A stretch of 64,000 bases of DNA from Streptococcus canis (GTDB taxonomy: Bacteria; Bacillota; Bacilli; Lactobacillales; Streptococcaceae). The stretch spans positions 617,001 through 681,000 of the forward strand of contig NZ_LR134293.1 of assembly GCF_900636575.1 (NCBI RefSeq), written 5' to 3'. Under the pieces are notes generated by a model. It had not been told where the DNA came from, did no database searches, and saw nothing but the letters and a program-made list of their open reading frames with translations. The translations under genes and the position numbers were made by a program. Below are positions 1-64,000 of the stretch, piece after piece; within the stretch, counting starts at the first letter, position 1; every line of letters starts with the position of its first letter.

Positions 1-734
1 AAGGTGGTCATCAATTAACGAGTGGATTGACAGAATTGTCAACAGGCTTGTCAACCTTAAATGCTTCCTTAGCCAAAGCATCACAGCAGTTATCACTTGT
101 TTCTGTGACTGGTAAAAATGCTCAAGCCGTTGCAAAACCTGTCGTATTAAATGAGAAAGATAAAGATGATGTTAAGACGAATGGGATAGGGATGGCACCT
201 TATATGATTGCTGTTTCTTTAATGGTTGTGGCGCTTTCAACCAATGTTATTTTTGCTAACTCTTTATCTGGTCGTCCGGTTAAAGGTAAATGGGATTGGG
301 CTAAACAAAAATTTGTTATTAATGGCTTTATTTCAACTCTGGGTTCTATTATTCTTTATTTAGCCATTCAATTATTAGGGTTTGAGGCTCGTTATGGTAT
401 GGAAACCTTAGGATTTATTATGTTAAGTGGTTGGACGCTTATGGCTCTTGTCACAGCTTTGGTCGGCTGGGATGATCGATATGGCTCCTTTGCTTCTTTG
501 GTCATGTTATTGCTTCAGGTTGGCTCTTCGGGTGGCTCTTATCCAATTGAGTTAAGCGGAGCATTTTTCCAAAGGTTACATCCATTCTTACCAATGACTT
601 ACGTGGTATCTGGTTTACGAGAAACCATTTCATTAGCAGGTAATATTGGAGTAGAAGTGAAAGTCTTAACTGGTTTCTTACTGGCATTTATGGTGTTAGC
701 ACTGCTCATTTATCGTCCCAAGAAAACAGTCTAA
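1..734 (+). CDS. YhgE/Pip family membrane protein, C-terminal part (truncated by window edge)
   Basis: The reading frame is open from the first bases of the window (codons in phase from base 3), so this is the 3' part of a longer gene. The visible part has a soluble stretch rich in Ser, Ala and Gln, then about five or six hydrophobic segments from residue 65 onward and a short basic C-terminus. The order (tail-length-like repeat, then transmembrane block with a G-G-S-Y-P-I-E-L segment) fits the C-terminal membrane domain of YhgE/Pip 'phage infection protein' family members, which are ABC-2-like membrane proteins linked to type VII-like export or phage adsorption. The function here is unknown. 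A rho-independent terminator follows directly. Confidence 0.7.
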   Translation, partial: GGHQLTSGLTELSTGLSTLNASLAKASQQLSLVSVTGKNAQAVAKPVVLNEKDKDDVKTNGIGMAPYMIAVSLMVVALSTNVIFANSLSGRPVKGKWDWAKQKFVINGFISTLGSIILYLAIQLLGFEARYGMETLGFIMLSGWTLMALVTALVGWDDRYGSFASLVMLLLQVGSSGGSYPIELSGAFFQRLHPFLPMTYVVSGLRETISLAGNIGVEVKVLTGFLLAFMVLALLIYRPKKTV

Positions 735-747
735 ATAAAATAACCTC

Positions 748-790
748 AAAAAACAGCATCTAAGGCAGTTACGCTAGCTGCTGTTTTTTT
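748..790 (+). terminator. Rho-independent terminator after the YhgE/Pip gene
   Basis: AACAGC and GCTGTT arms close a loop and are followed by a run of seven or more T on the + strand, 14 bases after the stop codon. Confidence 0.75.
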
Positions 791-830
791 GTCTTATTTT
801 GATAATAGCTTGACAATTTCTGTCAAGCTT

Positions 831-945
831 CAGAACGTAGACAAACTCTATTTTTAAGAAGATGTCGATAAAAATGATTTAATGATCATGACTTCAACCA
901 ACTCTTGAAACACTTAGGTTGTCATGTTTCAGGAGTTTTTCTTTT
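831..945 (+). repeat. Dispersed intergenic repeat, copy 1 (copy 2 at 55098-55213)
   Basis: About 115 bp starting CAGAACGTAGACAAACTC is repeated downstream of recA with roughly 85% identity by eye. Both copies end in the same stem-loop (ACTCTTGAAAC / GTTTCAGGAGT) followed by a T-run. Both sit immediately 3' of an unrelated gene on the same strand. The nature is unknown: a decayed mobile element, a small-RNA gene or a spreading terminator module. Confidence 0.7.
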
Positions 946-961
946 TTAGAGGAGCAAAAAA

Positions 962-1004
962 AGATTGAAGAAACATTGTCCTAACTGGACTTTTTCTTCA
1001 ATCT
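962..1004. terminator. Long hairpin between convergent genes
   Basis: AGATTGAAGAAA and TTTCTTCAATCT are perfect arms with an inner GTCC/GGAC stem. The position between the converging YhgE and DUF4097 units suggests a bidirectional terminator. Confidence 0.6.
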
Positions 1005-1049
1005 GTAGCTTGACAATTTCTGTCAAGTTTTTTAATTGCCTTGCTAAGG

Positions 1050-2132
1050 TTATTTAATAGTAATATCTCCTTTATTGAGGTCAACCACTAAGTTTCCTGT
1101 AGCCGCTTTATTCTCAGCAACATAAGCAATAACATCTGAAGATGATTCCTTATCAATCTTAGCTGGTGTCAGCTGTGAGCCAAGGGAGACTTTACCATTT
1201 TCTGTCCTTGCTTTGTAGGCGATTGCCTTTGCTTCTGTCAAGGTTATGTCAACATCAATATCACCCCCAGTAATAGTATTAATACCTTTAAGGGTAAGGG
1301 CATGAGCGGTGAAGATAGCACTGTTGTCATAGGAGTCGTTCTCCTCCTCTTCTTCTTTGCTTTTAGAAACAGTGAAGGTCACATCTTCAAGGGTTGCTCT
1401 CTCGGCTTTTATACCACCAGGGTGTAGCGATTGAATATTGACAGCTTTTAGAGTGGTATCTTTAGTAGTTAGTTGTCCATTTCCTAAGCTGATGGTCCCA
1501 TTTTCCACACTAGAATCAGTCAGGTTTGAAAAAGAATAGTCAGCTTTTAACTCGAGATTTGTTAACTGGCTTTTAGTGGCATCCAACATACCAGTGATAG
1601 TAGCTTTCTTGACTTTGGTATGTAAAAGGGTAAGATTTCCATTGAATTGCATCTTTTGGACGGTTAGATTTGACAGAGTGGTATGTGGGACATTACTCCC
1701 CTTAATTTCGTCGAGGCTGGTCTTTTCAGGAACAGTAATGATAATAGAACGGTAGTTCTTCTCTCGACGATTATTATTGAGAGTAAAACCTAAAATTTCA
1801 ATTCCACCAGTGATGACAAGGTCTTTAGGTTTTTGCGAAAGAGATAGAGTCTTACCTGTTACTGTTGCAACGATAGGGTCAATAAATTTAGGATGTGTGT
1901 AATAGGTCACTGTTGGCTTTTGAACAGGTCCTGTCTCTACTGTAATAGTTGAAAAATTGCTGTCAATGTCAAGAGCAGTTATTTGGTCAAATGTTTTGAT
2001 GACCTTTTTGGGAGCTGTTTGGTGTTTAATGTTCTGAAGTCCTCCAGTTGCATAGCCAGCCCCTAGAAGAATGGCTCCTAGAATAATACATACCACACTG
2101 GTCATAAAGCATTTACGTGAGATATTTTTCAT
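1050..2132 (-). CDS. DUF4097-family envelope protein
   Basis: The 360-residue product starts with a short cytoplasmic basic stretch and one hydrophobic segment (about residues 10-30, GAILLGAGYATGG), followed by a long beta-rich, repetitive extracellular part. The many regularly spaced T/S-x-hydrophobic strands are typical of the DUF4097 (adhesin-like beta-helix) family. Members often sit behind PadR and DUF1700 genes, as here, and belong to cell-envelope stress modules. The start codon overlaps the stop of the DUF1700 gene by 4 bases, so the two are translationally coupled. An acidic run (EEEEEND) lies near residue 270. The molecular role is not known; the envelope role is inferred from family context. 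Confidence 0.8.
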   Translation of the reverse strand: MKNISRKCFMTSVVCIILGAILLGAGYATGGLQNIKHQTAPKKVIKTFDQITALDIDSNFSTITVETGPVQKPTVTYYTHPKFIDPIVATVTGKTLSLSQKPKDLVITGGIEILGFTLNNNRREKNYRSIIITVPEKTSLDEIKGSNVPHTTLSNLTVQKMQFNGNLTLLHTKVKKATITGMLDATKSQLTNLELKADYSFSNLTDSSVENGTISLGNGQLTTKDTTLKAVNIQSLHPGGIKAERATLEDVTFTVSKSKEEEEENDSYDNSAIFTAHALTLKGINTITGGDIDVDITLTEAKAIAYKARTENGKVSLGSQLTPAKIDKESSSDVIAYVAENKAATGNLVVDLNKGDITIK

Positions 2133-2716
2133 ACTTGGGCTCCTTTCTTATTACTAATCCACTTAATAAAGGCAACAAAAGCCCGTCCTGAAAAACGAAG
2201 GATTGCTGTAGCAATAATCCAAATAAGAATACCACCACCAAAGCTCAACAAGGCGCTGCCGATTCCCATAGCTTGTGCAGGAATAGATGAGCCAAGCAAG
2301 GTTAAGCTTTCAAACAGGGTCACTCCTGCGATAAGAATGCCTGCAAGCCCAAAAACGTAGGCGGCAAAAATAGCTGTGAGCCCGAGCATTAGGCAGGCAA
2401 TAATAAAGAGAATCAACGCCAGCAATACTGGTAAAGCAATCGGAGCAGCAAAGAGGGACAAAAGGGTTAATCCAATGATTGTTGCCTGATTTTTTGGAGT
2501 TTTTCCGGGAGTTGCCAAGTGTTTTCCTAGAACAGTTGAAATGATTTCACTGGCAGCTTCTTTAGGACTTCCTAAATCGTCGATCACCTGACTTTCTTTG
2601 TCAGGACCAGCTTCATCAAAATATTCAATATAATATTCCATCGCTTCATGGTAGTCTTCTCTAGGTAATTTGCGCAAGTATTTATCTAGTTCTGCTAGAT
2701 ACTCAGTCCTTGTCAT
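2129..2716 (-). CDS. DUF1700 family membrane protein (HAAS domain)
   Basis: The 195-residue protein starts with a soluble helical domain (about 1-70) of the HAAS/DUF1700 type, containing the conserved L-x-x-LP-x-x-x-x-x-x-A-x-x-Y-Y-x-E-Y-F-D-E-A pattern. Four or so transmembrane helices follow (about 80-185). Its start overlaps the upstream PadR gene by 14 bases and its stop overlaps the DUF4097 start, which makes one polycistronic unit. Family knowledge: DUF1700 proteins accompany PadR-like repressors and envelope-stress genes. The specific activity is unknown. Confidence 0.82.
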   Translation of the reverse strand: MTRTEYLAELDKYLRKLPREDYHEAMEYYIEYFDEAGPDKESQVIDDLGSPKEAASEIISTVLGKHLATPGKTPKNQATIIGLTLLSLFAAPIALPVLLALILFIIACLMLGLTAIFAAYVFGLAGILIAGVTLFESLTLLGSSIPAQAMGIGSALLSFGGGILIWIIATAILRFSGRAFVAFIKWISNKKGAQV

Positions 2717-3029
2717 GTCTTAAGCTCCCTTCAATAATCCCGTCTAAGGCAAATTTATAGCTCTGCCATTCTTTTTTTAGAAAAATCAGCTGCGCTCTTC
2801 CCGAAGAAGTGACAGCATAATATTTACGCTTTCGTCCCTGATGTTCTTGACTATAAGTTGTCAAAAAACCTGCCTTTTCCAATTTTTTAAGAATAGGATA
2901 GAGGGTGGATTCTTTGATATTAGCCACTAGTTTAATGGTTTGACTAATATCGTAACCGTAAGAATCATTTTTTTCGACAATGGCTAAAATCAGAAATTCA
3001 ATCAAGGTAGCCGATACTGGAAAATACAT
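2703..3029 (-). CDS. PadR family transcriptional regulator
   Basis: The 108-residue winged-helix protein has the PadR core: an N-terminal hydrophobic helix (LIEFLILAIVEKNDSYGYDI), the recognition helix with ESTLYPILKKLEKAGFL and a basic wing (GRKRKYYAVTSSGR). It is first in a three-gene operon with DUF1700 and DUF4097 genes. PadR proteins bind AT-rich dyads as dimers and usually repress their own operon. Two perfect AT palindromes flank a near-consensus promoter just upstream, consistent with autoregulation. The effector ligand is unknown. Confidence 0.88.
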   Translation of the reverse strand: MYFPVSATLIEFLILAIVEKNDSYGYDISQTIKLVANIKESTLYPILKKLEKAGFLTTYSQEHQGRKRKYYAVTSSGRAQLIFLKKEWQSYKFALDGIIEGSLRHDKD

Positions 3030-3043
3030 TTTAGGCTCCTTTC

Positions 3044-3126
3044 ATATATAAAAATTTTATATATAATTATTTTATACATTTAGTATAAACTTAGTTTTTT
3101 GATATGTCAATATTTTATATATAAAA
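3044..3126 (-). promoter_or_regulatory. padR operon promoter with two AT-rich palindromic operators
   Basis: On the minus strand TTGACA (3105-3110) and TATACT (3082-3087) are separated by exactly 17 bases. Downstream, 3044-3064 is a perfect 10-1-10 palindrome (ATATATAAAA arms). Upstream, 3113-3126 is a perfect 14-bp palindrome (TTTTATATATAAAA). The two sites share TTTTATATAT and bracket the promoter, as expected of PadR operators. Confidence 0.75.
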
Positions 3127-3234
3127 AAATAATATATACCAAAAATCACTAACTAGGCGTAATAGGTTGACCAAAAAGCTAGGATTGGTTATGATGAAGA
3201 TAAGACTAACGGAAAGAGAAATTAGAGAAAGGTT

Positions 3235-3840
3235 ATGAAGGACTTATTAAAGCAGTATCAGGCAAAACCACTAGGAGAGAAGAAGCGGTACGCTGTGTTT
3301 TTACCTCTTATTCTTATCAATGATGACTGGCATATCTTATATGAAGTGAGAAGCCAATATGTTTCACAACCAGGGGAAGTTTCTTTCCCAGGGGGGCGAG
3401 TAGAAAATCAGGAGACACTCCAAGAGGCTGCTGTCCGAGAAACAGTTGAGGAATTAATTGTTGATGCGTCCCAGATCCAGATATGGGGTGAAATTGATTA
3501 TTTAGTACAGTCATCTAGGACTATTCATTGTTTTGTTGGTCAATTAATTATTGATGATTGGAAAAGCATACAGCCTAACGAAGAAGTTGACAGGATCTTT
3601 ACAGTACCTTTACGTCAACTACTTGTCACAGATCCTGTCTACTATCGTTTAGAAGCAGCTCCTATTGAAACAACGGACTTTCCTTTTGACCGTATTCGTA
3701 ATGGCAAAGACTACCAATTTAGCCAGCAATATCGTAGTATTCCATTTTATGAAAATCTAGAAGAGACTATCTGGGGAATGACTGCTCAGTTTACCCAATG
3801 TTTTATTGATATTCTGAAAAAAACAACGCAAGAAGAATAA
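3235..3840 (+). CDS. Nudix hydrolase, CoA-pyrophosphatase type (NudL-like)
   Basis: The 201-residue protein carries a Nudix box at about residues 53-76 (G-x5-E-x7-RE-x2-EE), preceded by QPGEVSFPGG, the extension seen in CoA diphosphatases of the NudL/UPF0035 group. These enzymes cleave CoA and its derivatives to phosphopantetheine and 3',5'-ADP. The usual Gly after the EE pair is Ile here. The ATG follows GAGAAAGGTT. It is divergent from the padR operon and appears monocistronic. The substrate is inferred from the motif and not demonstrated. Confidence 0.82.
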   Translation: MKDLLKQYQAKPLGEKKRYAVFLPLILINDDWHILYEVRSQYVSQPGEVSFPGGRVENQETLQEAAVRETVEELIVDASQIQIWGEIDYLVQSSRTIHCFVGQLIIDDWKSIQPNEEVDRIFTVPLRQLLVTDPVYYRLEAAPIETTDFPFDRIRNGKDYQFSQQYRSIPFYENLEETIWGMTAQFTQCFIDILKKTTQEE

Positions 3841-3926
3841 GCAGAGGACGAAGGATATCGGCGGCCCTTGATCGATTTGGCATGATGGCGTAAACTAGGG
3901 AAAGCGATGATAGATTGAGAAAAGAA

Positions 3927-4058
3927 ATGACGGTAGAAACGATTACTTTATATGGTAGTCTAGCTTTTCTAGCTCTTTTATTAGATAATGAATTAGTTGC
4001 TTCAGACCAAGTGCTATCAGTAAAAGCATTGAAAGAAATCATTTTAGTGAATGTTTAA
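3927..4058 (+). CDS. Possible 43-residue ORF of unknown function
   Basis: A short + strand ORF (MTVETITLYGSLAFLALLLD...) has a hydrophobic central stretch and a weak purine-rich sequence (GAGAAAAGAA) before its ATG. It lies between the Nudix gene and a terminator. It could be a small membrane peptide or the remnant of a longer gene. I recognise no family, and an overlapping minus-strand ORF in the same place is judged a shadow. Confidence 0.25.
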   Translation: MTVETITLYGSLAFLALLLDNELVASDQVLSVKALKEIILVNV

Positions 4059-4079
4059 GTTACTAAAAGACTGCAAAAA

Positions 4080-4108
4080 GGAGCTGGGCAAAAAGTCCAA
4101 CTCCTAAT
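4080..4108. terminator. Rho-independent terminator
   Basis: GGAGCTGGGC and GTCCAACTCC pair with two wobble or mismatch positions around AAAAA, followed by a T-rich tract. It separates the Nudix side from the DUF368 side. Confidence 0.55.
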
Positions 4109-4200
4109 TTTATTTAAGCTAGAATTGCAAGACGTAGTGGTTGATTGGCATCTTTGTTCGCTTTTCAATCTTCAAAGATAGCCTAATCAACTGTGCGGGG

Positions 4201-4245
4201 GTGGGAAAACGAACTCTTTGTTGATTGCTATGAGTTCTTTCCCAC
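4201..4245. repeat. Long inverted repeat downstream of the DUF368 gene
   Basis: GTGGGAAA..GAACTC is mirrored by GAGTTC..TTCCCAC, with a 15-17 base loop. On the minus strand it follows the DUF368 stop codon, so it may end that transcript. A 63-codon ORF (4119-4310) runs through the dyad and overlaps the DUF368 gene. I do not count it as a gene. Confidence 0.5.
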
Positions 4246-4290
4246 TCCCTTTTTTGACTGTCAATAAAGTTGTCAAGATAGAGGCCAGCC

Positions 4291-5133
4291 TTATTTGTAT
4301 TTTTCTTCAAGTTTACTCATCCAAAGACCTAGCCATATTCCTAAAGCGAAGAGAAGAAAGGCCGTTACCCAAGTCCCTAGACTAGCGCCAACGTACGAAA
4401 TAGATTCACTACTACTGCTGTTTGGAATTAAAATCAGAATCGTACTTGATAAGACGATACCGATAATAAAATGATAAACGCGGGAATGGTGATGGGTCAA
4501 GGCAAAATCCATGATTTTTGAAAAAGCGAGGATAGCCAAGATTCCCCCAATAGCAATCGGTAAGAATGTTCCCATCAAATCAAGTGATTTGAAACCAATC
4601 AGCATAGGGGAATAGAGCCCTAGTATTAATAGCAAATTGGATGGGCTGAGCCCGGGAACTAAAACTCCCAAGGCAATCAAGACACCTGCTAGAATAAAGG
4701 TTAGAAAATTAGCAGGAAGAGTGCCCACAAGGTCATTCAGAAAATAGAGGCCAAGACCAGACACAACAAAAGTAGCCACTAACCAAATCATATCTGTTTG
4801 ATCACGTTTGGAGTGTTTGGTCGATTCAGCAACAAGGCTAGGGATAGTTCCCACAATCGCTCCAGCAAAGCCCCAAAGAACAACAACTTGATAATGTTTT
4901 AACAGAAATTCAACAGGGTAGGAAAAAAGAGCAATTCCTAAAATCCCCCCAATACCAACCGGTAGGAAAAAGAGCACATTTTCTACAAAATGATCACGAA
5001 TATGGGCCAAGAACGAAATCATACGTTCATAGATGCCAAGAATGGCTGCTAAAACCCCACCTGATACTCCAGGTAAAATGAAACCAAGCGCAATAATCAT
5101 TCCCTTAAAGACGCGAGAAATAAACGAAACCAT
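4291..5133 (-). CDS. DUF368 family undecaprenyl-phosphate translocase (PopT-like)
   Basis: The protein is about 280 residues, highly hydrophobic, with 8-9 membrane segments arranged as two similar halves. Each half begins with a conserved G-(F/V)-(I/L)-(L/V)-PG-(V/L)-S motif (ALGFILPGVSGG near the N-terminus; LGVLVPGLSPSN in the middle). DUF368 proteins were recently shown to flip undecaprenyl phosphate, the recycled lipid carrier of wall synthesis, back across the membrane. I start at the ATG at 5133 because TTGGAGG lies about 6 bases upstream; a further-upstream TTG would overlap that ribosome binding site. Confidence 0.85.
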   Translation of the reverse strand: MVSFISRVFKGMIIALGFILPGVSGGVLAAILGIYERMISFLAHIRDHFVENVLFFLPVGIGGILGIALFSYPVEFLLKHYQVVVLWGFAGAIVGTIPSLVAESTKHSKRDQTDMIWLVATFVVSGLGLYFLNDLVGTLPANFLTFILAGVLIALGVLVPGLSPSNLLLILGLYSPMLIGFKSLDLMGTFLPIAIGGILAILAFSKIMDFALTHHHSRVYHFIIGIVLSSTILILIPNSSSSESISYVGASLGTWVTAFLLFALGIWLGLWMSKLEEKYK

Positions 5134-5257
5134 AACTGCCTCCAAAAAATAGTTATCTTATTGTACCATATTTTTAAGAGAGCAGCGGAGCGAAAACTGT
5201 AGGGTGTTGAACTGGCGAAGAGGAAGCTAGACTAGTCTTGCTCAAACTAAAACAAAA

Positions 5258-5289
5258 AAAGCCTTTGAAACGTTGATTTCATAGGCTTT
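5258..5289 (-). terminator. Terminator stranded left of the IME, probably the original rpmG terminator
   Basis: AAAGCCT..GAAA and TTTC..AGGCTTT form a hairpin with a T-run on the minus strand. It lies just beyond the displaced rpmG 3' end at 5302, where the native rpmG transcript would have ended before the element inserted. Confidence 0.6.
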
Positions 5290-5301
5290 CTATACATTGT
5301 C

Positions 5302-5324
5302 TTATTTTACTTCAGTAAGAGTTA
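5302..5324. repeat. attL candidate of the rpmG element (displaced rpmG 3' end)
   Basis: Read on the minus strand, this codes T-E-V-K-stop in the same way as the rpmG C-terminus at 13537-13559. The two 23-bp segments align without gaps at about 16 positions and share TCAGTAA. This marks the left junction of the element. The identity is lower than for a fresh duplication, so the true core may be shorter. Confidence 0.6.
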
Positions 5325-5391
5325 AATAATTTCTATTTTAGCTGTTAGAAACGTTGGTACATCAATGTTTCTAGAATGCTACATAATAAAA

Positions 5392-5411
5392 GGTAGAGTG
5401 AATGGTAGAGT
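5392..5411. repeat. Left integrase arm-type sites (paired GGTAGAGT)
   Basis: GGTAGAGT occurs twice, 4 bases apart, at 5392-5399 and 5404-5411. The same pair with the same spacing and orientation is found at 13423-13442. Both pairs lie about 70-95 bp inside their att candidates, as expected for integrase arm sites. Confidence 0.65.
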
Positions 5412-5413
5412 AG

Positions 5414-6679
5414 TTATTGCGTTAGCTCAGCAATCTTTTCAAGATAAATCCCCACAGCTTCTAACTTTCGTTGTGGTGCTAATTCAGCGTAAGTATCCAT
5501 TGTAGTTGAAATGGATTTATGTCCCATTCTGACTTGGAGTTCTTTCCAATTTGTTCCAGCATTAAGTAGCATTGAAGCATGAGTATGTCGGAATAAATGG
5601 AAACCATAGTTTGGTAATCCAAGACCTACTAACCTTTTCTTAAGAGTTGTTCTCTCGTTTCTGTCACACATATAGTTCCCATAGATTGTAGGGAAAATCA
5701 GTTTTGTTCTATGTCTGTTGTGCAATTCAAGATACTTGTTCATTTCGTGGTGGAAATCTCTGAGTTTTTCTATTATGGGGGGAGGGACAGGGACAGAGCG
5801 ATTTCCTGCATCAGTTTTTGGTGTAGCTTTACAGATAACTTCCCCTTTTGTCCCATCTTTTTTATTTGCGGTTTTCCACATCAATGTTTTACTGACGTTA
5901 ATAGAAGAATTTTCAAAATCTAGGTCATCAATCGTCAATGCAAGTAATTCATTTATTCGCAAAGCGGAGGCTAATAGAGTATTACAAATTAACTTAAATC
6001 TACGATTGGCTCTATTGTTATCTAAACTTTCAAGATAATTAAGCCATATTACAAGACCATCATCATGTAATACCATGATGCGTTGCTTATTTGATTTTGG
6101 CTTAGGTGGTATCTTAACAGTGCTAACAGGATTAGTGATTAGTCCATAGTTTGTAATTCCATAGTCAAAAATATCTTTCAACTTATGGATAACAGCACCA
6201 AAATCTTTAGCACTACCTTTATCAGCACGCTTTATACCAGATTCAATGGACTCTTTTGATTTCTTTGCCAAATCGTTTAACCAAAGCTGGATATCCGCAG
6301 ATTCAATTTTATCTGGTTTGTAATCTCCAAATTTAGGGATAATATAATTATCAAGATAACCTCTTACTCTGTTCAGAGTATTATGCGAGTTAACCCAGGT
6401 TTTATATGATTTAAACCATTCTTCAGCTAAATCTTCCAGTGTATCAATGACGATAACTTTTTCTCGTGTTGAGCCATTTTTTTCAAATTCTAGTCGTGCT
6501 TGAATGATTGCTCTATCTAACTGTTTTAGTGTCTTGGCTGTAATGGTAGTAGTGACTTGCTTACCAGTTTTGATATCTTTTCCCAGAAATGTCCCCTTCA
6601 AAGTGTATGAGATGGACTTATCTTTTTTGATTTTTTTAATGACTTTTTTGCCATTATGAATAATTGTTTCAGTTTCCAT
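5414..6679 (-). CDS. int: Tyrosine recombinase (integrase) of the rpmG element
   Basis: The 421-residue protein has the layout of Tn916/phage-type integrases: a beta-rich arm-binding N-terminus (about 1-75), an SAM-like core-binding domain (about 80-185) and a catalytic domain with Arg in ALRINELLAL, the HxxR motif in FHLFRHTHAS, a later His in GHKSISTT and the nucleophilic Tyr in MDTYAEL. It would excise and insert the element at the 3' end of rpmG. It is last in the order rep-xis-int on the minus strand and lies next to the left att site. The protein appears intact, so the element may still move. Confidence 0.93.
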   Translation of the reverse strand: METETIIHNGKKVIKKIKKDKSISYTLKGTFLGKDIKTGKQVTTTITAKTLKQLDRAIIQARLEFEKNGSTREKVIVIDTLEDLAEEWFKSYKTWVNSHNTLNRVRGYLDNYIIPKFGDYKPDKIESADIQLWLNDLAKKSKESIESGIKRADKGSAKDFGAVIHKLKDIFDYGITNYGLITNPVSTVKIPPKPKSNKQRIMVLHDDGLVIWLNYLESLDNNRANRRFKLICNTLLASALRINELLALTIDDLDFENSSINVSKTLMWKTANKKDGTKGEVICKATPKTDAGNRSVPVPPPIIEKLRDFHHEMNKYLELHNRHRTKLIFPTIYGNYMCDRNERTTLKKRLVGLGLPNYGFHLFRHTHASMLLNAGTNWKELQVRMGHKSISTTMDTYAELAPQRKLEAVGIYLEKIAELTQ

Positions 6680-6768
6680 ATTTGCCTTTCTTCATGGATA
6701 TTGAAGTAGGCTAAAATAGTTACCACTCTTTCTTTTAGATAAAACTATTTTAGCACAAATTTTCAGAA

Positions 6769-7017
6769 TTAGGATTGTAAAAAGTTGATAATATCATCTA
6801 GTAGATAGAAGACGGTTCGAGTTCCCTCTATAGGAGGTTCTAATCTTTTTAATCCTTTTTGTTCCCAAGTTTTTAGTGTGTTTGGGGAGATATTTAGCTG
6901 TTTTAGCAATTCTCGCTGTTGTATTATCTTTAGTGGTATGTTCTGTTCTTTGATTTGAATGAGTTTGATAAGTGTTTGCAATAATTGTTCAATTTGTTCT
7001 AATTTTTCGTTATTCAT
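6769..7017 (-). CDS. Excisionase-like HTH protein of the rpmG element
   Basis: The 82-residue protein has a leucine-rich N-terminal helix (EKLEQIEQLLQTLIKLIQ) and a MerR/excisionase-type winged HTH (LLKQLNISPNTLKTWEQKGL...) ending in a YLLDDIINFLQ helix. Proteins of this type sit just upstream of int in many streptococcal elements and act in excision or as regulators. It overlaps the Rep gene by 8 bases, so it is translationally coupled. A relative with the same fold is encoded by the second island at 38063-38341. Confidence 0.7.
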   Translation of the reverse strand: MNNEKLEQIEQLLQTLIKLIQIKEQNIPLKIIQQRELLKQLNISPNTLKTWEQKGLKRLEPPIEGTRTVFYLLDDIINFLQS

Positions 7018-7615
7018 TATTCTCTTTCTCCTCTGTGTTTGAATTATGGAGTCGATTAGGATTGTATCTTCGTGAATCTAGGTATTTAGCGAAGAAATAT
7101 GTACGTTCAATGATAAGCCCTAATAAATTGGTATTGTTTGCTCGGGCATACCAGACCAATTCTTCAAATTCGGTAAAGTCGTTCTCTTCGATAATATCAA
7201 CTACTTCATGTATAAAATCCGAGGAGTTCATCTCCATCAAGAATTTTTCTAAATTAAAGCCGCAACCGACTTCAATATCCTCAATGTTGTAGGGGGTCTT
7301 ATCTGGATTTTCCGCATGGGTAAAGTAGTCAAATAAACCAGTGGGAGACATAACTACCTCCACATGTGCTGGACCGTTTAGTTTGTCACTGATGATATTT
7401 GATACTTGTGAATAGCTTTTCAGTGAATCAAAGAAGAAAGCACCGTGTTTGTGCGATTTCTTGAACTCTCCCGTCTGTCTATTAACGTCCTTATCGTGCC
7501 AAGGACTAAGAATAAACGGAATATGGAGTTCCTCTAATATATTCAAGTAGTTCTCTGGGGCGCTTTCCTCGTAGAAGAGAAAAGTCCATTTGGTTGAGCG
7601 CTGTTCTTTTGCCAT
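7010..7615 (-). CDS. Rolling-circle replication initiator / relaxase, Rep_2 (pMV158 RepB) type
   Basis: The 201-residue protein shows the HUH-endonuclease motifs of the pMV158 family: SPWHDKD (about 37-43), the metal-binding HKH pair at His55 and His57, and DYFTHAENPDK with the candidate catalytic Tyr97. Such proteins nick a specific strand and start rolling-circle replication. Related proteins have been reported as relaxases of streptococcal IMEs that pair with TcpA-type coupling proteins. A hairpin with a pMV158-like nick sequence lies 105 bases upstream of the start. There is no helicase domain, so unwinding depends on a host or helper protein. Confidence 0.85.
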   Translation of the reverse strand: MAKEQRSTKWTFLFYEESAPENYLNILEELHIPFILSPWHDKDVNRQTGEFKKSHKHGAFFFDSLKSYSQVSNIISDKLNGPAHVEVVMSPTGLFDYFTHAENPDKTPYNIEDIEVGCGFNLEKFLMEMNSSDFIHEVVDIIEENDFTEFEELVWYARANNTNLLGLIIERTYFFAKYLDSRRYNPNRLHNSNTEEKENNE

Positions 7616-7640
7616 AGGCAGTTACCTCATTTCTTTTGGG

Positions 7641-7676
7641 TTCTATTACTAAGGAGAAATGACAGGTCGTATGCAA
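7641..7676 (-). promoter_or_regulatory. Shared leader motif, copy A (upstream of rep)
   Basis: On the minus strand ACTTTGC, then 16 bases, then CTCCTTAGTAAT. The same two blocks with the same spacing occur upstream of the 9523-9843 gene. Each copy precedes an operon of the element, so this is a candidate element-specific promoter or operator. Confidence 0.55.
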
Positions 7677-7719
7677 AGTTTTTTTGAAAAAATTGAATTT
7701 TTTGTGATTATTGATTATT

Positions 7720-7753
7720 GACATATTGGGGGTCGTAGTCACCCCAATATGTC
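7720..7753 (-). other. Candidate double-strand origin / oriT hairpin with nick site
   Basis: Perfect 12-bp arms (GACATATTGGGG / CCCCAATATGTC) enclose a 10-base loop that reads TGACTACGAC on the minus strand. The pMV158-family nick sequence is TACTACGAC, cut before the final AC and exposed in a hairpin loop; 8 of 9 bases match here. The site is immediately upstream of the element's own Rep_2 gene. Confidence 0.7.
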
Positions 7754-7775
7754 ATGATAGAAAAGAATATAAAAA

Positions 7776-7814
7776 GGGGCTGTCTGGCTTTTGCTTAACG
7801 CAAGCCACAGCCCC
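7776..7814 (-). terminator. Terminator of the coupling-protein operon
   Basis: GGGGCTGT..GGCTT and AAGCC..ACAGCCCC form a strong stem just after the stop of the 7821-8426 gene. On the minus strand it is followed by TTTTTATA. Confidence 0.75.
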
Positions 7815-7820
7815 AAGGGA

Positions 7821-8426
7821 TTAACGTTTTTGTCCAGTGAACCACAATTGGTTACGAACTCGAATAGGAGAGGAGAAATAATAGTCTGCGTGTTGGCTGA
7901 CGATTTCTTCTTTTAATTGTGCTTCCATCTCTTTTAGGATTTTTTGCCCTTGTTGGTCTCTAGGCACTTTTAGAAAAATAGTGATGGTATCTTTTCGTAT
8001 ATCTACGATACACTTACGAACAGCTCGGTTAAATCCGTTATGGATTGGGTTGATAGTAGTAACCGTCTGATGTTCAAGATTGCTTATCTTCTGTACTCGT
8101 TCACGCTGAAACAGGAAGTGTCGCAACAGAAAAGTGTGATAGACAGATTGGATATAGTTCCAAAGACTATCTGTTTTCAACCGTTGTATTATTTCTAATC
8201 CAACCAAAAATAAGGCAAGTAGAAGAGAAATAAGTGCAAATCCATGACAAACGGAACTAATGATATCCGTAATACTTTTGACCGTATCTAAATTGACAAA
8301 CGTGATATTTGTTAATTGAACGGAAAGATAATTGAATAACCATCCAAATGCAGAACAGATAGGTGCAAATAGAAATAAATATAGTATGAGATTAAAACTT
8401 CTCATAAAGTAGGTTTTATTGGTCAT
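7821..8426 (-). CDS. Two-helix membrane protein, partner of the coupling ATPase
   Basis: The 201-residue protein has two transmembrane helices (about 10-30 and 60-80, LISLLLALFLVGLEI) and a soluble C-terminal half of mixed alpha/beta composition. Its start overlaps the stop of the FtsK-like gene by 4 bases and a terminator follows its stop, so it is the last gene of the transfer operon. The position and topology fit a membrane anchor or accessory for the TcpA-like ATPase. I recognise no named family, and the role is inference. Confidence 0.7.
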   Translation of the reverse strand: MTNKTYFMRSFNLILYLFLFAPICSAFGWLFNYLSVQLTNITFVNLDTVKSITDIISSVCHGFALISLLLALFLVGLEIIQRLKTDSLWNYIQSVYHTFLLRHFLFQRERVQKISNLEHQTVTTINPIHNGFNRAVRKCIVDIRKDTITIFLKVPRDQQGQKILKEMEAQLKEEIVSQHADYYFSSPIRVRNQLWFTGQKR

Positions 8427-9523
8427 AGAATACCTCGTTTAGTGTAGTAGGTTGGACAGAGTAAGGGCAGAACTTGGTAGGGATGTTCATTATCGATAAC
8501 TTGAATGATACCTGTCCCATGTCCTATTGGAATAACAATACCCTCTGGGTCTAGGTCTGGAAATAAAAATTGAGTAGTTTTCTGATTGATATTTCCAATT
8601 TGCAACAATACGTTTAGCTGTTCCCTCACTGAAATTGGAATAGTATTGTGGTCAAAACGCTGGCTTACCAAAAACAGATGGATTTTGGTAGCACGTCCTA
8701 ATAAGGAAATCTGTGAGAGTAGGGAGAAAAAGGCTTCTTTGATATTCTTATTGACTCCCTCTGATAGAGCGAGGACTTCATCAATAACAATAGTTAGATG
8801 GGTAAATTGATGATTGGGATTATCATACAAGATAGCTTGTCGTTTCTGAATGAGAGTTGCACACTGACTTAATTGTTCATTGACCTGTGAGACAAAATCT
8901 GATTTTGAACGGTTTTCAACAGGGTGTATAACAGCAACGTGATTTTCTCTTGCCCATCGACTTGGGGTATCAAATTTAGGGTCAATGATAATCAAGTCAG
9001 ACATATGCTTTAGTACACTCAAGAAATAAGTGAGAGCGTACGATTTCCCAGAACCTGAATTTCCAGCAATAGCCCAGTGATTAACCTTATCTAAATTGAG
9101 TTCAAAGTACTTCATGATAGGGATTTTCCCCTGTGGCAAGCTAGCTGAAAACTTATCCAAATCTGGAATGACTAAACGTTCTGAAATTCCCTTTTTCCAA
9201 GGGAAAAATAATCCACGCTGAGTGTGTAAGTCATCTGTTTCTAGAGGGACAAAATAGGTAGCGTTTTGTTTTAGAAGCGTATATTGTGGATAAAGTGAAG
9301 CATTGGCAATCAGAAAGATTTTCTTGTACAAGTCATCATCAAGGATATAAGCACATGGTAGACGAGGGACAAAGATAAAGCCGTCTGCTTGAATAACAAT
9401 ATTAAAAGAATTGGTGTAGCTGGTTTCTCCCTGCATTAAAGCCCCCAGAGCCATGTTTAGGCTCTGGAGCAGGTAAGATTGCAGGTAAGATTGGTTCAGC
9501 ACATCACGAGATTGTGAAGTCAT
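8423..9523 (-). CDS. FtsK/HerA-type coupling ATPase (TcpA-like)
   Basis: The 366-residue protein has a P-loop GNSGSGKS at about residues 154-161, a Walker B LTIVIDEV near 247 and a downstream arginine-rich LGRATKIHLFLVSQRFD stretch typical of FtsK/TcpA DNA pumps. It lacks N-terminal membrane helices, unlike cellular FtsK. In Gram-positive IMEs such proteins deliver the relaxase-DNA complex to the conjugation pore of a helper element. It overlaps its upstream neighbour by one base and its downstream membrane partner by four, forming one translation-coupled operon. Confidence 0.85.
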   Translation of the reverse strand: MTSQSRDVLNQSYLQSYLLQSLNMALGALMQGETSYTNSFNIVIQADGFIFVPRLPCAYILDDDLYKKIFLIANASLYPQYTLLKQNATYFVPLETDDLHTQRGLFFPWKKGISERLVIPDLDKFSASLPQGKIPIMKYFELNLDKVNHWAIAGNSGSGKSYALTYFLSVLKHMSDLIIIDPKFDTPSRWARENHVAVIHPVENRSKSDFVSQVNEQLSQCATLIQKRQAILYDNPNHQFTHLTIVIDEVLALSEGVNKNIKEAFFSLLSQISLLGRATKIHLFLVSQRFDHNTIPISVREQLNVLLQIGNINQKTTQFLFPDLDPEGIVIPIGHGTGIIQVIDNEHPYQVLPLLCPTYYTKRGIL

Positions 9524-9843
9524 TACCGAACCTCCTTGATACCATTTGCTTTGAAGTAGATGTTATATTTTACTTCGCAGGCTTGTAGTGTGTCAAATTG
9601 AATCATGGATTGAAAAGCTGGAAGCTCAATCGTTTCTTCAAATTTTACTTGGAAAGGGTCTTGCCCTTCCTGTACAAACCATGCTTTATAAGCTACGATT
9701 TCTCCGGTTGGTTTTCCTTCTTCAAACCGTTGTTGTGGTTCAAGTTCGGTACTAAGTGAGTAAATCGGTTGTTTTTGACTGATAATTTTATCAGCCAATG
9801 TAGTTGTATAACCACCTTTTGTGGTTTTCATTTTAAACGCCAT
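9523..9843 (-). CDS. Small protein of unknown function, first gene of the transfer operon
   Basis: The 106-residue protein is soluble and rich in beta-prone residues and aromatic pairs (VAYKAWFVQEGQDPFQVKFEE). Small genes at the head of coupling-protein operons in Tn916/ICESt-like elements often encode DUF961-type proteins of similar length, but I see no clear signature here. The ATG at 9843 follows AAGGAGGATTTGCCCT. A long leader (about 130 bases) carrying the shared ACTTTGC motif precedes it. Confidence 0.6.
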   Translation of the reverse strand: MAFKMKTTKGGYTTTLADKIISQKQPIYSLSTELEPQQRFEEGKPTGEIVAYKAWFVQEGQDPFQVKFEETIELPAFQSMIQFDTLQACEVKYNIYFKANGIKEVR

Positions 9844-9945
9844 AGGGCAAATCCTCCTTATGAATAAGAGATAGTGTGAATGCGACAGGCTCGGTTTGGG
9901 TCATGAGCTGGACTTTGTTTTTTAGGTTATCTGACCACCTCCTCA

Positions 9946-9980
9946 TTACTAAGGAGAATGAGACAGCTAAACGCAAAGTT
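9946..9980 (-). promoter_or_regulatory. Shared leader motif, copy B (upstream of the transfer operon)
   Basis: Minus-strand ACTTTGC, 16 bases, CTCCTTAGTAAT, identical in both blocks and spacing to copy A at 7641-7676. It lies between the terminator of the sigma-like gene and the transfer operon, exactly where the operon promoter should be. Confidence 0.55.
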
Positions 9981-10013
9981 ATTTGTTGAATTTTTAATTT
10001 TTTTTTACAAAAA

Positions 10014-10036
10014 ATCCAGTGACAGAGACACTGGAT
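10014..10036 (-). terminator. Terminator of the sigma-like gene
   Basis: ATCCAGT..ACTGGAT arms with a T-run on the minus strand, just after the stop codon at 10045. Confidence 0.75.
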
Positions 10037-10044
10037 TTGAGGGA

Positions 10045-10494
10045 TTAGCGGTAAGCTTTTAATAAAGGAGCTAATTTTTTTAGCGCTTTACAATAATGGG
10101 ATTTAACAGTTACATCACTCATTTTCTTATAATGTTCAGTGATATAGCGAGCCGTTTCTTTATAGCTTGAACCTTGTTCCGCTATCATTTCAACAATCTT
10201 ACTGTCAATTTCTGATAGGGATGCTTTAGCTTCACGAATAGCTTGTCTTAACTCCTCTAGGATTAAAGCTTCTTCGGGATTCAAATCAGAACTTGCAATG
10301 ACATCATAACGTACAGACTTTTTGGCATTTTTGCTAGCTATTGTTTCGTCTTTGATTCGTCTATTGTGGTATCGGTCACGACGTTCTGCGTTACTTTGTT
10401 CTTGTTGAAGCAAACGAGTTACTTCATCCCAATTTTTAGCTTTAATAGCTTCTTTGATTTTACGCTCACGACGTTCTTGTACTTTATTACTCAT
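10045..10494 (-). CDS. Sigma-70 region-4-like DNA-binding protein of the rpmG element
   Basis: The start at 10494 (MSNKVQERRERK...) is chosen because AAAGGAGCTC precedes it; a longer frame upstream runs through leader repeats and has no ribosome binding site. The 149-residue protein has a highly charged N-terminus and a C-terminal sigma region-4-like HTH (EALILEELRQAIREAKASL ... SSYKETARYITEHYKKMSDVTVKSHYCKALKKL). Elements of this class often carry such proteins as positive regulators. Its target could be the shared motif in front of the rep and transfer operons. Not ArpU; the match is at the fold level only. Confidence 0.6.
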   Translation of the reverse strand: MSNKVQERRERKIKEAIKAKNWDEVTRLLQQEQSNAERRDRYHNRRIKDETIASKNAKKSVRYDVIASSDLNPEEALILEELRQAIREAKASLSEIDSKIVEMIAEQGSSYKETARYITEHYKKMSDVTVKSHYCKALKKLAPLLKAYR

Positions 10495-10508
10495 AATGAT
10501 GAGCTCCT

Positions 10509-10708
10509 TTCTGTCCTTTGGACAGAAGGAAACAAAATGAGCAAATATTGAACGCTGAGTATACCAAAAGGCACAACAAAGAAACAGCGAAACAATTCTA
10601 TGCAAGACATGACCTTTATCGTCATGTCATCATATTTGTTTCAATCTGTCCTTTGATGGCCATCAATTTGGACTATTAAAATTTATATCAAGAGTTTTTC
10701 TTGATATA
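10509..10708 (-). promoter_or_regulatory. Leader with three inverted repeats upstream of the sigma-like gene
   Basis: 10509-10527 is an 8-3-8 palindrome (TTCTGTCC/GGACAGAA) next to the ribosome binding site. 10606-10628 has GACATGA/TCATGTC arms. 10684-10708 is a perfect 10-5-10 dyad (TATATCAAGA/TCTTGATATA). A half-copy of the first site (TCTGTCCTTTG) recurs near 10646. The density suggests operators or RNA hairpins controlling the regulator gene. Confidence 0.55.
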
Positions 10709-10789
10709 TTCAGTATAAGGCGTAATGTTCTTTTATTTTTTACTTCTTTTTTTACTTCAATAGACTAATTTGTAAAACGAGGCGCAAAA

Positions 10790-10816
10790 AAAGACTAGGC
10801 GATTCACCTAGTCTTT
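10790..10816. terminator. Terminator of the XRE gene
   Basis: Perfect 10-bp arms AAAGACTAGG/CCTAGTCTTT, with a T-run on the minus strand immediately after the stop codon at 10815. Confidence 0.8.
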
Positions 10817-12230
10817 AAAGAGCAAATTTTCGTATCTCCTCTTCACTTAATAATTTAATAAAGGCCTGTTGTACGTTATCTAAAGCGTGAGCCATTGACA
10901 GCAACTCCTTATTTAATTGTTCTTGGAAATAGTATGTTACTTGGGTGTTATTAGTCAATAACCCCACAATATGGCGATTGACGCTTGTATTGTCTAAATT
11001 AATATCATATAGGTCAACTAAATCAATAGGGTCGATTTCGCTTAGTCCTTGAGCTGCAGCTTCTTCAATTCTTTTCTTATCCTCTAGTGAAAATCTTGTT
11101 GGCTCTAATTGAATAGTGTGCCTTTCTTGAATTGGTCTTGTTGCATAAGGGTTGGAAACCCAACTGATAATTTCATCAAAAGTTCTTTCCTCAGTCCTTT
11201 CTATATCATTGGATTGATAAATATTAATGCCTAGATTTGCCAACTCTTCTTTAGAATATTTTTGATATAACTCTGCGATATCCTTACCTTGACTGAGTAA
11301 TTTCATATAGTCCTCATATATCTGTGTGAATTTCACTCCATCTATTTGTTGATCACCAGTCATACTAAACGAATAGGTTGTTCTTCCTTTTTGAGAAATA
11401 ACTAATGGGACGGATGTAAGGTAAGATTTTGGAATATTCTCTTTATACATTCTTTCTAATATATCATTTACCATAAATCCGATATTAAACAAGGGATTTT
11501 CTTTGAGTTTTTTTATTAGATTAGGGATAATTTCTGTCGAAACATTATCATACCACCATTTATTGATGAGAGGATCAATGTTTTCTTGCCTAAATGTTGA
11601 GGGTATGTCATTTCCGCCTAATTCAAATAGGATACCACAGACATTAACTTCAAATGATTTAATTAAATTATCCCCTAACATCAACCAAAGAATATCAAAC
11701 ATTTCTTCAAAATCAATGACAGTCAATTCATTGATGGTACGGGTTCTAAAACTTCTAGCGGGGTTATAACTTTTTCCACCAACCCATACGTCAATGTCAT
11801 CTTTCTTGTGAAAAGTATCCATTTCAGTTTCAGTAGAAATCATAAATCTTTTTCTTTGAATATTGAAATTTGCAAATGTCTTGGCAATACTTAGACAACT
11901 TGATTGGATTGAAATTAAATCATCACTCATGAAAGAATATAGTTTTTCATCTACAGCCTCTAAATCTCTATATAAAATAGAACTGAAAAAATAATGAAAC
12001 AGATTCTCAATAAACTCATCTAACTCTCCAAAAACGATATACGTATAGCTCGAAGCGGTTAGAGCATTTAAATAAACTAACATCGAACTCGTAATTGGTC
12101 GCTTACCACTTTCAACTTGACTAACTTGACCTGCATTGCCTAGTTCGCTTTGTGTAATATTGTATTTTTTTCTTAAATTTTTGATACGAGTAGGTATTTC
12201 TTGTGAATAATTTTCTTCAAAAAATTTCAT
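10815..12230 (-). CDS. Long XRE-family HTH protein of unknown function
   Basis: From the ATG at 12230 (AGGGGGA lies 8 bases upstream; an upstream ATG lacks one) the product has 471 residues. The first 65 form an XRE-type HTH (RIKNLRKKYNITQSELGNAGQVSQVESGKRPIT). The remaining 400 residues are mostly helical with no motif I recognise. It is not an S24 peptidase and has no clear TPR periodicity. It lies alone between the element's mobility genes and cadX. It could be a repressor of the element or a cargo protein such as a defence or regulatory factor. Function not assigned. Confidence 0.6.
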   Translation of the reverse strand: MKFFEENYSQEIPTRIKNLRKKYNITQSELGNAGQVSQVESGKRPITSSMLVYLNALTASSYTYIVFGELDEFIENLFHYFFSSILYRDLEAVDEKLYSFMSDDLISIQSSCLSIAKTFANFNIQRKRFMISTETEMDTFHKKDDIDVWVGGKSYNPARSFRTRTINELTVIDFEEMFDILWLMLGDNLIKSFEVNVCGILFELGGNDIPSTFRQENIDPLINKWWYDNVSTEIIPNLIKKLKENPLFNIGFMVNDILERMYKENIPKSYLTSVPLVISQKGRTTYSFSMTGDQQIDGVKFTQIYEDYMKLLSQGKDIAELYQKYSKEELANLGINIYQSNDIERTEERTFDEIISWVSNPYATRPIQERHTIQLEPTRFSLEDKKRIEEAAAQGLSEIDPIDLVDLYDINLDNTSVNRHIVGLLTNNTQVTYYFQEQLNKELLSMAHALDNVQQAFIKLLSEEEIRKFAL

Positions 12231-12280
12231 ATATAATCCCCCTATAATCATGGAAAAGTAGAAAGTAGTAGAAATAGTTG

Positions 12281-12619
12281 TTATCCTAGTTGATTAAAAA
12301 AATCTCTGATTTCCTCATCTTTTATAAAATAATATATAATTTTCCCCTCTCTTCTAGTGTCCAAGATGTTTTGATTGGCTAGTTTACGAAGATGGTGGGA
12401 GGCAGATGCCATACTGAGATTTAATAAACAGGCTATATCGCAGACACAGAGTTCTTCGACGGCAAGGAGATAAAAGATGATATTTATCTGTTTATTATCG
12501 GTAAATTTTGATAAAATGCGAAGTGATTTTTGGACTTTTTCCTTTTCAAGGTAGTTCGTTGCGGTTGTAACATTTTGTTGATTTATAACATCCACTTGAC
12601 AGATACTATCTTTTTTCAT
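12281..12619 (-). CDS. cadX: ArsR/SmtB-family cadmium-responsive regulator (CadX/CadC type)
   Basis: The start at 12619 follows TAGGAGA. The 112-residue winged-helix repressor has the metal-sensing ELCVCDIACLL motif of CadC/CadX in its alpha-3 region and the recognition helix SMASASHHLRKLANQNIL. An N-terminal Cys (SICQVDV) supplies a third likely ligand. CadC-type proteins leave DNA when Cd, Zn or Pb binds. The gene follows cadD by 11 bases, and a perfect 7-6-7 operator-like dyad lies upstream of cadD, so the pair is probably self-regulated. Confidence 0.9.
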   Translation of the reverse strand: MKKDSICQVDVINQQNVTTATNYLEKEKVQKSLRILSKFTDNKQINIIFYLLAVEELCVCDIACLLNLSMASASHHLRKLANQNILDTRREGKIIYYFIKDEEIRDFFNQLG

Positions 12620-12630
12620 AATTTTTTCTC

Positions 12631-13245
12631 CTAGCCTAACACAGCCCATAGCATGTCAAAGCTGTTGTTTTCAATCAGGATATACATCCCCAATCCTAAA
12701 TAGACAACGGCAATAAACCATCTGCTATATTTTTCCAAAGTTTCTCCAACAGAAGGGACTTGTGCTAATTTTTGTGCAGAAAAAACCAAGAGATAAATCA
12801 TGACTAGAAAAGTAAGTAAAGTCACTATCAAATTCGCTAAATTTAAGGTGGTAAAATATGGGACAAAGACACCAATATTGTCAGCGCCACAACTTGCAAA
12901 AGTAATCATAGCGACTAGAAAAATCAGGTTTTTATTGTCTTTTCGCAAACCATCTTTTGCAATAGCTTCTCCATCAGAATCTCCTAAAAGCAAAACTTTT
13001 AGGCCTAGGAAAATTGGAATCAAACCGAGTAAACCTAAAATCTCTTTACTAGGAATATAATTTAAGACAAATGCAAAAAGCAAACTTAGGAATATTAGAC
13101 TAACAGAGCCTAGAAATTGTCCTAAATAGATGTTAATGATGTCTTTTCTGCTTTTTCTTTTGGCAAAAAATAACATTAGGATAATAAGTAAGTCTACGGC
13201 TGTCCCAGAATACAGGATTATTGAAGTAACAACATTTTGAATCAT
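12631..13245 (-). CDS. cadD: Cadmium resistance transporter CadD
   Basis: The 204-residue integral membrane protein has about six hydrophobic segments and the CadD/LysE-like features: an N-terminal SIILYSGTAVDLLIILMLFF, a central FLVAMITFASCGADNIGVFVPYF segment with the conserved Cys-Gly-x-D-N, and a C-terminal RWFIAVVYLGLGMYI. CadD exports cadmium. I take the ATG at 13245 because GAGG lies 8 bases before it and an earlier ATG has no Shine-Dalgarno. It is cargo at the right end of the IME, next to rpmG. Confidence 0.92.
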   Translation of the reverse strand: MIQNVVTSIILYSGTAVDLLIILMLFFAKRKSRKDIINIYLGQFLGSVSLIFLSLLFAFVLNYIPSKEILGLLGLIPIFLGLKVLLLGDSDGEAIAKDGLRKDNKNLIFLVAMITFASCGADNIGVFVPYFTTLNLANLIVTLLTFLVMIYLLVFSAQKLAQVPSVGETLEKYSRWFIAVVYLGLGMYILIENNSFDMLWAVLG

Positions 13246-13255
13246 AAAATACCTC

Positions 13256-13275
13256 ATTCAAATATATTTTTGAAT
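13256..13275 (-). promoter_or_regulatory. CadX operator candidate
   Basis: Perfect inverted repeat ATTCAAA-TATATT-TTTGAAT, 11 bases upstream of the cadD start. ArsR/SmtB-family CadC operators have this kind of TTCAAA/TTTGAA dyad. Confidence 0.75.
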
Positions 13276-13355
13276 GTATTCTAACATTAAACTTTGTAGA
13301 TGTCAACTTAAAATCCACCAAAATATAGATAAGAAGTTAGTGTACAAATATTAAA

Positions 13356-13386
13356 AAGCCCTGCCATCGAAATGATAGCAGGGCTT
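13356..13386 (-). terminator. Terminator inside the right end of the IME, now serving rpmG
   Basis: AAGCCCTGC/GCAGGGCTT arms followed by a T-run on the minus strand. It lies downstream of rpmG and upstream of cadD, so the element supplies a new terminator for the ribosomal protein operon and insulates its own genes. Confidence 0.75.
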
Positions 13387-13422
13387 AACTTCAATATCCA
13401 GATGATATATTTATCTAAAAAA

Positions 13423-13442
13423 GGTAGAGTAAAAGGTAGAGT
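13423..13442. repeat. Right integrase arm-type sites (paired GGTAGAGT)
   Basis: GGTAGAGT at 13423-13430 and 13435-13442, spaced 4 bases, as in the left pair at 5392-5411. About 95 bp inside the rpmG 3' end. Confidence 0.65.
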
Positions 13443-13536
13443 TTTTATTGATTTGTAGTGCGATATAATGAGTTTCAAAAAATCAAAAATCGCTTAAAAT
13501 CAATATTTTGACGTCTATTGACGTGTACTGAAACCC

Positions 13537-13686
13537 TTACTTAACCTCAGTAAAGATTACGTGTTTACGCAATTTTGGTGAGTATTTTTTTAATTGAAGA
13601 CGGTCTGGAGTGTTACGTTTGTTTTTTGAAGTAAGGTACAAGCGTTCACCAGATTCTTTGTGTTCAAGTGTAATATTTACGCGCAT
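13537..13686 (-). CDS. rpmG: 50S ribosomal protein L33
   Basis: The 49-residue basic protein starts [20 protein letters not shown] and ends FTEVK. Its length and sequence match the Cys-free type of bacterial L33. The ATG follows AAGGGAGATACC. It is the second gene of the rpmF-rpmG pair, 15 bases after rpmF. Its 3' end is the integration site of the cadD-bearing element. The last codons (13537-13559) are part of the att sequence, so the element restores an intact coding end on insertion. Confidence 0.95.
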
Positions 13687-13701
13687 GGTATCTCCCTTCT
13701 A

Positions 13702-13884
13702 TTATTTAGATTCGTTAGCTTTAGCGATCTTACGTCCTTTGTAGTATCCTTTAAGGGATACACGGTGAGAACGTGAGTAATCTCCAGTAGTCTCGTCGAA
13801 TTGTACAGATGGAGCTGTCAATTTGTAATGCGTACGACGTTTGTTCTTTTTAGCTTTTGACGTGTGACGTGCAGGAACTGCCAT
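13702..13884 (-). CDS. rpmF: 50S ribosomal protein L32
   Basis: The 60-residue protein has the classic L32 start [19 protein letters not shown] and a C-terminal [26 protein letters not shown] ribosome binding site precedes it. It is the first gene of the pair with rpmG and is divergent from hisS. Its leader of about 130 bases contains an AAGGA/TCCTT-type hairpin near 13931-13960 that could be regulatory. Confidence 0.96.
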
Positions 13885-14270
13885 TTTTTCTATCCTCCGA
13901 TGTAAACTTTTGAGGGTCTTGTAGTAACGAAGTCAAGGATTAAAAGAATCTTTTCCTTGCTCTTACGTTTTTGCCCCAACTTATTTGTTTTATTGTGTTA
14001 TGGCTTTCGCCAACTTTAATATAGTAACACATCTTTTTTGTAAAGTAAAGTTACTTGACAAAAATTTTAGAAAAAGCTCTGCTATTCTACAAAAAGAGGC
14101 GGAAAAATGTTAGAATAGAAGCAATTATAGAGTAATAGAAAGGGAGAGGGTTGTAGGCTTGTGCCTGTTATCAACACGAGCCAATAAAACTTTAACAAGG
14201 ATTAATTGGCTAGGTGATTCGTTAATGATTGCGCTTATCTGTTGAAGTAAACTCTCTTAGTATGTTGACC
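13885..14270. promoter_or_regulatory. Divergent rpmF / hisS promoter region
   Basis: On the minus strand a TTTACT / TACTAT pair with 17-base spacing (about 14030-14060) could serve rpmF. On the + strand TGTTAGAAT near 14108-14116 is an extended -10 for hisS, giving a leader of about 150 bases. That leader has a GGCTTGTGCC-type short stem, but I see no T-box AGGGTGGNACCGCG motif, so tRNA-His control is not supported. Confidence 0.4.
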
Positions 14271-15551
14271 ATGGCATTTCAAAAACCAAAAGGAACTCAG
14301 GATATTCTTCCTGTTGATGCTGCGAAATGGCAGTATGTGGAATCTGTTGCGCGCGATACGTTTCGCCAATACAACTATGGGGAAATTCGTACCCCTATGT
14401 TTGAACACTACGAGGTAATCTCGCGGTCTGTGGGTGATACGACTGATATTGTGACTAAGGAAATGTATGATTTCTATGATAAAGGCGATCGTCATATCAC
14501 CTTGCGTCCTGAGGGTACAGCTCCTGTGGTTCGTTCTTATGTTGAAAACAAACTGTTTGCCCCAGAAGTTCAAAAACCAGTCAAACTTTACTATATTGGT
14601 TCAATGTTCCGCTATGAACGTCCTCAGGCTGGTCGTTTGCGTGAATTTCACCAAGTTGGGGTAGAATGTTTCGGGGCTGCCAATCCAGCAACAGATGTTG
14701 AAACCATTGCAATGGCCTATCATCTCTTTGAAACATTAGGTATTAAGGATGTCACCCTTCACTTAAACAGTTTGGGAAGCCCTGCGAGTCGTGCTGCCTA
14801 TCGTCAGGCCTTGATTGACTACTTAACACCAATGCGTGACCAATTGTCTAAAGATAGTCAACGTCGTTTGGATGAAAATCCACTGCGCGTACTTGATTCC
14901 AAAGAAAAAGAGGACAAACTAGCCGTTGAAAAGGCCCCTTCTATTTTAGATTATTTAGATGAGGAAAGTCAGGCCCATTTTGAGGCTGTCAAAGATATGC
15001 TTGAAGCCCTTAACATTCCATATGTGATTGACACCAACATGGTGCGCGGCCTTGATTACTATAACCACACCATTTTTGAATTTATCACGTCTGTGGAAGG
15101 CTCTGACTTAACCATTTGTGCGGGCGGACGTTATGATAGTTTGGTAGGTTACTTTGGTGGGCCAGAAACTCCTGGCTTTGGCTTTGGTCTAGGCTTAGAA
15201 CGTCTCTTGATGATTATTGAAAAGCAGGGCATTACCTTACCAATTGAGACAGAGATGGATGTTTACCTTGCTGTGCTGGGTGACGGTGCTAATAGCAAAG
15301 CTTTAGAATTGGTTCAAGCAATTCGCCGTCAAGGGTTTACAGCTGAACGGGATTACCTTGGCCGTAAGATTAAAGCTCAGTTTAAAGCAGCCGACACCTT
15401 TAAAGCAAAACTGATTATCACTTTAGGAGAAAGTGAAGTTGAAGCAGAAAAAGCGGTGATTAAGAATAACCGTAGCCGCCAAGAATTGAAAGCAAGCTTT
15501 GAAGACATTATGACCAACTTTGAAAGCTTATCAGATCAATTGTTATCCTAG
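14271..15551 (+). CDS. hisS: Histidyl-tRNA synthetase
   Basis: The 426-residue class II synthetase charges tRNA-His. It has the HisRS signatures: [11 protein letters not shown] at the start, motif 2 [16 protein letters not shown], the HisA box [13 protein letters not shown] (about 258-270) and the HisB box AGGRYDSLV near 283, with an anticodon-binding domain at the end. I place the start at 14271 by family alignment; none of the possible starts has a convincing Shine-Dalgarno, which is unusual for this neighbourhood. It is followed by its own terminator and then aspS, the usual streptococcal order. Confidence 0.95.
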
Positions 15552-15611
15552 GAAATGTGCGTGACAAGCTAGTGTTTAGGTTTTACTAAAGCTAAGCTGT
15601 AATGAGTAAGT

Positions 15612-15655
15612 AGGTGTGATTTTCCTTCATTAATAAGGGAATCACACCTTTTTGG
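15612..15655 (+). terminator. hisS terminator
   Basis: Perfect arms AGGTGTGATT/AATCACACCT followed by TTTTT. Confidence 0.85.
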
Positions 15656-15903
15656 TTGTCTTGTTTTGATTGGTCTATTTTTTGATTATGTGATAAGTGT
15701 GCGTAACACTAGCAAAATGAGTCAGATGATAATCCTTAACAGCTTAGCCTTCTTTACTATCGGAAAAACTCTTTTTAAATGGGTGGGGTTTTTAATGGCT
15801 TTTTGCTATAATAGTAGGGAATGAATTAATTGATTTTATATAGTGAAAGGAATTGGAAACAAGCAAGCTTTAAAAGGTTCTGTTTGTTCTAGGGATCTTA
15901 TTT
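15656..15903 (+). promoter_or_regulatory. aspS promoter region
   Basis: An extended -10 TGCTATAAT (TATAAT at 15807-15812) lies about 90 bases before the aspS start; the -35 is weak. The rest of this stretch has no gene, T-box or repeat that I can identify. The aspS ATG has no strong ribosome binding site (GGGATCTTATTT). Confidence 0.55.
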
Positions 15904-17652
15904 ATGAAACGTAGCATGTATGCAGGGCGTGTTCGCGAGGAACACATTGGAACGGCAATCACATTGAAAGGATGGGTCGGTCGTCGTCGTGACTTGGGTG
16001 GTCTTATCTTTATTGATCTGCGTGACCGTGAGGGTGTGATGCAATTGGTGATTAATCCTGAGGAAGTTTCCAGTGATGTGATGGCAACTGCTGAGCGCCT
16101 ACGTAGTGAATATGTCATTGAAGTGGAAGGTCTTGTTGAAGCTCGTCAGCAGGCTAATGATAAATTGGCAACAGGTGCAGTGGAACTGAAAGTGTCAGCC
16201 TTAACCATTTTAAACACAGCAAAAACAACACCCTTTGAAATTAAAGACGATGTTGAGGTAAGTGATGACACACGTTTACGTTACCGTTACTTAGACTTAC
16301 GTCGTCCGGAAATGTTAGAGAATTTCAAGCTACGTGCAAAAGTGACTCATTCTATCCGTAATTACCTTGATGATCTTGAGTTTATTGATGTGGAGACACC
16401 TATGTTGACAAAATCAACTCCAGAAGGTGCGCGTGACTATTTAGTACCAAGTCGAGTGAGTCAGGGACATTTTTATGCTTTACCACAAAGCCCTCAAATT
16501 ACCAAGCAGTTATTGATGAATGCTGGCTTTGATCGCTATTATCAAATTGTTAAGTGTTTCCGTGATGAAGATTTACGGGGAGACCGTCAACCCGAGTTTA
16601 CACAAGTTGACTTGGAAACGTCATTCCTTTCTGAACAAGAGATTCAAGACATTGTTGAAGGCATGATTGCCAAAGTGATGAAAGAGACAAAAGGGATAGA
16701 TGTTACCCTACCTTTTCCACGTATGAGCTACGATGTGGCCATGAATAACTATGGCTCTGATAAACCAGATACACGTTTTGAAATGCTTTTACAAGACTTG
16801 ACAGTGACTGTCAAGGGAATTGACTTCAAGGTTTTCTCAGAAGCACCAGTTGTCAAGGCTATTGTGGTTAAGGGGAATGCAGACCACTATTCGCGTAAAG
16901 ATATTGACAAGTTGACTGAATTTGCCAAACAATTTGGTGCCAAGGGACTTGCTTGGGTTAAAATGACAGATGGGCAATTAGCAGGTCCAGTTGCTAAATT
17001 CTTAACAACTGTTGAAGAAGACTTGTCAAGTCAGTTAGGTCTTGCTGAGAATGATTTGGTTTTATTTGTGGCAGACACACTTGAGGTGGCTAATAACACC
17101 TTGGGTGCTCTTCGCAACCGTATTGCCAAAGATCTTGATCTGATTGATCACTCCCAATTTAATTTCCTTTGGGTGGTTGATTGGCCAATGTTTGAGTGGT
17201 CGGAAGAAGAAGGACGTTACATGTCAGCTCATCACCCGTTCACTCTTCCAACTCAAGAATCAGCTCATGAATTAGAGGGGGATTTGGCTAAGGTACGTGC
17301 TATTGCTTACGATATTGTCTTAAATGGTTATGAGCTTGGTGGTGGTAGCTTGCGGATCAATCAAAAAGAGATGCAAGAGCGTATGTTCAAGGCGCTTGGC
17401 TTTACCGCCGATGAAGCTAACGACCAATTTGGTTTCTTGCTAGAAGCGATGGATTATGGCTTCCCTCCACATGGTGGTCTTGCCATCGGTCTTGACCGCT
17501 TTGTCATGTTACTTGCTGGAAAAGACAATATTCGTGAAGTGATTGCCTTTCCAAAAAATAACAAAGCCTCTGATCCTATGACGCAAGCACCTAGTCTTGT
17601 TTCTGAAAAACAGTTAGAAGAACTCAGTCTTCACATAGAAAGTCATGATTAA
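15904..17652 (+). CDS. aspS: Aspartyl-tRNA synthetase
   Basis: The 582-residue enzyme is the long bacterial class IIb form: an N-terminal OB-fold anticodon domain (about 1-105), class II motif 1, motif 2 [18 protein letters not shown] (about 218-235), the bacterial GAD insertion (about 290-420) and motif 3 [15 protein letters not shown] near 526. It acts in translation. The downstream YitT gene starts 8 bases before its stop. Because streptococci also have GatCAB, this type may mischarge tRNA-Asn in some species; that is not visible from sequence alone. Confidence 0.96.
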
Positions 17653-18586
17653 GAAAACAACTTATAAGAAAAAAGTTAAATATGTCATTAGTCGAGGAGC
17701 CAAGAAGATTGGTCTGCTCCATGCTCTTAGGAGCATTTCAAGAGAAAAATATGCAGAGAAGGTTTCCGCTTCTCTGCTTTATGGCATTTTGTCTAGTATT
17801 GCTGTCAACTTTTTCTTCCAGCCTGGGCATGTCTATTCTAGTGGGGCTACTGGATTGGCACAAGTTTTTTCAGCTCTTAGCCATCGTCTTTTAGGTTATG
17901 ATTTTCCAATCGCCCTTGCTTTTTATTTGATTAATATTCCTTTGCTTGTCTTAGCTTGGTATAAAATTGGGCACCAGTTTACCATTTTTACCTTTATCAC
18001 GGTTAGCATGAGTTCTTTCTTTATTCAAATCATGCCCCAAGTGACCTTGACCTCTGATCCACTCATCAATGCTATTTTTGGTGGTTTGGTCATGGGAATG
18101 GGGATTGGTACAGGTCTCAAATCACGTATCTCTAGTGGGGGGACAGATATTATTAGTTTGACCCTTAGAAAGCGAACAGGTAAAGATGTAGGAAGTCTAT
18201 CATTGATGGTTAATGGTGCCATTTTAGCCTTTGCGGGGATTTTATTTGGCTGGCAGCATGCCCTTTATTCTATGGTCTCTATCTTTGTATCAAGCCGTGT
18301 CACTGATGCTATTTTTACTAAACAAAAGAAGATGCAAGCGACCATTATTACCAGTCACCCAGAGCGTGTGATTCACATGATTCATAAACGGTTGCATCGT
18401 GGCGTGACCAGTATCAACGACGCAGAAGGGACTTACAAGCATGAGCAAAAAGCAGTTTTAATCACTATTTTGACGCGTGAGGAATACCCAGAATTTAAAT
18501 GGCTGATGTTAAAAACAGACCCGCAAGCCTTTGTATCGGTGGCAGAGAATATCAGAATTATCGGTCGCTTTGCTGAAGATGATTAA
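17645..18586 (+). CDS. YitT family membrane protein (paralog 1)
   Basis: The 313-residue protein has a basic N-terminal extension, five or six membrane helices (about 40-220) and a C-terminal soluble DUF2179 domain (about 230-305) with the [13 protein letters not shown] motif. The glycine-rich [25 protein letters not shown] segment is the family signature. It overlaps aspS by 8 bases. It is the most diverged of three tandem YitT genes. Biochemical function of the family is unsettled. Confidence 0.85.
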
Positions 18587-18604
18587 GAAAATACAGGAGG
18601 TGCC

Positions 18605-19483
18605 ATGTCAGTTGACCAACGTTTACAGCTAAAGAAATTTTGTTTTATTATTTTGGGCGCAGCGATCTATGCCTTTGCTTTTGTTTATTTTTACATGGCT
18701 AATCAAATTGCAGCCAACGGTCTGGCTGGTCTGACCTTAGTTGGCAAAGCGCTTTTTGAAATTGACCCTTCTTTGACCGGTTATTTGATTAATTTGCCCT
18801 TGGTCTTGTTAGGAGCTAAATTTTTCGGGAAAAGAGCCATGGTTTATACGGTAACAGGTATTTTCTCACTTTACTTTTTTGTGTGGTTATTTCAACGCAT
18901 TCCTTTAGTGGTTGATTTAGACCATGACAATTTAGTCGTTTCTTTGATGGCTGGAATTATTGGAGGACTTGGTGGGGGTCTTGTTTTTCGCAATGGTGGT
19001 ACCATAGGTGGGGCTGATATTATTGCCAAGTTATTGGAAGACAAGTTAGGGTTACAGCTGAATCAAGCTCTTTTAGGTATTGATATTTTTGTCATGATTG
19101 TCTCCTTGACCTATATCTCCTTATCCCAAATGATGTATGCGTTGATTGCCAGTTTTATGTATGGTCAAATCGTTCGTTTAGTACAACAAGGTGGTTATGC
19201 AGCGCGGGGAACCTTTATTATTTCTGATCAGGCTGAGGCTGTGGCGCATTTTATCATGGAGGAATTAGGTAGAGGAGTCACTTATTTACATGGGGAGGGA
19301 GCCTACTCTGGACGTGATAAGAAAGTTATCTATGTTGCCCTAGGACGGACAGATATTCGGGAATTAAAAGCTTTTTTACCCCAAGTTGACCCCAATGCTT
19401 TTGTTTCTTATTTTGATGTTGATGAAGTAAATAGCCCAGAATTTATAGCTACTAAAAGCAAATACCATAAAAAGAAAAAATAA
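18605..19483 (+). CDS. YitT family membrane protein (paralog 2)
   Basis: The 292-residue protein has five or six N-terminal helices, the GGLGGGLVFRNGGTIGGADI signature and a C-terminal DUF2179 domain (RGVTYLHGEGAYSGRDKKVI). It begins 18 bases after paralog 1, with TACAGGAGGTGCC as ribosome binding site, so it is in the same operon. It resembles paralog 3 more closely than paralog 1. Confidence 0.87.
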   Translation: MSVDQRLQLKKFCFIILGAAIYAFAFVYFYMANQIAANGLAGLTLVGKALFEIDPSLTGYLINLPLVLLGAKFFGKRAMVYTVTGIFSLYFFVWLFQRIPLVVDLDHDNLVVSLMAGIIGGLGGGLVFRNGGTIGGADIIAKLLEDKLGLQLNQALLGIDIFVMIVSLTYISLSQMMYALIASFMYGQIVRLVQQGGYAARGTFIISDQAEAVAHFIMEELGRGVTYLHGEGAYSGRDKKVIYVALGRTDIRELKAFLPQVDPNAFVSYFDVDEVNSPEFIATKSKYHKKKK

Positions 19484-19538
19484 TTGAGTGTTAGTTACCT
19501 TAGGGTGACTCATTTTTGAAGAATAGCGAGGATAATGA

Positions 19539-20453
19539 ATGACACATCACGATAAATTGACTAAACTACTGAAATTATTTTTAATTGCCCTAGGTGTTGC
19601 CATTTATACCTTTGGTTTTGTTAATTTTAATATGGCTAATGCCTTGGCTGAAGGTGGTGTGGCAGGGATAACCTTGATTTTACATGCGCATTTTGGGATC
19701 AACCCCGCTTACTCTTCGCTTCTCTTTAATCTTCCGCTTTTCATTTTAGGGGCAAAGATTTTTGGGAAGCGGTCCTTAGCCTTAACCATCTATGGAACAG
19801 TTCTGATGTCAGTTTTTATCTGGATGTGGCAAAAAGTCCCTATGGAACTTGGTTTAGAAAATGACATGATGTTAGTAGCTGTGGTGGCAGGGCTTTTTTC
19901 AGGGATTGGGAGTGGCATTGTTTTTCGCTATGGTGCAACCACAGGTGGAACGGATATTATTGGTCGTATTGCAGAAGAAAAATTTGGAGCTAAGCTAGGT
20001 CAAACTTTGCTTTTGGTGGATGCCCTTGTGTTAACGGCATCTTTGACTTATGTGGATTTAAAACACATGCTTTATACCTTGGTAGCGAGCTTTGTTTTCA
20101 GCCAAATGATTAGTGTAGTTCAAAATGGTGGTTATACTATCCGTGGAATGATTATTATTACCAAGCATTCAGAGGCTGCCGCTCAAGCTATCCTAACAGA
20201 AATCAATCGTGGAGTGACTTACTTGAGAGGTCAAGGAGCTTACTCTGGTAATGATTATAATATCATGTATGTGACCCTAAACCCAACTGAAGTTCGGGAA
20301 GTCAAACGTATTTTAGCAGGTTTGGACCCCGATGCCTTTATCTCCATTATAGACGTGGACGAAGTTATTAGTTCTGATTTTAAGATTCGTCGGAAAAATT
20401 TTGACAAGCCTATTGAAAAGGCTTTACAGAAAAAGCCTAAGTTGTTAAAATAA
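19539..20453 (+). CDS. YitT family membrane protein (paralog 3)
   Basis: The 304-residue protein shares the whole layout with paralog 2: membrane block with SGIGSGIVFRYGATTGGTDI and DUF2179 tail with RGVTYLRGQGAYSGNDYNIM. A GAATAGCGAGGATA ribosome binding site precedes the ATG. The tandem triplet probably arose by duplication. A basic lysine-rich tail (KPIEKALQKKPKLLK) distinguishes it. No enzymatic role can be assigned. Confidence 0.87.
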   Translation: MTHHDKLTKLLKLFLIALGVAIYTFGFVNFNMANALAEGGVAGITLILHAHFGINPAYSSLLFNLPLFILGAKIFGKRSLALTIYGTVLMSVFIWMWQKVPMELGLENDMMLVAVVAGLFSGIGSGIVFRYGATTGGTDIIGRIAEEKFGAKLGQTLLLVDALVLTASLTYVDLKHMLYTLVASFVFSQMISVVQNGGYTIRGMIIITKHSEAAAQAILTEINRGVTYLRGQGAYSGNDYNIMYVTLNPTEVREVKRILAGLDPDAFISIIDVDEVISSDFKIRRKNFDKPIEKALQKKPKLLK

Positions 20454-20627
20454 AGACAACAAATGAAATAAGAGGTTGAAAAGAGCCATGATTAACAACT
20501 AACTCATTGTCACACACTAATCCTTGAGCAAGATAGCAAGGGGGTGGTGTCTGCTTTGAGGTTTGAAAATCAGGGCTTTTTGCGTGCACTTTTTCAAACC
20601 TTTCTTGTCATAGAAAGGATTATCAGT

Positions 20628-22037
20628 ATGGAGATATTAAAACTTAATCATTATCAATTAGAAATAGAAGGTCAACAATTACTAGACATAGATCAGTTAC
20701 GGCTTCAGCAAGGTGAAAAAGTTTTTCTAATCGGAGAAAATGGTTCTGGCAAAACCAGCTTTTTTCGAACACTTGTGGGAGAGAGTCAAGCTTATCGGGG
20801 ACAAGTCATTTGTCAAACTGATCTAGCCTACCTCCCCCAACTGAAGTTAGATCAGCAACAATCTGGTGGCGAAAGGGTCATGGCTTATTTAAAAGACGTT
20901 TTTCAAAAGAAAGCTCCCTTACTAGTGCTAGATGAACCTAGTTCACATTTGGATAAAGTCAATCAGCAGTGGTTGATTCATCAGCTTAAACGTTATCGAG
21001 GAACCCTCTTAGTGGCTAGCCATGACCGTTATTTGATGAACCAAGTAGCTCAGAAAATATGGTCTATCGAAAAACAGAAGATAAAAGTTTACCAAGGAAA
21101 TTACGATGACTATAAGCAGGCTAAGGAGCTAGAAAATCAAAAACAAGTTGCTGCCATGGCTAATCATCAGCGTCAGGTGGCCAAGTTAGAAAAGCAGATT
21201 CAGGAGAAAAAAGAGCGTGCTAATCAGATGATGAGACCCAAAAAAACGGTGTCTCGCTCAGATTGGAAAGTGAATGCCTTTGCCGGCAGTTATGATTCTC
21301 AAGCTAAATATATTGCTAAGTCAGCAAAGGCTATGGAAAAACGTTTGGCTAAGCTTGAACCTGTCAAGCAAGTTGCTAAAAGACCTTGGGCCAAACTCAA
21401 ACATAGTCCACAGGAAAAGAAAATTCCTCATACGCTTATTCATTTAAAAGAAGGCAGTCTATACCGAGATAGTCGTCTCTTGTTTGCTTACCCAGCCCTT
21501 ACTCTAAGAGCAAATAGTAAGGTAGCTATAATAGGTAGAAATAAGGCGGGAAAGTCAACCTTTTTGCAAGCCTTAGCTAATCATTCCTTATCAGGTTTTT
21601 ACGCTGACCAATTGAAGATAACTTATTATAAACAGGATCAAACTCAATTGGAAACGAACCAAACTGCTTTTGAATTTGTACGAGGTCAGTCACATCACGA
21701 TCGAGCCCTTATTCTTAATTACCTCGCCATGATGGGACTTCCTTATCAAAAAGCACATCGTAAAATAGAGAGCCTTTCTGGTGGTGAAAGGGTTCGATTG
21801 GCTTTGGTTGCTGCCATGCTTAGTAATCACCACTTATTAATCTTAGATGAACCAACTAATTATTTGGATCTCGCTGCTATGGAGGCTTTGGAAGTGGGTT
21901 TAAAACAGTACCCATATCCTTTTATTCTGGTTTCGCATGATGAGCACTTTGTTGCATCTGTCACTCATCAATGTTATGAGATTAGAGAGGGACGACTAGA
22001 TTTTGTTTCCGAGGATTTAACTTTTAATCGTTTTTAA
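20628..22037 (+). CDS. ABC-F family ATP-binding protein
   Basis: Starting at the ATG at 20628 (AGAAAGGATT upstream) the product has 469 residues with two ABC ATPase domains and no membrane helices. Domain 1 has GENGSGKTS, QSGGERV and LLVLDEPSSHLD; domain 2 has GRNKAGKST, LSGGERVRLAL and LILDEPTNYLD, with a charged linker (about 190-265) between. This is the ABC-F architecture of ribosome-bound translation factors and antibiotic-resistance proteins (Vga, Lsa, Msr). Which subgroup it belongs to cannot be told by eye, so no resistance is claimed. Confidence 0.88.
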   Translation: MEILKLNHYQLEIEGQQLLDIDQLRLQQGEKVFLIGENGSGKTSFFRTLVGESQAYRGQVICQTDLAYLPQLKLDQQQSGGERVMAYLKDVFQKKAPLLVLDEPSSHLDKVNQQWLIHQLKRYRGTLLVASHDRYLMNQVAQKIWSIEKQKIKVYQGNYDDYKQAKELENQKQVAAMANHQRQVAKLEKQIQEKKERANQMMRPKKTVSRSDWKVNAFAGSYDSQAKYIAKSAKAMEKRLAKLEPVKQVAKRPWAKLKHSPQEKKIPHTLIHLKEGSLYRDSRLLFAYPALTLRANSKVAIIGRNKAGKSTFLQALANHSLSGFYADQLKITYYKQDQTQLETNQTAFEFVRGQSHHDRALILNYLAMMGLPYQKAHRKIESLSGGERVRLALVAAMLSNHHLLILDEPTNYLDLAAMEALEVGLKQYPYPFILVSHDEHFVASVTHQCYEIREGRLDFVSEDLTFNRF

Positions 22038-22048
22038 CTAACAAAAAT

Positions 22049-22072
22049 CCCCTCCATGTTATTGTGGAGGGG
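22049..22072. terminator. Bidirectional terminator between the ABC-F gene and argS
   Basis: Perfect arms CCCCTCCA/TGGAGGGG between convergent genes, with A/T-rich flanks on both sides. Confidence 0.8.
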
Positions 22073-22088
22073 TGTGCTGTTTAATAGC

Positions 22089-23780
22089 TTACATTTTATT
22101 TGGGGCTTCAACACCGAGCAAGCGAAGTGCCTCTTTAAGAATAGTAGCAGTAGCATAGCAAAGGGCTAAGCGACTATCACGTTCTGAGTTATCGTCAAGA
22201 ATGCGCACGTGGGCATAGTATTTATTAAAGCTTTGTGCTAGATGAATAGCAAATTTGGCCATAATAGAAGGCTCAAAGTTGTCTGATGTTCGTTTGATAA
22301 TCCGTGGGAAGTCTTGGATAAGTTTGATAATTTCCCAGCTTTCAGCGTCATTTAAACTGTAAGTGGTAGTTGCAGATGGAATGAAGTTGGCCTTACGCAA
22401 GATGGATTGGATACGAGCGTGAGCGTATTGAACGTAAGGTCCAGTTTCACCTTCAAAAGAGACCATTGCTTCGAGGTCGAAGTCATAACCATTCATACGA
22501 TCTGTTTTGAGATCATAGAACTTGATAGCACCGACACCAACAGCATGGGAAACAGCTTCTTTATTGGCAAGGTCAGGATTTTTGGCTTCGATTTGAGAAG
22601 CAGCACGATTAATAGCTTCGGCAACGGTAGGCTCAAGAAGGATAACATTCCCTTTACGTGTTGATAATTTAGCGCCGCCTTTTGTCACAAGCCCAAAAGC
22701 AACGTGTGTCATGTCATCAGACCAATCGTAGCCCATTTCTTTTAAAACGGCTTTTAATTGTTTGAAGTGGGCAGCTTGTTCATTACCAACAACATAAACT
22801 GATTTAGCAAAGTCATAAGTACGTTTACGATAGAGTGCAGCCGCTAGGTCACGGGTAATGTAAAGAGTAGCACCATCTGATTTTTTAATCAAAGCAGGGT
22901 GCTCAATGCCGTATTTTTCAAGGTTAACGACTTGAGCGCCTTTGGACTCTACAAGCAGGTTTTTAGCTTCTAATAAGTCAAGAACTTCCTCCATTTTATC
23001 ATTGTAGAAGGCCTCACCGTTATAGCTATCAAAGGTTACATTTAACTGATCATAGAGACGGTTAAACTCAAGTAAACTTTCGTCACGGAACCACTGCCAC
23101 AATTCAGTAGCTTCTTGGTCGCCATCTTCCAATTTACGGAACCATTCGCGAGCCTCTTCATCAACGGTTGGATCTGTTTCAGCTTCTGCATTGATGCGAA
23201 CGTAAAGTTTTAAAAGTTCATCAATGGGATGTGCTTGGACAGCTGCTTCATCTCCCCATTTTTTGTAGGCAACAATGAGCATACCAAATTGTTTCCCCCA
23301 GTCACCAAGGTGATTGATTTTTACAGGTTTATAACCCATTTTGGAAAAAATATTCGCAAGGCTATCTCCGATAACTGTCGAGCGGAGGTGACCAATCGAA
23401 AATGGCTTAGCAATGTTAGGGCTAGACATATCAATGGCAACGTTGCGACCACGCCCCTCGTCTTGTTGGCCATAATCAGAACCAGATGTAATGACTTGTT
23501 CAAGGACTTGTGAGGAAATCTTTGCTTTATCAAGGAAAAAGTTGACATAAGGTCCGACAGCTACTACTTTTTCAAATTGGCTAGCATCAATCTGTTCAGC
23601 GAGTTCACCTGCAATCATTTGAGGTGCTTTACGAAGCATTTTTGCTAAGCTAAAAGCTGGAAAGGCAAGGTCTCCCATGTTGGCATTTTTTGGGGTTTCA
23701 AGCAAGTTAACAATAGCATCTTGTTCTAACTCAGGAATAACTTTAGCTATTTCACTTGCGATTAGAGTTTTAGTATCCAT
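22089..23780 (-). CDS. argS: Arginyl-tRNA synthetase
   Basis: The 563-residue class I enzyme charges tRNA-Arg. It shows the N-terminal Add1 domain (about 1-110), the HIGH-equivalent SIGHLRSTV near residue 127, [10 protein letters not shown] in place of KMSKS and a C-terminal DALR anticodon-binding domain ([13 protein letters not shown] onward). It is divergent from argR, which is the standard streptococcal arrangement. The ATG follows TAGGAGATGCCGT. Confidence 0.96.
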
Positions 23781-24019
23781 ACGGCATCTCCTAAAAATTG
23801 TTTGTCACCTTATTCTAACATATTTCTTTAAAATAAACGAGGAGAGGATTGATAAATTATACTGAAATGTTTAGGGGAACAGTTACCTGAGGTCATTATT
23901 TTTCTGAAAATATTATCAAAAGAGAAATGAGTTTTCTTTTCAACTGTTTTCAAGTGACATTCTAGCTAGATTTGCTAAAAAAATAGCAGGGCGAAGATGA
24001 AATAATACACTTTTTTTGT

Positions 24020-24025
24020 TATAAT
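24020..24025 (+). promoter_or_regulatory. argR promoter -10 element
   Basis: TATAAT 36 bases before the argR start. A GATAATTATAC sequence just downstream is palindromic and could be an ARG-box half, but I cannot confirm it. Confidence 0.5.
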
Positions 24026-24060
24026 TTGAGAGGATAATTATACAACTGGGGTGATATATC

Positions 24061-24498
24061 ATGAATAAAATGGAGCGTCAACAGCAGATTAAGCAAATCA
24101 TTCAAGCAGAACATATTGGCACACAAGAAGAAATCAAAAATGCCCTTCAAAAAAAAGGGATTGTGGTCACCCAAGCGACCCTGTCGCGGGATTTAAGAGA
24201 GATTGGTCTTTTAAAGCTAAGGGATAAGCAAGGTAAGCTCTATTATAGTTTGTCTGAGCCTGTCGTGACACCATTTAGTCCTGATGTGCGTTTTTACGTG
24301 CTAAAAGTTGATCGTGCAGGATTCATGCTTGTCCTTCACACGAATCTCGGAGAGGCTGATGTCTTGGCTAATCTGATTGATAATGATGCTATTGAAGCTA
24401 TTTTAGGCACTATTGCTGGAGCAGATACTTTGCTGGTGATTTGTCGAGATGAAGAGATTGCTAAGCGCTTTGAGAAAGATTTGTCTGCAGGCCTATGA
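24061..24498 (+). CDS. argR: ArgR family arginine repressor
   Basis: The 145-residue protein has the N-terminal winged HTH of ArgR/AhrC ([22 protein letters not shown] ... [15 protein letters not shown]) and the C-terminal hexamerisation/arginine-binding domain with [15 protein letters not shown]. ArgR controls arginine synthesis and deiminase genes. The start of the YlbF gene overlaps its stop (ATGA). A gene of this type next to argS and mutS is usual in streptococci, which often carry several ArgR paralogs, so its targets remain open. Confidence 0.93.
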
Positions 24499-24848
24499 TA
24501 AGCTATCATGATTCTTTGAGGAAGCTGATTCTTGCCATTCATGACCATCCTAGTATTATCGCTTATAAAGAAGCGCAGCAACAATTCTCTCAGTTTGGTC
24601 AGTTTGAGAAGCAGGCCTATCAGATGAAACGTTATCAGCAAGATGCAGAGCTATTCCAAAAGATAGCTAAAGAGCAAGCTGCCGCTGTGTCTTCAAGTAA
24701 GGCCAAAGAACTTGAAGATAACCTCAATCATCAGCCAGTGATTGAAGATTACCGTGAGAAAATGCAGGACGCGAGTGATTTGATTCAATATATCACCAAA
24801 CGTATAGAAGATCAGTTAAACAAGGAGTTAACGCATGGCAAAAGCTAA
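24495..24848 (+). CDS. YlbF/YmcA family protein
   Basis: The 117-residue protein is helical throughout, with the YlbF-type pattern ([28 protein letters not shown]). Family members form complexes that influence RNase Y activity and, in Bacillus, competence and sporulation. It overlaps argR by 4 bases and mutS by 14, so argR-ylbF-mutS are probably co-transcribed. Confidence 0.85.
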
Positions 24849-27390
24849 CATTTCTCCTGGAATGCAACAGTATCTGGACATCAAAAAAGATTATCCAGAT
24901 GCTTTTTTGCTTTTTAGGATGGGTGACTTTTATGAGTTATTTTACGATGATGCTGTCAAGGCAGCGCAACTTTTAGAGATTGGTTTGACCAGTCGCAATA
25001 AGAATGCGGAAAATCCAATTCCTATGGCAGGAGTGCCCCATCACTCTGCCCAGCAATACATTGATGTGTTAATTGAATTGGGCTACAAGGTGGCTATTGC
25101 AGAACAAATGGAAGATCCCAAACAAGCTGTTGGGGTTGTTAAACGTGAAGTTGTTCAGGTAATTACACCAGGGACGGTTGTCGATTCAACCAAGCCAGAT
25201 AGTGCCAACAACTTTTTGGTAGCTGTTGACTTTGATGGTTACCGTTATGGATTGGCTTACATGGATGTGTCGACGGGTGAATTTTGCGTGACAGATTTGG
25301 CAGATTTCACAAGTGTTCGTAGTGAAATTCAGAATCTCAAAGCAAAGGAAGTATTGTTAGGATTTGATTTGTCAGAGGTAGAGCAAGCTATTCTGGTGAA
25401 GCAGATGAATCTGCTACTTTCCTATGAGGATACGATTTATGAAGATAGTACTCTGATTGACAATCAGTTGACAGCAGTGGAGCTGTCAGCGGCAGGGAAA
25501 CTCTTGCAATACGTTCATAAAACTCAAATGCGAGAACTTAGCCATTTGCAAGCATTGGTTCATTATGAAATCAAAGATTACTTACAAATGTCTTATGCTA
25601 CCAAGTCAAGTTTGGATTTGGTTGAAAATGCCAGAACAAATAAGAAACATGGCAGTCTCTACTGGCTTTTAGATGAGACCAAGACAGCTATGGGAATGCG
25701 TCTTTTACGGTCATGGATTGACAGACCTTTGGTTTCTAAAGAAGCTATCTTAGAACGCCAAGAGATTATTCAAGTTTTCTTAGACGCTTTTATTGAGCGC
25801 ACAGATTTAAGCAACAGTCTAAAAGGTGTTTACGATATTGAACGTTTGTCTAGTCGCGTTTCATTTGGCAAAGCAAATCCTAAGGATTTGCTTCAATTGG
25901 GACACACATTGGCTCAAGTGCCAGCCATTAAAGCTATTTTAGAAGCTTTCAATAGTGCTCATATTGATAAGCTTGTCAAGCAGCTTGACACACTGCCTGA
26001 GTTGGAATACCTGATACGAACAGCTATTGATCCTGACGCACCAGCGACTATTAGTGAAGGAAGTATTATCCGAACTGGTTTTGATGAACGCTTGGATCAT
26101 TACCGTAAAGTGATGCGAGAAGGAACAGGCTGGATTGCAGATATTGAGGCTAAGGAACGTCAAGCAAGTGGCATTAATAACCTAAAAATTGATTACAATA
26201 AAAAAGATGGTTATTATTTCCACGTTACGAATTCAAATCTTGGCTTAGTGCCTGATCACTTTTTCAGAAAGGCCACCTTAAAAAATTCAGAACGTTATGG
26301 AACGGCAGAATTAGCTAAAATTGAAGGTCAGATGCTAGAGGCTAGGGAAGAATCAGCTAGTTTAGAATACGATATTTTTATGCGTATTCGAACTCAAGTG
26401 GAAACCTATATTAATCGCTTGCAGAAGCTTGCCAAAACCTTGGCAACGGTTGATGTCTTGCAAAGTTTAGCAGTTGTTGCTGAGACGAACCATTACAGTC
26501 GGCCTAGTTTCAATGATGACCATGTGATTAAGATTCAAGATGGGCGTCATGCTGTTGTTGAAAAAGTTATGGGAGTGCAAGAATACATTCCAAATAGTAT
26601 TTCCTTTGATCAAAAAACAAGTATCCAATTGATTACGGGACCAAATATGAGTGGTAAGTCTACTTATATGCGGCAGCTTGCCTTAACGGTTATCATGGCA
26701 CAGATGGGCTCGTTTGTGGCTGCTGACCATGTCGATTTACCTTTATTTGATGCTATTTTCACACGTATTGGAGCTGCTGATGACTTGATTTCTGGACAAT
26801 CAACCTTTATGGTGGAGATGATGGAAGCAAACCAAGCGATCAAACGTGCCAGTGCCAATTCGCTCATTTTATTTGATGAATTAGGACGAGGAACGGCAAC
26901 CTATGATGGTATGGCTCTAGCTCAGGCCATTATCGAATATATCCACGATAGGGTTGGTGCTAAAACCATGTTTGCAACGCACTATCATGAGTTGACAGAG
27001 TTGTCAAGCAAATTGACACAGTTGGTCAACGTTCATGTAGCAACGCTTGAAAAAGATGGAGATGTAACCTTCCTTCACAAGATTGCGGAAGGGCCGGCAG
27101 ACAAATCATACGGTATTCATGTGGCTAAAATAGCAGGACTTCCTGAAGCTCTATTAAGTAGAGCCGATGACGTTCTTACCCGCTTAGAAGCACAGTCACA
27201 GTCTGCTGAAATAATATCAGTCCCTTCAAAAGCTGAGCAAGCAAGTCCTGTTAAAGACGAGCAATTATCACTTTTTGCTGCTGATGATAAAGCTCAGAAA
27301 GTTATTCAAGCCTTAGAAGCCATTGATGTTCTGAATGTCACTCCTTTAGAGGCCATGACTGCCCTTTATGAATTGAAAAAGTTATTATAG
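24835..27390 (+). CDS. mutS: DNA mismatch repair protein MutS
   Basis: The 851-residue protein recognises mismatches. The N-terminal mismatch-reading motif is GDFYELF, with Phe32 and Glu34. The core and lever domains follow (about 130-560), then the ABC-type ATPase with GPNMSGKST near residue 601, a Walker [12 protein letters not shown] and the conserved ATHYHEL. It would normally be read through into mutL. Here a 20-kb island separates the two genes, and a weak terminator follows MutS. The protein itself is intact. Confidence 0.97.
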
Positions 27391-27409
27391 TTTTTCAGTT
27401 GAAAATGAC

Positions 27410-27441
27410 AAAGATGCTTTCGATATTGAAGGTATCTTTTT
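27410..27441 (+). terminator. Terminator-like hairpin after mutS
   Basis: AAAGAT..CTTTC pairs with GAAGG..ATCTTT and is followed by TTTTG. Moderate strength. Confidence 0.5.
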
Positions 27442-27764
27442 GTTTTGTCAAAAACGGTCCGAGGATTTCGGTCATTTATTAAGTCTGTTATAACAGTCCA
27501 TAAGAATGCGAGGACATTGTGACAAACCTTGTTGGACTTAGTTTGGCAGTTTTTACAAGGTGTTGACAGTCCTTAAGTATTGATATGACTGTTTTTTTGA
27601 AAAAATATAGGTTTTAATTTTCCTTAGACTTCCCTCAAAAGTCCATAAAAAGGTGAACAAAAAAAGACCTTTACAGGTCCTTTACACAATGAGTTCAGCA
27701 GGCAAGAACTAGCACCATATTAGGTGCTTTTTTATTAGGTTTGGAGAGATTGAGTTAAAGGGGA
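27442..27764. other. Left end of the mutS/mutL island: candidate attL and arm-type sites
   Basis: There is no gene here. AAACCTTGTT at 27524-27533 is repeated exactly at 47654-47663 beside mutL and is the best core candidate. AGTCCATAAG (27495) and AGTCCATAAA (27641) resemble the integrase-proximal GGTCCACAAA and AGTCCACAAA at 47603-47624, as arm sites would. A minus-strand terminator (GACC/GGTC plus T-run, 27664-27684) ends the sof unit, and GCACC/GGTGC with a T-run lies at 27707-27733. The exact boundary is not proven. Confidence 0.45.
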
Positions 27765-28691
27765 CTATTTCCACCAGTTAAACCAATTAACAGGGTTAAT
27801 ATATTTTGTGAAGGTAGACCAAGCTCTACTGAAACGTGTTTTCCAGTCTGTAGACGAAGTTCCTGTCTCCTGATTAGAATTTGGAATCTCTGCTTGTTTA
27901 GAGTTGTTTCTTTCATTCTGATTATCAGCAGTAGATTGTTGCTCCGTTCCCTTTTGATTTCGAGAATCAGCGCTACCCTTACTTAATAGACCCCTTGATT
28001 CTGAAACGGTAGTTTCAATTAGTGCATCCTGAGCTTCCGGTTCTCTTTCTTCTTCAATTTGTTTTTGAATTTCAGCTTTTTTCTTTTTTTCTTCAATAGT
28101 CTGTGAGTCTCTAAAAAAAGTACTACCAGCTAAAAAACCATCGTCTGATTTGAACCTTACTGCTAATGTACTAGGGAAAGTGGGGGGGGCTACAGTAATT
28201 TTTACTAGTAGTGGCGATGTACCTTGATTATCATTATACACAGCACTTAATTGCTGCGTATCTTTTTCTTCATTTTTATATGTTATTATTTTAGGGCTTG
28301 TATTTTTAGCTTTAGGAATACGATACTCGCCATTTGTTTTATTGTTGGAATCAATTTCGTTAGCTTTCAAATATTCTTCTTGTTTTTTATCGTTTATGGA
28401 TAGTGGGTTGTAATTTATATTATCTTTTTCTAGCCAGAAAGCCCAACCTGTCGGTAATGCGATTGTTATTTTGTTTTCTTGACTATCCATACTGACAAGC
28501 ACTTCATTTCCATTATCATCGATAACTTTTTGTTGACGTGGATCTCGCTCCCATTTTAGAGTCTCTTCTGTCTCTACTTGACTCACTTGGCTTGTTTCCG
28601 ATTCTGATGAACTATTCATTTCTTCCGCCTTCACATTCGTGGCTACACCTACAGTGAGCAATGCAGTAGCTAAAACTAATTTTTTTTTCAC
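27765..28691 (-). CDS. Secreted protein of unknown function downstream of sof
   Basis: I start at GTG 28691 because AAAGGAG lies 6 bases before it. The product has 308 residues and a Sec signal peptide (about 1-22, VKKKLVLATALLTVGVATNVKA). The mature part is polar, with a charged coiled-coil-like stretch near 205-225 (EEKKKKAEIQKQIEEERE), a low-complexity Q/N/S region and an odd Trp-rich C-terminus (YINPVNWFNWWK). There is no LPXTG motif. In S. pyogenes sof is followed by sfbX; this gene holds that position but lacks the fibronectin repeats and anchor, so it could be a truncated or unrelated partner. Confidence 0.6.
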   Translation of the reverse strand: MKKKLVLATALLTVGVATNVKAEEMNSSSESETSQVSQVETEETLKWERDPRQQKVIDDNGNEVLVSMDSQENKITIALPTGWAFWLEKDNINYNPLSINDKKQEEYLKANEIDSNNKTNGEYRIPKAKNTSPKIITYKNEEKDTQQLSAVYNDNQGTSPLLVKITVAPPTFPSTLAVRFKSDDGFLAGSTFFRDSQTIEEKKKKAEIQKQIEEEREPEAQDALIETTVSESRGLLSKGSADSRNQKGTEQQSTADNQNERNNSKQAEIPNSNQETGTSSTDWKTRFSRAWSTFTKYINPVNWFNWWK

Positions 28692-28798
28692 TATATTCTC
28701 CTTTAAGTAATTCATAATATTTTTAGTTTCCTACACAACATAAAACAAGAATCACTTTATACATGACCTTGTTTATGCTGTTTTATGACATTTAGTGA

Positions 28799-31612
28799 TT
28801 AATCAATCTGATTCTTACGATTTTTTTTACTGAGAAGTCCTGCCGCTCCAATAACAGTTAACGCTGCTATGCTAAAGAATGCTTCTGACTTATCTTTATC
28901 TCCAGTTTGAGGTAAGTTATTATCTACTCTAGCAATAGGAGTTTGAGAGATAGCTTTATTAATTGCAGGGCTAGGTTCTTCATTATCAAAGTGGAATTGA
29001 AGTTTAGGACGTGTGTCTTCTTCAATAACAGTAGCTTCATTAAAGCCAGACATACCAGATTGAGTTTCTTCTACCATATCAACAATATTGGCTTGTCCAC
29101 CCATAATAACTTCAGGTTGTTTCGTATCCTCAATAATAGTATCATCATTAGAGTGACCAGACTGATTAGAAAGCGTATCTTCTGTTATTTCAATCGGCTC
29201 ACTTTGCCCACCGATTGAAATTGTATCAGATTCTGGTTTGGTATCTTCGGTAAGTGTGGTTTGAGTGTTATCGTCATATTGTCCATGTTCAATCGGTAAC
29301 TGATGTATGGTTTCTTCCTCAAAGTTCAAGTTAGGACCGTGATCAGTAATAGGAGGTAATTCTGGTAGCTGAGGTGCTAGGGGCTCAATCACTTCTCCCT
29401 CAATCTCTGGTACAGGAACCATTTCTTTGGTGTATGTTAACTTGACATCATCAAGTTTCTGACCATTTGCTGATTTACTATTAATTTTGTAAGAAATAGT
29501 ATTTGAAATGATTTTTTCTGTTACCAATTCAAATTTAGGCTGTTCTGCTGGTACTGTAAGTTTCTTGTTTTTATTTTTCTTCTCAAGAGCGGTTTTAAAC
29601 TGGTCATTTTTAACCTTAAGTCGGTATGTTAACGTTAAGGTTTGCCCTTTTTCAAACGCATCTTTCAATTGCTTTTTAGAGATTTTCCATTCGAGGCTTT
29701 CTTTAGTAGTACCGAATAACCAAGAAGAAGAAGTATGCTTAACTGATTGCTTATCTCCGTTGCTATCTTTATAAGGTGAAGAGTTTTTCCACTGGTCTAC
29801 AACGGTGACTTTGTCTTCAAATTTTTCGGTGATGGTCACTTCCTCCAGGACATCTTTAAATTTATCTTTGTCATCAATATTTTTTAGGAAATCTTTTCCA
29901 TCTGACATATCTTTTAAATATTTGTCAAATTTTTCATTGCGTTCCTTAACTTGTTTTTTTGCCCTTTCTTCTTTTTCCGTTAAATATTTGGAATATGTTG
30001 GATAATTGGAGTTAAAATCAGCTGCTTTTGGAAATTTGGTAGGATCAGTAACATCAAATGAATAGAAAACAATACCTTCATCTCTTGCCATTTTGGCTTC
30101 AGCTTGTGCTGAAAGATTGTGGTTATAAAATTGATATTGACGACGATAAAATAAGTTATCTAATGCTTTATCAATCATCCAATCTTGTATTGTTTTCCTT
30201 GCAGTGTTCAATCCCAAATAGTCCAACCATTTATTTGCATTTTTCGGTTGTAACTTCTCAAGATTTTCCTTTATTTTAGCAGCTATAATAGTCTTCATTC
30301 CGACAGAATCAACCGTTCTGTCAGAATAACTTCGGAAATTATATCCCTCACCAACTTTATTAGAATAGTCAAAGTCAGTTTGCTTTAAGTTACTAGTATC
30401 TAAATCTGCCATGGTAATATAATCTAAAGGGTTCTTGATTCCAATTAGACTGCTACCCAAATTTAATAAAGTATTACCATTTGAAGCGAAACCTTTTAGT
30501 GCATCATTAAATTGAGTTATACCTATCTTATCTAAAAGGTTTATAAGCTGTTGCGCATCTTCCACAACATTATGTTTTTGGGTTGTTGTATCAAGATAAA
30601 AGGGCCAAGGTAGGAGCGGATTGCTATTAGCCACAGGCTCCGTTACTTCCTTCTTAGATACTTTTGTCTTATCTAAAACGTCATAGCTAAAAGTGGCTTC
30701 TCCTTGTGAGAAGAGAACAATATGTTGACGTTTACCAGATTTCTTTTCATTGTTGAAAATTTCTCTAGCTTTATGAATCGCTCCTTGTAAATCTACTCCC
30801 CAATCCCAATCATTTTTTGCGTCTTGTAAGATTTTATCTAGTTCTGTATCCACATTCTCAGTAGTTAATGAAATCGGATCATTTACTTTACGGTAAAAAC
30901 TAATCAAGCGAACAGAGTTACGACTATTATAGTTTGGAGTATTATCGGTGCTCCTAGAAGTCAATGTAGTCACTAATTTTTTGATATTTTCTTTGGCAGT
31001 ATTGAAGTCTTCATCAGTCATCTTTTTAGAAGTATCTAGAAGCACAATAACTTCTGCGCCTTTATCAATTTCTTTCGGTGTGACAGTTAGAGTGACTTCT
31101 AATTCGTTTTTGCTTTCATCAACTTTAACTTCCCTAGAAATGTCTACAATTTCACGTTGTTCCCCATCGCGGTTCTTAATAAGCTTTTTAGAGTCATCCT
31201 TCTCATCTTTGATGTCGATTTCAGTTTTTAAATTGTTAACGATAATAGTTTCCACTTCCATAAGCTGTGGTTCTGCAGATGCCGAAGCTGTCGAACGCTT
31301 ACTCCGTGATTTCGGCTGTGGAGCTGAACTTTCTTCATGGCTTTCAGTTGTTGTTTCGGAGGTTTGCTTTTCCTCAGCTCCTTCACTTTCAACCTTAGCA
31401 ATGGTATCAATGGAAGTAATTTGGTCATCTGTTGTAGTTGGTACTTCTTCTGTACTAGATGACTCTACCGCTACAGGCAAAGCAGTAAATTCAGTAGTAG
31501 TTGGTTGAGGAGTCTCATTTGCCATAACAGTTGTGGTGGTGAACATTGTTCCAACGGAAACAAGACCGACAGATAATTTCCGTAGTTTATACTTACAATT
31601 AGATATTTTCAT
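28799..31612 (-). CDS. sof: Serum opacity factor / fibronectin-binding surface protein (SOF/FnBA type)
   Basis: The 937-residue protein starts with a YSIRK-like signal (YKLRKLSVGLVSVGT), followed by an acidic variable region. A large domain (about 130-620) has a VWA-like core with AEVIVLLDTSKKM and FYRRQYQFYNHNLSA, as in the opacity domain of S. pyogenes SOF and S. dysgalactiae FnBA. Three or four fibronectin-binding repeats (GGQ...EDT pattern, about 775-890) and LPQTG at 900-904 with a membrane tail follow. SOF disrupts HDL and promotes adhesion. The MIDAS motif is atypical (DTSKK). It lies between the island's candidate attL and its phage-like genes. Confidence 0.85.
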   Translation of the reverse strand: MKISNCKYKLRKLSVGLVSVGTMFTTTTVMANETPQPTTTEFTALPVAVESSSTEEVPTTTDDQITSIDTIAKVESEGAEEKQTSETTTESHEESSAPQPKSRSKRSTASASAEPQLMEVETIIVNNLKTEIDIKDEKDDSKKLIKNRDGEQREIVDISREVKVDESKNELEVTLTVTPKEIDKGAEVIVLLDTSKKMTDEDFNTAKENIKKLVTTLTSRSTDNTPNYNSRNSVRLISFYRKVNDPISLTTENVDTELDKILQDAKNDWDWGVDLQGAIHKAREIFNNEKKSGKRQHIVLFSQGEATFSYDVLDKTKVSKKEVTEPVANSNPLLPWPFYLDTTTQKHNVVEDAQQLINLLDKIGITQFNDALKGFASNGNTLLNLGSSLIGIKNPLDYITMADLDTSNLKQTDFDYSNKVGEGYNFRSYSDRTVDSVGMKTIIAAKIKENLEKLQPKNANKWLDYLGLNTARKTIQDWMIDKALDNLFYRRQYQFYNHNLSAQAEAKMARDEGIVFYSFDVTDPTKFPKAADFNSNYPTYSKYLTEKEERAKKQVKERNEKFDKYLKDMSDGKDFLKNIDDKDKFKDVLEEVTITEKFEDKVTVVDQWKNSSPYKDSNGDKQSVKHTSSSWLFGTTKESLEWKISKKQLKDAFEKGQTLTLTYRLKVKNDQFKTALEKKNKNKKLTVPAEQPKFELVTEKIISNTISYKINSKSANGQKLDDVKLTYTKEMVPVPEIEGEVIEPLAPQLPELPPITDHGPNLNFEEETIHQLPIEHGQYDDNTQTTLTEDTKPESDTISIGGQSEPIEITEDTLSNQSGHSNDDTIIEDTKQPEVIMGGQANIVDMVEETQSGMSGFNEATVIEEDTRPKLQFHFDNEEPSPAINKAISQTPIARVDNNLPQTGDKDKSEAFFSIAALTVIGAAGLLSKKNRKNQID

Positions 31613-31925
31613 GTTTTTTCCTTAGTTTATTATTTTTTAAGCTTAATTATTTTACTATGAAAAACTAATCTTAAGCGAGGCTATTTATTTTAAAAAAATT
31701 CTTTTCCTGAACTTCTACATGGTATCTGTTGAAACAGAATATTATTCTATGTTCCAGAAAATGAAGAAAACAGGCTAAAATGCATTTATACGGGTATTCT
31801 TATTTTTTATTAAAAAATGAATCTTTACGAGATTTTTATTTTTAACGCTAAAAAAAATAAACCAAAACCAAAAATAAAAATAAATTTAAATTTGTGAGCT
31901 GTATTTAGGTGTGCATTTTTCTAGT
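31613..31925. other. AT-rich gap between sof and the arpU-like gene
   Basis: This stretch holds the sof leader (AAGGAAAAAAC ribosome binding site on the minus strand) and poly-A/T tracts such as a run of AAAAATAAA repeats near 31868-31890. I see no ORF, tRNA or clear terminator. A composition break here could mark a junction between the sof segment and the phage-like segment. Confidence 0.35.
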
Positions 31926-32303
31926 TTAGACTGCATTTGTCAGTACACTCTCTCTGTAAAGTTCCACAAATTCAAGTAAAGCTCTTTTCTTGGTCTCATA
32001 GTACCAGCTTTCAGAGTGATTCAGTTTCTTCATAAGTTCCTGATTGGATACGTTCTTACTAACCAAGTAACACTCAATCAGTATTTTTCTGTATTCTACT
32101 TTAGACAGTCGGTTAATGGCGTGCTTGATAGCGCCCAGTTCCTCTAGGGCGCATTCTCGGCTTATTTCAAGGTGTTCTCTGCGCGTGGGATGATATTCTA
32201 TATCAAACTGGTAACGCTCGTTATAGCTTAAATCAAGGCTATTAGCAATACGTTGCCATCTATGGAACTCTCTCAGCTTACGAACCGCATTTTTCTTGTT
32301 CAT
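31926..32303 (-). CDS. ArpU-family phage transcriptional regulator
   Basis: The 125-residue helical protein has a C-terminal sigma-region-4-like HTH (VSNQELMKKLNHSESWYYETKKRALLEF), as in the ArpU/RinA-like late-gene regulators of Gram-positive phages and islands. It overlaps the upstream DUF1492 gene by 26 bases. In phages this class activates late or packaging genes. Here it is the last phage-like gene on the minus strand before sof. Confidence 0.75.
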   Translation of the reverse strand: MNKKNAVRKLREFHRWQRIANSLDLSYNERYQFDIEYHPTRREHLEISRECALEELGAIKHAINRLSKVEYRKILIECYLVSKNVSNQELMKKLNHSESWYYETKKRALLEFVELYRESVLTNAV

Positions 32304-32640
32304 CTAATACCTCTAAAGCTTCTCTATGTAGTTTGAACACAGTGTTTCTTGAGTAACCTAGTTTATCGGGTATCTCATCCCATGATAAGCCATCCACATA
32401 TCTAGCTTTGATAACAGCAATCTGTCTCTCATCTTGCAATATGGCAATCATAGCCAGTCTCTTGTCGCGTTCTTTAGCTAAATATAAGAGCTGTCTAGCC
32501 GTACCATCTTCGATATGTCTTATTGCTTCAGGGTTGTGGAAATTATTCATCAGCCTGATGTCTTTATCTCGTTGCTCCTCAAATAAGGTTATTAAAGCGA
32601 AAAGTGGTTTCAATTCTTTAAGTTGTTCTTTAGCGCCCAT
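32278..32640 (-). CDS. DUF1492-like HTH protein
   Basis: The 120-residue protein has a helical N-terminus and a sigma-region-4-type HTH at about 80-110 (VDGLSWDEIPDKLGYSRNTVFKLHREAL). DUF1492 proteins are typical of streptococcal prophages and SpyCI-type islands, usually beside ArpU, as here. The ATG follows AAAAAGGAGCTAACC. Probably regulatory; the target is unknown. Confidence 0.7.
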   Translation of the reverse strand: MGAKEQLKELKPLFALITLFEEQRDKDIRLMNNFHNPEAIRHIEDGTARQLLYLAKERDKRLAMIAILQDERQIAVIKARYVDGLSWDEIPDKLGYSRNTVFKLHREALEVLDEQEKCGS

Positions 32641-32699
32641 GGTTAGCTCCTTTTTGATATAATTTAGTTAAGCTTAAATTTAACCAAGGAGGCGTTCGC

Positions 32700-32735
32700 A
32701 TGGACGTCTTTTTGTGGAGTCATAAATTTAAATAA
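32700..32735 (+). CDS. Possible 11-codon mini-ORF
   Basis: ATG with an ideal AAGGAGG eight bases upstream and a TATAAT at about 32657-32662. The peptide would be MDVFLWSHKFK. It could be a leader peptide for the secreted-protein gene at 32847 or a chance arrangement. Confidence 0.25.
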   Translation: MDVFLWSHKFK

Positions 32736-32846
32736 TGGTGTTTTTATGAACTTTAAATTATAGATATAGATGGTTATAATTAAAAACTTCGTAGAAGTGG
32801 TGTAAACTATCGAGACAGAAAAATAAAATAAGAGGTATATATAATT

Positions 32847-33317
32847 ATGACAACAAAAAAGAAATCACTTTTAGGTATTGGTTACCTATCTGTTGCTATG
32901 TTAGGCGCAAGTTTGTTAATGGCTAAGCCTGTTAGTGCGGAAGAAATGAGTGAGTCAGGGGATCAGGCTATGCGTTTAGTCACTCAGACTGGTAATAATG
33001 GTGTAGTCGAAGTAATTGAGGTTGCGGAAAATGGTGAAGAGCGTATTTTAGGTAGCACTCAAGATCCGTATTTTAAAGGGCGAGACGATGGCTATGATGC
33101 TGGCTATCAAGACGGTCAGAAGCCCGGCGCACCAGAAACCCCATCTTCAGATATTCCTGAGCCACAAGATATACCATCTTTTTATGATGAAAGCTGGTAT
33201 AAAAATGGATACAACGATGCCTATGTATTAGGATACCGTAATGGGTGGGATGATAATCACTATATCTGGTCAACATTAAGAAATGTATGGTATTTGGTGA
33301 CTTCTTACTTTTATTAA
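32847..33317 (+). CDS. Small secreted acidic protein with GYxxGYxDG repeats
   Basis: The 156-residue protein has a Sec signal peptide (about 1-31, cleaved after KPVSA). The mature part is acidic, with a repeated glycine/tyrosine motif: GRDDGYDAGYQDGQ near 83 and NGYNDAYVLGYRNGWDD near 120. It ends in an aromatic hydrophobic tail (WYLVTSYFY). It is on the opposite strand to its phage-like neighbours and has its own terminator, which is typical of island cargo. No family is recognised. Confidence 0.7.
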   Translation: MTTKKKSLLGIGYLSVAMLGASLLMAKPVSAEEMSESGDQAMRLVTQTGNNGVVEVIEVAENGEERILGSTQDPYFKGRDDGYDAGYQDGQKPGAPETPSSDIPEPQDIPSFYDESWYKNGYNDAYVLGYRNGWDDNHYIWSTLRNVWYLVTSYFY

Positions 33318-33336
33318 TTTTACTCTCTAGCCCTCA

Positions 33337-33365
33337 AGATTGAGCTAATAGCTCAGTCTTTTTTT
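33337..33365 (+). terminator. Terminator of the secreted-protein gene
   Basis: AGATTGAGC/GCTCAGTCT arms with a T7 run. Confidence 0.8.
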
Positions 33366-33643
33366 GCGCTCTAAAATCGTTTCTAAGCGCTTTTTAGAGT
33401 TGGTAATATAAATTCGTCAACTTAGCAGACAGAAGCGTTAAAACCATGCTTTTTTTAGTCTGAGGGGGGTCTTCTTTGTGGTAGGTTTCCTAGCTAAATT
33501 GAAAGGTCAAATCCTTTCCTATCAAGCTTTTTAATCTTCGTCAAAAATGTCAAAAAGGGAATTTTTTGCACGGAAAAGGGCGCGTTCTTTGTTTTCCGAA
33601 CGATGTAGCCCCGTTCAAAAATGAAGGGGGGAGTTTCCGAATA
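33366..33643. other. Gap without recognised genes between the secreted-protein gene and the zinc-ribbon gene
   Basis: The stretch contains several G- or C-runs (GGGGGG at about 33464 and 33626) and short repeats of CGTCAAAAA. I considered a packaging (cos) site, but nothing in the sequence alone demonstrates one. Confidence 0.2.
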
Positions 33644-34132
33644 TTATAGCCAGTGCCTGTCTCCCTTATCCATATAGTAATGGAATCTCTTCCAATGATA
33701 CAAGTATTTAGCTATTCTCATGTATTTTGGACGCTTAGGAAAGTCATCATGACTATAATAACCATGTTTGTGTTTGGCTTTTGGATCTACTTTCAAACAC
33801 TCTTTAAAGGCTAATCGCCAATAGTATTGACAATCTGTCTTGCTTCGATTGAGTGTGGCTTGATGAACCTTCTGACAAGAACCACAAGCAAAATCATGAG
33901 AAGCCTTAAATAACTTCCGGCAACGTCTCTCACAGTCAGGACACAAGAAGAAGTAACGTTTACCACCATAAGTTCCTGGTATCGTTTCAAGTAAGAGCTC
34001 TTGCCCCTCATAATGAACGATTAGCCCATCTAGGTCTATACGGATAGCTTGGCCATTTATTGTTCCTGTAACTCTAGTCTTCTCCTGTGTCTTCATTGGT
34101 TTAATGATACTCTCAATAGCTAGTTCTAACAT
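33644..34132 (-). CDS. Phage-type zinc-ribbon protein of unknown function
   Basis: The 162-residue protein has a beta-rich N-terminus and two Cys knuckles typical of zinc ribbons: CPDCERRC near 78 and CGSCQ near 97. A basic C-terminus rich in His, Lys and Tyr (KHKHGYYSHDDFPKRPKYMRIAKYLYHWKRFHYY) follows. Such proteins are common in streptococcal phage islands and may bind nucleic acid. The ATG follows TTAAGGAGAAAGA. Confidence 0.6.
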   Translation of the reverse strand: MLELAIESIIKPMKTQEKTRVTGTINGQAIRIDLDGLIVHYEGQELLLETIPGTYGGKRYFFLCPDCERRCRKLFKASHDFACGSCQKVHQATLNRSKTDCQYYWRLAFKECLKVDPKAKHKHGYYSHDDFPKRPKYMRIAKYLYHWKRFHYYMDKGDRHWL

Positions 34133-34183
34133 TCTTTCTCCTTAACACTCACACAACCCAAAACTATTGATAAAACGACAAAA

Positions 34184-34199
34184 AGAGGGAAAACCCTCT
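34184..34199 (-). terminator. Short hairpin terminator
   Basis: AGAGGG/CCCTCT arms around AAAA with TTTTTG on the minus strand, just after the stop of the 34206-34763 gene. Confidence 0.65.
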
Positions 34200-34205
34200 G
34201 ATTGT

Positions 34206-34763
34206 TTATTTAACGAGTAACTGACCTTCAACAACCATATCATACAACTGGTTAAAGGCTTGACTGATAGACTCAAGGATGGCCCCTAAGTCTTCTGGCG
34301 TCATCTCTTTATAATTCATAGAGAGGTGTTCAGCCAGTTGGTTGTGGTCTGAAATGAAAGTCATAAATGTGTCTCGATCGTTAACTTTCTCTTGGGTACT
34401 TTTAGATAAAGAAACCACGCGCTGATCATCAAGTTCTTCAACTTCCTTGATTAATTCGTTTTCTTGAGCCATGTCATCAAGTTCTCCATCCGTCATATCC
34501 TCAGGTTGGTTGTAATAGTCCTTGAAGCTGTCACAGATACGCTTGAAGACCTTGCTTAACTTTCTGTCTTCGGCATATTCTAAGACTAACTGATTAGCAT
34601 AACCACCTTGGTCATCATTGTGATAAGTTGCGTCAATCACTGGTTGCTCATAGGTTCCAGTCATATAGCCTAAAATAGCATGACAAGCCACTTGTGCGGT
34701 GTCAAAGTCTTTAAACGTGTAGTGGAAGGTGAATGTTTTTGGTGTGTCTGAAAATGTTCTCAT
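34206..34763 (-). CDS. Hypothetical acidic phage-island protein
   Basis: The 185-residue protein is acidic (pI low by eye), with a beta-rich N-terminus (TFTFHYTFKDFDTAQVACHAIL) and helical C-terminal half. No motif is recognised. The AAAGGAGAAATAAT ribosome binding site lies inside the preceding small ORF. It is part of the primase-to-terminator minus-strand block and is probably co-transcribed with the two 57-codon ORFs upstream. Confidence 0.55.
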   Translation of the reverse strand: MRTFSDTPKTFTFHYTFKDFDTAQVACHAILGYMTGTYEQPVIDATYHNDDQGGYANQLVLEYAEDRKLSKVFKRICDSFKDYYNQPEDMTDGELDDMAQENELIKEVEELDDQRVVSLSKSTQEKVNDRDTFMTFISDHNQLAEHLSMNYKEMTPEDLGAILESISQAFNQLYDMVVEGQLLVK

Positions 34764-34764
34764 A

Positions 34765-34938
34765 TTATTTCTCCTTTGTGATTGCTATAATGTCTGATAA
34801 ATTGATGATGGCAGAAGGAGATGCTACCCAGTTTGGTTGTTTGCCAGATAAAAGATATTTGACCAACTCATTATAAAGGGTGCGGTCACCTTGAATGGTG
34901 ATGGTGTTACCACCTCGTGTGTGTAATTTTAGTTTCAT
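34765..34938 (-). CDS. Small hypothetical protein (57 residues)
   Basis: The ORF begins MKLKLHTRGGNTITIQGD and ends ITKEK, one base before the next gene's ATG. It is beta-rich at the start and helical later. It ends within the next gene's ribosome binding site, so it is tightly packed in the operon. Similar short proteins are common in streptococcal phages; the function is unknown. Confidence 0.6.
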   Translation of the reverse strand: MKLKLHTRGGNTITIQGDRTLYNELVKYLLSGKQPNWVASPSAIINLSDIIAITKEK

Positions 34939-34943
34939 ACCAG

Positions 34944-35117
34944 TTACCTGTACAAGACCAATAAAGAAGTTGTGGTACTCATATCTTCATAATTGCCATA
35001 AGTTGCTTCTGAAAATTTGATGTCTATCACAGATACCGATAAGGTAAATTGATTGACCCGATATTCAAAATCATCTAGTGATTCATTGTGTTTTTGATAA
35101 AATAGTTTGATTTTCAT
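34944..35117 (-). CDS. Small hypothetical protein (57 residues)
   Basis: The ORF begins MKIKLFYQKHNESLDDFEYR with a strong CGGAGGTTATATA ribosome binding site, and ends VLYR a few bases before the next ORF. It looks like a beta-strand and helix mini-protein. It is the first gene after the iteron region on this strand. No family is recognised. Confidence 0.6.
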   Translation of the reverse strand: MKIKLFYQKHNESLDDFEYRVNQFTLSVSVIDIKFSEATYGNYEDMSTTTSLLVLYR

Positions 35118-35132
35118 TATATAACCTCCGAA

Positions 35133-35401
35133 TTTTATACGTTTTATACGTTTGGTTTTTCAAACGTATAAAATTTAAAGTCAGTCGTATCAAGGGTTTA
35201 GGTCTCTTTTTATACGTTTTATACATTTTATACGTTAAATTAAAAAAGTATATATAAGGATTTATAAGGGGCTATTTTATTAATACTCTATACCGGAAAA
35301 TTTTAAAATAACGTGTTAAACGTGATAAACGTATAAACCCCTTGATATGACTGGGCTATTTCTTTATACGTTTAATTTTTTAAATGCTAAAACGTATAAA
35401 A
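35133..35401. other. Iteron array, probable replication origin of the island
   Basis: At least seven copies of TATACGTTT or its complement AAACGTATA, plus near-matches (TATACATTT, TAAACGTGATAAACG), occur in both orientations at roughly 35138-35160, 35161-35172, 35211-35236, 35318-35337 and 35363-35401. The stretch is very AT-rich and lies directly beside the primase-helicase genes. In SaPI/PICI islands the origin is an iteron cluster next to rep. Confidence 0.7.
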
Positions 35402-35404
35402 TGG

Positions 35405-37093
35405 CTAAGTTTTCTTTTGATTTTTGTGTGCTGGCCAATGATTATAGTACCCACGTTCATTCTTTGGCTTTTTCTGTTTTTCGGGTGATGCTCTACCGTT
35501 AGCGTAAGATGCGCTAGCAAACGGGGGTAGATCTTCTTTAGGATAAAAACCTGTATGGAGCTGTCGACCTACTGGTATGACCTTCTGGCCTGCTTCAAAC
35601 CCTTCAGGTAGATTGCTTTTGATTTCTTTATGTAACCCTCTTTCTGATTTTATTTGTTTGATGTCATAGTATTCTAAAAAGCCTTTCCAAACATGATAGA
35701 CAAAGCTATTAGGAATAAATTCGCTGGTGAGCTCATCCGTGAAGAACTTAGAAACGAAGTCAATAACTGGGTTCATCTCTTTATGGTGTTCTTCTAGTAT
35801 CTCAATAGATGTTTTTGGATTAATGTCAGTGATTGGGGTTTCAATCGCTAGCTTAAGTAAGTACTCAAGAACTTCTTTGCGATTAATATAATCATTTCTG
35901 ATAGCTTTGTTGGGCTTTCCTTTAAATACTTTGGTAAAAGGTAAGATTCTAAAGCGTCTATCAATGGCGGACTTATCACCGTTCATTCGTGGTAAACCGT
36001 TGGAAGATTGTACCACAGTCATGTTTAAACGGATACTATACGGGCGTTTCCCCTTGTCCTCAATCGTCATAATGTCACCCGTGGCTAAACTAAATATATC
36101 AGACGTATCTTTGATAACCGCGTCTTTTTGAATATCATCACCAATTACAATGGATTTTCCTAAAAGTATAGATGTAGTAAAGCGGCTTTTTGCTAGCTCT
36201 GTTATTTTAAGGCTTGCTACGTTATCCATACCCACTAAATTAATGAGTAATTGCTGAAAAGTCCCTTTTCCTGTTCCACCTTCACCAAATAACCAGAAGA
36301 TTTTCTGCAATGATTGCCCTGTGATACTAGCTTTAATAATCTGAATAGCAAGGTTATAAAGTTCGGTGTCACCGTCAAACAACTCTAAGAGCCAAGTAGT
36401 GGGTTTCCATCCCTTTATTGTCGGTTCTTTGGCTTTCTTGTTGTAACTTGTCTTAATTTTGCGCGTGACGGTTATATCTGGAGTTAATTCTTCAAATCGA
36501 CCAGTTTTATAATTGTAGAGCCGATTTCCGATAACTGTATATTCTCTTTGAATCTCCTTCAGTTGACTTTGCCTAGCAATTTTGTAAAGTGTATCAAAAG
36601 CTTGTTTTTCAGTTGCGTTTGGGAAAATAACTGAAATAAGATCTTGTAAAAACTCATTATCTTCTAGCCAAACCCCGTGATCAGGATGAAAAAAGTAAAG
36701 TGGGGCTTTTTGTCCTTGAGCTTCAGGTTTAACTCGAATAAAGCGGAGATAGTGTTTAAGCATAATAGCCACGCCCAAAGGTGTTTTAGGTAAAGCCTTT
36801 TCACTGGCTTCTTGTCCTTTTTCTTTAGCTAATTCTTCATGTTGTACCTCGGTCAATCTACCCGCTTTTACGTTCTCAAGGTGCTTGCTATCAGCCATAA
36901 CGCCATCATAGGCAATCTTGAAAGCTTCATCTTTCATCTCTTGACATTCCTTGATAAGCTGACCCCTAACACCTTTGAAAGTGCTGAAATATTTATCTCC
37001 ATTCTCACGCGCTTCAGTGATTTCATTTTCTAAGTTTTTCAAATCTTCTTGCTCTATGGTTCTACCCTCTCTTTCTGTATTCTGCTTTGGCAA
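35405..37093 (-). CDS. P4-family phage/plasmid primase-helicase (SF3 helicase, D5 type)
   Basis: The 562-residue protein has an N-terminal helical region, a D5 N-terminal domain and an SF3-type ATPase with Walker A GEGGTGKGT at about 270-278, Walker B IVIGDDI and a motif C-like TVVQSSNGLP. The C-terminal region is a likely origin-binding winged helix. In PICIs such proteins bind iterons, melt the origin and unwind DNA. It overlaps the upstream primase gene by 32 bases, so the pair is coupled. The iteron array follows its stop. Confidence 0.88.
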   Translation of the reverse strand: MPKQNTEREGRTIEQEDLKNLENEITEARENGDKYFSTFKGVRGQLIKECQEMKDEAFKIAYDGVMADSKHLENVKAGRLTEVQHEELAKEKGQEASEKALPKTPLGVAIMLKHYLRFIRVKPEAQGQKAPLYFFHPDHGVWLEDNEFLQDLISVIFPNATEKQAFDTLYKIARQSQLKEIQREYTVIGNRLYNYKTGRFEELTPDITVTRKIKTSYNKKAKEPTIKGWKPTTWLLELFDGDTELYNLAIQIIKASITGQSLQKIFWLFGEGGTGKGTFQQLLINLVGMDNVASLKITELAKSRFTTSILLGKSIVIGDDIQKDAVIKDTSDIFSLATGDIMTIEDKGKRPYSIRLNMTVVQSSNGLPRMNGDKSAIDRRFRILPFTKVFKGKPNKAIRNDYINRKEVLEYLLKLAIETPITDINPKTSIEILEEHHKEMNPVIDFVSKFFTDELTSEFIPNSFVYHVWKGFLEYYDIKQIKSERGLHKEIKSNLPEGFEAGQKVIPVGRQLHTGFYPKEDLPPFASASYANGRASPEKQKKPKNERGYYNHWPAHKNQKKT

Positions 37094-37919
37094 TGCTGGT
37101 AAACGTCCTATCTATCTCATCAATAGGTAGTGGCTTGGTTGTCACGCTGTTGGCTATTTGTACCAGCTCATAAGCCGTCTCTAAATCACAATCAACCCAT
37201 TTATTAAATAGCAAGCCAACAAATCTAGTTAAGGCCACGTTACGCCCACCTTCATCTCCAAAGCCATTAAACAGGGTATCTATGACCCTCATGGTAATAG
37301 AACGCTGACTTCTAGGGCGTGGCGTGTAAGTAGTAACAACCTGTCTGTTTGGTGTGCTACCGTTTTTAGGGACAGGATAATCAAGACCACGGTTTACAGA
37401 GCGCTGATAGTCTTCTGGGGCGCCTGTTGTAACGGGTAAGCCTTGTAATTGCGACCAGGTAAGACTGCCTAAATCAAACGGTAGTCCAATCTTATCGGCT
37501 ATCTCCTTGACCACTTGTTTATAAGCAGCTTCAGTCATCACGTCACTAGGCTTCACGACAAGGCGATAGCGGGGCTTCTCGGGGGTGTGTTTAATCGTTG
37601 GATAAATAATATAACTATACTCCCAAAGTGTCTGAGAAACGATTTTAGGTAGGTTGACGCCTGTTTCTATCTCGTCATAGTCAAGAAAAATCAAATCACG
37701 ATAGACTAAACTAGCATTATTGCGCTTATAGCTCCCGTTTTTCTCTGCTGTGACCTTGCCGCTTAGGCAGTAGGGAGCTTGTGTTCGCTTGTATTCTTCA
37801 ATATCAATATCCTCAGGCGGTTTCAAAGGTTTAAACTGAGCAATATAGTCAAATGGTTCTAAAGGTCCTTTGTAGGGGTACAAATAAGAGCTAAAGCCTC
37901 TCGCTTCATAAATAGCCAT
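37062..37919 (-). CDS. Primase-like replication protein
   Basis: The 285-residue protein has a region (about 80-105) with YRDLIFLDYDEIE, an AEP-primase-like acidic motif, and YRLVVKPSD with the expected basic partner. It ends with a PriCT-like helical domain (FVGLLFNKWVDCDLETAYELVQIAN). It precedes the P4-type helicase by overlap. The two together equal the usual fused primase-helicase of other islands. The ATG follows AGAAAGGGGCAATGAT. Confidence 0.75.
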   Translation of the reverse strand: MAIYEARGFSSYLYPYKGPLEPFDYIAQFKPLKPPEDIDIEEYKRTQAPYCLSGKVTAEKNGSYKRNNASLVYRDLIFLDYDEIETGVNLPKIVSQTLWEYSYIIYPTIKHTPEKPRYRLVVKPSDVMTEAAYKQVVKEIADKIGLPFDLGSLTWSQLQGLPVTTGAPEDYQRSVNRGLDYPVPKNGSTPNRQVVTTYTPRPRSQRSITMRVIDTLFNGFGDEGGRNVALTRFVGLLFNKWVDCDLETAYELVQIANSVTTKPLPIDEIDRTFTSIAKAEYRKRG

Positions 37920-37920
37920 A

Positions 37921-38073
37921 TCATTGCCCCTTTCTACGTTTTTTCTTCAGCTTTTTCAAATGTTGCTGTTCCTTGTTTTGCTCAATGGTTGGGCGTCTGT
38001 TTTTATAAATGCGGTCATCAGCTAGTAACATGTTGTCAAAAGCTGGATGGTGTTGTCTGAAACTACCTGCCAT
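37921..38073 (-). CDS. Small basic protein (50 residues)
   Basis: Starting at MAGSFRQHHPAFDN (GGGGGTGG lies upstream), the protein ends in a strongly basic KKLKKKRRKGQ tail. It overlaps the preceding HTH gene by about 11 bases and is followed directly by the primase gene. A nucleic-acid-binding role is suggested only by its charge. Confidence 0.45.
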   Translation of the reverse strand: MAGSFRQHHPAFDNMLLADDRIYKNRRPTIEQNKEQQHLKKLKKKRRKGQ

Positions 38074-38341
38074 TTTCCACCCCCAAAAAGATAAGAATAT
38101 CACTGACCTTGTAATAATGTTTCCTGGTGTCTTCTAGTGGTGGTTGGTATCGTCTTAAACCAGCTTTTTCCCACCGTTTTAGAGTTTTGCCTTTGATACT
38201 TAATTCCTCTTTGACTTGTTCAGCCGTGATCAACCCTAAAACTCTTGGTTTAGGTTTCTGGTAGGCTTCCAAAAAGCGATTAAACGCGGTCAGGTTTTGT
38301 TCTAAGAGTTTTGCTTCATAATCTTGACTAAATAAGCTCAT
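38063..38341 (-). CDS. MerR/excisionase-like HTH protein
   Basis: The 92-residue protein has a HTH with the same pattern as the IME's xis-like protein (ITAEQVKEELSIKGKTLKRWEKAGLRRYQPPLEDTRKHYYKVSDIL). It sits in the early operon and not beside int, so it may act in replication control rather than excision. The overlap with the downstream small ORF indicates coupling. Confidence 0.7.
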   Translation of the reverse strand: MSLFSQDYEAKLLEQNLTAFNRFLEAYQKPKPRVLGLITAEQVKEELSIKGKTLKRWEKAGLRRYQPPLEDTRKHYYKVSDILIFLGVENGR

Positions 38342-38343
38342 GC

Positions 38344-38673
38344 CTAACCTCCTTTGAGTAATTCCTTATAACTGGTTAAATCGGCATTCAATAACACACT
38401 TAGGCGTTCCTGTTCCTTTTGTACTTGGTTATAAAAGGCTTTAGCACCGTCTAGCAATTCTTCTTTGTTAGCTGGAATAAAGTAACCACGATTGAATCCG
38501 TGCCTAATGCCGATAATAGGGACGTTATAGCGCGTGATTAAGCTACTGATGATACTTTGGACGGAGCGTTCTTCAAGTTTCAGTATTAAGCCAATCTCTG
38601 CTCCTGTAATGGGGTTGTCTGCCCCCACCTTAATCAGATTAAGGACACGTCTATAATTTTCTGGTAGTGTCAT
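38344..38673 (-). CDS. Winged-HTH-like hypothetical protein
   Basis: The 109-residue protein has a winged-helix-like N-terminus (NYRRVLNLIKVGADNPITGAEIGLILKLEERSVQSIISSL ... GFNRGYFIPAN) and a helical tail. Similar small HTH proteins occur in lactococcal and streptococcal phages near replication genes. It ends 2 bases before the next gene starts. Confidence 0.6.
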   Translation of the reverse strand: MTLPENYRRVLNLIKVGADNPITGAEIGLILKLEERSVQSIISSLITRYNVPIIGIRHGFNRGYFIPANKEELLDGAKAFYNQVQKEQERLSVLLNADLTSYKELLKGG

Positions 38674-38684
38674 TCAGTTCCTCC

Positions 38685-38879
38685 CTAATTGTAATAATGG
38701 TTCTGTGATTGAATATAAGCCCCATAATTTGCGTTCTGACGTGGTTTAGGTAATTGGGTATCTTCTGGTAAGTCAATCTCTATTAATGGCTTAGAACGGC
38801 TAAGAAGAAGCCCTAAGAGGCCTAAAACAATGAATAAAATAAGTGTCTGTATTGGGGTGAGATTAAGTTCTTGCATCAT
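38685..38879 (-). CDS. Small single-pass membrane protein
   Basis: The 64-residue protein has one transmembrane helix at about 9-28 (TPIQTLILFIVLGLLGLLLS) and a polar C-terminus (RQNANYGAYIQSQNHYYN). Its start overlaps the upstream stop (ATGA). Small membrane proteins are common in the early operons of PICIs; the role is unknown. Confidence 0.6.
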   Translation of the reverse strand: MMQELNLTPIQTLILFIVLGLLGLLLSRSKPLIEIDLPEDTQLPKPRQNANYGAYIQSQNHYYN

Positions 38880-39208
38880 GCCGATACCTCACTTAAATAA
38901 TTTTCAAGTTCCCCAGTGTCTTTCTCTGAACAAGGTAAACCGTTAACGGCTCTAAAGACAATCTCTGTGGTTTGTTGATAGTCTAAAGCTTCCCATGCTT
39001 CTTCAAAGCTGGTGGCACTTTTTCTGAATTTATTGATGTATTCTGCCATAACGTTAGCAATAATCACCCATGCGATATGTTGGTTATATAGTCGAGCGAA
39101 ATAGGCTTCAGCTTTATCTTTGCTGAGTTGGCGTTTTTTGAACATTTCTCGCTGTTCGGGAGTGTATCTATCTTTTGAAAAAGGATGTGTTTCTACTCTA
39201 TATTCCAT
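38876..39208 (-). CDS. Hypothetical phage-island protein
   Basis: The 110-residue protein is mostly helical and charged (PFSKDRYTPEQREMFKKRQLSKDKAEAYFARLYNQHIAW). No motif is recognised. It has an AATGAGGTAAGACATA leader and is translationally coupled to the small membrane-protein gene. Confidence 0.55.
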   Translation of the reverse strand: MEYRVETHPFSKDRYTPEQREMFKKRQLSKDKAEAYFARLYNQHIAWVIIANVMAEYINKFRKSATSFEEAWEALDYQQTTEIVFRAVNGLPCSEKDTGELENYLSEVSA

Positions 39209-39219
39209 TATGTCTTACC

Positions 39220-39402
39220 TCATTTTTTGCCTACATTTGCCAACCATTCGCCAGTATTAGCTCTATCTATCATGATGTATAAAATCTGTTTTTCAATACT
39301 TGGATTGATGCTATTGGCTAGAGCTGATAAGACGTCTTTTAGGTCTTGACCAACCAATCTTAAACCATTGTTAAGTAATTGTGCGGTTCTAACTGATGTC
39401 AT
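39220..39402 (-). CDS. Small hypothetical protein (60 residues)
   Basis: A helical 60-residue protein (MTSVRTAQLLNNGLRLVGQD...) with a good AAGGAGAATAAA ribosome binding site. It is the first gene of this minus-strand block after the intergenic region that holds a + strand ncRNA candidate. No family is recognised. Confidence 0.55.
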   Translation of the reverse strand: MTSVRTAQLLNNGLRLVGQDLKDVLSALANSINPSIEKQILYIMIDRANTGEWLANVGKK

Positions 39403-39511
39403 TTTATTCTCCTTACTAATTCTTATTTTTTGTGTAGTATTCTTATTGATTGCTTGTTTCTTATACTAGATTCATGCTAGTTTTAAGGGGTAGCGCCCTA
39501 CGTATGGTCAA

Positions 39512-39640
39512 AATAGCTTCAATGTGCTATAATTTAAGACATAAAACCCCTTTAATAATAGCTTGCCTGCTTTATTAATTGAGTTTAGTTATACTAGTTA
39601 AAGGCTTGGAAGTTTGGTCGCTGTCAAAGCCTTTTTTGTT
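39512..39640 (+). ncRNA. Candidate ~100-nt small RNA opposite the early operon
   Basis: A + strand TGCTATAAT extended -10 (TATAAT 39528-39533) with a weak TGGTCA -35 17 bases upstream would start a transcript near 39540. An AAAGGCTT/AAGCCTTT terminator with a T6 run ends it near 39638. It contains no ORF. Thirty bases (39542-39571) match the int leader (46409-46438) at 28 positions. Confidence 0.5.
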
Positions 39641-39655
39641 GTTCTGGGTTATTGA

Positions 39656-39898
39656 TTAATAATTACCTTGTTCAATGTCATTCAAACGCTTTTGCTCTGC
39701 TTTGCGATCATAGATTAGCACTTTGTCATCAAGCATAAGCGATACGCCTTCCAATACGTTGAAAATTTCCTGTGTGACTGCTTCAAATTGTTCACGATCC
39801 ACACTAGGTACTTTATCAGCGTAACCCTGTGCTAGTTCAGCAAAATCAACACCTTCATCAATCCATTTCTTTAACTCTTTGTAAGTTGTTGCTTTCAT
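39656..39898 (-). CDS. Hypothetical phage-island protein
   Basis: From MKATTYKELKKWIDEGVDFA (AAAGGAG 8 bases upstream) the product has 80 residues and is helical and acidic. The upstream ATG at 39919 overlaps the neighbouring gene and is a less likely start. No family is recognised. Confidence 0.55.
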   Translation of the reverse strand: MKATTYKELKKWIDEGVDFAELAQGYADKVPSVDREQFEAVTQEIFNVLEGVSLMLDDKVLIYDRKAEQKRLNDIEQGNY

Positions 39899-39911
39899 AG
39901 TATTTTCTCCT

Positions 39912-40319
39912 TTATCCATAGAGTTCCGTTAGTTCTTTAAAATACTGATCAGGAATTTCATCCATAGCCACTTGTTGTAATTGAATGGCCTTTAAACGAT
40001 TGGTGTCGCTAGCAGTCGGTTTATTAATAATTTCAGCCGTTGCCTGTACTTGCTTGAAATACTCTTCAAGCTTAAGTTGCCTTCCTGCGGAAACTTCTTC
40101 GGATATGGCTTTTCTGTTATTGATAATTTCAAAGGTATCAATTTCACCGTTTGCCATGGTGTAATCAATGTTATTTCGATACCGCCAAGCTGCCAGCCTA
40201 AGCTTGATGTCTTTTTCAGACCAATCGGGAAGCCGTTCAGCAATCAGCTCTAGGCTCATTGTTCCTGTATCGTCAAATATCTGATGTAATAATTCTTGTG
40301 TAAATGGTGTTCTAGCCAT
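39912..40319 (-). CDS. Hypothetical HTH-containing phage-island protein
   Basis: The 135-residue protein has a terminase-small-subunit-like or Myb-like HTH at its start (FDDTGTMSLELIAERLPDWSEKDIKLRLAAWRYRNN), then a helical region. It lies in the early operon, directly after the cro-like gene. It could be a regulator or a small terminase homolog that redirects packaging; I cannot decide. Confidence 0.5.
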   Translation of the reverse strand: MARTPFTQELLHQIFDDTGTMSLELIAERLPDWSEKDIKLRLAAWRYRNNIDYTMANGEIDTFEIINNRKAISEEVSAGRQLKLEEYFKQVQATAEIINKPTASDTNRLKAIQLQQVAMDEIPDQYFKELTELYG

Positions 40320-40352
40320 TTTTTATTTGCCTGCCTTTCTCAAATTCAAAAC

Positions 40353-40604
40353 TTTACTTTTGAATACTTTTTATCAAAAAAATATATCTTCTAAAGTTAT
40401 ATCAGGAAATAAAGGTAGTAATAGTTCTTTAAACACCAACTTCTCACTATCTTTAAAAGAATTTTTTCCAACTTCTTTATTGTGATAGCTTTGTTTGGTA
40501 ATTCCTAGCTTGTTACCTAATTCTTCCTGAGTAAACCCAAGCATATTTCTATAACCTCTAACTTTATTTTTTTTCAAATCCACACCTCCTTTACTTTTGA
40601 ATAC
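40353..40604. promoter_or_regulatory. Direct-repeat operators flanking the cro-like gene
   Basis: The 15-mer TTTACTTTTGAATAC occurs exactly at 40353-40367 and 40590-40604. Shorter versions (TACTTTTATTTACTTTT) lie near 40637-40660 in the cro/cI intergenic region. One copy sits at each end of the cro-like gene. They are candidate binding sites of the island repressor. Confidence 0.55.
40374..40577 (-). CDS. Cro-like XRE HTH regulator
   Basis: The start is a TTG at 40577 with AAAGGAGG 7 bases before it. The 67-residue protein is an HTH_3 domain (VRGYRNMLGFTQEELGNKLGITKQSYHNKEVGKNSF). It is divergent from the CI-like gene and leads the replication operon, the usual position of Cro/Str in phages and PICIs. 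Confidence 0.8.
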   Translation of the reverse strand: MKKNKVRGYRNMLGFTQEELGNKLGITKQSYHNKEVGKNSFKDSEKLVFKELLLPLFPDITLEDIFF

Positions 40605-40698
40605 CATTCGAGTATAACTGCTTGTTTTCATTTTGTCAATACTTTTATTTACTTTTAAAAAAAAATGCGTTATTATATACTAAAAAGGAGGTTTCCTT

Positions 40699-41490
40699 AT
40701 GAAAACCCATAATGCTCAAGTCGGCGAAAGAGTTAAGAAGATACGACTTTCGTTGGGCGAATCAATGGAACAATTCGGATCAAGGTTTAACACATCAAAG
40801 GGGACAGTTAATAATTGGGAAAAAGGGCGTAACTTGCCTAATAAAGAAAATTTAAAAAAGATTGCTGATTTAGGCAACAAAGAAGTGGTTGAACTTCTAT
40901 ATGGTAACTATGAAGATAGAATTTTCGATGAATTAAGAAATGCAGCTTGGCTGTATAATTTCGATGATATAGACCTTCACGAATTATCCAAACAAGTTAA
41001 TGACGATATCATAAGTAGGTATGGATACTTTTCTGATTTCAAACTACCTTATGTTGATATTTCTAATTATATAAGTTTTGCACTGGATAGGTTATTGATG
41101 AATAAAAAAGTATTTGAAATCTCTTCAGATTCGTTTTATAAAATCAATGCTATACCAACCTATTCTATAAAAAATGAAGATCCTAAAAACGAAGGGCTCA
41201 CTTTATCTTCTTTCACAAATTTAGAAATAGTTTTTAATGACTTTGAGACTGAAGAAGATATAGACAAAGTACAAATTAAATACAGCACACTATTAGAAAT
41301 AGACTTTGTGATTGTTCATAATCATTTAGAAAAAATAGTTTTTGAAGGATTAGAAAAAATTGAACAACCAAGATATAACAGCTTTTTCAAAAAAGAAATT
41401 CTAGACAAATTTAAGCAAAAAATTTCTAAACAAGTTTTTGAGTTTGCTAAGAAAGACTACTCACTTATGATTAGTCGATTAAAAGACTGA
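40699..41490 (+). CDS. CI/Stl-like island repressor
   Basis: The 263-residue protein has an N-terminal XRE HTH (RVKKIRLSLGESMEQFGSRFNTSKGTVNNWEKG) and a long C-terminal region with no S24 autocleavage motif. Such repressors (as Stl in SaPIs) are lifted by a helper-phage protein, not by RecA. The ATG follows AAAAAGGAGGTTTCCTT. It faces the cro-like gene across a 120-base regulatory region. Confidence 0.78.
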   Translation: MKTHNAQVGERVKKIRLSLGESMEQFGSRFNTSKGTVNNWEKGRNLPNKENLKKIADLGNKEVVELLYGNYEDRIFDELRNAAWLYNFDDIDLHELSKQVNDDIISRYGYFSDFKLPYVDISNYISFALDRLLMNKKVFEISSDSFYKINAIPTYSIKNEDPKNEGLTLSSFTNLEIVFNDFETEEDIDKVQIKYSTLLEIDFVIVHNHLEKIVFEGLEKIEQPRYNSFFKKEILDKFKQKISKQVFEFAKKDYSLMISRLKD

Positions 41491-41587
41491 TCATGCTCCA
41501 GATGGATTTTTAAACTGATTATTAGGCGCAACATGCCCCAACCATAGCTTTAGTCAAAAAAGCTACTGTTAGAAAGGAATGTAAGAT

Positions 41588-42412
41588 ATGGTAAAAATTA
41601 CGGCAAACGGGAGTGAAATTACACTATTAGCAAATAATACTGACTATGTCAGCTTAACTGATATAGCAAGATATAAAAATAGTGAAGACCCTAGAATGGT
41701 AGTCACTAACTGGCTTAGTTCTTACGCTACGATTGACTTTTTGGCAGCGTGGGAGGTACTAAATAATCCCAATTTTAAACGATTGGAATTCCAATCGTTT
41801 AGAAGTGAGCCTGGTCGACTAATTATTACTCCAAAACAATGGATTGAACGAATGAATGCTGTCGGTATCACCTCACGTTCAGGACGTGGTGGGGGCACTT
41901 ATGCTCATTCCGATATTGCTTTTGAGTTTGCTTCTTGGATTTCCCCAGAGTTCAAACTCTACATCATACAAGACTACCAAAGACTAAAGCAAGAGGAAGC
42001 TTATAAGAATCAAATTGAGTGGAGAGCCAATCGCTACCTATCTAAACTCAATTACGGTTTTCAAACTGATGCTGTTAAAGAACACATTGTTCCAACCATC
42101 ACACCAGCCCAACAACGTTACGCTTATGCCAATGAAGCAGACCTTGTGAATGTCGCTGTCTTCGGGATGACTGCCAAGCAATTTCAAAAACAATTTCCAA
42201 ATAAAGAAGGGAATCTAAGAGATAACGCTAGTATTGAAGAACTACTGGTTATCAATAACATCCAATTACTCAATTCTGAAATGATAAAATCTGGGATTGA
42301 TAGCCCAACTCGACTAAAAGAACTAAACCGAATAGCTAAAGAACAATATCAAACCCTTGTTAACAATAATCAAAAAGCTCTTCAAGAATTGAAAAAATTA
42401 GATAACAAATAA
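41588..42412 (+). CDS. KilA-N domain protein (antirepressor-like)
   Basis: The 274-residue protein has an N-terminal KilA-N domain (about 10-115, with DYVSLTDIARYKNSEDPRMVVTNWL and the conserved GRGGGTYAHSDIAFEFASWIS) and a helical C-terminus. KilA-N proteins are DNA-binding and often act as antirepressors in phages. It follows the CI-like gene after 97 bases, with its own AGAAAGGAATGTAAGAT ribosome binding site. Confidence 0.85.
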   Translation: MVKITANGSEITLLANNTDYVSLTDIARYKNSEDPRMVVTNWLSSYATIDFLAAWEVLNNPNFKRLEFQSFRSEPGRLIITPKQWIERMNAVGITSRSGRGGGTYAHSDIAFEFASWISPEFKLYIIQDYQRLKQEEAYKNQIEWRANRYLSKLNYGFQTDAVKEHIVPTITPAQQRYAYANEADLVNVAVFGMTAKQFQKQFPNKEGNLRDNASIEELLVINNIQLLNSEMIKSGIDSPTRLKELNRIAKEQYQTLVNNNQKALQELKKLDNK

Positions 42413-42855
42413 AAAAGCCCCGCGCTCAACTTTGGTCGGCGCGACTTCAGGATTATCGGAGAAGTTATTGGGAGTTTTACATCTAAATCATGACTATCTG
42501 ATACCCACGCGCCAAATGCCGCGATTTTTCGCTAATTTTGTTCACTTTACCTTTAAGGACTCGCATTTTGCTCTTTAAGACAGCCGAAAAGTCCGATTTT
42601 CTGAATACTATACGCTAAAAATGCCAACTGATTTTAGAAGCTGTCACAACGGAAAAGTAAATTAATAAACGACCGATATATCAAGTTTTTCAAGTTCTTT
42701 AAGTGAATTTACCGAGCGTTTTAGAACTATTGAAATAGGTTGACGTAATATGTCAGTACGTGCCAACATTTTCCAATATTTGGAAATTCTTTGGCTACTG
42801 TCGCAATAAAACATAAATCCCCATACTTGCTTACTGATGTTAGAAAGGAATTAAA
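42413..42855. other. Gap with no recognised gene downstream of the KilA-N gene
   Basis: It starts with a GC-rich hairpin (CGCGC/GCGCG, about 42420-42445) that could end the KilA-N transcript. The rest holds short dyads and no ORF that I can support. A GTTTTAGAACTAT segment near 42718 resembles the first bases of a type II-A CRISPR repeat, but only over 13 bases (see rejected items). Confidence 0.3.
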
Positions 42856-42945
42856 ATGATTGATATAACGATGATAGCTATTGTATCGCTTATCCTTGTG
42901 GTTATCTTGGTCTGTTACTCACTATACCTTCTTATCCGTAAGTAA
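42856..42945 (+). CDS. 29-residue hydrophobic membrane peptide
   Basis: The ORF has TTAGAAAGGAATTAAA as an excellent leader. The peptide is one hydrophobic helix (MIAIVSLILVVILVCYSLYL) ending in a short basic LIRK tail. The size and layout resemble type I toxin peptides and small phage membrane proteins. No antisense RNA promoter was identified, so a toxin role is only a hypothesis. Confidence 0.5.
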   Translation: MIDITMIAIVSLILVVILVCYSLYLLIRK

Positions 42946-43183
42946 CATATATGAAAATGTAGGGTGGTGTACCTTACCGTTACCGCTCATTTTATGACCT
43001 GTTCAAATTTCATGTCTAAATGCCAAGTTTTTTATCTTTACCTACGGCCAAACTCCTTGATATGTCTTTAATTTTCTTTAATTACAAGACCCTCAAAACT
43101 TAGCAAAAATTGGGGCATAATCTGAACTTTTCTGAACTTTTTGTCGGCGGCAATTAAAAAATTTATAAGTAAGGAGTTTTATT
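42946..43183 (+). promoter_or_regulatory. Leader of the deacylase gene
   Basis: TCTGAACTTT occurs twice in tandem just before 43145, and a GTAAGGAG ribosome binding site precedes the next ATG. I see no clear promoter; nothing else is recognised. Confidence 0.25.
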
Positions 43184-43672
43184 ATGAGTACTTTTAAAAA
43201 TGTTATTGCTGAATTAAAGAAATTGAATATCTCTTATGAGCTGGTCGAGCATGAACCAGCTTTGACCACAGAACAAGCTGACAGTTTTATTGAAGGTATT
43301 GAGGGAGTAAGAACAAAAACAATGTTCTTGACTAACAAGAAAAAGACGCAATATTACTTGCTGATAATGGATGACCAAAAGATGCTAGACATGGAAAACT
43401 TTAAAGAATTGGTTGGTGTTAATCGTATTCGAATGGCTTCTGCGGACAGTCTATATCAGAAAATGCTTTTACCTCCTGGCGTGGTTTCGCCCTTTGGGTT
43501 AATCAATAATCAAGATAAAGATATTCTTGTTTATTTTGACCAAGAAATCGTCACAGAAGAAAGAATGAGTTTTCACCCTAATACTAACGATAGGACTATC
43601 TTTATCAATACCAAAGACCTATTTTCTTTCTTAAAGCATCTCGGATATGAAGTTAATATCATTGAGTTATAG
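43184..43672 (+). CDS. YbaK/ProX-family aminoacyl-tRNA deacylase
   Basis: The 162-residue protein matches the prolyl-tRNA editing fold: the EHEPALTTEQAD start, KTMFLTNKKKTQYYLLIMDDQK, the Gly-rich GVVSPFGLINN motif with the catalytic-loop G-x-x-(S/T)-P-F-G, and VYFDQEIV. ProX-type enzymes hydrolyse mischarged Ala-tRNA-Pro. It is island cargo with no phage role that I know; it may buffer mistranslation or act on other substrates. Confidence 0.8.
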   Translation: MSTFKNVIAELKKLNISYELVEHEPALTTEQADSFIEGIEGVRTKTMFLTNKKKTQYYLLIMDDQKMLDMENFKELVGVNRIRMASADSLYQKMLLPPGVVSPFGLINNQDKDILVYFDQEIVTEERMSFHPNTNDRTIFINTKDLFSFLKHLGYEVNIIEL

Positions 43673-43736
43673 TCTGTATGAATTATAATAATTTACTTCA
43701 CAAAATATTTATATATTTTTTGCAAAGGACACAAAT

Positions 43737-44321
43737 ATGTCAAGTTCAAGATTAGAAGCATTCAGTGATGGTGTTTTAGCTATCATTATTACTATTATGG
43801 TCCTATCTTTAAAAGCTCCAGAAGCGGATTCTTTAAAAGCTTTGCTAAAAGTTGTACCTAGCCTACTAGCTTATGTTTTAAGCTTTGTTTATGTTGCAAT
43901 ATATTGGAATAACCACCATCACTTAATGAAACTAGTGAAAATAATCGATGGTAAAACCCTATGGTTTAACAATTTGTGGTTATTTTTTATTTCGCTGATT
44001 CCTTGGGCTACAGAATGGGTTAGTCGTTTTCACACTAGCTCTTTGCCTGTATTTATTTATGGTATAACGTTGCTAGGTACAGCTATTTCTTATTTCATTT
44101 TACAATCACAAGTTATTAAACTAAGCCCTAAACCATCGCTTTTAAAAGAGGCATTGGGCTCAGATATAAAAGGAAAAATATCTTTAGCTATATACATTTT
44201 TTCTGCAATTATTGCCTTCTATTCAGTGGTTGTATCAGAGTTAGGTTATCTGTCTGTTGCTCTTATATGGTTTATTCCAGATAAAAGAGTGGTTAAAGTT
44301 TTAGAGGATGAGAGCAGATAG
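43737..44321 (+). CDS. TMEM175/DUF1211-family potassium channel-like protein
   Basis: The 194-residue protein begins with the family signature RLEAFSDGVLAIIITIMVL, including the FSDG motif of the first pore helix. Five more transmembrane helices follow. Bacterial TMEM175 proteins form tetrameric K+-permeable channels. It follows the deacylase gene by 64 bases and overlaps the next long frame. Cargo; any role in island or host fitness is unknown. Confidence 0.82.
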   Translation: MSSSRLEAFSDGVLAIIITIMVLSLKAPEADSLKALLKVVPSLLAYVLSFVYVAIYWNNHHHLMKLVKIIDGKTLWFNNLWLFFISLIPWATEWVSRFHTSSLPVFIYGITLLGTAISYFILQSQVIKLSPKPSLLKEALGSDIKGKISLAIYIFSAIIAFYSVVVSELGYLSVALIWFIPDKRVVKVLEDESR

Positions 44322-44373
44322 GAAAACTTTATTGAGTATTCTTAAAATGAGTTTATCGAGAAAGGAACAGATT

Positions 44374-44625
44374 ATGAAAGAAAATAAATTATTGCCTGTC
44401 ATTAGTCTTATTATAAGTATTATCTCTTTGTTAGATAACTTCTTAATATTTATTTCTTATGGACATACTTACCTCTCTATAATAGCCATTATTCTAGCAA
44501 TCTTAAGCTTTTTTTATAACCAGCAAAGTAGGAAAGATTTATCGTGGATTGCACTTGGAATATCGTTAGTTTCCTTAGCAGTAACTATCTATTTTTACTA
44601 TCATCCAATTGTTATCCCATACTAA
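44374..44625 (+). CDS. Small membrane protein (83 residues)
   Basis: I start at MKENKLLPVISLI because GAGAAAGGAACAGATT precedes it; the longer frame from 44308 overlaps the channel gene. The protein has three hydrophobic segments with a short charged loop (YNQQSRKDLSW). It is probably co-transcribed with the channel gene and a following 54-residue membrane ORF. No family is recognised. Confidence 0.65.
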   Translation: MKENKLLPVISLIISIISLLDNFLIFISYGHTYLSIIAIILAILSFFYNQQSRKDLSWIALGISLVSLAVTIYFYYHPIVIPY

Positions 44626-44658
44626 GCCGCAACTATCACGAAGGGAGTAATACATCGT

Positions 44659-44823
44659 TTGATCACTTTAATCTTTTTTACCCTAAGCTTGGCTTTAACC
44701 GTAACGGGAGTAATCTCTCTTATTATCGGAAACTTAAAAAAACGTAATGACATTATTAAACACGGTGTTTTTAAAGCTGCTTTAGGGATTGCTATTCTAA
44801 TAATCATTAAACTATGCTTTTAA
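44659..44823 (+). CDS. Small membrane protein, probable TTG start (54 residues)
   Basis: The frame from TTG at 44659 has GGGAG 11 bases upstream and codes two hydrophobic helices (LIFFTLSLALTVTGVISLII and ALGIAILIIIKLCF) around a basic loop. It is shorter than usual annotation limits. It follows the 83-residue membrane protein and shares its character, so a paired small membrane module is possible. Confidence 0.45.
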   Translation: MITLIFFTLSLALTVTGVISLIIGNLKKRNDIIKHGVFKAALGIAILIIIKLCF

Positions 44824-45038
44824 CGAGAATTTAGAATCATTTGTATTTCTAAAGTTTCTGATACAGATTATCATGTTATTTGTTTATCAACGAAAGTGTT
44901 ACAGGTAAAATCTATTAGACTATTTATTGAGTAGTTGCATAAAGTGTTATAAAAATATGCATAAAATTATTTTTATTCATTTTGGTAACGCTAAGGAATG
45001 CTAAGAGCGCTAAAGACTATGCTTTCTAACTATACCCT

Positions 45039-45196
45039 TTGACTTCTTTATCAAACAAAGCTATAATGGACATAGAAAAAGGAGATTGCGTAAACAATCT
45101 CCTGTGGTAACACCGTTTAAGATGGCAGCCTTACCGTATTTGTTTATATTTTCTATAAACCGTCCACGATTGGCTAAAGTGTGGACGGTTTTTCTA
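45039..45196 (+). ncRNA. Candidate ~125-nt structured RNA
   Basis: A near-consensus promoter (TTGACT 45039-45044, 17-base spacer, TATAAT 45062-45067) would start near 45074. The RNA opens with a stable hairpin (GGAGATTG at 45081-45088 pairing with CAATCTCC at 45095-45102) and closes with a perfect 11-bp terminator stem (45157-45167 with 45181-45191) plus T5. The 5' hairpin buries a GGAG sequence. Frames in it run through the terminator, so a protein product is unlikely. Confidence 0.6.
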
Positions 45197-45351
45197 TTTG
45201 TTCTTGTTATTCATGATAGCTACTATCAGAGTACCAAAGGCAATCATTTTCCAGAGCTCGAATCTATGTAGACCTTGACCTAGTTTTTAGATATGCAAAA
45301 CTTGCTCTGAAACTCTTTATACCTTACCATTAGACCATAGAAAGGAAAAGC
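45197..45351. other. Leader of dinD
   Basis: No promoter is obvious. AGAAAGGAAAAGC precedes the dinD ATG. No further structure recognised. Confidence 0.3.
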
Positions 45352-46206
45352 ATGAACGAATTACAACATTATGACGAATTAGCTTTCGAAAATATTAAAC
45401 ACATAGATGAAAACGGTGTAGAGTTTTGGTATGCCCGTGAATTACAAACTGTTTTAGAGTATGCTAAATGGGACAATTTTTTAAACGTTATTGAGCGGGC
45501 TAAAATAGCTTGTGAAAACACTGGAAACCCCGTCGCTATGAATTTTCCTGAGGTCAGCAAAATTGTACAGCTCCCTCTAGGAGATAGGGAGATTAAAGAT
45601 TATAAACTATCTCGCTATGCCTGCTATTTGATTGTCCAAAATGGTGACCCTAGAAAAGAAGTCATTGCACTGGGTCAATCATATTTTGCTATTAAAACCC
45701 GTCAGCAAGAACTAGCTGATAATTTCAACAAACTCGATGAAGAGCACAAACGTTTAGCGATTCGCCAAGAGATGAAGGAACATAATAAATCATTAGCTGA
45801 AGCTGCTAAAATGTCGGGTGTCACTAACTACGGCAAGTTTCAAAACTTTGGATATAAAGGCCTTTATGGTGGGATGTCTATGCAAGATATTCATGATAGA
45901 AAAGAACTAGAAAAAGGGAAAAGTATTCTTGATTATATGGGTAGTGCTGAATTGGCCGCTAACTTATTCCGTGCTACTCAAACCGATGAAGTGTTAAGAA
46001 ATCGGCAGATACACGATGAAAATCTAGCTAACGATACACACTTTAACGTAGGTAGAACAATCAGAAAAACAATGCAGAAACTAGGCACAACTATGCCCGA
46101 AAATCTCCCTACACCTCGAGAGAGTATCCAAGATTTGAAAAAGAAACATAAACAACTAGATAAACAACCAGACGATAATCAACTTTCACTTTTTGATGAT
46201 ATGTAA
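45352..46206 (+). CDS. dinD: DNA damage-inducible protein D (DinD family)
   Basis: The 284-residue protein has the DinD layout: a BRO-like N-terminal domain (FWYARELQTVLEYAKWDNFLNVIERAKIAC), the KDYKLSRYACYLIVQNGDPRKEVIALGQSYFA motif and a C-terminal helical region ending in QLSLFDDM. E. coli DinD inhibits RecA filaments. It is typical of SpyCI islands near int, where it may tie island behaviour to DNA damage. Confidence 0.9.
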   Translation: MNELQHYDELAFENIKHIDENGVEFWYARELQTVLEYAKWDNFLNVIERAKIACENTGNPVAMNFPEVSKIVQLPLGDREIKDYKLSRYACYLIVQNGDPRKEVIALGQSYFAIKTRQQELADNFNKLDEEHKRLAIRQEMKEHNKSLAEAAKMSGVTNYGKFQNFGYKGLYGGMSMQDIHDRKELEKGKSILDYMGSAELAANLFRATQTDEVLRNRQIHDENLANDTHFNVGRTIRKTMQKLGTTMPENLPTPRESIQDLKKKHKQLDKQPDDNQLSLFDDM

Positions 46207-46457
46207 AAAATAGGCAATAATATCCTCGTATAGCTATTTCAACTCTCAATCATATAAATTTATCAACTTACCTCCAAAAAAACAAAAAAGCCCCCGCAAG
46301 TTTTCCACGCTCGCAAGGTCTTAAAAGCCTAATATTATACCATGATTTTCTTTTATAATATTTCGGTATTTACCCGATACCATTATTATACCATGATATG
46401 AACTAATCTAAAACCCTTTTGATAATAGCTTGCCTGCTGATGGAAAGGTTTATGATC
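46207..46457 (+). promoter_or_regulatory. int promoter and leader with direct repeats
   Basis: TATAAT at 46354-46359 may be the int -10. TATTATACCATGAT occurs at 46333-46346 and 46384-46397 (51 bp apart), flanking it. GGTAT/ATACC forms a small hairpin at about 46364-46382. The 30 bases at 46409-46438 match 39542-39571 at 28 positions. A GCCCCCGCAAG..CTCGC segment near 46291-46315 is a weak terminator for dinD. Confidence 0.5.
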
Positions 46458-47603
46458 ATGAAAATAACAGAGCATAAGAAGAAAAATGGTACAATCGTTT
46501 ATCGTGCTAGTATTTATCTAGGCATTGACCAAATGACAGGTAAGAGGGTAAAGACAAGTATAACAGGGAGGACGAGAAAAGAAGTTAATCAAAAAGCCAA
46601 GCACGCGCAGCTTGACTTCCTATCTAATGGATCTACAATTAAAAGAAGAGTTGCGATTAAAACATTTAAAGAACTTAGTCATTTATGGCTTGAAACCTAT
46701 AAGTTAACAGTAAAGCCTCAAACTTATGATGCTACTGTTACTAGACTTAATCGACATATTATGCCAACTCTGGGCAATATGAAGGTTGATAAGATAACCG
46801 CTAGTGATATTCAAATGCTGATTAATAGATTATCTAAATATTACGTCAATTATACTGCGGTACGTTCAGTCATCCGAAAAGTTCTCCAACAAGGAGTATT
46901 GCTAGGACTAATAGATTATAACCCAGCAAGAGATATTATCCTTCCAAGGAAGAAGCCAAACGCTAAGAAAAAAGTTAAGTTTATTAATCCGTCTGATTTG
47001 AAGTCTTTTTTAGAGCGTTTAGAAAGCGGCCAACACAAGCGCTATAACCTATACTTTGATTCAGTCCTCTACCAGCTTTTATTATCCACTGGTTTGAGGA
47101 TAGGCGAAGCCTGCGCATTGGAATGGGGAGATATTGACCTAGAAAATGGTACAATAGCTATCAATAAGACTTACAATAAAAATTTGAAGTTTTTGAGTAC
47201 AACTAAAACCCAGTCAGGCAATAGAGTGATTAGTATTGACCAAAAGACCATTAGAAGTCTAAAGCTCTACCAAATGAGACAGCGACAATTATTTAATGAA
47301 GTTGGTGCGCGTGTGTCAGAGGTAGTGTTTGCCACGCCAACAAGAAAGTATTTTAATGCTTCGGTTAGACAAAGTGCTTTAGATACTAGGTGTAAGGAAG
47401 CAGGGATTGAACGCTTTACTTTTCACGCTTTTAGACACACTCACGCTAGTTTATTGCTGAACGCTGGTATTAGTTATAAGGAACTTCAGTATCGCTTAGG
47501 ACATGCGAATATCAGCATGACTTTGGATATCTATGGCCATCTTTCTAAGGACAAAGAAAAAGAAGCCGTTTTATATTATGAAAAGGCTATGAATAATTTA
47601 TAG
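46458..47603 (+). CDS. int: Tyrosine recombinase (integrase) of the mutL island
   Basis: The start at 46458 is chosen because GGAAAGG lies 9 bases before it. The 381-residue protein has an arm-binding N-terminus (MKITEHKKKNGTIVYRASIYLG), a core-binding domain (about 60-165) and a catalytic domain with Arg in STGLRIGEAC, HAFRHTHAS, GHANISMT and Tyr in LDIYGHL. It lies 95 bases from the mutL start. It is expected to catalyse insertion into the 5' end of mutL and excision, as SpyCI integrases do in S. pyogenes. Confidence 0.94.
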   Translation: MKITEHKKKNGTIVYRASIYLGIDQMTGKRVKTSITGRTRKEVNQKAKHAQLDFLSNGSTIKRRVAIKTFKELSHLWLETYKLTVKPQTYDATVTRLNRHIMPTLGNMKVDKITASDIQMLINRLSKYYVNYTAVRSVIRKVLQQGVLLGLIDYNPARDIILPRKKPNAKKKVKFINPSDLKSFLERLESGQHKRYNLYFDSVLYQLLLSTGLRIGEACALEWGDIDLENGTIAINKTYNKNLKFLSTTKTQSGNRVISIDQKTIRSLKLYQMRQRQLFNEVGARVSEVVFATPTRKYFNASVRQSALDTRCKEAGIERFTFHAFRHTHASLLLNAGISYKELQYRLGHANISMTLDIYGHLSKDKEKEAVLYYEKAMNNL

Positions 47604-47663
47604 GTCCACAAAAAAGTCCACAAATTAATATTTTGAGAGGTGTAAACCTAATGAAACCTTGTT
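47603..47663. repeat. Right end of the island: arm-type sites and attR candidate
   Basis: GGTCCACAAA (47603-47612) and AGTCCACAAA (47615-47624) follow the int stop. AAACCTTGTT at 47654-47663 equals 27524-27533 and lies 35 bases before the mutL ATG. The layout arm-core-mutL fits an integrated attR. Confidence 0.5.
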
Positions 47664-47697
47664 ATATCAACGTTTAGAAAGTGTTAAAAACAAAATT

Positions 47698-49680
47698 ATG
47701 ACAAACATTATTGAATTACCGGAAGTTCTCGCCAACCAAATCGCAGCTGGTGAGGTTGTAGAAAGACCAGCAAGTGTTGTCAAGGAGTTGGTTGAGAATG
47801 CTATTGATGCTAAAAGTAGCCAGATTACCATTGAAATTGAAGAGTCTGGTCTTAAAATGATACAGATTACAGACAATGGTGAAGGGATGTCACATGAAGA
47901 CCTACCCTTGAGTTTGCGTCGTCATGCCACCAGTAAAATTAAAAGTCAGAGTGACCTTTTTCGAATTAGGACGCTTGGATTTCGAGGAGAAGCTTTACCG
48001 TCGGTTGCCTCCATTAGTAAAATCACGATAAAAACTGCAACAAAAGAAGCTATACATGGCTCTATTCTCGTTGCTACGGGTGGGAAAATTGAGACGCTTG
48101 AACCAATCTCAACACCTATTGGAACCAAAATTAAGGTTGAAAACCTTTTTTACAACACTCCTGCCCGCCTCAAATACATGAAAAGTTTACAGGCAGAATT
48201 AGCTCACATTGTAGATGTGGTCAATCGGTTGAGTTTGGCTCACCCAGAAGTTGCTTTTACACTGATTAGTGATGGTCGTCAATTAACTCAGACCTCAGGG
48301 ACTGGCGATTTGCGCCAAGCTATTGCTGGTATTTACGGCTTGAATACTGCGAAGAAAATGATTGCTATCTCTAATGCTGATCTGGATTTTGAAGTGTCTG
48401 GATATGTCAGTTTACCAGAGTTGACACGTGCTAATCGAAACTATATGACAATTTTAATCAATGGACGCTACATTAAAAACTTCTTGCTCAATCGAGCTAT
48501 CTTAGATGGTTATGGTTCTAAATTGATGGTTGGACGTTTTCCGATTGTTGTGATTGCTATTCAGCTTGATCCTTACTTAGCTGATGTCAATGTCCACCCC
48601 ACAAAGCAAGAGGTTCGTATTTCAAAAGAGCGTGAGTTGATGGCTTTAATCAGTGCAGCTATTTCTGAAAGCCTTAGGGAACAAGACTTAATTCCAGATG
48701 CACTTGAAAATTTAGCCAAATCAAGCACACGACATTTTTCCAAACCAGAGCAAACACAACTTCCTTTACAGTCTAGGGGACTTTACTATGATCCGCAAAA
48801 GAATGACTTTTTTGTCAAAGAATCGGCTGTCGCGGAAAAAATGCCTGAAACTGATTTTCATTACGGCGATGTTGACAACTGTGTAAAGGTTGAAAAGACA
48901 GAGTCGCTACCTCACTCAGAAGAAGACACAGGACCTTCTTCAGTAAAGCATGCTAGCCGTCCCCAAGATAGTTTAGTGAATCCTGATCATCCTGACTTTG
49001 ACTTAAAAAATAAACAAAAGTTATCTCAAATGTTGGATCGCTTGGAAAATGAAGAAAAATCAGCATTTCCTGAATTAGATTATTTTGGTCAGATGCATGG
49101 GACTTATCTTTTTGCTCAAGGCAAAGATGGTTTATTTATCATTGACCAACACGCTGCCCAAGAGCGGGTTAAATATGAATATTATCGTGATAAGATTGGC
49201 GATGTTGACAGTAGTTTACAGCAGTTGTTAGTGCCTTACTTATTTGAGTTTTCTGGTTCGGATTTCATTAATTTACAGGAAAAAATGACACTTCTAAATG
49301 AAGTCGGTATCTTTCTGGAAGTTTATGGGCACAATACTTTCATTCTGAGGGAACACCCTATCTGGATGAAAGAAGAAGAGATTGAATCTGGTGTCTATGA
49401 AATGTGTGATATGTTACTTTTGACAAATGAGGTATCTGTCAAAACTTATCGAGCAGAGTTAGCGATTATGATGAGCTGTAAACGGTCTATTAAAGCTAAT
49501 CACAGTTTAGATGATTATTCAGCAAGGAATCTTTTGCTGCAATTAGCGCAATGCCAAAATCCTTATAACTGTCCTCATGGCAGACCCGTTTTGATTAACT
49601 TTAGCAAGGCAGATATGGAAAAAATGTTCCGTCGTATCCAAGAAAATCACACTAGTCTACGAGAATTAGGAAAATATTAG
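47698..49680 (+). CDS. mutL: DNA mismatch repair protein MutL
   Basis: The 660-residue protein starts at ATG 47698 by family alignment ([20 protein letters not shown]). It has the GHKL ATPase motifs ENAIDA (33-38), DNGEG (59-63) and TLGFRGEAL, a variable linker and the C-terminal dimer domain with [12 protein letters not shown] and CPHGRP. MutL links MutS recognition to repair. The island lies directly upstream, so mutL lacks readthrough from mutS and must rely on island-borne transcription while it is integrated. No strong promoter is visible within 100 bases; AGAAAG precedes the ATG weakly. Confidence 0.97.
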
Positions 49681-49690
49681 AGAGAATGAG

Positions 49691-50929
49691 ATGCAAGAAT
49701 TTTTACACCTACCTAAGCAAATTCAGCTGAGACAGTTGGTCCGTTTTGTGACCATTACTCTAGGCAGTAGTATTTTTCCCTTTATGGCCATGTATTATAC
49801 GACTTACTTTGGTACTTTTTGGACAGGCATCTTGATGACGGCAACCAGTTTGGCAGGATTTATTGGCACTTTGTATGGAGGTCATTTATCAGATGCTCTT
49901 GGTCGAAAGAAAGTCATTATGATTGGGTCAATAGGGACAACAGTAGGCTGGTTTCTGACCATTTTAGCTAATTTACCTAATGCAGTTATTCCTTGGTTAA
50001 CCTTTGCGGGTATCTTATTGGTAGAAATTGCTTCTAGTTTTTATGGACCTGCCTACGAAGCTATGTTGATTGATTTGACTGATGACAGTAATCGCCGTTT
50101 TGTTTACACTATCAATTATTGGTTTATCAATATTGCTGTCATGTTTGGCGCAGGGCTATCCGGGCTTTTTTATGACCACTACTTTTTAGCCTTGTTAGTA
50201 GCCTTGTTGCTGGTAAATGTGTTCTGTTTTGGCATTGCTTATTATTATTTTGATGAGACCAGACCAGAGACAGACTCTTTTGAACATGGTAAAGGCTTGC
50301 TGGCTAGTTTTCAGAATTACCGTCAAGTGTTTCATGATCGGGCTTTTGTCTTGTTTACCCTAGGCGCCATCTTTTCTGCCAGTATCTGGATGCAGATGGA
50401 TAACTATGTGCCAGTCCATTTGAAACTGTATTTTCAGCCAATAACTGTGTTAGGTTTTCAAGTGACCAGTTCTAAAATGTTGTCATTAATGGTTTTTACC
50501 AATACATTGCTGATTGTCCTTTTCATGACAGTAGTAAATAACTTAACGGAAAAATGGAAACTACTACCTCAACTTGTGATTGGTTCTTTACTATTTACTC
50601 TGGGCATGCTCTTGGCATTTACCTTGACGCAGCTCTATGCCATCTGGCTATCAGTTGTTTTATTAACCATTGGGGAAATGATAACTGTCCCTGCCAGTCA
50701 AGTCTTACGTGCTAATATGATGGATCATTCTAAAATAGGTTCTTACACGGGCTTTGTGTCAATGGCGCAACCCTTAGGTGCTATTTTGGCTAGCCTACTA
50801 GTCTCTGTGAGCCATTTTACAGGCCCTTTAGGGGTGCAATGCTTATTTGTAATTATTGCTGCGCTAGGTATTTATTTTACTGTTGTTTCTGCAAAAATGA
50901 AAAAGGTGTCATATGTACGATTATATTAA
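49691..50929 (+). CDS. lmrP: Major facilitator superfamily multidrug transporter (LmrP-like)
   Basis: The 412-residue protein has 12 membrane helices and the MFS motif [13 protein letters not shown] (about 62-73). The sequence resembles lactococcal LmrP, a proton-driven multidrug pump. It starts 10 bases after mutL stops and overlaps ruvA by 17 bases, so it is part of the mutL operon and would also be affected by the island. Confidence 0.88.
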
Positions 50930-51509
50930 AGGTCAGTTGACCAAAATTACGGCAAAATACATTGTCGTTGAAACCAATGGACTAGGCTATATTATCAATG
51001 TAGCCAATCCTTATAGCTTTACAGATAGTGTCAACCAACTGGTAACTATTTATCTGCATCAAGTTATTCGTGAGGATGCTCACTTGTTGTTTGGCTTTCA
51101 CACAGAAGACGAAAAAGATGTTTTTCTGAAATTAATTTCTGTCTCAGGTATTGGTCCAACAACAGCCTTAGCTATCGTTGCGGTTGATGATAATCAGGGA
51201 CTTGTTAATGCCATTGATAACAGTGACATTAAATACTTGATGAAATTTCCTAAGATTGGTAAAAAAACAGCTCAGCAAATGGTGCTTGACTTAGCTGGCA
51301 AATTTGTGGAGGCTCCACAAGAGACTGGTAAGACCAAAGTGAACAACCATACAGCAGGTAATCCTCAACTAGACGAAGCGATCGAAGCTCTCCTTGCCCT
51401 CGGTTATAAGGCAACAGAATTGAAGAAAATTCGTGCTTTCTTTGAAGGAACTTCTGAAACGGCCGAACAATACATCAAATCAGCCCTTAAACTATTAATG
51501 AAAGGCTAG
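50913..51509 (+). CDS. ruvA: Holliday junction DNA helicase subunit RuvA
   Basis: The 198-residue protein has the N-terminal OB fold ([20 protein letters not shown]), two helix-hairpin-helix motifs ([13 protein letters not shown] near 80 and [19 protein letters not shown] near 115) and the C-terminal domain that contacts RuvB ([21 protein letters not shown]). RuvA binds Holliday junctions. It is in the mutL-lmrP-ruvA-tag operon. Confidence 0.96.
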
Positions 51510-51518
51510 GTGTTTCAC

Positions 51519-52091
51519 ATGAAACGTTGTTCATGGGTTCCAGAAGATAATCAATTATATTGTGATTACCATGATTTAGAATGGGGTCAGCCCCTGCATA
51601 ACGATAGAGATTTCTTTGAGCTGCTTTGCCTAGAAAGCTATCAGTCTGGTCTGTCTTGGCTGACTGTCTTAAAGAAACGCCAAGCTTTCAGAGCAGTTTT
51701 TCATCATTATGATATTGCGTCGGTGGCAGCCTTTACCTCGGAGGAAATGGCTGACGCTTTACAGAATCCATCTATTATCCGACACAAATTAAAGTTAGCA
51801 GCAACTGTCAACAACGCTATCGCCGTACAGAAAATTCAAGAAGAATTTGGCAGTTTTTCAGCCTATCTATGGGACTTTGTAGGAGGACAACCACTTGACA
51901 ACCTTGTCAATCAAGATCACCCTGTTCCTACTCAAACAGATTTATCGGTTCGTTTAGCGAAAGATCTAAAGACAAGAGGATTTCGATTTTTAGGACCTAC
52001 AACGGTTTATTCTTTTATGCAAGCATCAGGTCTGGTAAATGACCATGAAGAAAGCTGTGCTTTTAACTTAATAACAACCAAAAGGAGATAA
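51519..52091 (+). CDS. tag: 3-methyladenine DNA glycosylase I
   Basis: The 190-residue enzyme removes 3-methyladenine. It shows the Tag motifs MKRCSWV, YHDLEWGQPLHNDRDFFELL, ESYQSGLSWLTVLKKR and FLGPTTVYSFMQASGLVNDH, with the Cys and His residues that hold the zinc snap (Cys at 4 and near the end, His in DYHD and NDHEESC). I start at ATG 51519, with AGG 8 bases before it, not at the GTG at 51510 directly after the ruvA stop. Confidence 0.95.
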   Translation: MKRCSWVPEDNQLYCDYHDLEWGQPLHNDRDFFELLCLESYQSGLSWLTVLKKRQAFRAVFHHYDIASVAAFTSEEMADALQNPSIIRHKLKLAATVNNAIAVQKIQEEFGSFSAYLWDFVGGQPLDNLVNQDHPVPTQTDLSVRLAKDLKTRGFRFLGPTTVYSFMQASGLVNDHEESCAFNLITTKRR

Positions 52092-52093
52092 TG

Positions 52094-52447
52094 ATGAATC
52101 TTAATCAAACAGACCTTATTGTTTCGGAGGTTCCAAAGACTAGCCAAACTTTAGCGTCAATGCTTAATTTACCCGTGGATTAGGCAGATGAGCATTTTGC
52201 ACAGTTCACTCTAGGAAGTCATTGTTTAATGGTAACAGATCAGCCCCTCAAACCAATTCAGTCCCTTCAGTGAGGAGTCGTTCTTCATATTGAAGTTGAC
52301 TCTGTTGACAAGGAAGCGGAACGCTTAAAATCCTCAGGTTTTCCCATCAGTAATGGTCCAGTCAAGACAGCATGGGGAACCTATTCGGTCTGGGTGGAAG
52401 GGCCAGAAGGTATTACTATTGATTTTTATCAATTTAGGAAAGACTAG
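52094..52447 (+). pseudogene. VOC (glyoxalase/bleomycin-resistance) family pseudogene with two nonsense codons
   Basis: The frame from ATG 52094 (AGGAGATAATG overlap with tag) stays open through 117 codons apart from TAG at codon 30 (52181) and TGA at codon 60 (52271). The C-terminal part reads as a VOC domain (GVVLHIEVDSVDKEAERLKSSGFPI ... WVEGPEGITIDFYQF). There is no frameshift, so decay is recent. The family includes metal-dependent lyases and resistance proteins; no substrate is inferred. Confidence 0.8.
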
Positions 52448-52485
52448 AAAATGTTGCTGAATTGACGGAAAATAAGGAACCAGAT

Positions 52486-52520
52486 AATCTCCTAATTCTT
52501 CGTGAATTGGGAGATTTTTT
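52486..52520 (+). terminator. Terminator ending the mutL-tag-VOC unit
   Basis: AATCTCC..AATTC pairs with GAATT..GGAGATT and is followed by TTTTTTG. Confidence 0.8.
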
Positions 52521-52538
52521 GATAAAATGAAATCAGAT

Positions 52539-52546
52539 TACGAATA
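52539..52546 (+). promoter_or_regulatory. CIN box (ComX/SigX promoter) of cinA-recA
   Basis: TACGAATA, the exact streptococcal CIN (com) box, 17 bases before the cinA ATG. Control of cinA-recA by SigX at this box is established for streptococci. Confidence 0.9.
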
Positions 52547-52563
52547 GATAAGTAGGTGGGGAA

Positions 52564-53835
52564 ATGAAAGCTGAACTGATTGCAGTAGGTACCGAAATTT
52601 TGACTGGTCAAATTGTGAATACCAATGCCCAATTTTTGTCGGAGAAAATGGCAGAGCTAGGCATTGATGTCTATTTCCAGACAGCAGTTGGTGATAATGA
52701 AGAGCGTCTACTTTCTGTGATTGCTATTGCTAGTCAACGGAGTGATTTGGTCATTTTATGCGGTGGTCTTGGACCTACCGAAGATGATTTAACCAAGCAA
52801 ACCCTAGCAAAATTTTTGAAGAAAGATTTGGTTTTTGATGCTCAAGCGAGTCAAAAACTAGATGACTTTTTTGCCAGTCGTAAGCAGTCATCTCGAACAC
52901 CAAATAATGAGAGGCAGGCACAACTTATTGCTGGATCAAGACCTTTACAAAATAAGACAGGGTTGGCAGTTGGTGGTTTGATTACGGTTGATGATGTGAC
53001 TTACGTTGTTTTACCGGGTCCTCCTAGTGAACTAAAGCCTATGGTTAATCAGGAATTAGTACCTTTTCTGGCGCATCAGTCTAGCAAACTTTATTCGAAG
53101 GTTTTACGCTTTTTTGGGATTGGCGAGAGTCAATTAGTAACGATTTTATCAGATTTTATTGAAAATCAGACTGATCCCACTATTGCGCCTTATGCTAAGA
53201 CTGGGGAGGTCACTCTTCGCTTATCAACAAAAGCTAAGGACCAGACTTTAGCAGATAAGAAACTAGCCCAGTTAGAAGCTCAGCTATTATCCCAAAAAAC
53301 TCCTGACAATCAGCCTTTATCAGATTTTCTTTATGGCTATGGAGAGGATAATTCCTTGGCGCGTGAGACATTTGAGCTCTTAATAAAAAATGATAAGACA
53401 ATTACAGCAGCAGAAAGTCTAACCGCGGGATTATTTCAGTCAACTTTGGCGAATTTTTCAGGAGCTTCCCAAGTATTCAATGGAGGTTTTGTGACTTATA
53501 GCATGGAAGAAAAAGCCAAAATGCTAGATATTCCTTTAGAAGATTTGAAATCATATGGAGTTGTTAGTGCTTATACGGCCGAGAAGATGGCGGGACAAGC
53601 AAGGTTATTGACTGGTGCTGATATTGGGGTGAGTTTAACAGGTGTTGCTGGGCCAGATATGTTGGAGAACCAGCCTGTAGGTACAGTTTTCATTGGCCTT
53701 GCCACTCAAAATAAGGTAGAATCAATGAAGGTTTTAATTGGGGGACGGAGCCGTTCAGATGTGCGTCATATTGCGACTTTACATGCTTTTAATATGGTCC
53801 GTAAAACTTTATTAAAACCTAAAAATTTGCTATAA
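52564..53835 (+). CDS. cinA: Competence/damage-inducible protein CinA
   Basis: The 423-residue protein has an N-terminal MoCF/COG1058 domain ([20 protein letters not shown]) and a C-terminal nicotinamide-nucleotide amidase (PncC) domain from about 265 with [24 protein letters not shown] and [11 protein letters not shown]. In streptococci CinA brings RecA to the membrane during transformation. A CIN box lies upstream and recA follows after 104 bases. Confidence 0.95.
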
Positions 53836-53836
53836 T
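53831..53836 (+). promoter_or_regulatory. Internal recA promoter -10
   Basis: TGCTATAAT extended -10 (TATAAT 53831-53836) overlapping the end of cinA. It gives recA expression outside competence. Confidence 0.6.
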
Positions 53837-53939
53837 AATAGCAGTGCACTTTAGGGGATTAAGCAGTCAAAAAACAGGTTATTGTATGTTGAGTTGTTAC
53901 TAGCTGCCTAATGGTTAGTCCTAAATAGAGGAGAAGATA

Positions 53940-55076
53940 TTGGCAAAAAAATTGAAAAAAAACGAAGAAATCACGAAAAAATTCGGTGACGAACGTCGCA
54001 AAGCGCTTGATGATGCTTTGAAAAATATTGAAAAAGACTTTGGCAAAGGTGCGGTAATGCGCCTTGGAGAACGTGCGGAGCAAAAGGTACAAGTCATGAG
54101 TTCAGGAAGTCTGGCTCTCGATATTGCTCTTGGGGCAGGCGGTTATCCTAAAGGGCGTATTATTGAAATTTACGGACCAGAATCTTCAGGTAAAACGACT
54201 GTAGCTCTTCACGCTGTAGCCCAAGCACAAAAAGAGGGGGGCATCGCAGCCTTTATTGATGCCGAGCATGCGCTTGATCCAGCTTACGCTGCTGCGCTTG
54301 GGGTTAATATTGACGAGTTACTTTTATCTCAACCAGATTCTGGTGAGCAAGGCCTTGAAATTGCTGGTAAATTAATTGATTCTGGTGCGGTTGACTTGGT
54401 TGTTGTCGATTCAGTAGCAGCTTTAGTGCCACGTGCTGAAATTGATGGTGATATTGGCGATAGCCATGTCGGATTGCAAGCACGTATGATGAGTCAGGCG
54501 ATGCGTAAGCTATCAGCTTCTATTAACAAAACAAAAACTATCGCTATCTTTATTAACCAATTGCGTGAAAAAGTTGGGGTGATGTTTGGTAATCCAGAAA
54601 CAACACCAGGTGGTCGTGCCCTGAAATTCTATGCTTCTGTTCGGTTGGATGTGCGTGGAACTACTCAAATTAAGGGAACGGGTGACCAAAAAGATAGCAG
54701 TATTGGTAAGGAGACCAAAATCAAGGTTGTTAAAAACAAGGTTGCTCCCCCATTTAAGGTAGCAGAAGTTGAAATCATGTATGGAGAAGGCATTTCTCGT
54801 ACTGGAGAGCTTGTGAAAATTGCTTCTGATTTAGATATTATTCAAAAAGCAGGCGCTTGGTTCTCTTACAATGGTGAGAAAATTGGCCAAGGTTCCGAAA
54901 ATGCTAAGCGTTATTTGGCGGATCATCCAGAATTATTTGATGACATTGACCGTAAAGTTCGTGTCAAATTTGGCTTGTTAGAAGATGCTGAGGAAGAATC
55001 TGTTACGACAGCAGCATCAGAAGAGATGGATGATCTTGTTCTAGATTTAGACAATGGTATTGAAATTGAAGATTAA
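53940..55076 (+). CDS. recA: Recombinase RecA
   Basis: The 378-residue protein starts at TTG 53940 after AGAGGAGAAGATA. It has Walker A GPESSGKT (79-86), Walker [11 protein letters not shown], the L2 loop [21 protein letters not shown] and a long acidic tail. RecA forms the strand-exchange filament and promotes repair, competence recombination and prophage induction. The TTG start and the readthrough from the CIN box allow two levels of expression. Confidence 0.98.
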
Positions 55077-55473
55077 AGAAAAGCTCTTTTGGGCTTTCAG
55101 AACGTAGACAAACTCTATTTTTAGAAGGTGTCAATAAAAATGATTTAATAATCATGACGTCAACTAACTCTTGAAACGCTTGTTTTATGGTGTTTCAGGA
55201 GTTTTTCCTTTTTACCTTGTTAACCCTTTTCTTAAAGAATAAAATGAGTGATGGTTTTGAGGACTTCGGAAAGTCTTATTCACACTTATTGTTAGTCAAA
55301 CAACCTTCTTTTGCGGTTAAATTAACTGACAATTAAAGAGGGTAAGAGCAAAAAAGCTTATTTTCTACAAAAATTCCTCTCAAAATTAAAAAAATAGGTC
55401 CGAAGACCTATATTTATCGACTAAAAACTGTGCTACAATATAGCTATCACGAAATAGAAAGTGAGTTAACAAC
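55077..55473. other. recA-spxA intergenic region with the second dispersed repeat
   Basis: It begins with a weak recA terminator (AAAGCTC/GGGCTTT), then the dispersed-repeat copy 2 at 55098-55213 with its own stem-loop and T-run. The spxA promoter has TACAAT at about 55434-55439. No ORF is supported. Confidence 0.6.
55098..55213 (+). repeat. Dispersed intergenic repeat, copy 2
   Basis: About 115 bp matching 831-945: the first 26 bases are identical, and the final stem (ACTCTTGAAAC / GTTTCAGGAGT) and T-run are conserved while its loop differs. It follows recA on the same strand. Confidence 0.7.
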
Positions 55474-55872
55474 ATGATTAAAATTTATACGATTTCAAGT
55501 TGTACGAGCTGTAAAAAGGCAAAAACTTGGTTAAATGCCCACAAGCTCCCTTATAAAGAACAGAATTTAGGAAAAGAACCATTAGCAAAAGAAGACATTT
55601 TAGCAATCTTATCAAAAACTGAAAATGGCGTGGAAAGTATCGTTTCGTCTAAAAATCGATATGCCAAGGCTCTTAACTGTGATATTGAAGAGTTAAGTGT
55701 CAGTGAAGTGATTGATTTGATTCAGGACAACCCTCGTATTCTTAAAAGTCCTATTTTGATTGATGATAAACGTCTTCAAGTGGGGTATAAAGAAGATGAT
55801 ATTCGGGCTTTCCTCCCTCGCTCTATTCGTAATATTGAAAATACTGAAGCACGTTTACGTGCCGCACTTTAA
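55474..55872 (+). CDS. spxA: Transcriptional regulator Spx
   Basis: The 132-residue protein is an ArsC/Spx-fold regulator with the redox Cys10-x-x-Cys13 (SCTSCKK), an RSPI-like KSPILIDDKRL and the C-terminal RNA-polymerase-binding region. Spx binds the alpha subunit CTD of RNA polymerase and controls thiol-stress genes. Streptococci have two paralogs; synteny after recA fits SpxA1. It is followed by a strong terminator. Confidence 0.93.
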   Translation: MIKIYTISSCTSCKKAKTWLNAHKLPYKEQNLGKEPLAKEDILAILSKTENGVESIVSSKNRYAKALNCDIEELSVSEVIDLIQDNPRILKSPILIDDKRLQVGYKEDDIRAFLPRSIRNIENTEARLRAAL

Positions 55873-55894
55873 AAGCTCTTCGGGAGCTTTTTTT
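55871..55894 (+). terminator. spxA terminator
   Basis: AAAGCTC/GAGCTTT stem with a TTCG-type loop and T7 run. Confidence 0.85.
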
Positions 55895-55983
55895 CGTACC
55901 TTCTTGACTTGAAATTCTTGTTTATTCTTGAGAAATAAGCTATAATAAAGCGTAGCATTTAATTTTAGAAAGAAGGTGTAAGT

Positions 55984-56253
55984 ATGGGATTTACAGATGA
56001 AACAGTCCGCTTTAAATTGGATGATGGCGACAAAAAGGAAATTAGTGAAACGTTAACCGCTGTCTATCATTCATTGGATGAAAAAGGCTATAATCCAATT
56101 AATCAAATTGTAGGTTATGTCTTGAGTGGGGACCCAGCTTATGTTCCTCGTTACAATGATGCTCGAAATCAAATTCGTAAATATGAACGTGATGAGATTG
56201 TAGAAGAGCTTGTCCGCTATTATTTGCAGGGAAATGGGATAGACGTTAAATGA
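55984..56253 (+). CDS. ireB: IreB family regulatory phosphoprotein
   Basis: The 89-residue protein begins [20 protein letters not shown] and matches DUF965/IreB. IreB in Enterococcus is phosphorylated by the kinase IreK near its N-terminal threonines and restrains cephalosporin resistance. Thr4 and Thr7 are preserved here. Its stop overlaps the ruvX start by 4 bases. Confidence 0.94.
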
Positions 56254-56669
56254 GAATAATGGGACTTGATGTTGGCTCCAAAACAGTAGGTGTGGCCATT
56301 AGTGATCCTCTTGGTTTTACGGCTCAAGGTCTTGAAATCATCGAGATCGATGAAGAAAAAGAAGAGTTTGGCTTTGAACGCTTAGGTGAGCTTGTTAAGC
56401 AATATCAGGTTGAACAGTTTGTTGTAGGCTTACCTAAGAATATGAACAATACAAGTGGTCCACGTGTTGACGCCAGTGAAGCTTACGGAGACAAATTAGA
56501 ACAGTTATTTGCTCTTCCTGTTCATTATCAAGATGAGCGATTGACGACTGTTGAAGCAGAGCGTATGCTGATAGAACAAGCTGATATTAGTCGAGGCAAA
56601 CGTAAAAAAGTTATTGATAAATTAGCAGCACAGCTCATTCTACAAAATTATTTAGATCGCAATTATTAA
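56250..56669 (+). CDS. ruvX: RuvX/YqgF family Holliday junction resolvase
   Basis: The 139-residue RNase H-fold protein starts [20 protein letters not shown] with the catalytic Asp of the first strand, then [19 protein letters not shown] and [15 protein letters not shown]. YqgF is essential in many bacteria and acts on branched DNA or pre-rRNA. It is coupled to ireB by a 4-base overlap. Confidence 0.93.
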
Positions 56670-56679
56670 GGAGATAACG

Positions 56680-56985
56680 ATGGCACATAATCACGAACAT
56701 GACCATGAACATGAAGTTATTACACTTGTTGATGAGCAAGGAAATGAAACGTTATTTGAAATTTTATTGACTATTGATGGTCGTGAAGAATTTGGTAAAA
56801 ACTATGTTCTTTTGGTTCCAGCAGGTTCTGAAGAAGATGAATCTGGAGAAGTTGAGATTCAAGCTTATTCATTTACTGAAAACGAAGATGGGACTGAAGG
56901 AGATTTGCAACCAATTCCTGAAGATTCAGATGCTGAGTGGGATATGATTGAAGAAGTTTTCAATAGTTTTTTAGATGAAGACTAA
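56680..56985 (+). CDS. DUF1292 (UPF0473) family protein
   Basis: The 101-residue acidic protein starts with a His/Glu-rich stretch ([20 protein letters not shown]) and has the DUF1292 beta-rich core ([10 protein letters not shown]). It always follows yqgF in streptococci. No function is known. It is third in the ireB-ruvX operon, and a terminator follows. Confidence 0.9.
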
Positions 56986-57010
56986 TCGTTTAGTTCTTAT
57001 TAGTGAAAAA

Positions 57011-57033
57011 GTAGCCTAGTGGGCTATTTTTTT
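57011..57033 (+). terminator. Terminator after the DUF1292 gene
   Basis: TAGCC/GGCTA stem with a T7 run, nine bases before the second CIN box. Confidence 0.75.
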
Positions 57034-57041
57034 GTTGCGTT

Positions 57042-57049
57042 TACGAATA
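57042..57049 (+). promoter_or_regulatory. Second CIN box (ComX/SigX promoter)
   Basis: Exact TACGAATA preceded by a T-rich tract, 23 bases before the start of a short ORF. In S. pneumoniae the matching position carries the late competence gene ccs4. Confidence 0.8.
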
Positions 57050-57071
57050 AATAGATGAGGAGGTGGTAGCG

Positions 57072-57188
57072 ATTAAACGAGTGAATCGGCAGGAATATGC
57101 TTTTCTTCAAGCTTATAAAGCTAAGCCTTTGCATCGGTTTAAAGAGTTATTGTATTATGCCAAGCTTGGTCAGAAATTGACTAAATAA
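57072..57188 (+). CDS. Short ccs4-like competence ORF with an apparent ATT start
   Basis: The frame IKRVNRQEYAFLQAYKAKPL... runs 38 codons to TAA. GAGGAGGT lies 7 bases before the ATT codon, so initiation at AUU, or loss of an ATG by one base change, is likely; a GTG three codons later is the alternative. The position (CIN box, between DUF1292 and nrdD) equals that of pneumococcal ccs4. The peptide is basic, with no membrane segment. Expression during competence is expected from the CIN box. Confidence 0.6.
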   Translation: MKRVNRQEYAFLQAYKAKPLHRFKELLYYAKLGQKLTK

Positions 57189-57327
57189 GAGATTCTGTTA
57201 TACTTGTTTTATGATATTTTTTGACGATAATAAAAGGAAATTGGCAGGAAAATGGATTGATTTGTTTTGTCTTGGTCACTTTCTGGATTGCCGTTAGAGG
57301 ATATGACATTCCAAGGAGAAAAAAATA
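57189..57327 (+). promoter_or_regulatory. Leader of the large membrane-protein gene
   Basis: TGTTATACT (extended -10) at about 57196-57204 is a candidate promoter. AAGGAG precedes the GTG start by 10 bases. A 28-codon frame from 57211 is unsupported. Confidence 0.4.
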
Positions 57328-58887
57328 GTGACTCAGTTAAACGAAGAATTTATCCGAAAAGAGACGATAGAATTGGTCAATGCCGGTCCGACCGTTCATA
57401 CAACGACATATGAAACTAAGGTTCCGACACTTCATAAATGTTACTTACTATTCTTTAGTATCATGATTAGTGGCTTGACAATTGTGGTGCCTGTTTTAAC
57501 AGATGCTGGCAATAGTCTTCAGTCACAAAATTTATACATAGGAATGATGTTAACCAAGGGGCAAATTCCGTATAGTGATGTTTTTACAACAGGAGGCCTA
57601 CTTTATTTTGCGTTTATTGCACTCAGCTATTATCTAGGGACAACGTTTTGGCTGGTTTTTGTTCAGGCTTTTTGTTTCTATTTATCTGGTATTTATCTTT
57701 ATAAGCTTGTCAATTATTTTACCAGAATTCAAAAAGTTGCTTTGGCATTTTCAATTGGGTATTACTTGTTATCCGCTAGTCTAGGTTTTGGCGGCCTGTA
57801 TGCTATTCAATTAGCCATGCCCTTCGTCTTGGTTTCAGCTTGGTTTTTGACTAAGTACTTTGCTGATTTAGTTAAAGATGAAGCCTTCATTTTATTTGGT
57901 TTCATGGGTGCTCTTGCCATGTTGATAGAACCACGGACACTCATTTTCTGGGGTCTTGCTTGTATAGCAGTCTTTTCTTATAACATTAGTCAAAAGCACC
58001 TTGCAAGAGGATTTTACCAGTTGTTAGCTGCTATTTTTGGGATGCTGTTGGTCTTTTATACGGCAGGTTACTTTATTTTGAATCTGCAAATATTAAACCC
58101 TTACTTAACTCAGGCTGTTGCTTACCAATTTACCTTTTTCAAGGTTGGTGATCTCTCTTTGCCGATTGGTGTAGGCATTCAAGTTCTTCTGGCCTTGGGA
58201 CTAGGTCTCTTAACGGGAGTCTTTAACGTTATCAACCACCTTAAAACAGCTTCTGACCTAATCATTAAATGGTTGTTTGTTGTGGTTATTTTGGGATATT
58301 TAATAGTTGCAGCCTTGTCGCAAGATTATCACTCCTACCATCTCCTAGCGGTCTTACCGTTTGGTTTACTATTGACGTCTATTCCAATGGCTTATCAGTA
58401 TGAAATGGGATTGAGACAACATAGTCATCGTCGGCATCGTGGTAAAAATGGGACAAGGCGTGTCATCTCTTTGTATCTCAAGAAACATTTTTATTTACCA
58501 GTATTGATTGTGCTTGCGGCTGTAGTCTGTTCGACTTATCGTTTTATCAATAATATACCTGTCAACCACGAGCGTAATCGTATTGCTAGCTATTTGAGGC
58601 AAAAATTAGCAGGTGATGAGCCTATTTATGTTTGGGACGAATCTTCTAAGATTTACTTGGATACTAAGGCCAAATCAGTCTCTCAATTTAGTTCACCAAA
58701 TGTCAATACTAAGAAGATAAGTCATCAAAGAACCTTAGAAGATGAGTTGCTTGAAAATAAGGCTGTCTATATTGTCGTTAATGAGAACCAAAAAGTACCC
58801 AAAACCATTCGGAAAGTATTAGCTACTAATTATAAAGTGGACCGAAAGATTGATGCGAAAGGTTTTGTCCTCTATCAGAAAAAATAA
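57328..58887 (+). CDS. Large polytopic membrane protein (GT-C glycosyltransferase-like)
   Basis: The 519-residue protein has a polar N-terminus, about 11 transmembrane helices (about 45-410) and a soluble C-terminal domain (about 425-519, ERNRIASYLRQKLAGDEPIYVWDESSKIYL). An early extracellular loop LYIGMMLTKGQIPYSDVFTTGG resembles the GT-C fold loop of PMT/ArnT-like lipid-linked sugar transferases (x-x-G-x-x-x-Y-x-D). It lies behind the ccs4-like gene, as its counterpart does in S. pneumoniae. The acceptor is unknown. Confidence 0.65.
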   Translation: MTQLNEEFIRKETIELVNAGPTVHTTTYETKVPTLHKCYLLFFSIMISGLTIVVPVLTDAGNSLQSQNLYIGMMLTKGQIPYSDVFTTGGLLYFAFIALSYYLGTTFWLVFVQAFCFYLSGIYLYKLVNYFTRIQKVALAFSIGYYLLSASLGFGGLYAIQLAMPFVLVSAWFLTKYFADLVKDEAFILFGFMGALAMLIEPRTLIFWGLACIAVFSYNISQKHLARGFYQLLAAIFGMLLVFYTAGYFILNLQILNPYLTQAVAYQFTFFKVGDLSLPIGVGIQVLLALGLGLLTGVFNVINHLKTASDLIIKWLFVVVILGYLIVAALSQDYHSYHLLAVLPFGLLLTSIPMAYQYEMGLRQHSHRRHRGKNGTRRVISLYLKKHFYLPVLIVLAAVVCSTYRFINNIPVNHERNRIASYLRQKLAGDEPIYVWDESSKIYLDTKAKSVSQFSSPNVNTKKISHQRTLEDELLENKAVYIVVNENQKVPKTIRKVLATNYKVDRKIDAKGFVLYQKK

Positions 58888-58894
58888 GATTAAT

Positions 58895-58947
58895 ATCAAT
58901 ATCTTGTGTCTGGTCAAAAAACTTGACACAAGATATTGATTTTTTTG
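58895..58947 (+). terminator. Strong hairpin terminator upstream of nrdD
   Basis: Perfect 16-bp arms (58895-58910 and 58925-58940, containing ATCTTGTGTC / GACACAAGAT) and a T7 run. Each arm has a sequence like half of an NrdR box. Confidence 0.85.
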
Positions 58948-58957
58948 TTTGTCATGA

Positions 58958-58963
58958 TATAAT
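58958..58963 (+). promoter_or_regulatory. nrdD promoter -10
   Basis: TATAAT 22 bases before the nrdD start, with TTGATT 16 bases upstream that overlaps the terminator arm. Confidence 0.6.
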
Positions 58964-58984
58964 AGTCCAATAAGGAGGTTCGAC

Positions 58985-61183
58985 ATGATAACACTAGAAG
59001 AAGACAAGGTTGTTGTCCAACCTGATATTAAAGTGATTAAGCGAGATGGTCGTCTGGTTAATTTTGACGCCACTAAAATTTACAGTGCTTTGTTAAAAGC
59101 AAGCATGAAAGTTACTCGAATGTCGCCACTTGTTGAGGCTAAATTAGAAGCTATTTCTGAGCGGGTGATTGCTGAAATCATTGAGCGCTTCCCTACCAAT
59201 ATTAAAATTTATGAAATTCAAAATATTGTGGAGCATGAACTATTAGCTGCCAACGAGTATGCTATTGCAAAGGAATACATTAATTACCGTACTCAGCGTG
59301 ACTTTGCACGTTCTCAAGCAACGGATATTAATTTTTCGATTGATAAGTTGATTAATAAAGACCAAACGGTCGTTAACGAAAATGCAAACAAGGACAGTGA
59401 TGTCTTCAATACGCAGCGTGATTTGACAGCTGGGATTGTTGGCAAATCCATTGGGTTAAAAATGTTGCCTCCTCATGTCGCCAATGCCCATCAAAAGGGT
59501 GATATTCACTACCATGACTTGGATTATAGTCCTTATACACCGATGACGAACTGCTGTTTAATTGACTTTAAGGGCATGCTAGCCAATGGCTTTAAAATTG
59601 GAAATGCTGAGGTTGAAAGTCCTAAATCCATTCAGACGGCGACAGCTCAAATCTCACAGATTATTGCGAATGTAGCATCCAGTCAGTATGGCGGTTGTAC
59701 GGCAGACCGTATTGATGAGTTTTTGGCACCTTACGCAGAGCTTAATTTTAAAAAGCATTTAGCAGACGCGGAGAAATGGGTTATAGAAGATAAGCGTGAA
59801 AACTATGCTTTTGAGAAGACGCAAAAAGATATTTACGATGCGATGCAGTCTTTGGAGTATGAGATTAATACGCTCTTTACATCTAATGGTCAGACGCCGT
59901 TTACGTCGTTAGGGTTTGGCTTAGGGACATCTTGGTTTGAGCGGGAAATTCAAAAAGCTATTTTGACCATTCGGATTAATGGCCTTGGTAGTGAACATCG
60001 CACGGCGATTTTCCCTAAATTAATTTTCACGGTTAAACGTGGCTTGAACTTAGAACCAGATTCACCAAATTACGATATTAAGACCTTGGCTTTAGAATGT
60101 GCGACTAAGCGGATGTATCCAGACATGTTGTCTTATGATAAGATTATTGATTTGACAGGTTCTTTTAAGGCGCCGATGGGCTGTCGCTCCTTCCTTCAAG
60201 GCTGGAAAGATGAAAACGGTCAAGATGTGACTTCTGGTCGTATGAATCTTGGTGTAGTAACGCTCAACTTGCCACGTATTGCCATGGAATCAAATGGAGA
60301 TATGGTTAAGTTCTGGGAACTCTTCAATGAGAGAATGCAAATCAGTAAAGATGCTCTGGTCTATCGTGTTGAACGTGTCAAAGAAGCAACTCCTGCAAAT
60401 GCTCCTATTCTTTATCAGTATGGGGCTTTTGGAAAACGTTTGGAGAAGACGGGTAATGTAGATGACCTCTTTAAAAATCGCCGTGCAACGGTTTCTCTTG
60501 GTTATATTGGTCTTTATGAAGTTGCCTCTGTTTTCTATGGTGGTGAGTGGGAAGGCAATTCAGAAGCTAAAGATTTTACCTTGTCTATTGTGAAAGCAAT
60601 GAAGCAAGCTTGCGAGGAGTGGTCAGATGAATATGGCTACCATTTCTCTGTTTATTCTACCCCGTCCGAAAGTTTGACAGACCGGTTCTGTCGTTTAGAC
60701 ACTGAAAAATTTGGAATTGTGACAGATATTACGGACAAAGAGTATTACACAAACTCTTTCCACTACGATGTGCGTAAAAATCCAACGCCTTTTGAAAAGC
60801 TGGATTTTGAAAAGACCTATCCAGAAGCGGGTGCTTCCGGTGGCTTTATCCATTATTGTGAGTATCCTGTGTTGCAGCAAAATCCAAAGGCTTTGGAGGC
60901 TGTTTGGGACTATGCTTATGATCGTGTGGGGTATTTGGGAACCAATACGCCCATTGATAAATGTTATCATTGCCAATTTGAAGGCGATTTTACCCCAACG
61001 GAACGTGGTTTCACTTGCCCAAACTGTGGTAATAATGACCCTAAAACAGTTGATGTGGTCAAACGAACTTGTGGTTACTTGGGGAACCCTCAGGCCCGTC
61101 CAATGGTAAATGGTCGTCATAAAGAAATTTCTGCACGTGTAAAGCACATGAATGGGTCAACCATAAAATACCCAGGCTTGTAA
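58985..61183 (+). CDS. nrdD: Anaerobic ribonucleoside-triphosphate reductase
   Basis: The 732-residue class III reductase makes dNTPs without oxygen. It has an N-terminal ATP-cone (VIKRDGRLVNFDATKIYSAL), the reductase core, a C-terminal zinc site (CYHCQFEG ... CPNCGN) and the glycyl-radical loop RTCGYLGNP with the radical Gly near 697. The radical is installed by NrdG, encoded 1.7 kb downstream. AAGGAGGTTCGAC precedes the ATG. Confidence 0.97.
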   Translation: MITLEEDKVVVQPDIKVIKRDGRLVNFDATKIYSALLKASMKVTRMSPLVEAKLEAISERVIAEIIERFPTNIKIYEIQNIVEHELLAANEYAIAKEYINYRTQRDFARSQATDINFSIDKLINKDQTVVNENANKDSDVFNTQRDLTAGIVGKSIGLKMLPPHVANAHQKGDIHYHDLDYSPYTPMTNCCLIDFKGMLANGFKIGNAEVESPKSIQTATAQISQIIANVASSQYGGCTADRIDEFLAPYAELNFKKHLADAEKWVIEDKRENYAFEKTQKDIYDAMQSLEYEINTLFTSNGQTPFTSLGFGLGTSWFEREIQKAILTIRINGLGSEHRTAIFPKLIFTVKRGLNLEPDSPNYDIKTLALECATKRMYPDMLSYDKIIDLTGSFKAPMGCRSFLQGWKDENGQDVTSGRMNLGVVTLNLPRIAMESNGDMVKFWELFNERMQISKDALVYRVERVKEATPANAPILYQYGAFGKRLEKTGNVDDLFKNRRATVSLGYIGLYEVASVFYGGEWEGNSEAKDFTLSIVKAMKQACEEWSDEYGYHFSVYSTPSESLTDRFCRLDTEKFGIVTDITDKEYYTNSFHYDVRKNPTPFEKLDFEKTYPEAGASGGFIHYCEYPVLQQNPKALEAVWDYAYDRVGYLGTNTPIDKCYHCQFEGDFTPTERGFTCPNCGNNDPKTVDVVKRTCGYLGNPQARPMVNGRHKEISARVKHMNGSTIKYPGL

Positions 61184-61228
61184 ACCCAAGCTGTGGAAGA
61201 TACCTTTTGATGACAATAGGATATGCTT

Positions 61229-61258
61229 AAAAGGTTGCTTCATGCAAGCAATCTTTTC
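61229..61258 (+). terminator. nrdD terminator
   Basis: AAAGGTTGCTT/AAGCAATCTTT stem with a CATGC loop and T-rich tail. Confidence 0.7.
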
Positions 61259-61447
61259 TTATTTAGGTGTTCAACTGGATAGGATAGAAGCTCTGCTTAT
61301 TTTTATTTTTTGAGTGAACATGCTTTATTGAGGGGTAGAAGAAAGGCATTCTATATTAAAAGTCAAGAGAAGAGTTCTAAAAAATCAGTAACGAAAGGGT
61401 CTATACTAGCGGGAGCTAGCCGCTAATATAAAGATAAGGAAACTATA

Positions 61448-61594
61448 ATGGGAAAATATCAATTAGATTACAAAGGAATGCAGCAGGTGGAACGTTTTCA
61501 TGAGAAGCATTCTACAAAAAAAACGGATAAAAAATCCCGAGTTCAAGAGCTCAAGGCTCAGTTTTTAGAGAAGTCAAAAAAACAGGCTAACTAA
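61448..61594 (+). CDS. Small conserved basic protein between nrdD and nrdG (48 residues)
   Basis: The ORF starts MGKYQLDYKGMQQVERFHEK and is lysine-rich and helical. A GATAAGGAAACTATA leader gives a weak Shine-Dalgarno. A small protein of this size holds the same place in S. pneumoniae between nrdD and the acetyltransferase. A role in anaerobic dNTP synthesis is only suggested by position. Confidence 0.75.
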   Translation: MGKYQLDYKGMQQVERFHEKHSTKKTDKKSRVQELKAQFLEKSKKQAN

Positions 61595-61624
61595 AGTATC
61601 TGTAAAGAAAGAAGGTCAGTTCTG

Positions 61625-62280
61625 TTTCATATTGGTCTTGTGGGACCAGATGTCATTTCATAACAAGGCAGTCTATTTGCCTTATATGAGGTAGCTGAGT
61701 GGCATTACTTGGCATCTATTAACTGGGAATGCAGAAGTACGTCAGCAGGTCGGTCAATGATTTGGTCACGCTATGCTTTACAGAAGTGTCAAATAATTGT
61801 CAAAGCTGTCAAGGAATTGTAAAGCTATCGTTAAAGAGAGCGACCTGAATAGACTGGGAGATTTGATCGTTAAGCTATTTGATTTCTTTATCCACCCTTT
61901 AGATACGGCTCTGTTTTTAGCAGACGGTAAGTTAGTGAGAGGACAAGTTCATTATCAGTTGGAAACTGGTTTATTACGTCAGGTTATGGTGACTATTATG
62001 ACAAAAACTGCTACTGTTACAGCCTCCATGGATTTGCAATCAGGTAGTCGTCGTGAGGTGATGGAAGTACAAGGAGCAAAAGATACCTACCATTTAGAAA
62101 ATTTAGATGACTTATCATCTATGAAGGTCCTCATAAAATACTCGTGAGCTATGGTTCTTGGGATACTATCCTGTATAAACGATGCTTTGAAACCATGATT
62201 GATGCTTTTTTTGATTCTGTAAAGATGAGTGTCAGCCCTGTCAATGTTGAGTCAAGCCTTCCAAGTCATTGGATTTGCTA
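61625..62280 (+). pseudogene. Decayed Gfo/Idh/MocA-family oxidoreductase gene
   Basis: Three frames carry pieces of one protein: an N-terminal HIGLVGPDVIS/YLPYM-like dinucleotide-fold start, AEVRQQVGQ-stop-FGHAMLYRSV (stop at about 61758), a long central piece LFDFFIHPLDTALFLADGKLV in the frame 61797-62147, and a shifted C-terminal piece SYGSWDTILYKRCFETMIDAFFDSV. Stops, frameshifts and a deletion show it is not functional. The family holds NAD(P)-dependent sugar oxidoreductases. Confidence 0.75.
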
Positions 62281-62352
62281 ACAGATAGTTTCTTTCCCAC
62301 CACTGCCTTATGGAGATTTAAAGTTAGAATTACTCAAGGATTAGGTAAACTT

Positions 62353-62862
62353 ATGGAGATTAGACGACCAACATCAGCAGATAAAGAAACTGTTTTAGAC
62401 ATGATAGCAGAGTTTTTGGAGCAAGAGAGTGCTACTGATGGCCTATGGCATTTTAGAGCGGATCAATTTAGTTATGAGGAGTGGTTAGAAGCTTCTCTAA
62501 GGCAAGAAATGGGTTTGGCCAGTCAAGGTGTTCCGGCCATTCAATATGTGGCGTTTGATGAGAGAAATCAAGCGCTGGGATTTTTAAACCTTAGGTTACG
62601 TTTGAATGCCTCATTACTTGAAAAAGGTGGGCATATTGGTTACTCTGTTCGTCCCAGTCAGCGTGGGAAAGGCTATGCCAAGGAGATGCTCAAACAAGCT
62701 GTCAGTTTTGCGATTTCCAAGAACATCAAGGCGATTTTGGTAACTTGTGATGAAGCTAATGCTGCAAGTCGAGCAGTTATTATGGCTAATGGTGGCGTCT
62801 TGGAAGATAGTCGCGGTGGAACGGAGCGTTACTGGATTGAAGGACAAAGAGGCGATAAGTGA
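62353..62862 (+). CDS. GNAT family N-acetyltransferase
   Basis: Starting at ATG 62353 (MEIRRPTSADKETVLDMIAE) the protein has 169 residues and the GNAT core with YSVRPSQRGKGYAKEML, the acetyl-CoA-binding R/Q-x-x-G-x-G/A motif, then NAASRAVIMANGGVLED. The longer upstream frame runs into the pseudogene and is rejected. The TGA overlaps the nrdG ATG, so the two are coupled; this GNAT-nrdG pairing is normal in streptococci. The substrate is unknown. Confidence 0.88.
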   Translation: MEIRRPTSADKETVLDMIAEFLEQESATDGLWHFRADQFSYEEWLEASLRQEMGLASQGVPAIQYVAFDERNQALGFLNLRLRLNASLLEKGGHIGYSVRPSQRGKGYAKEMLKQAVSFAISKNIKAILVTCDEANAASRAVIMANGGVLEDSRGGTERYWIEGQRGDK

Positions 62863-63476
62863 TGGCAGAAAAGTGTTGGAATAATCCTAAACCAAAGGAA
62901 TGGCAGGCAGAGGAGTTAAGTCAAGGCCGGATTATTGATTATAAGGCTTTTAACTTTGTTGATGGTGAGGGGGTTCGCAATTCCCTCTATGTGTCTGGTT
63001 GTTTATTCCATTGCAAGGGGTGTTATAATGCTGCAACTTGGTCTTTTAAGGCAGGAATGCCTTATACTCAGGAGCTTGAAGAACAGATTATGACTGATTT
63101 GGCACAGCCTTATGTTCAGGGGCTGACACTTTTAGGTGGGGAACCTTTTTTGAATACGGGTATCTTAATTCCTCTGATTAAGCGTATTCGGCGGGAATTG
63201 CCAGAAAAGGATATTTGGTCTTGGACGGGTTATACTTGGGAAGAAATGATGCTTGAGACACCAGATAAACTGGAGATGCTGTCCTTGATTGATATTCTGG
63301 TGGATGGCCGTTTTGATATTACTAAAAAGAATCTCATGTTGCAATTTAGAGGTTCTTCTAATCAACGCATTATTGATGTTCAAAAGTCTTTGGCTGCTAA
63401 AGAAGTAATTATCTGGGATAAGTTAAACGATGGTAACCAGTCCTTTGAACAAATGAGTCGGGAGGATTTGCTTTAA
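62862..63476 (+). CDS. nrdG: Anaerobic ribonucleotide reductase-activating protein
   Basis: The 204-residue radical-SAM enzyme has the Cys-x3-Cys-x2-Cys cluster motif (Cys47, Cys51, Cys54 in GCLFHCKGC), TLLGGEPF and WSWTGYTWEE. It uses S-adenosylmethionine to generate the glycyl radical on NrdD. I start at the ATG at 62862, one base into the GNAT stop, because AGAGGCG lies 8 bases upstream. Confidence 0.96.
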   Translation: MAEKCWNNPKPKEWQAEELSQGRIIDYKAFNFVDGEGVRNSLYVSGCLFHCKGCYNAATWSFKAGMPYTQELEEQIMTDLAQPYVQGLTLLGGEPFLNTGILIPLIKRIRRELPEKDIWSWTGYTWEEMMLETPDKLEMLSLIDILVDGRFDITKKNLMLQFRGSSNQRIIDVQKSLAAKEVIIWDKLNDGNQSFEQMSREDLL

Positions 63477-63485
63477 GAATGTGAC

Positions 63486-63614
63486 ATATCCACATGATCT
63501 TTTTGAAAAAAAGAAATGAAAACGGGTCTTTTGGGGCTCATCTGGGGAGAAAGTGATTGTTATTGCTTGGTTTTCCCCACATTATCCTCACAGTTATCCA
63601 CAGGTTGTGTATAA
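63486..63614. promoter_or_regulatory. Cluster of DnaA-box-like 9-mers
   Basis: TTATCCACA (exact) at 63594-63602, with one-mismatch relatives ATATCCACA at 63486, TTATCCTCA at 63582 and TTATACACA on the minus strand at 63606-63614. A further exact TTATCCACA is inside the yaaA coding region at 63856-63864. Confidence 0.5.
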
Positions 63615-63640
63615 GTTTGATTTTTGTGAATAAAGACTAA

Positions 63641-63665
63641 AAAAGAGGCCTAGACCTCTTTTTTA
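63641..63665. terminator. Bidirectional terminator between nrdG and yaaA
   Basis: AAAAGAGG/CCTCTTTT perfect arms, with T-runs on both strands. Confidence 0.8.
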
Positions 63666-64000
63666 ATATAGACAAATTCACGGTCTGTTGACAGCTCTGG
63701 GTGGTAGTGAAAACCAGAAAAGACAAGGCTTTTAAGGCTGTCAACGATTTGACAATTGGTTGCCATACAAGCAGTGAGAAATGCTCCTCGTGCCTTTTTT
63801 GAAATAGTAGAATGAGTTTTGAGTTGCCCCGCTTTCTCTTCCATAAACTTGAGACTTATCCACAATTGTTTACAGTCTTTGGAAAAGACATCGTCAAATT
63901 CACTGGATAAAAGCGAAATCACTTGTGGATGCTCTTTTGCAAACTGATTATAGGTGGGCCTCCAGTAAGACTTGAGGCTTTTTCCTTCAATTTTTATTCT
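63650..64000 (-). CDS. yaaA: YaaA/DUF328 peroxide-stress family protein, C-terminal part (truncated by window edge)
   Basis: The frame is open to the window end (117 codons visible). It reads [29 protein letters not shown], then [21 protein letters not shown] and [19 protein letters not shown], matching the C-terminal half of YaaA. E. coli YaaA lowers free iron and limits oxidative DNA damage. It is convergent with nrdG across a shared terminator. Confidence 0.85.

What the first reader, a model, noticed from the sequence alone, without database searches (positions are those of the whole stretch)
27442..47697. SpyCI/PICI-type island separates mutS from mutL: likely mutator switch
Seen: mutS ends at 27390 and mutL starts at 47698, with an integrase abutting mutL and a full island between. 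The mutL-lmrP-ruvA-tag operon has no clear promoter of its own. Known: SpyCI islands in S. pyogenes insert at this site, silence mutL while integrated and excise in early growth, giving a growth-dependent mutator phenotype. Inference: the same switch operates here and also affects lmrP, ruvA and tag.
Basis: partly seen in the sequence, partly recalled or inferred. Interest (0 to 1): 0.7.

Follow-up and report, generated by a model that had tools for sequence, protein, structure and literature searches.

The report
mutL-splitting phage satellite carrying sof adhesin
A known type of phage-parasite island sits between two DNA-repair genes of what is probably Streptococcus canis, cuts the second repair gene off from its own start signal, and also appears to carry the gene for a host-binding surface protein.

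The parts
24835..27390 (+). mutS
27410..27439 (+). terminator-like hairpin after mutS
   Evidence: consensus scan only
27486..27514 (+). stranded native mutL leader: extended -10 (TGTTATAAC here, TGTTATAAT elsewhere) and SD-like GCGAGGA
27516..27534 (+). attL; identical 8-bp stretch TGACAAAC at 27520
   Evidence: 16 of 19 match to attR; alignment with 14 related stretches
27641..27661 (+). left arm repeat, integrase arm-type site (inferred)
   Evidence: resembles right arm 47604-47624, conserved in 14 related stretches
27765..28715 (-). p316, putative secreted protein; homologues in related islands
   Evidence: (10 of 43 IMG/VR loci, recounted); no family match
28799..31612 (-). sof: serum opacity factor with VWA, fibronectin-binding repeats and LPXTG anchor
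   Evidence: NF040483 471.6 bits, cut-off 150; Pfam
31926..32303 (-). ArpU-like transcriptional regulator; left limit of the Javan97 record
32278..32640 (-). sigma-70 region 4-like regulator
32847..33317 (+). 156-aa putative secreted protein
   Evidence: present in Javan97, no match in the six other loci compared, some of which hold only part of an island
35405..37093 (-). replication protein (D5_N/Pox_D5, primase-helicase)
   Evidence: 98% to SpyCIM1
37062..37919 (-). primase (PriCT_1)
   Evidence: 97% to SpyCIM1
40374..40631 (-). Cro-like HTH of the lysogeny module
40699..41490 (+). CI/XRE-like repressor
41588..42412 (+). KilA-N protein
43184..43672 (+). YbaK-like aminoacyl-tRNA editing protein
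43737..44321 (+). TMEM175-like membrane protein
45352..46206 (+). DinD
   Evidence: NF008573 371.4 bits, cut-off 242
46452..47603 (+). integrase (383 aa), tyrosine recombinase
47695..47713 (+). attR spanning the mutL start codon
47698..49680 (+). mutL
49691..52091 (+). lmrP (MFS transporter), ruvA, tag

Best explanation
This is ScaCI, a SpyCI-type phage satellite, integrated by site-specific recombination across the start codon of mutL (shown by anatomy). Integration leaves mutL's probable own promoter (extended -10) and ribosome-binding site at attL, 20 kb upstream, and puts mutL-lmrP-ruvA-tag 94 bp behind int (shown by sequence). While integrated, mutL output should be low and depend on read-through from int. 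Excision would rejoin promoter and gene, giving a conditional mutator (inferred from SpyCIM1). Within its att ends the element also carries sof and a secreted-protein gene, so gaining the adhesin and gaining the mutL block would be one event (sof inside the att ends is shown; joint mobility is inferred).
For: 15,673 of 15,678 positions identical to Javan97 of S. canis. int 96% and replication genes 97-98% to SpyCIM1. The leader that fronts mutL in relatives lies at 27486. Two published SpyCIM1 attP primer pairs predict 462 and 96 bp against published 461 and 96 (primers from passages of PMC3430984). TGnTATAAT-type element (one mismatch allowed) within 70 nt upstream of mutL in 25 of 30 loci against 18 of 540 control windows. 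sof lies between p316 and arpU, both with relatives in other islands. S. catagoni has the same p316-sof-...-int order at another locus while its mutL has the native leader. A close relative (G174) keeps a left-arm relic, sof, an int relic and a right-arm relic. Curing SpyCIM1 lowered the mutation rate 200-fold (PMC4689407, passages).
Against: I have no transcript, excision or mutation data for this strain. attL and the -10 have diverged. The consensus scan, which asks for a -35, calls no promoter at the leader here or in L066. Primer extension in S. pyogenes found no mutL start within the 500 bp analysed, read as one mRNA from mutS (PMC3430984 section 18). Two other primer pairs do not give the SF370 sizes: int-mutL 694 bp here against 655 printed for SF370 (694 is printed for Manfredo), and the attB qPCR pair 139 bp against a printed 65. 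SpyCIM4 was not seen to excise yet mutL is transcribed. In G033 and G051 sof lies between mutS and mutL without int or att arms.
Confidence: 0.65

Rival explanations
1. The island is locked in: attL has decayed, excision is rare or absent, and mutL is expressed steadily from the int side, as in Manfredo (promoter inside int) or the emm4 SpyCIM4 strains. There is no switch.
For: Three attL core changes and TATAAC in place of TATAAT that none of the 14 aligned relatives has (two of those have one other core change); no terminator found between int and mutL; mutL dN/dS 0.062 against mutS 0.053 versus G174; SpyCIM4 precedent.
Against: The 8-bp stretch TGACAAAC is identical at both ends and the flanking differences could be ordinary attB/attP variation; the integrase frame is open; arms are conserved. 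The emm4 strain MGAS10750, with SpyCIM4, was measured as a 4.7-fold mutator (PMC3430984).
Confidence: 0.3
2. sof is a resident gene of the mutS-mutL interval in several streptococci, and the island merely landed beside it.
For: 5 of the 9 sof-positive genomes (194 searched) have sof between mutS and mutL; G033 and G051 show no int or att arm, and only inconclusive short matches to p316-type genes (best E 0.005); in S. phocae sof lies left of a hybrid attR/attL, outside the island that has the open int; the sof tree does not unite the island-linked copies.
Against: In this window the native mutL leader and attL lie on the mutS side of sof, so sof is inside the att ends; S. catagoni has sof with a split int away from mutL.
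Confidence: 0.25
3. mutL is permanently silent and the strain is a constant mutator.
For: Leader and probable promoter are separated from mutL.
Against: mutL, lmrP, ruvA and tag are full-length with dN/dS of 0.062-0.077 versus G174.
Confidence: 0.05

Closest known systems
[not shown]
   Same: Same element: 15,673 of 15,678 positions, kilA, ybaK, dinD next to int, mutL 5' site
   Different: The Javan97 record stops at 31926; sof, p316, attL and the stranded promoter lie outside it. The words opacity, fibronectin and LPXTG do not occur in the 2014 main text
SpyCIM1 of S. pyogenes SF370 (Javan490)
   Same: Integrase 96%, replication genes 97-98%, same site, same attP geometry
   Different: No match for the repressor, Cro, ybaK, TMEM175, dinD or sof in the record; excision and mutator state were measured in S. 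pyogenes, not here
SpyCIM5 Manfredo and SpyCIM4 emm4
   Same: mutL behind an integrated island
   Different: int is broken in Manfredo and SpyCIM4 was not seen to excise; here the int frame is open and excision is untested
ScSOF of S. canis IMT49926 (PMC13357522)
   Same: Serum opacity factor of the same species; both primers inside sof fit with 1 mismatch; the 14-nt core of the upstream-arm primer fits 15 of 43 IMG/VR island loci with at most 1 mismatch, in L103 at the arpU position homologous to 32133 here
   Different: Here that site has 3 mismatches; the whole 22-nt primer with its tail fits no fetched locus within 5 mismatches, and the downstream primer has no counterpart at the expected place here. 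Island context is not discussed there

Membership tests
SpyCI-type chromosomal island (PICI) | mutL-specific tyrosine integrase next to mutL | tested here: met
   96% identity to SpyCIM1 int, 94 bp from mutL
SpyCI-type chromosomal island (PICI) | att sites at both ends at the mutL start | tested here: met
   8-bp identical stretch, 16 of 19 overall; two attP junction lengths as published or 1 bp off
SpyCI-type chromosomal island (PICI) | divergent repressor/Cro module and primase-replicase genes | tested here: met
SpyCI-type chromosomal island (PICI) | no capsid, tail or terminase genes | tested here: met
   20 proteins against Pfam and 10 against PHROGs, none structural; smaller ORFs not scanned
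SpyCI-type chromosomal island (PICI) | excision in early growth and replication as episome | not testable with these tools
   needs PCR or reads
SpyCI-type chromosomal island (PICI) | mutL silenced and mutator phenotype while integrated | not testable with these tools
   only leader position and selection could be checked
SpyCI-type chromosomal island (PICI) | helper-phage mobilisation | not tested
   none
serum opacity factor | opacification domain, fibronectin-binding repeats, LPXTG anchor | tested here: met
serum opacity factor | opacifies serum | not testable with these tools
   shown for ScSOF of IMT49926 (PMC13357522), not for this allele

The most novel reading that the evidence does not exclude
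The lineage-bound S. canis adhesin gene sof is cargo of the mutL-targeting satellite, so acquiring the adhesin and coming under a conditional block of mismatch repair is a single transfer event. After decay the sof gene can be left behind at mutL, which would explain why sof lies between mutS and mutL in several streptococci.
Probability: 0.45. Interest if true: 0.65.

Novelty: new variant of a known kind. Interest (0 to 1): 0.45.

Why it matters
The island and the switch idea were already published for this species. The parts that could matter are smaller. A characterised adhesin with unexplained patchy distribution lies inside the att ends of a satellite that separates the mismatch-repair genes, which turns its distribution into a testable mobility question. 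A probable promoter of mutL's own would change how silencing by these islands works, and why some islands do not silence mutL.

Tried and rejected
A MutL-like fragment inside the island: repeats near 32843-33039 line up at about the same offset as the mutL start, but the 156-aa product has no significant similarity to MutL (best E 6.1); rejected as chance.

attL at 32843 (11-nt match) was rejected in favour of 27516, where the mutL leader and the conserved left arm sit.

A single island-borne sof clade: the tree of one region (10 sequences) has weak support at most nodes and groups S. phocae sof with the G033/G051 copies (support 95), so descent was not settled.

sof in catalogued phages or plasmids: none found by tblastn. 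In IMG/VR a six-peptide scan that reaches close relatives only found none, and 0 of 43 loci with the neighbouring regulator carried it; many of these contigs lack the left end.

A p316 relic in G033/G051, suspected by eye: only short weak matches; left open.

Relaxed selection on mutL as a sign of silencing: not seen.

Full report
Observation. mutS (24835-27390) and mutL (start 47698) are 20.3 kb apart and an integrase ORF lies directly in front of mutL. Between them lie regulators, primase and replication genes, a divergent repressor/Cro pair, KilA-N, YbaK, TMEM175, DinD and the integrase, with no structural phage gene among 20 proteins scanned against Pfam and 10 against PHROGs. The window lies in a single-contig 2.08-Mb genome.

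Ends. In L066 and in G033 and G051 the leader TGTTATAATAGTCCATAAGAATGCGAGGA (1, 0 and 0 mismatches) stands directly before mutL. Here it stands at 27486-27514, on the mutS side, followed by GTGACAAACCTTGTTG, against ATGACAAACATTATTG at mutL. In 14 IMG/VR stretches found with a pattern that already required part of this leader and RTGACAAA, the same position reads ATGACAAACATTATTG in 12 and ATGACAAAAATTATTG in 2. The right junction is nearly the same in 4 of 4 stretches found by a right-arm pattern. With the core TGACAAAC at 27520 and 47699 the element is 20,179 bp. The published SpyCIM1 attP primer pairs predict 462 and 96 bp against published 461 and 96; one primer of the second pair has 3 mismatches here. 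Two further pairs fit less well: int-mutL 694 bp against 655 printed for SF370 (694 for Manfredo), and attB 139 against a printed 65, in a table read only as a passage.

Cargo. The left 4.4 kb, absent from the Javan97 record, encodes p316 and a serum opacity factor (NF040483, 471.6 bits, cut-off 150). p316 homologues occur in 10 of 43 IMG/VR loci carrying the neighbouring regulator, and sof in none. ScSOF of S. canis IMT49926 was described in 2026 as an adhesin with lineage-bound distribution whose mechanism is unresolved (PMC13357522: abstract, sections 5, 14 and 27, first part of section 28, passages); the terms mutS, mutL, island, mobile genetic, integrase and locus tag do not occur in its main text. 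Its two primers inside sof fit here with 1 mismatch each. The 14-nt core of its upstream primer fits 15 of 43 IMG/VR loci with at most 1 mismatch, in L103 in arpU at the position homologous to 32133 here, where this window has 3 mismatches. The full primer with its cloning tail fits no fetched locus within 5 mismatches, and the downstream primer has no counterpart at the expected place. So the island context of sof in IMT49926 is suggested, not shown.

Relatives. sof was found in 9 of 194 genus genomes (E at most 1e-30, this one included). In 5 of the 9 it lies between mutS and mutL: this window, S. phocae (G018), G033, G051 and G174. In the other 4 no mutS, mutL or int match lay in the 17-18 kb fetched. 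G174 keeps short left-arm and right-arm relics and a weak int relic (34% identity) around sof. S. phocae has a hybrid attR/attL between sof and an island with an open int, a tandem insertion. S. catagoni, found by its integrase, has p316, sof, o135, a repressor relic and a split int at another locus, while its mutL keeps the native leader. G033 and G051 have sof left of the native leader without int or arms; short matches to p316-type genes there are inconclusive. sof is therefore tied to this locus more widely than to recognisable islands, and the two explanations compete.

Promoter. A TGnTATAAT-type element (one mismatch allowed) lies within 70 nt upstream of mutL in 25 of 30 loci, the 30 best-matching of 51 matched genomes, this window included. 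The 5 misses include the two island-bearing loci, this window and S. phocae. It occurs in 18 of 540 control windows. The loci are related and not independent. This suggests that mutL has its own promoter. Against it, the consensus scan that needs a -35 finds none at the leader here or in L066, and published primer extension in S. pyogenes saw no mutL start within 500 bp (PMC3430984, section 18). A terminator-like hairpin after mutS was called here and in L066 but not in L103. In this window the last base of the -10 is C, against T in the 14 aligned stretches.

Function. For a switch: open integrase frame, att geometry, separation from the leader. Against: diverged attL, no match for this repressor in the SpyCIM1 record, no terminator found between int and mutL, normal dN/dS for mutL, lmrP, ruvA and tag (0.062, 0.077, 0.065, 0.067, with mutS 0.053, against G174). 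SpyCIM4 was not seen to excise yet mutL is transcribed (PMC8115907, passages), although MGAS10750 was earlier measured as a 4.7-fold mutator (PMC3430984, first part of section 14). Curing SpyCIM1 lowered the mutation rate 200-fold (PMC4689407, passages), so the mechanism exists in S. pyogenes.

Searches in print. Papers joining SpyCI and serum opacity factor: 1, seen only in the listing and not read. Papers joining serum opacity factor with mutL and mutS: one with all three among the 20 listed of 2,521 that hold at least two, where the words are incidental. Papers with S. canis and serum opacity factor: 6; I read sections and passages of one and passages of another. I found no statement that sof lies on a mutL island in what I saw of this open-licence library; supplementary files and figures were not seen.

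Noticed in passing
window 27697 (+), 39562 (-), 46429 (-): AGCAGGCAAG occurs three times, near the left end, mid-island and at the int start; 0.15 expected. Two or more copies recur in each of the five other island sequences checked. Possibly a regulator site.
   Followed up: partly
window 41588-42412 and 45352-46206: KilA-N and DinD proteins match PADLOC candidate defence models PDC-S22 and PDC-S13.
   Followed up: no
window 35133-35237: Short direct repeats TTTTATACGTTTTATACGTTT beside the replication gene, iteron-like.
   Followed up: no
L095 5531-5590: S. phocae hybrid attR/attL points to two islands inserted in tandem at mutL; its sof is broken.
   Followed up: partly
L056 7954-10657: S. 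castoreus keeps island ends, an int fragment and a secreted-protein-like gene between mutS and mutL.
   Followed up: partly
window 5435-6643 (-): A second integrase, 35% identical, suggests another mobile element in the window.
   Followed up: no
L101: S. dysgalactiae Javan125 has two lysogeny modules and may be a composite of two islands.
   Followed up: no
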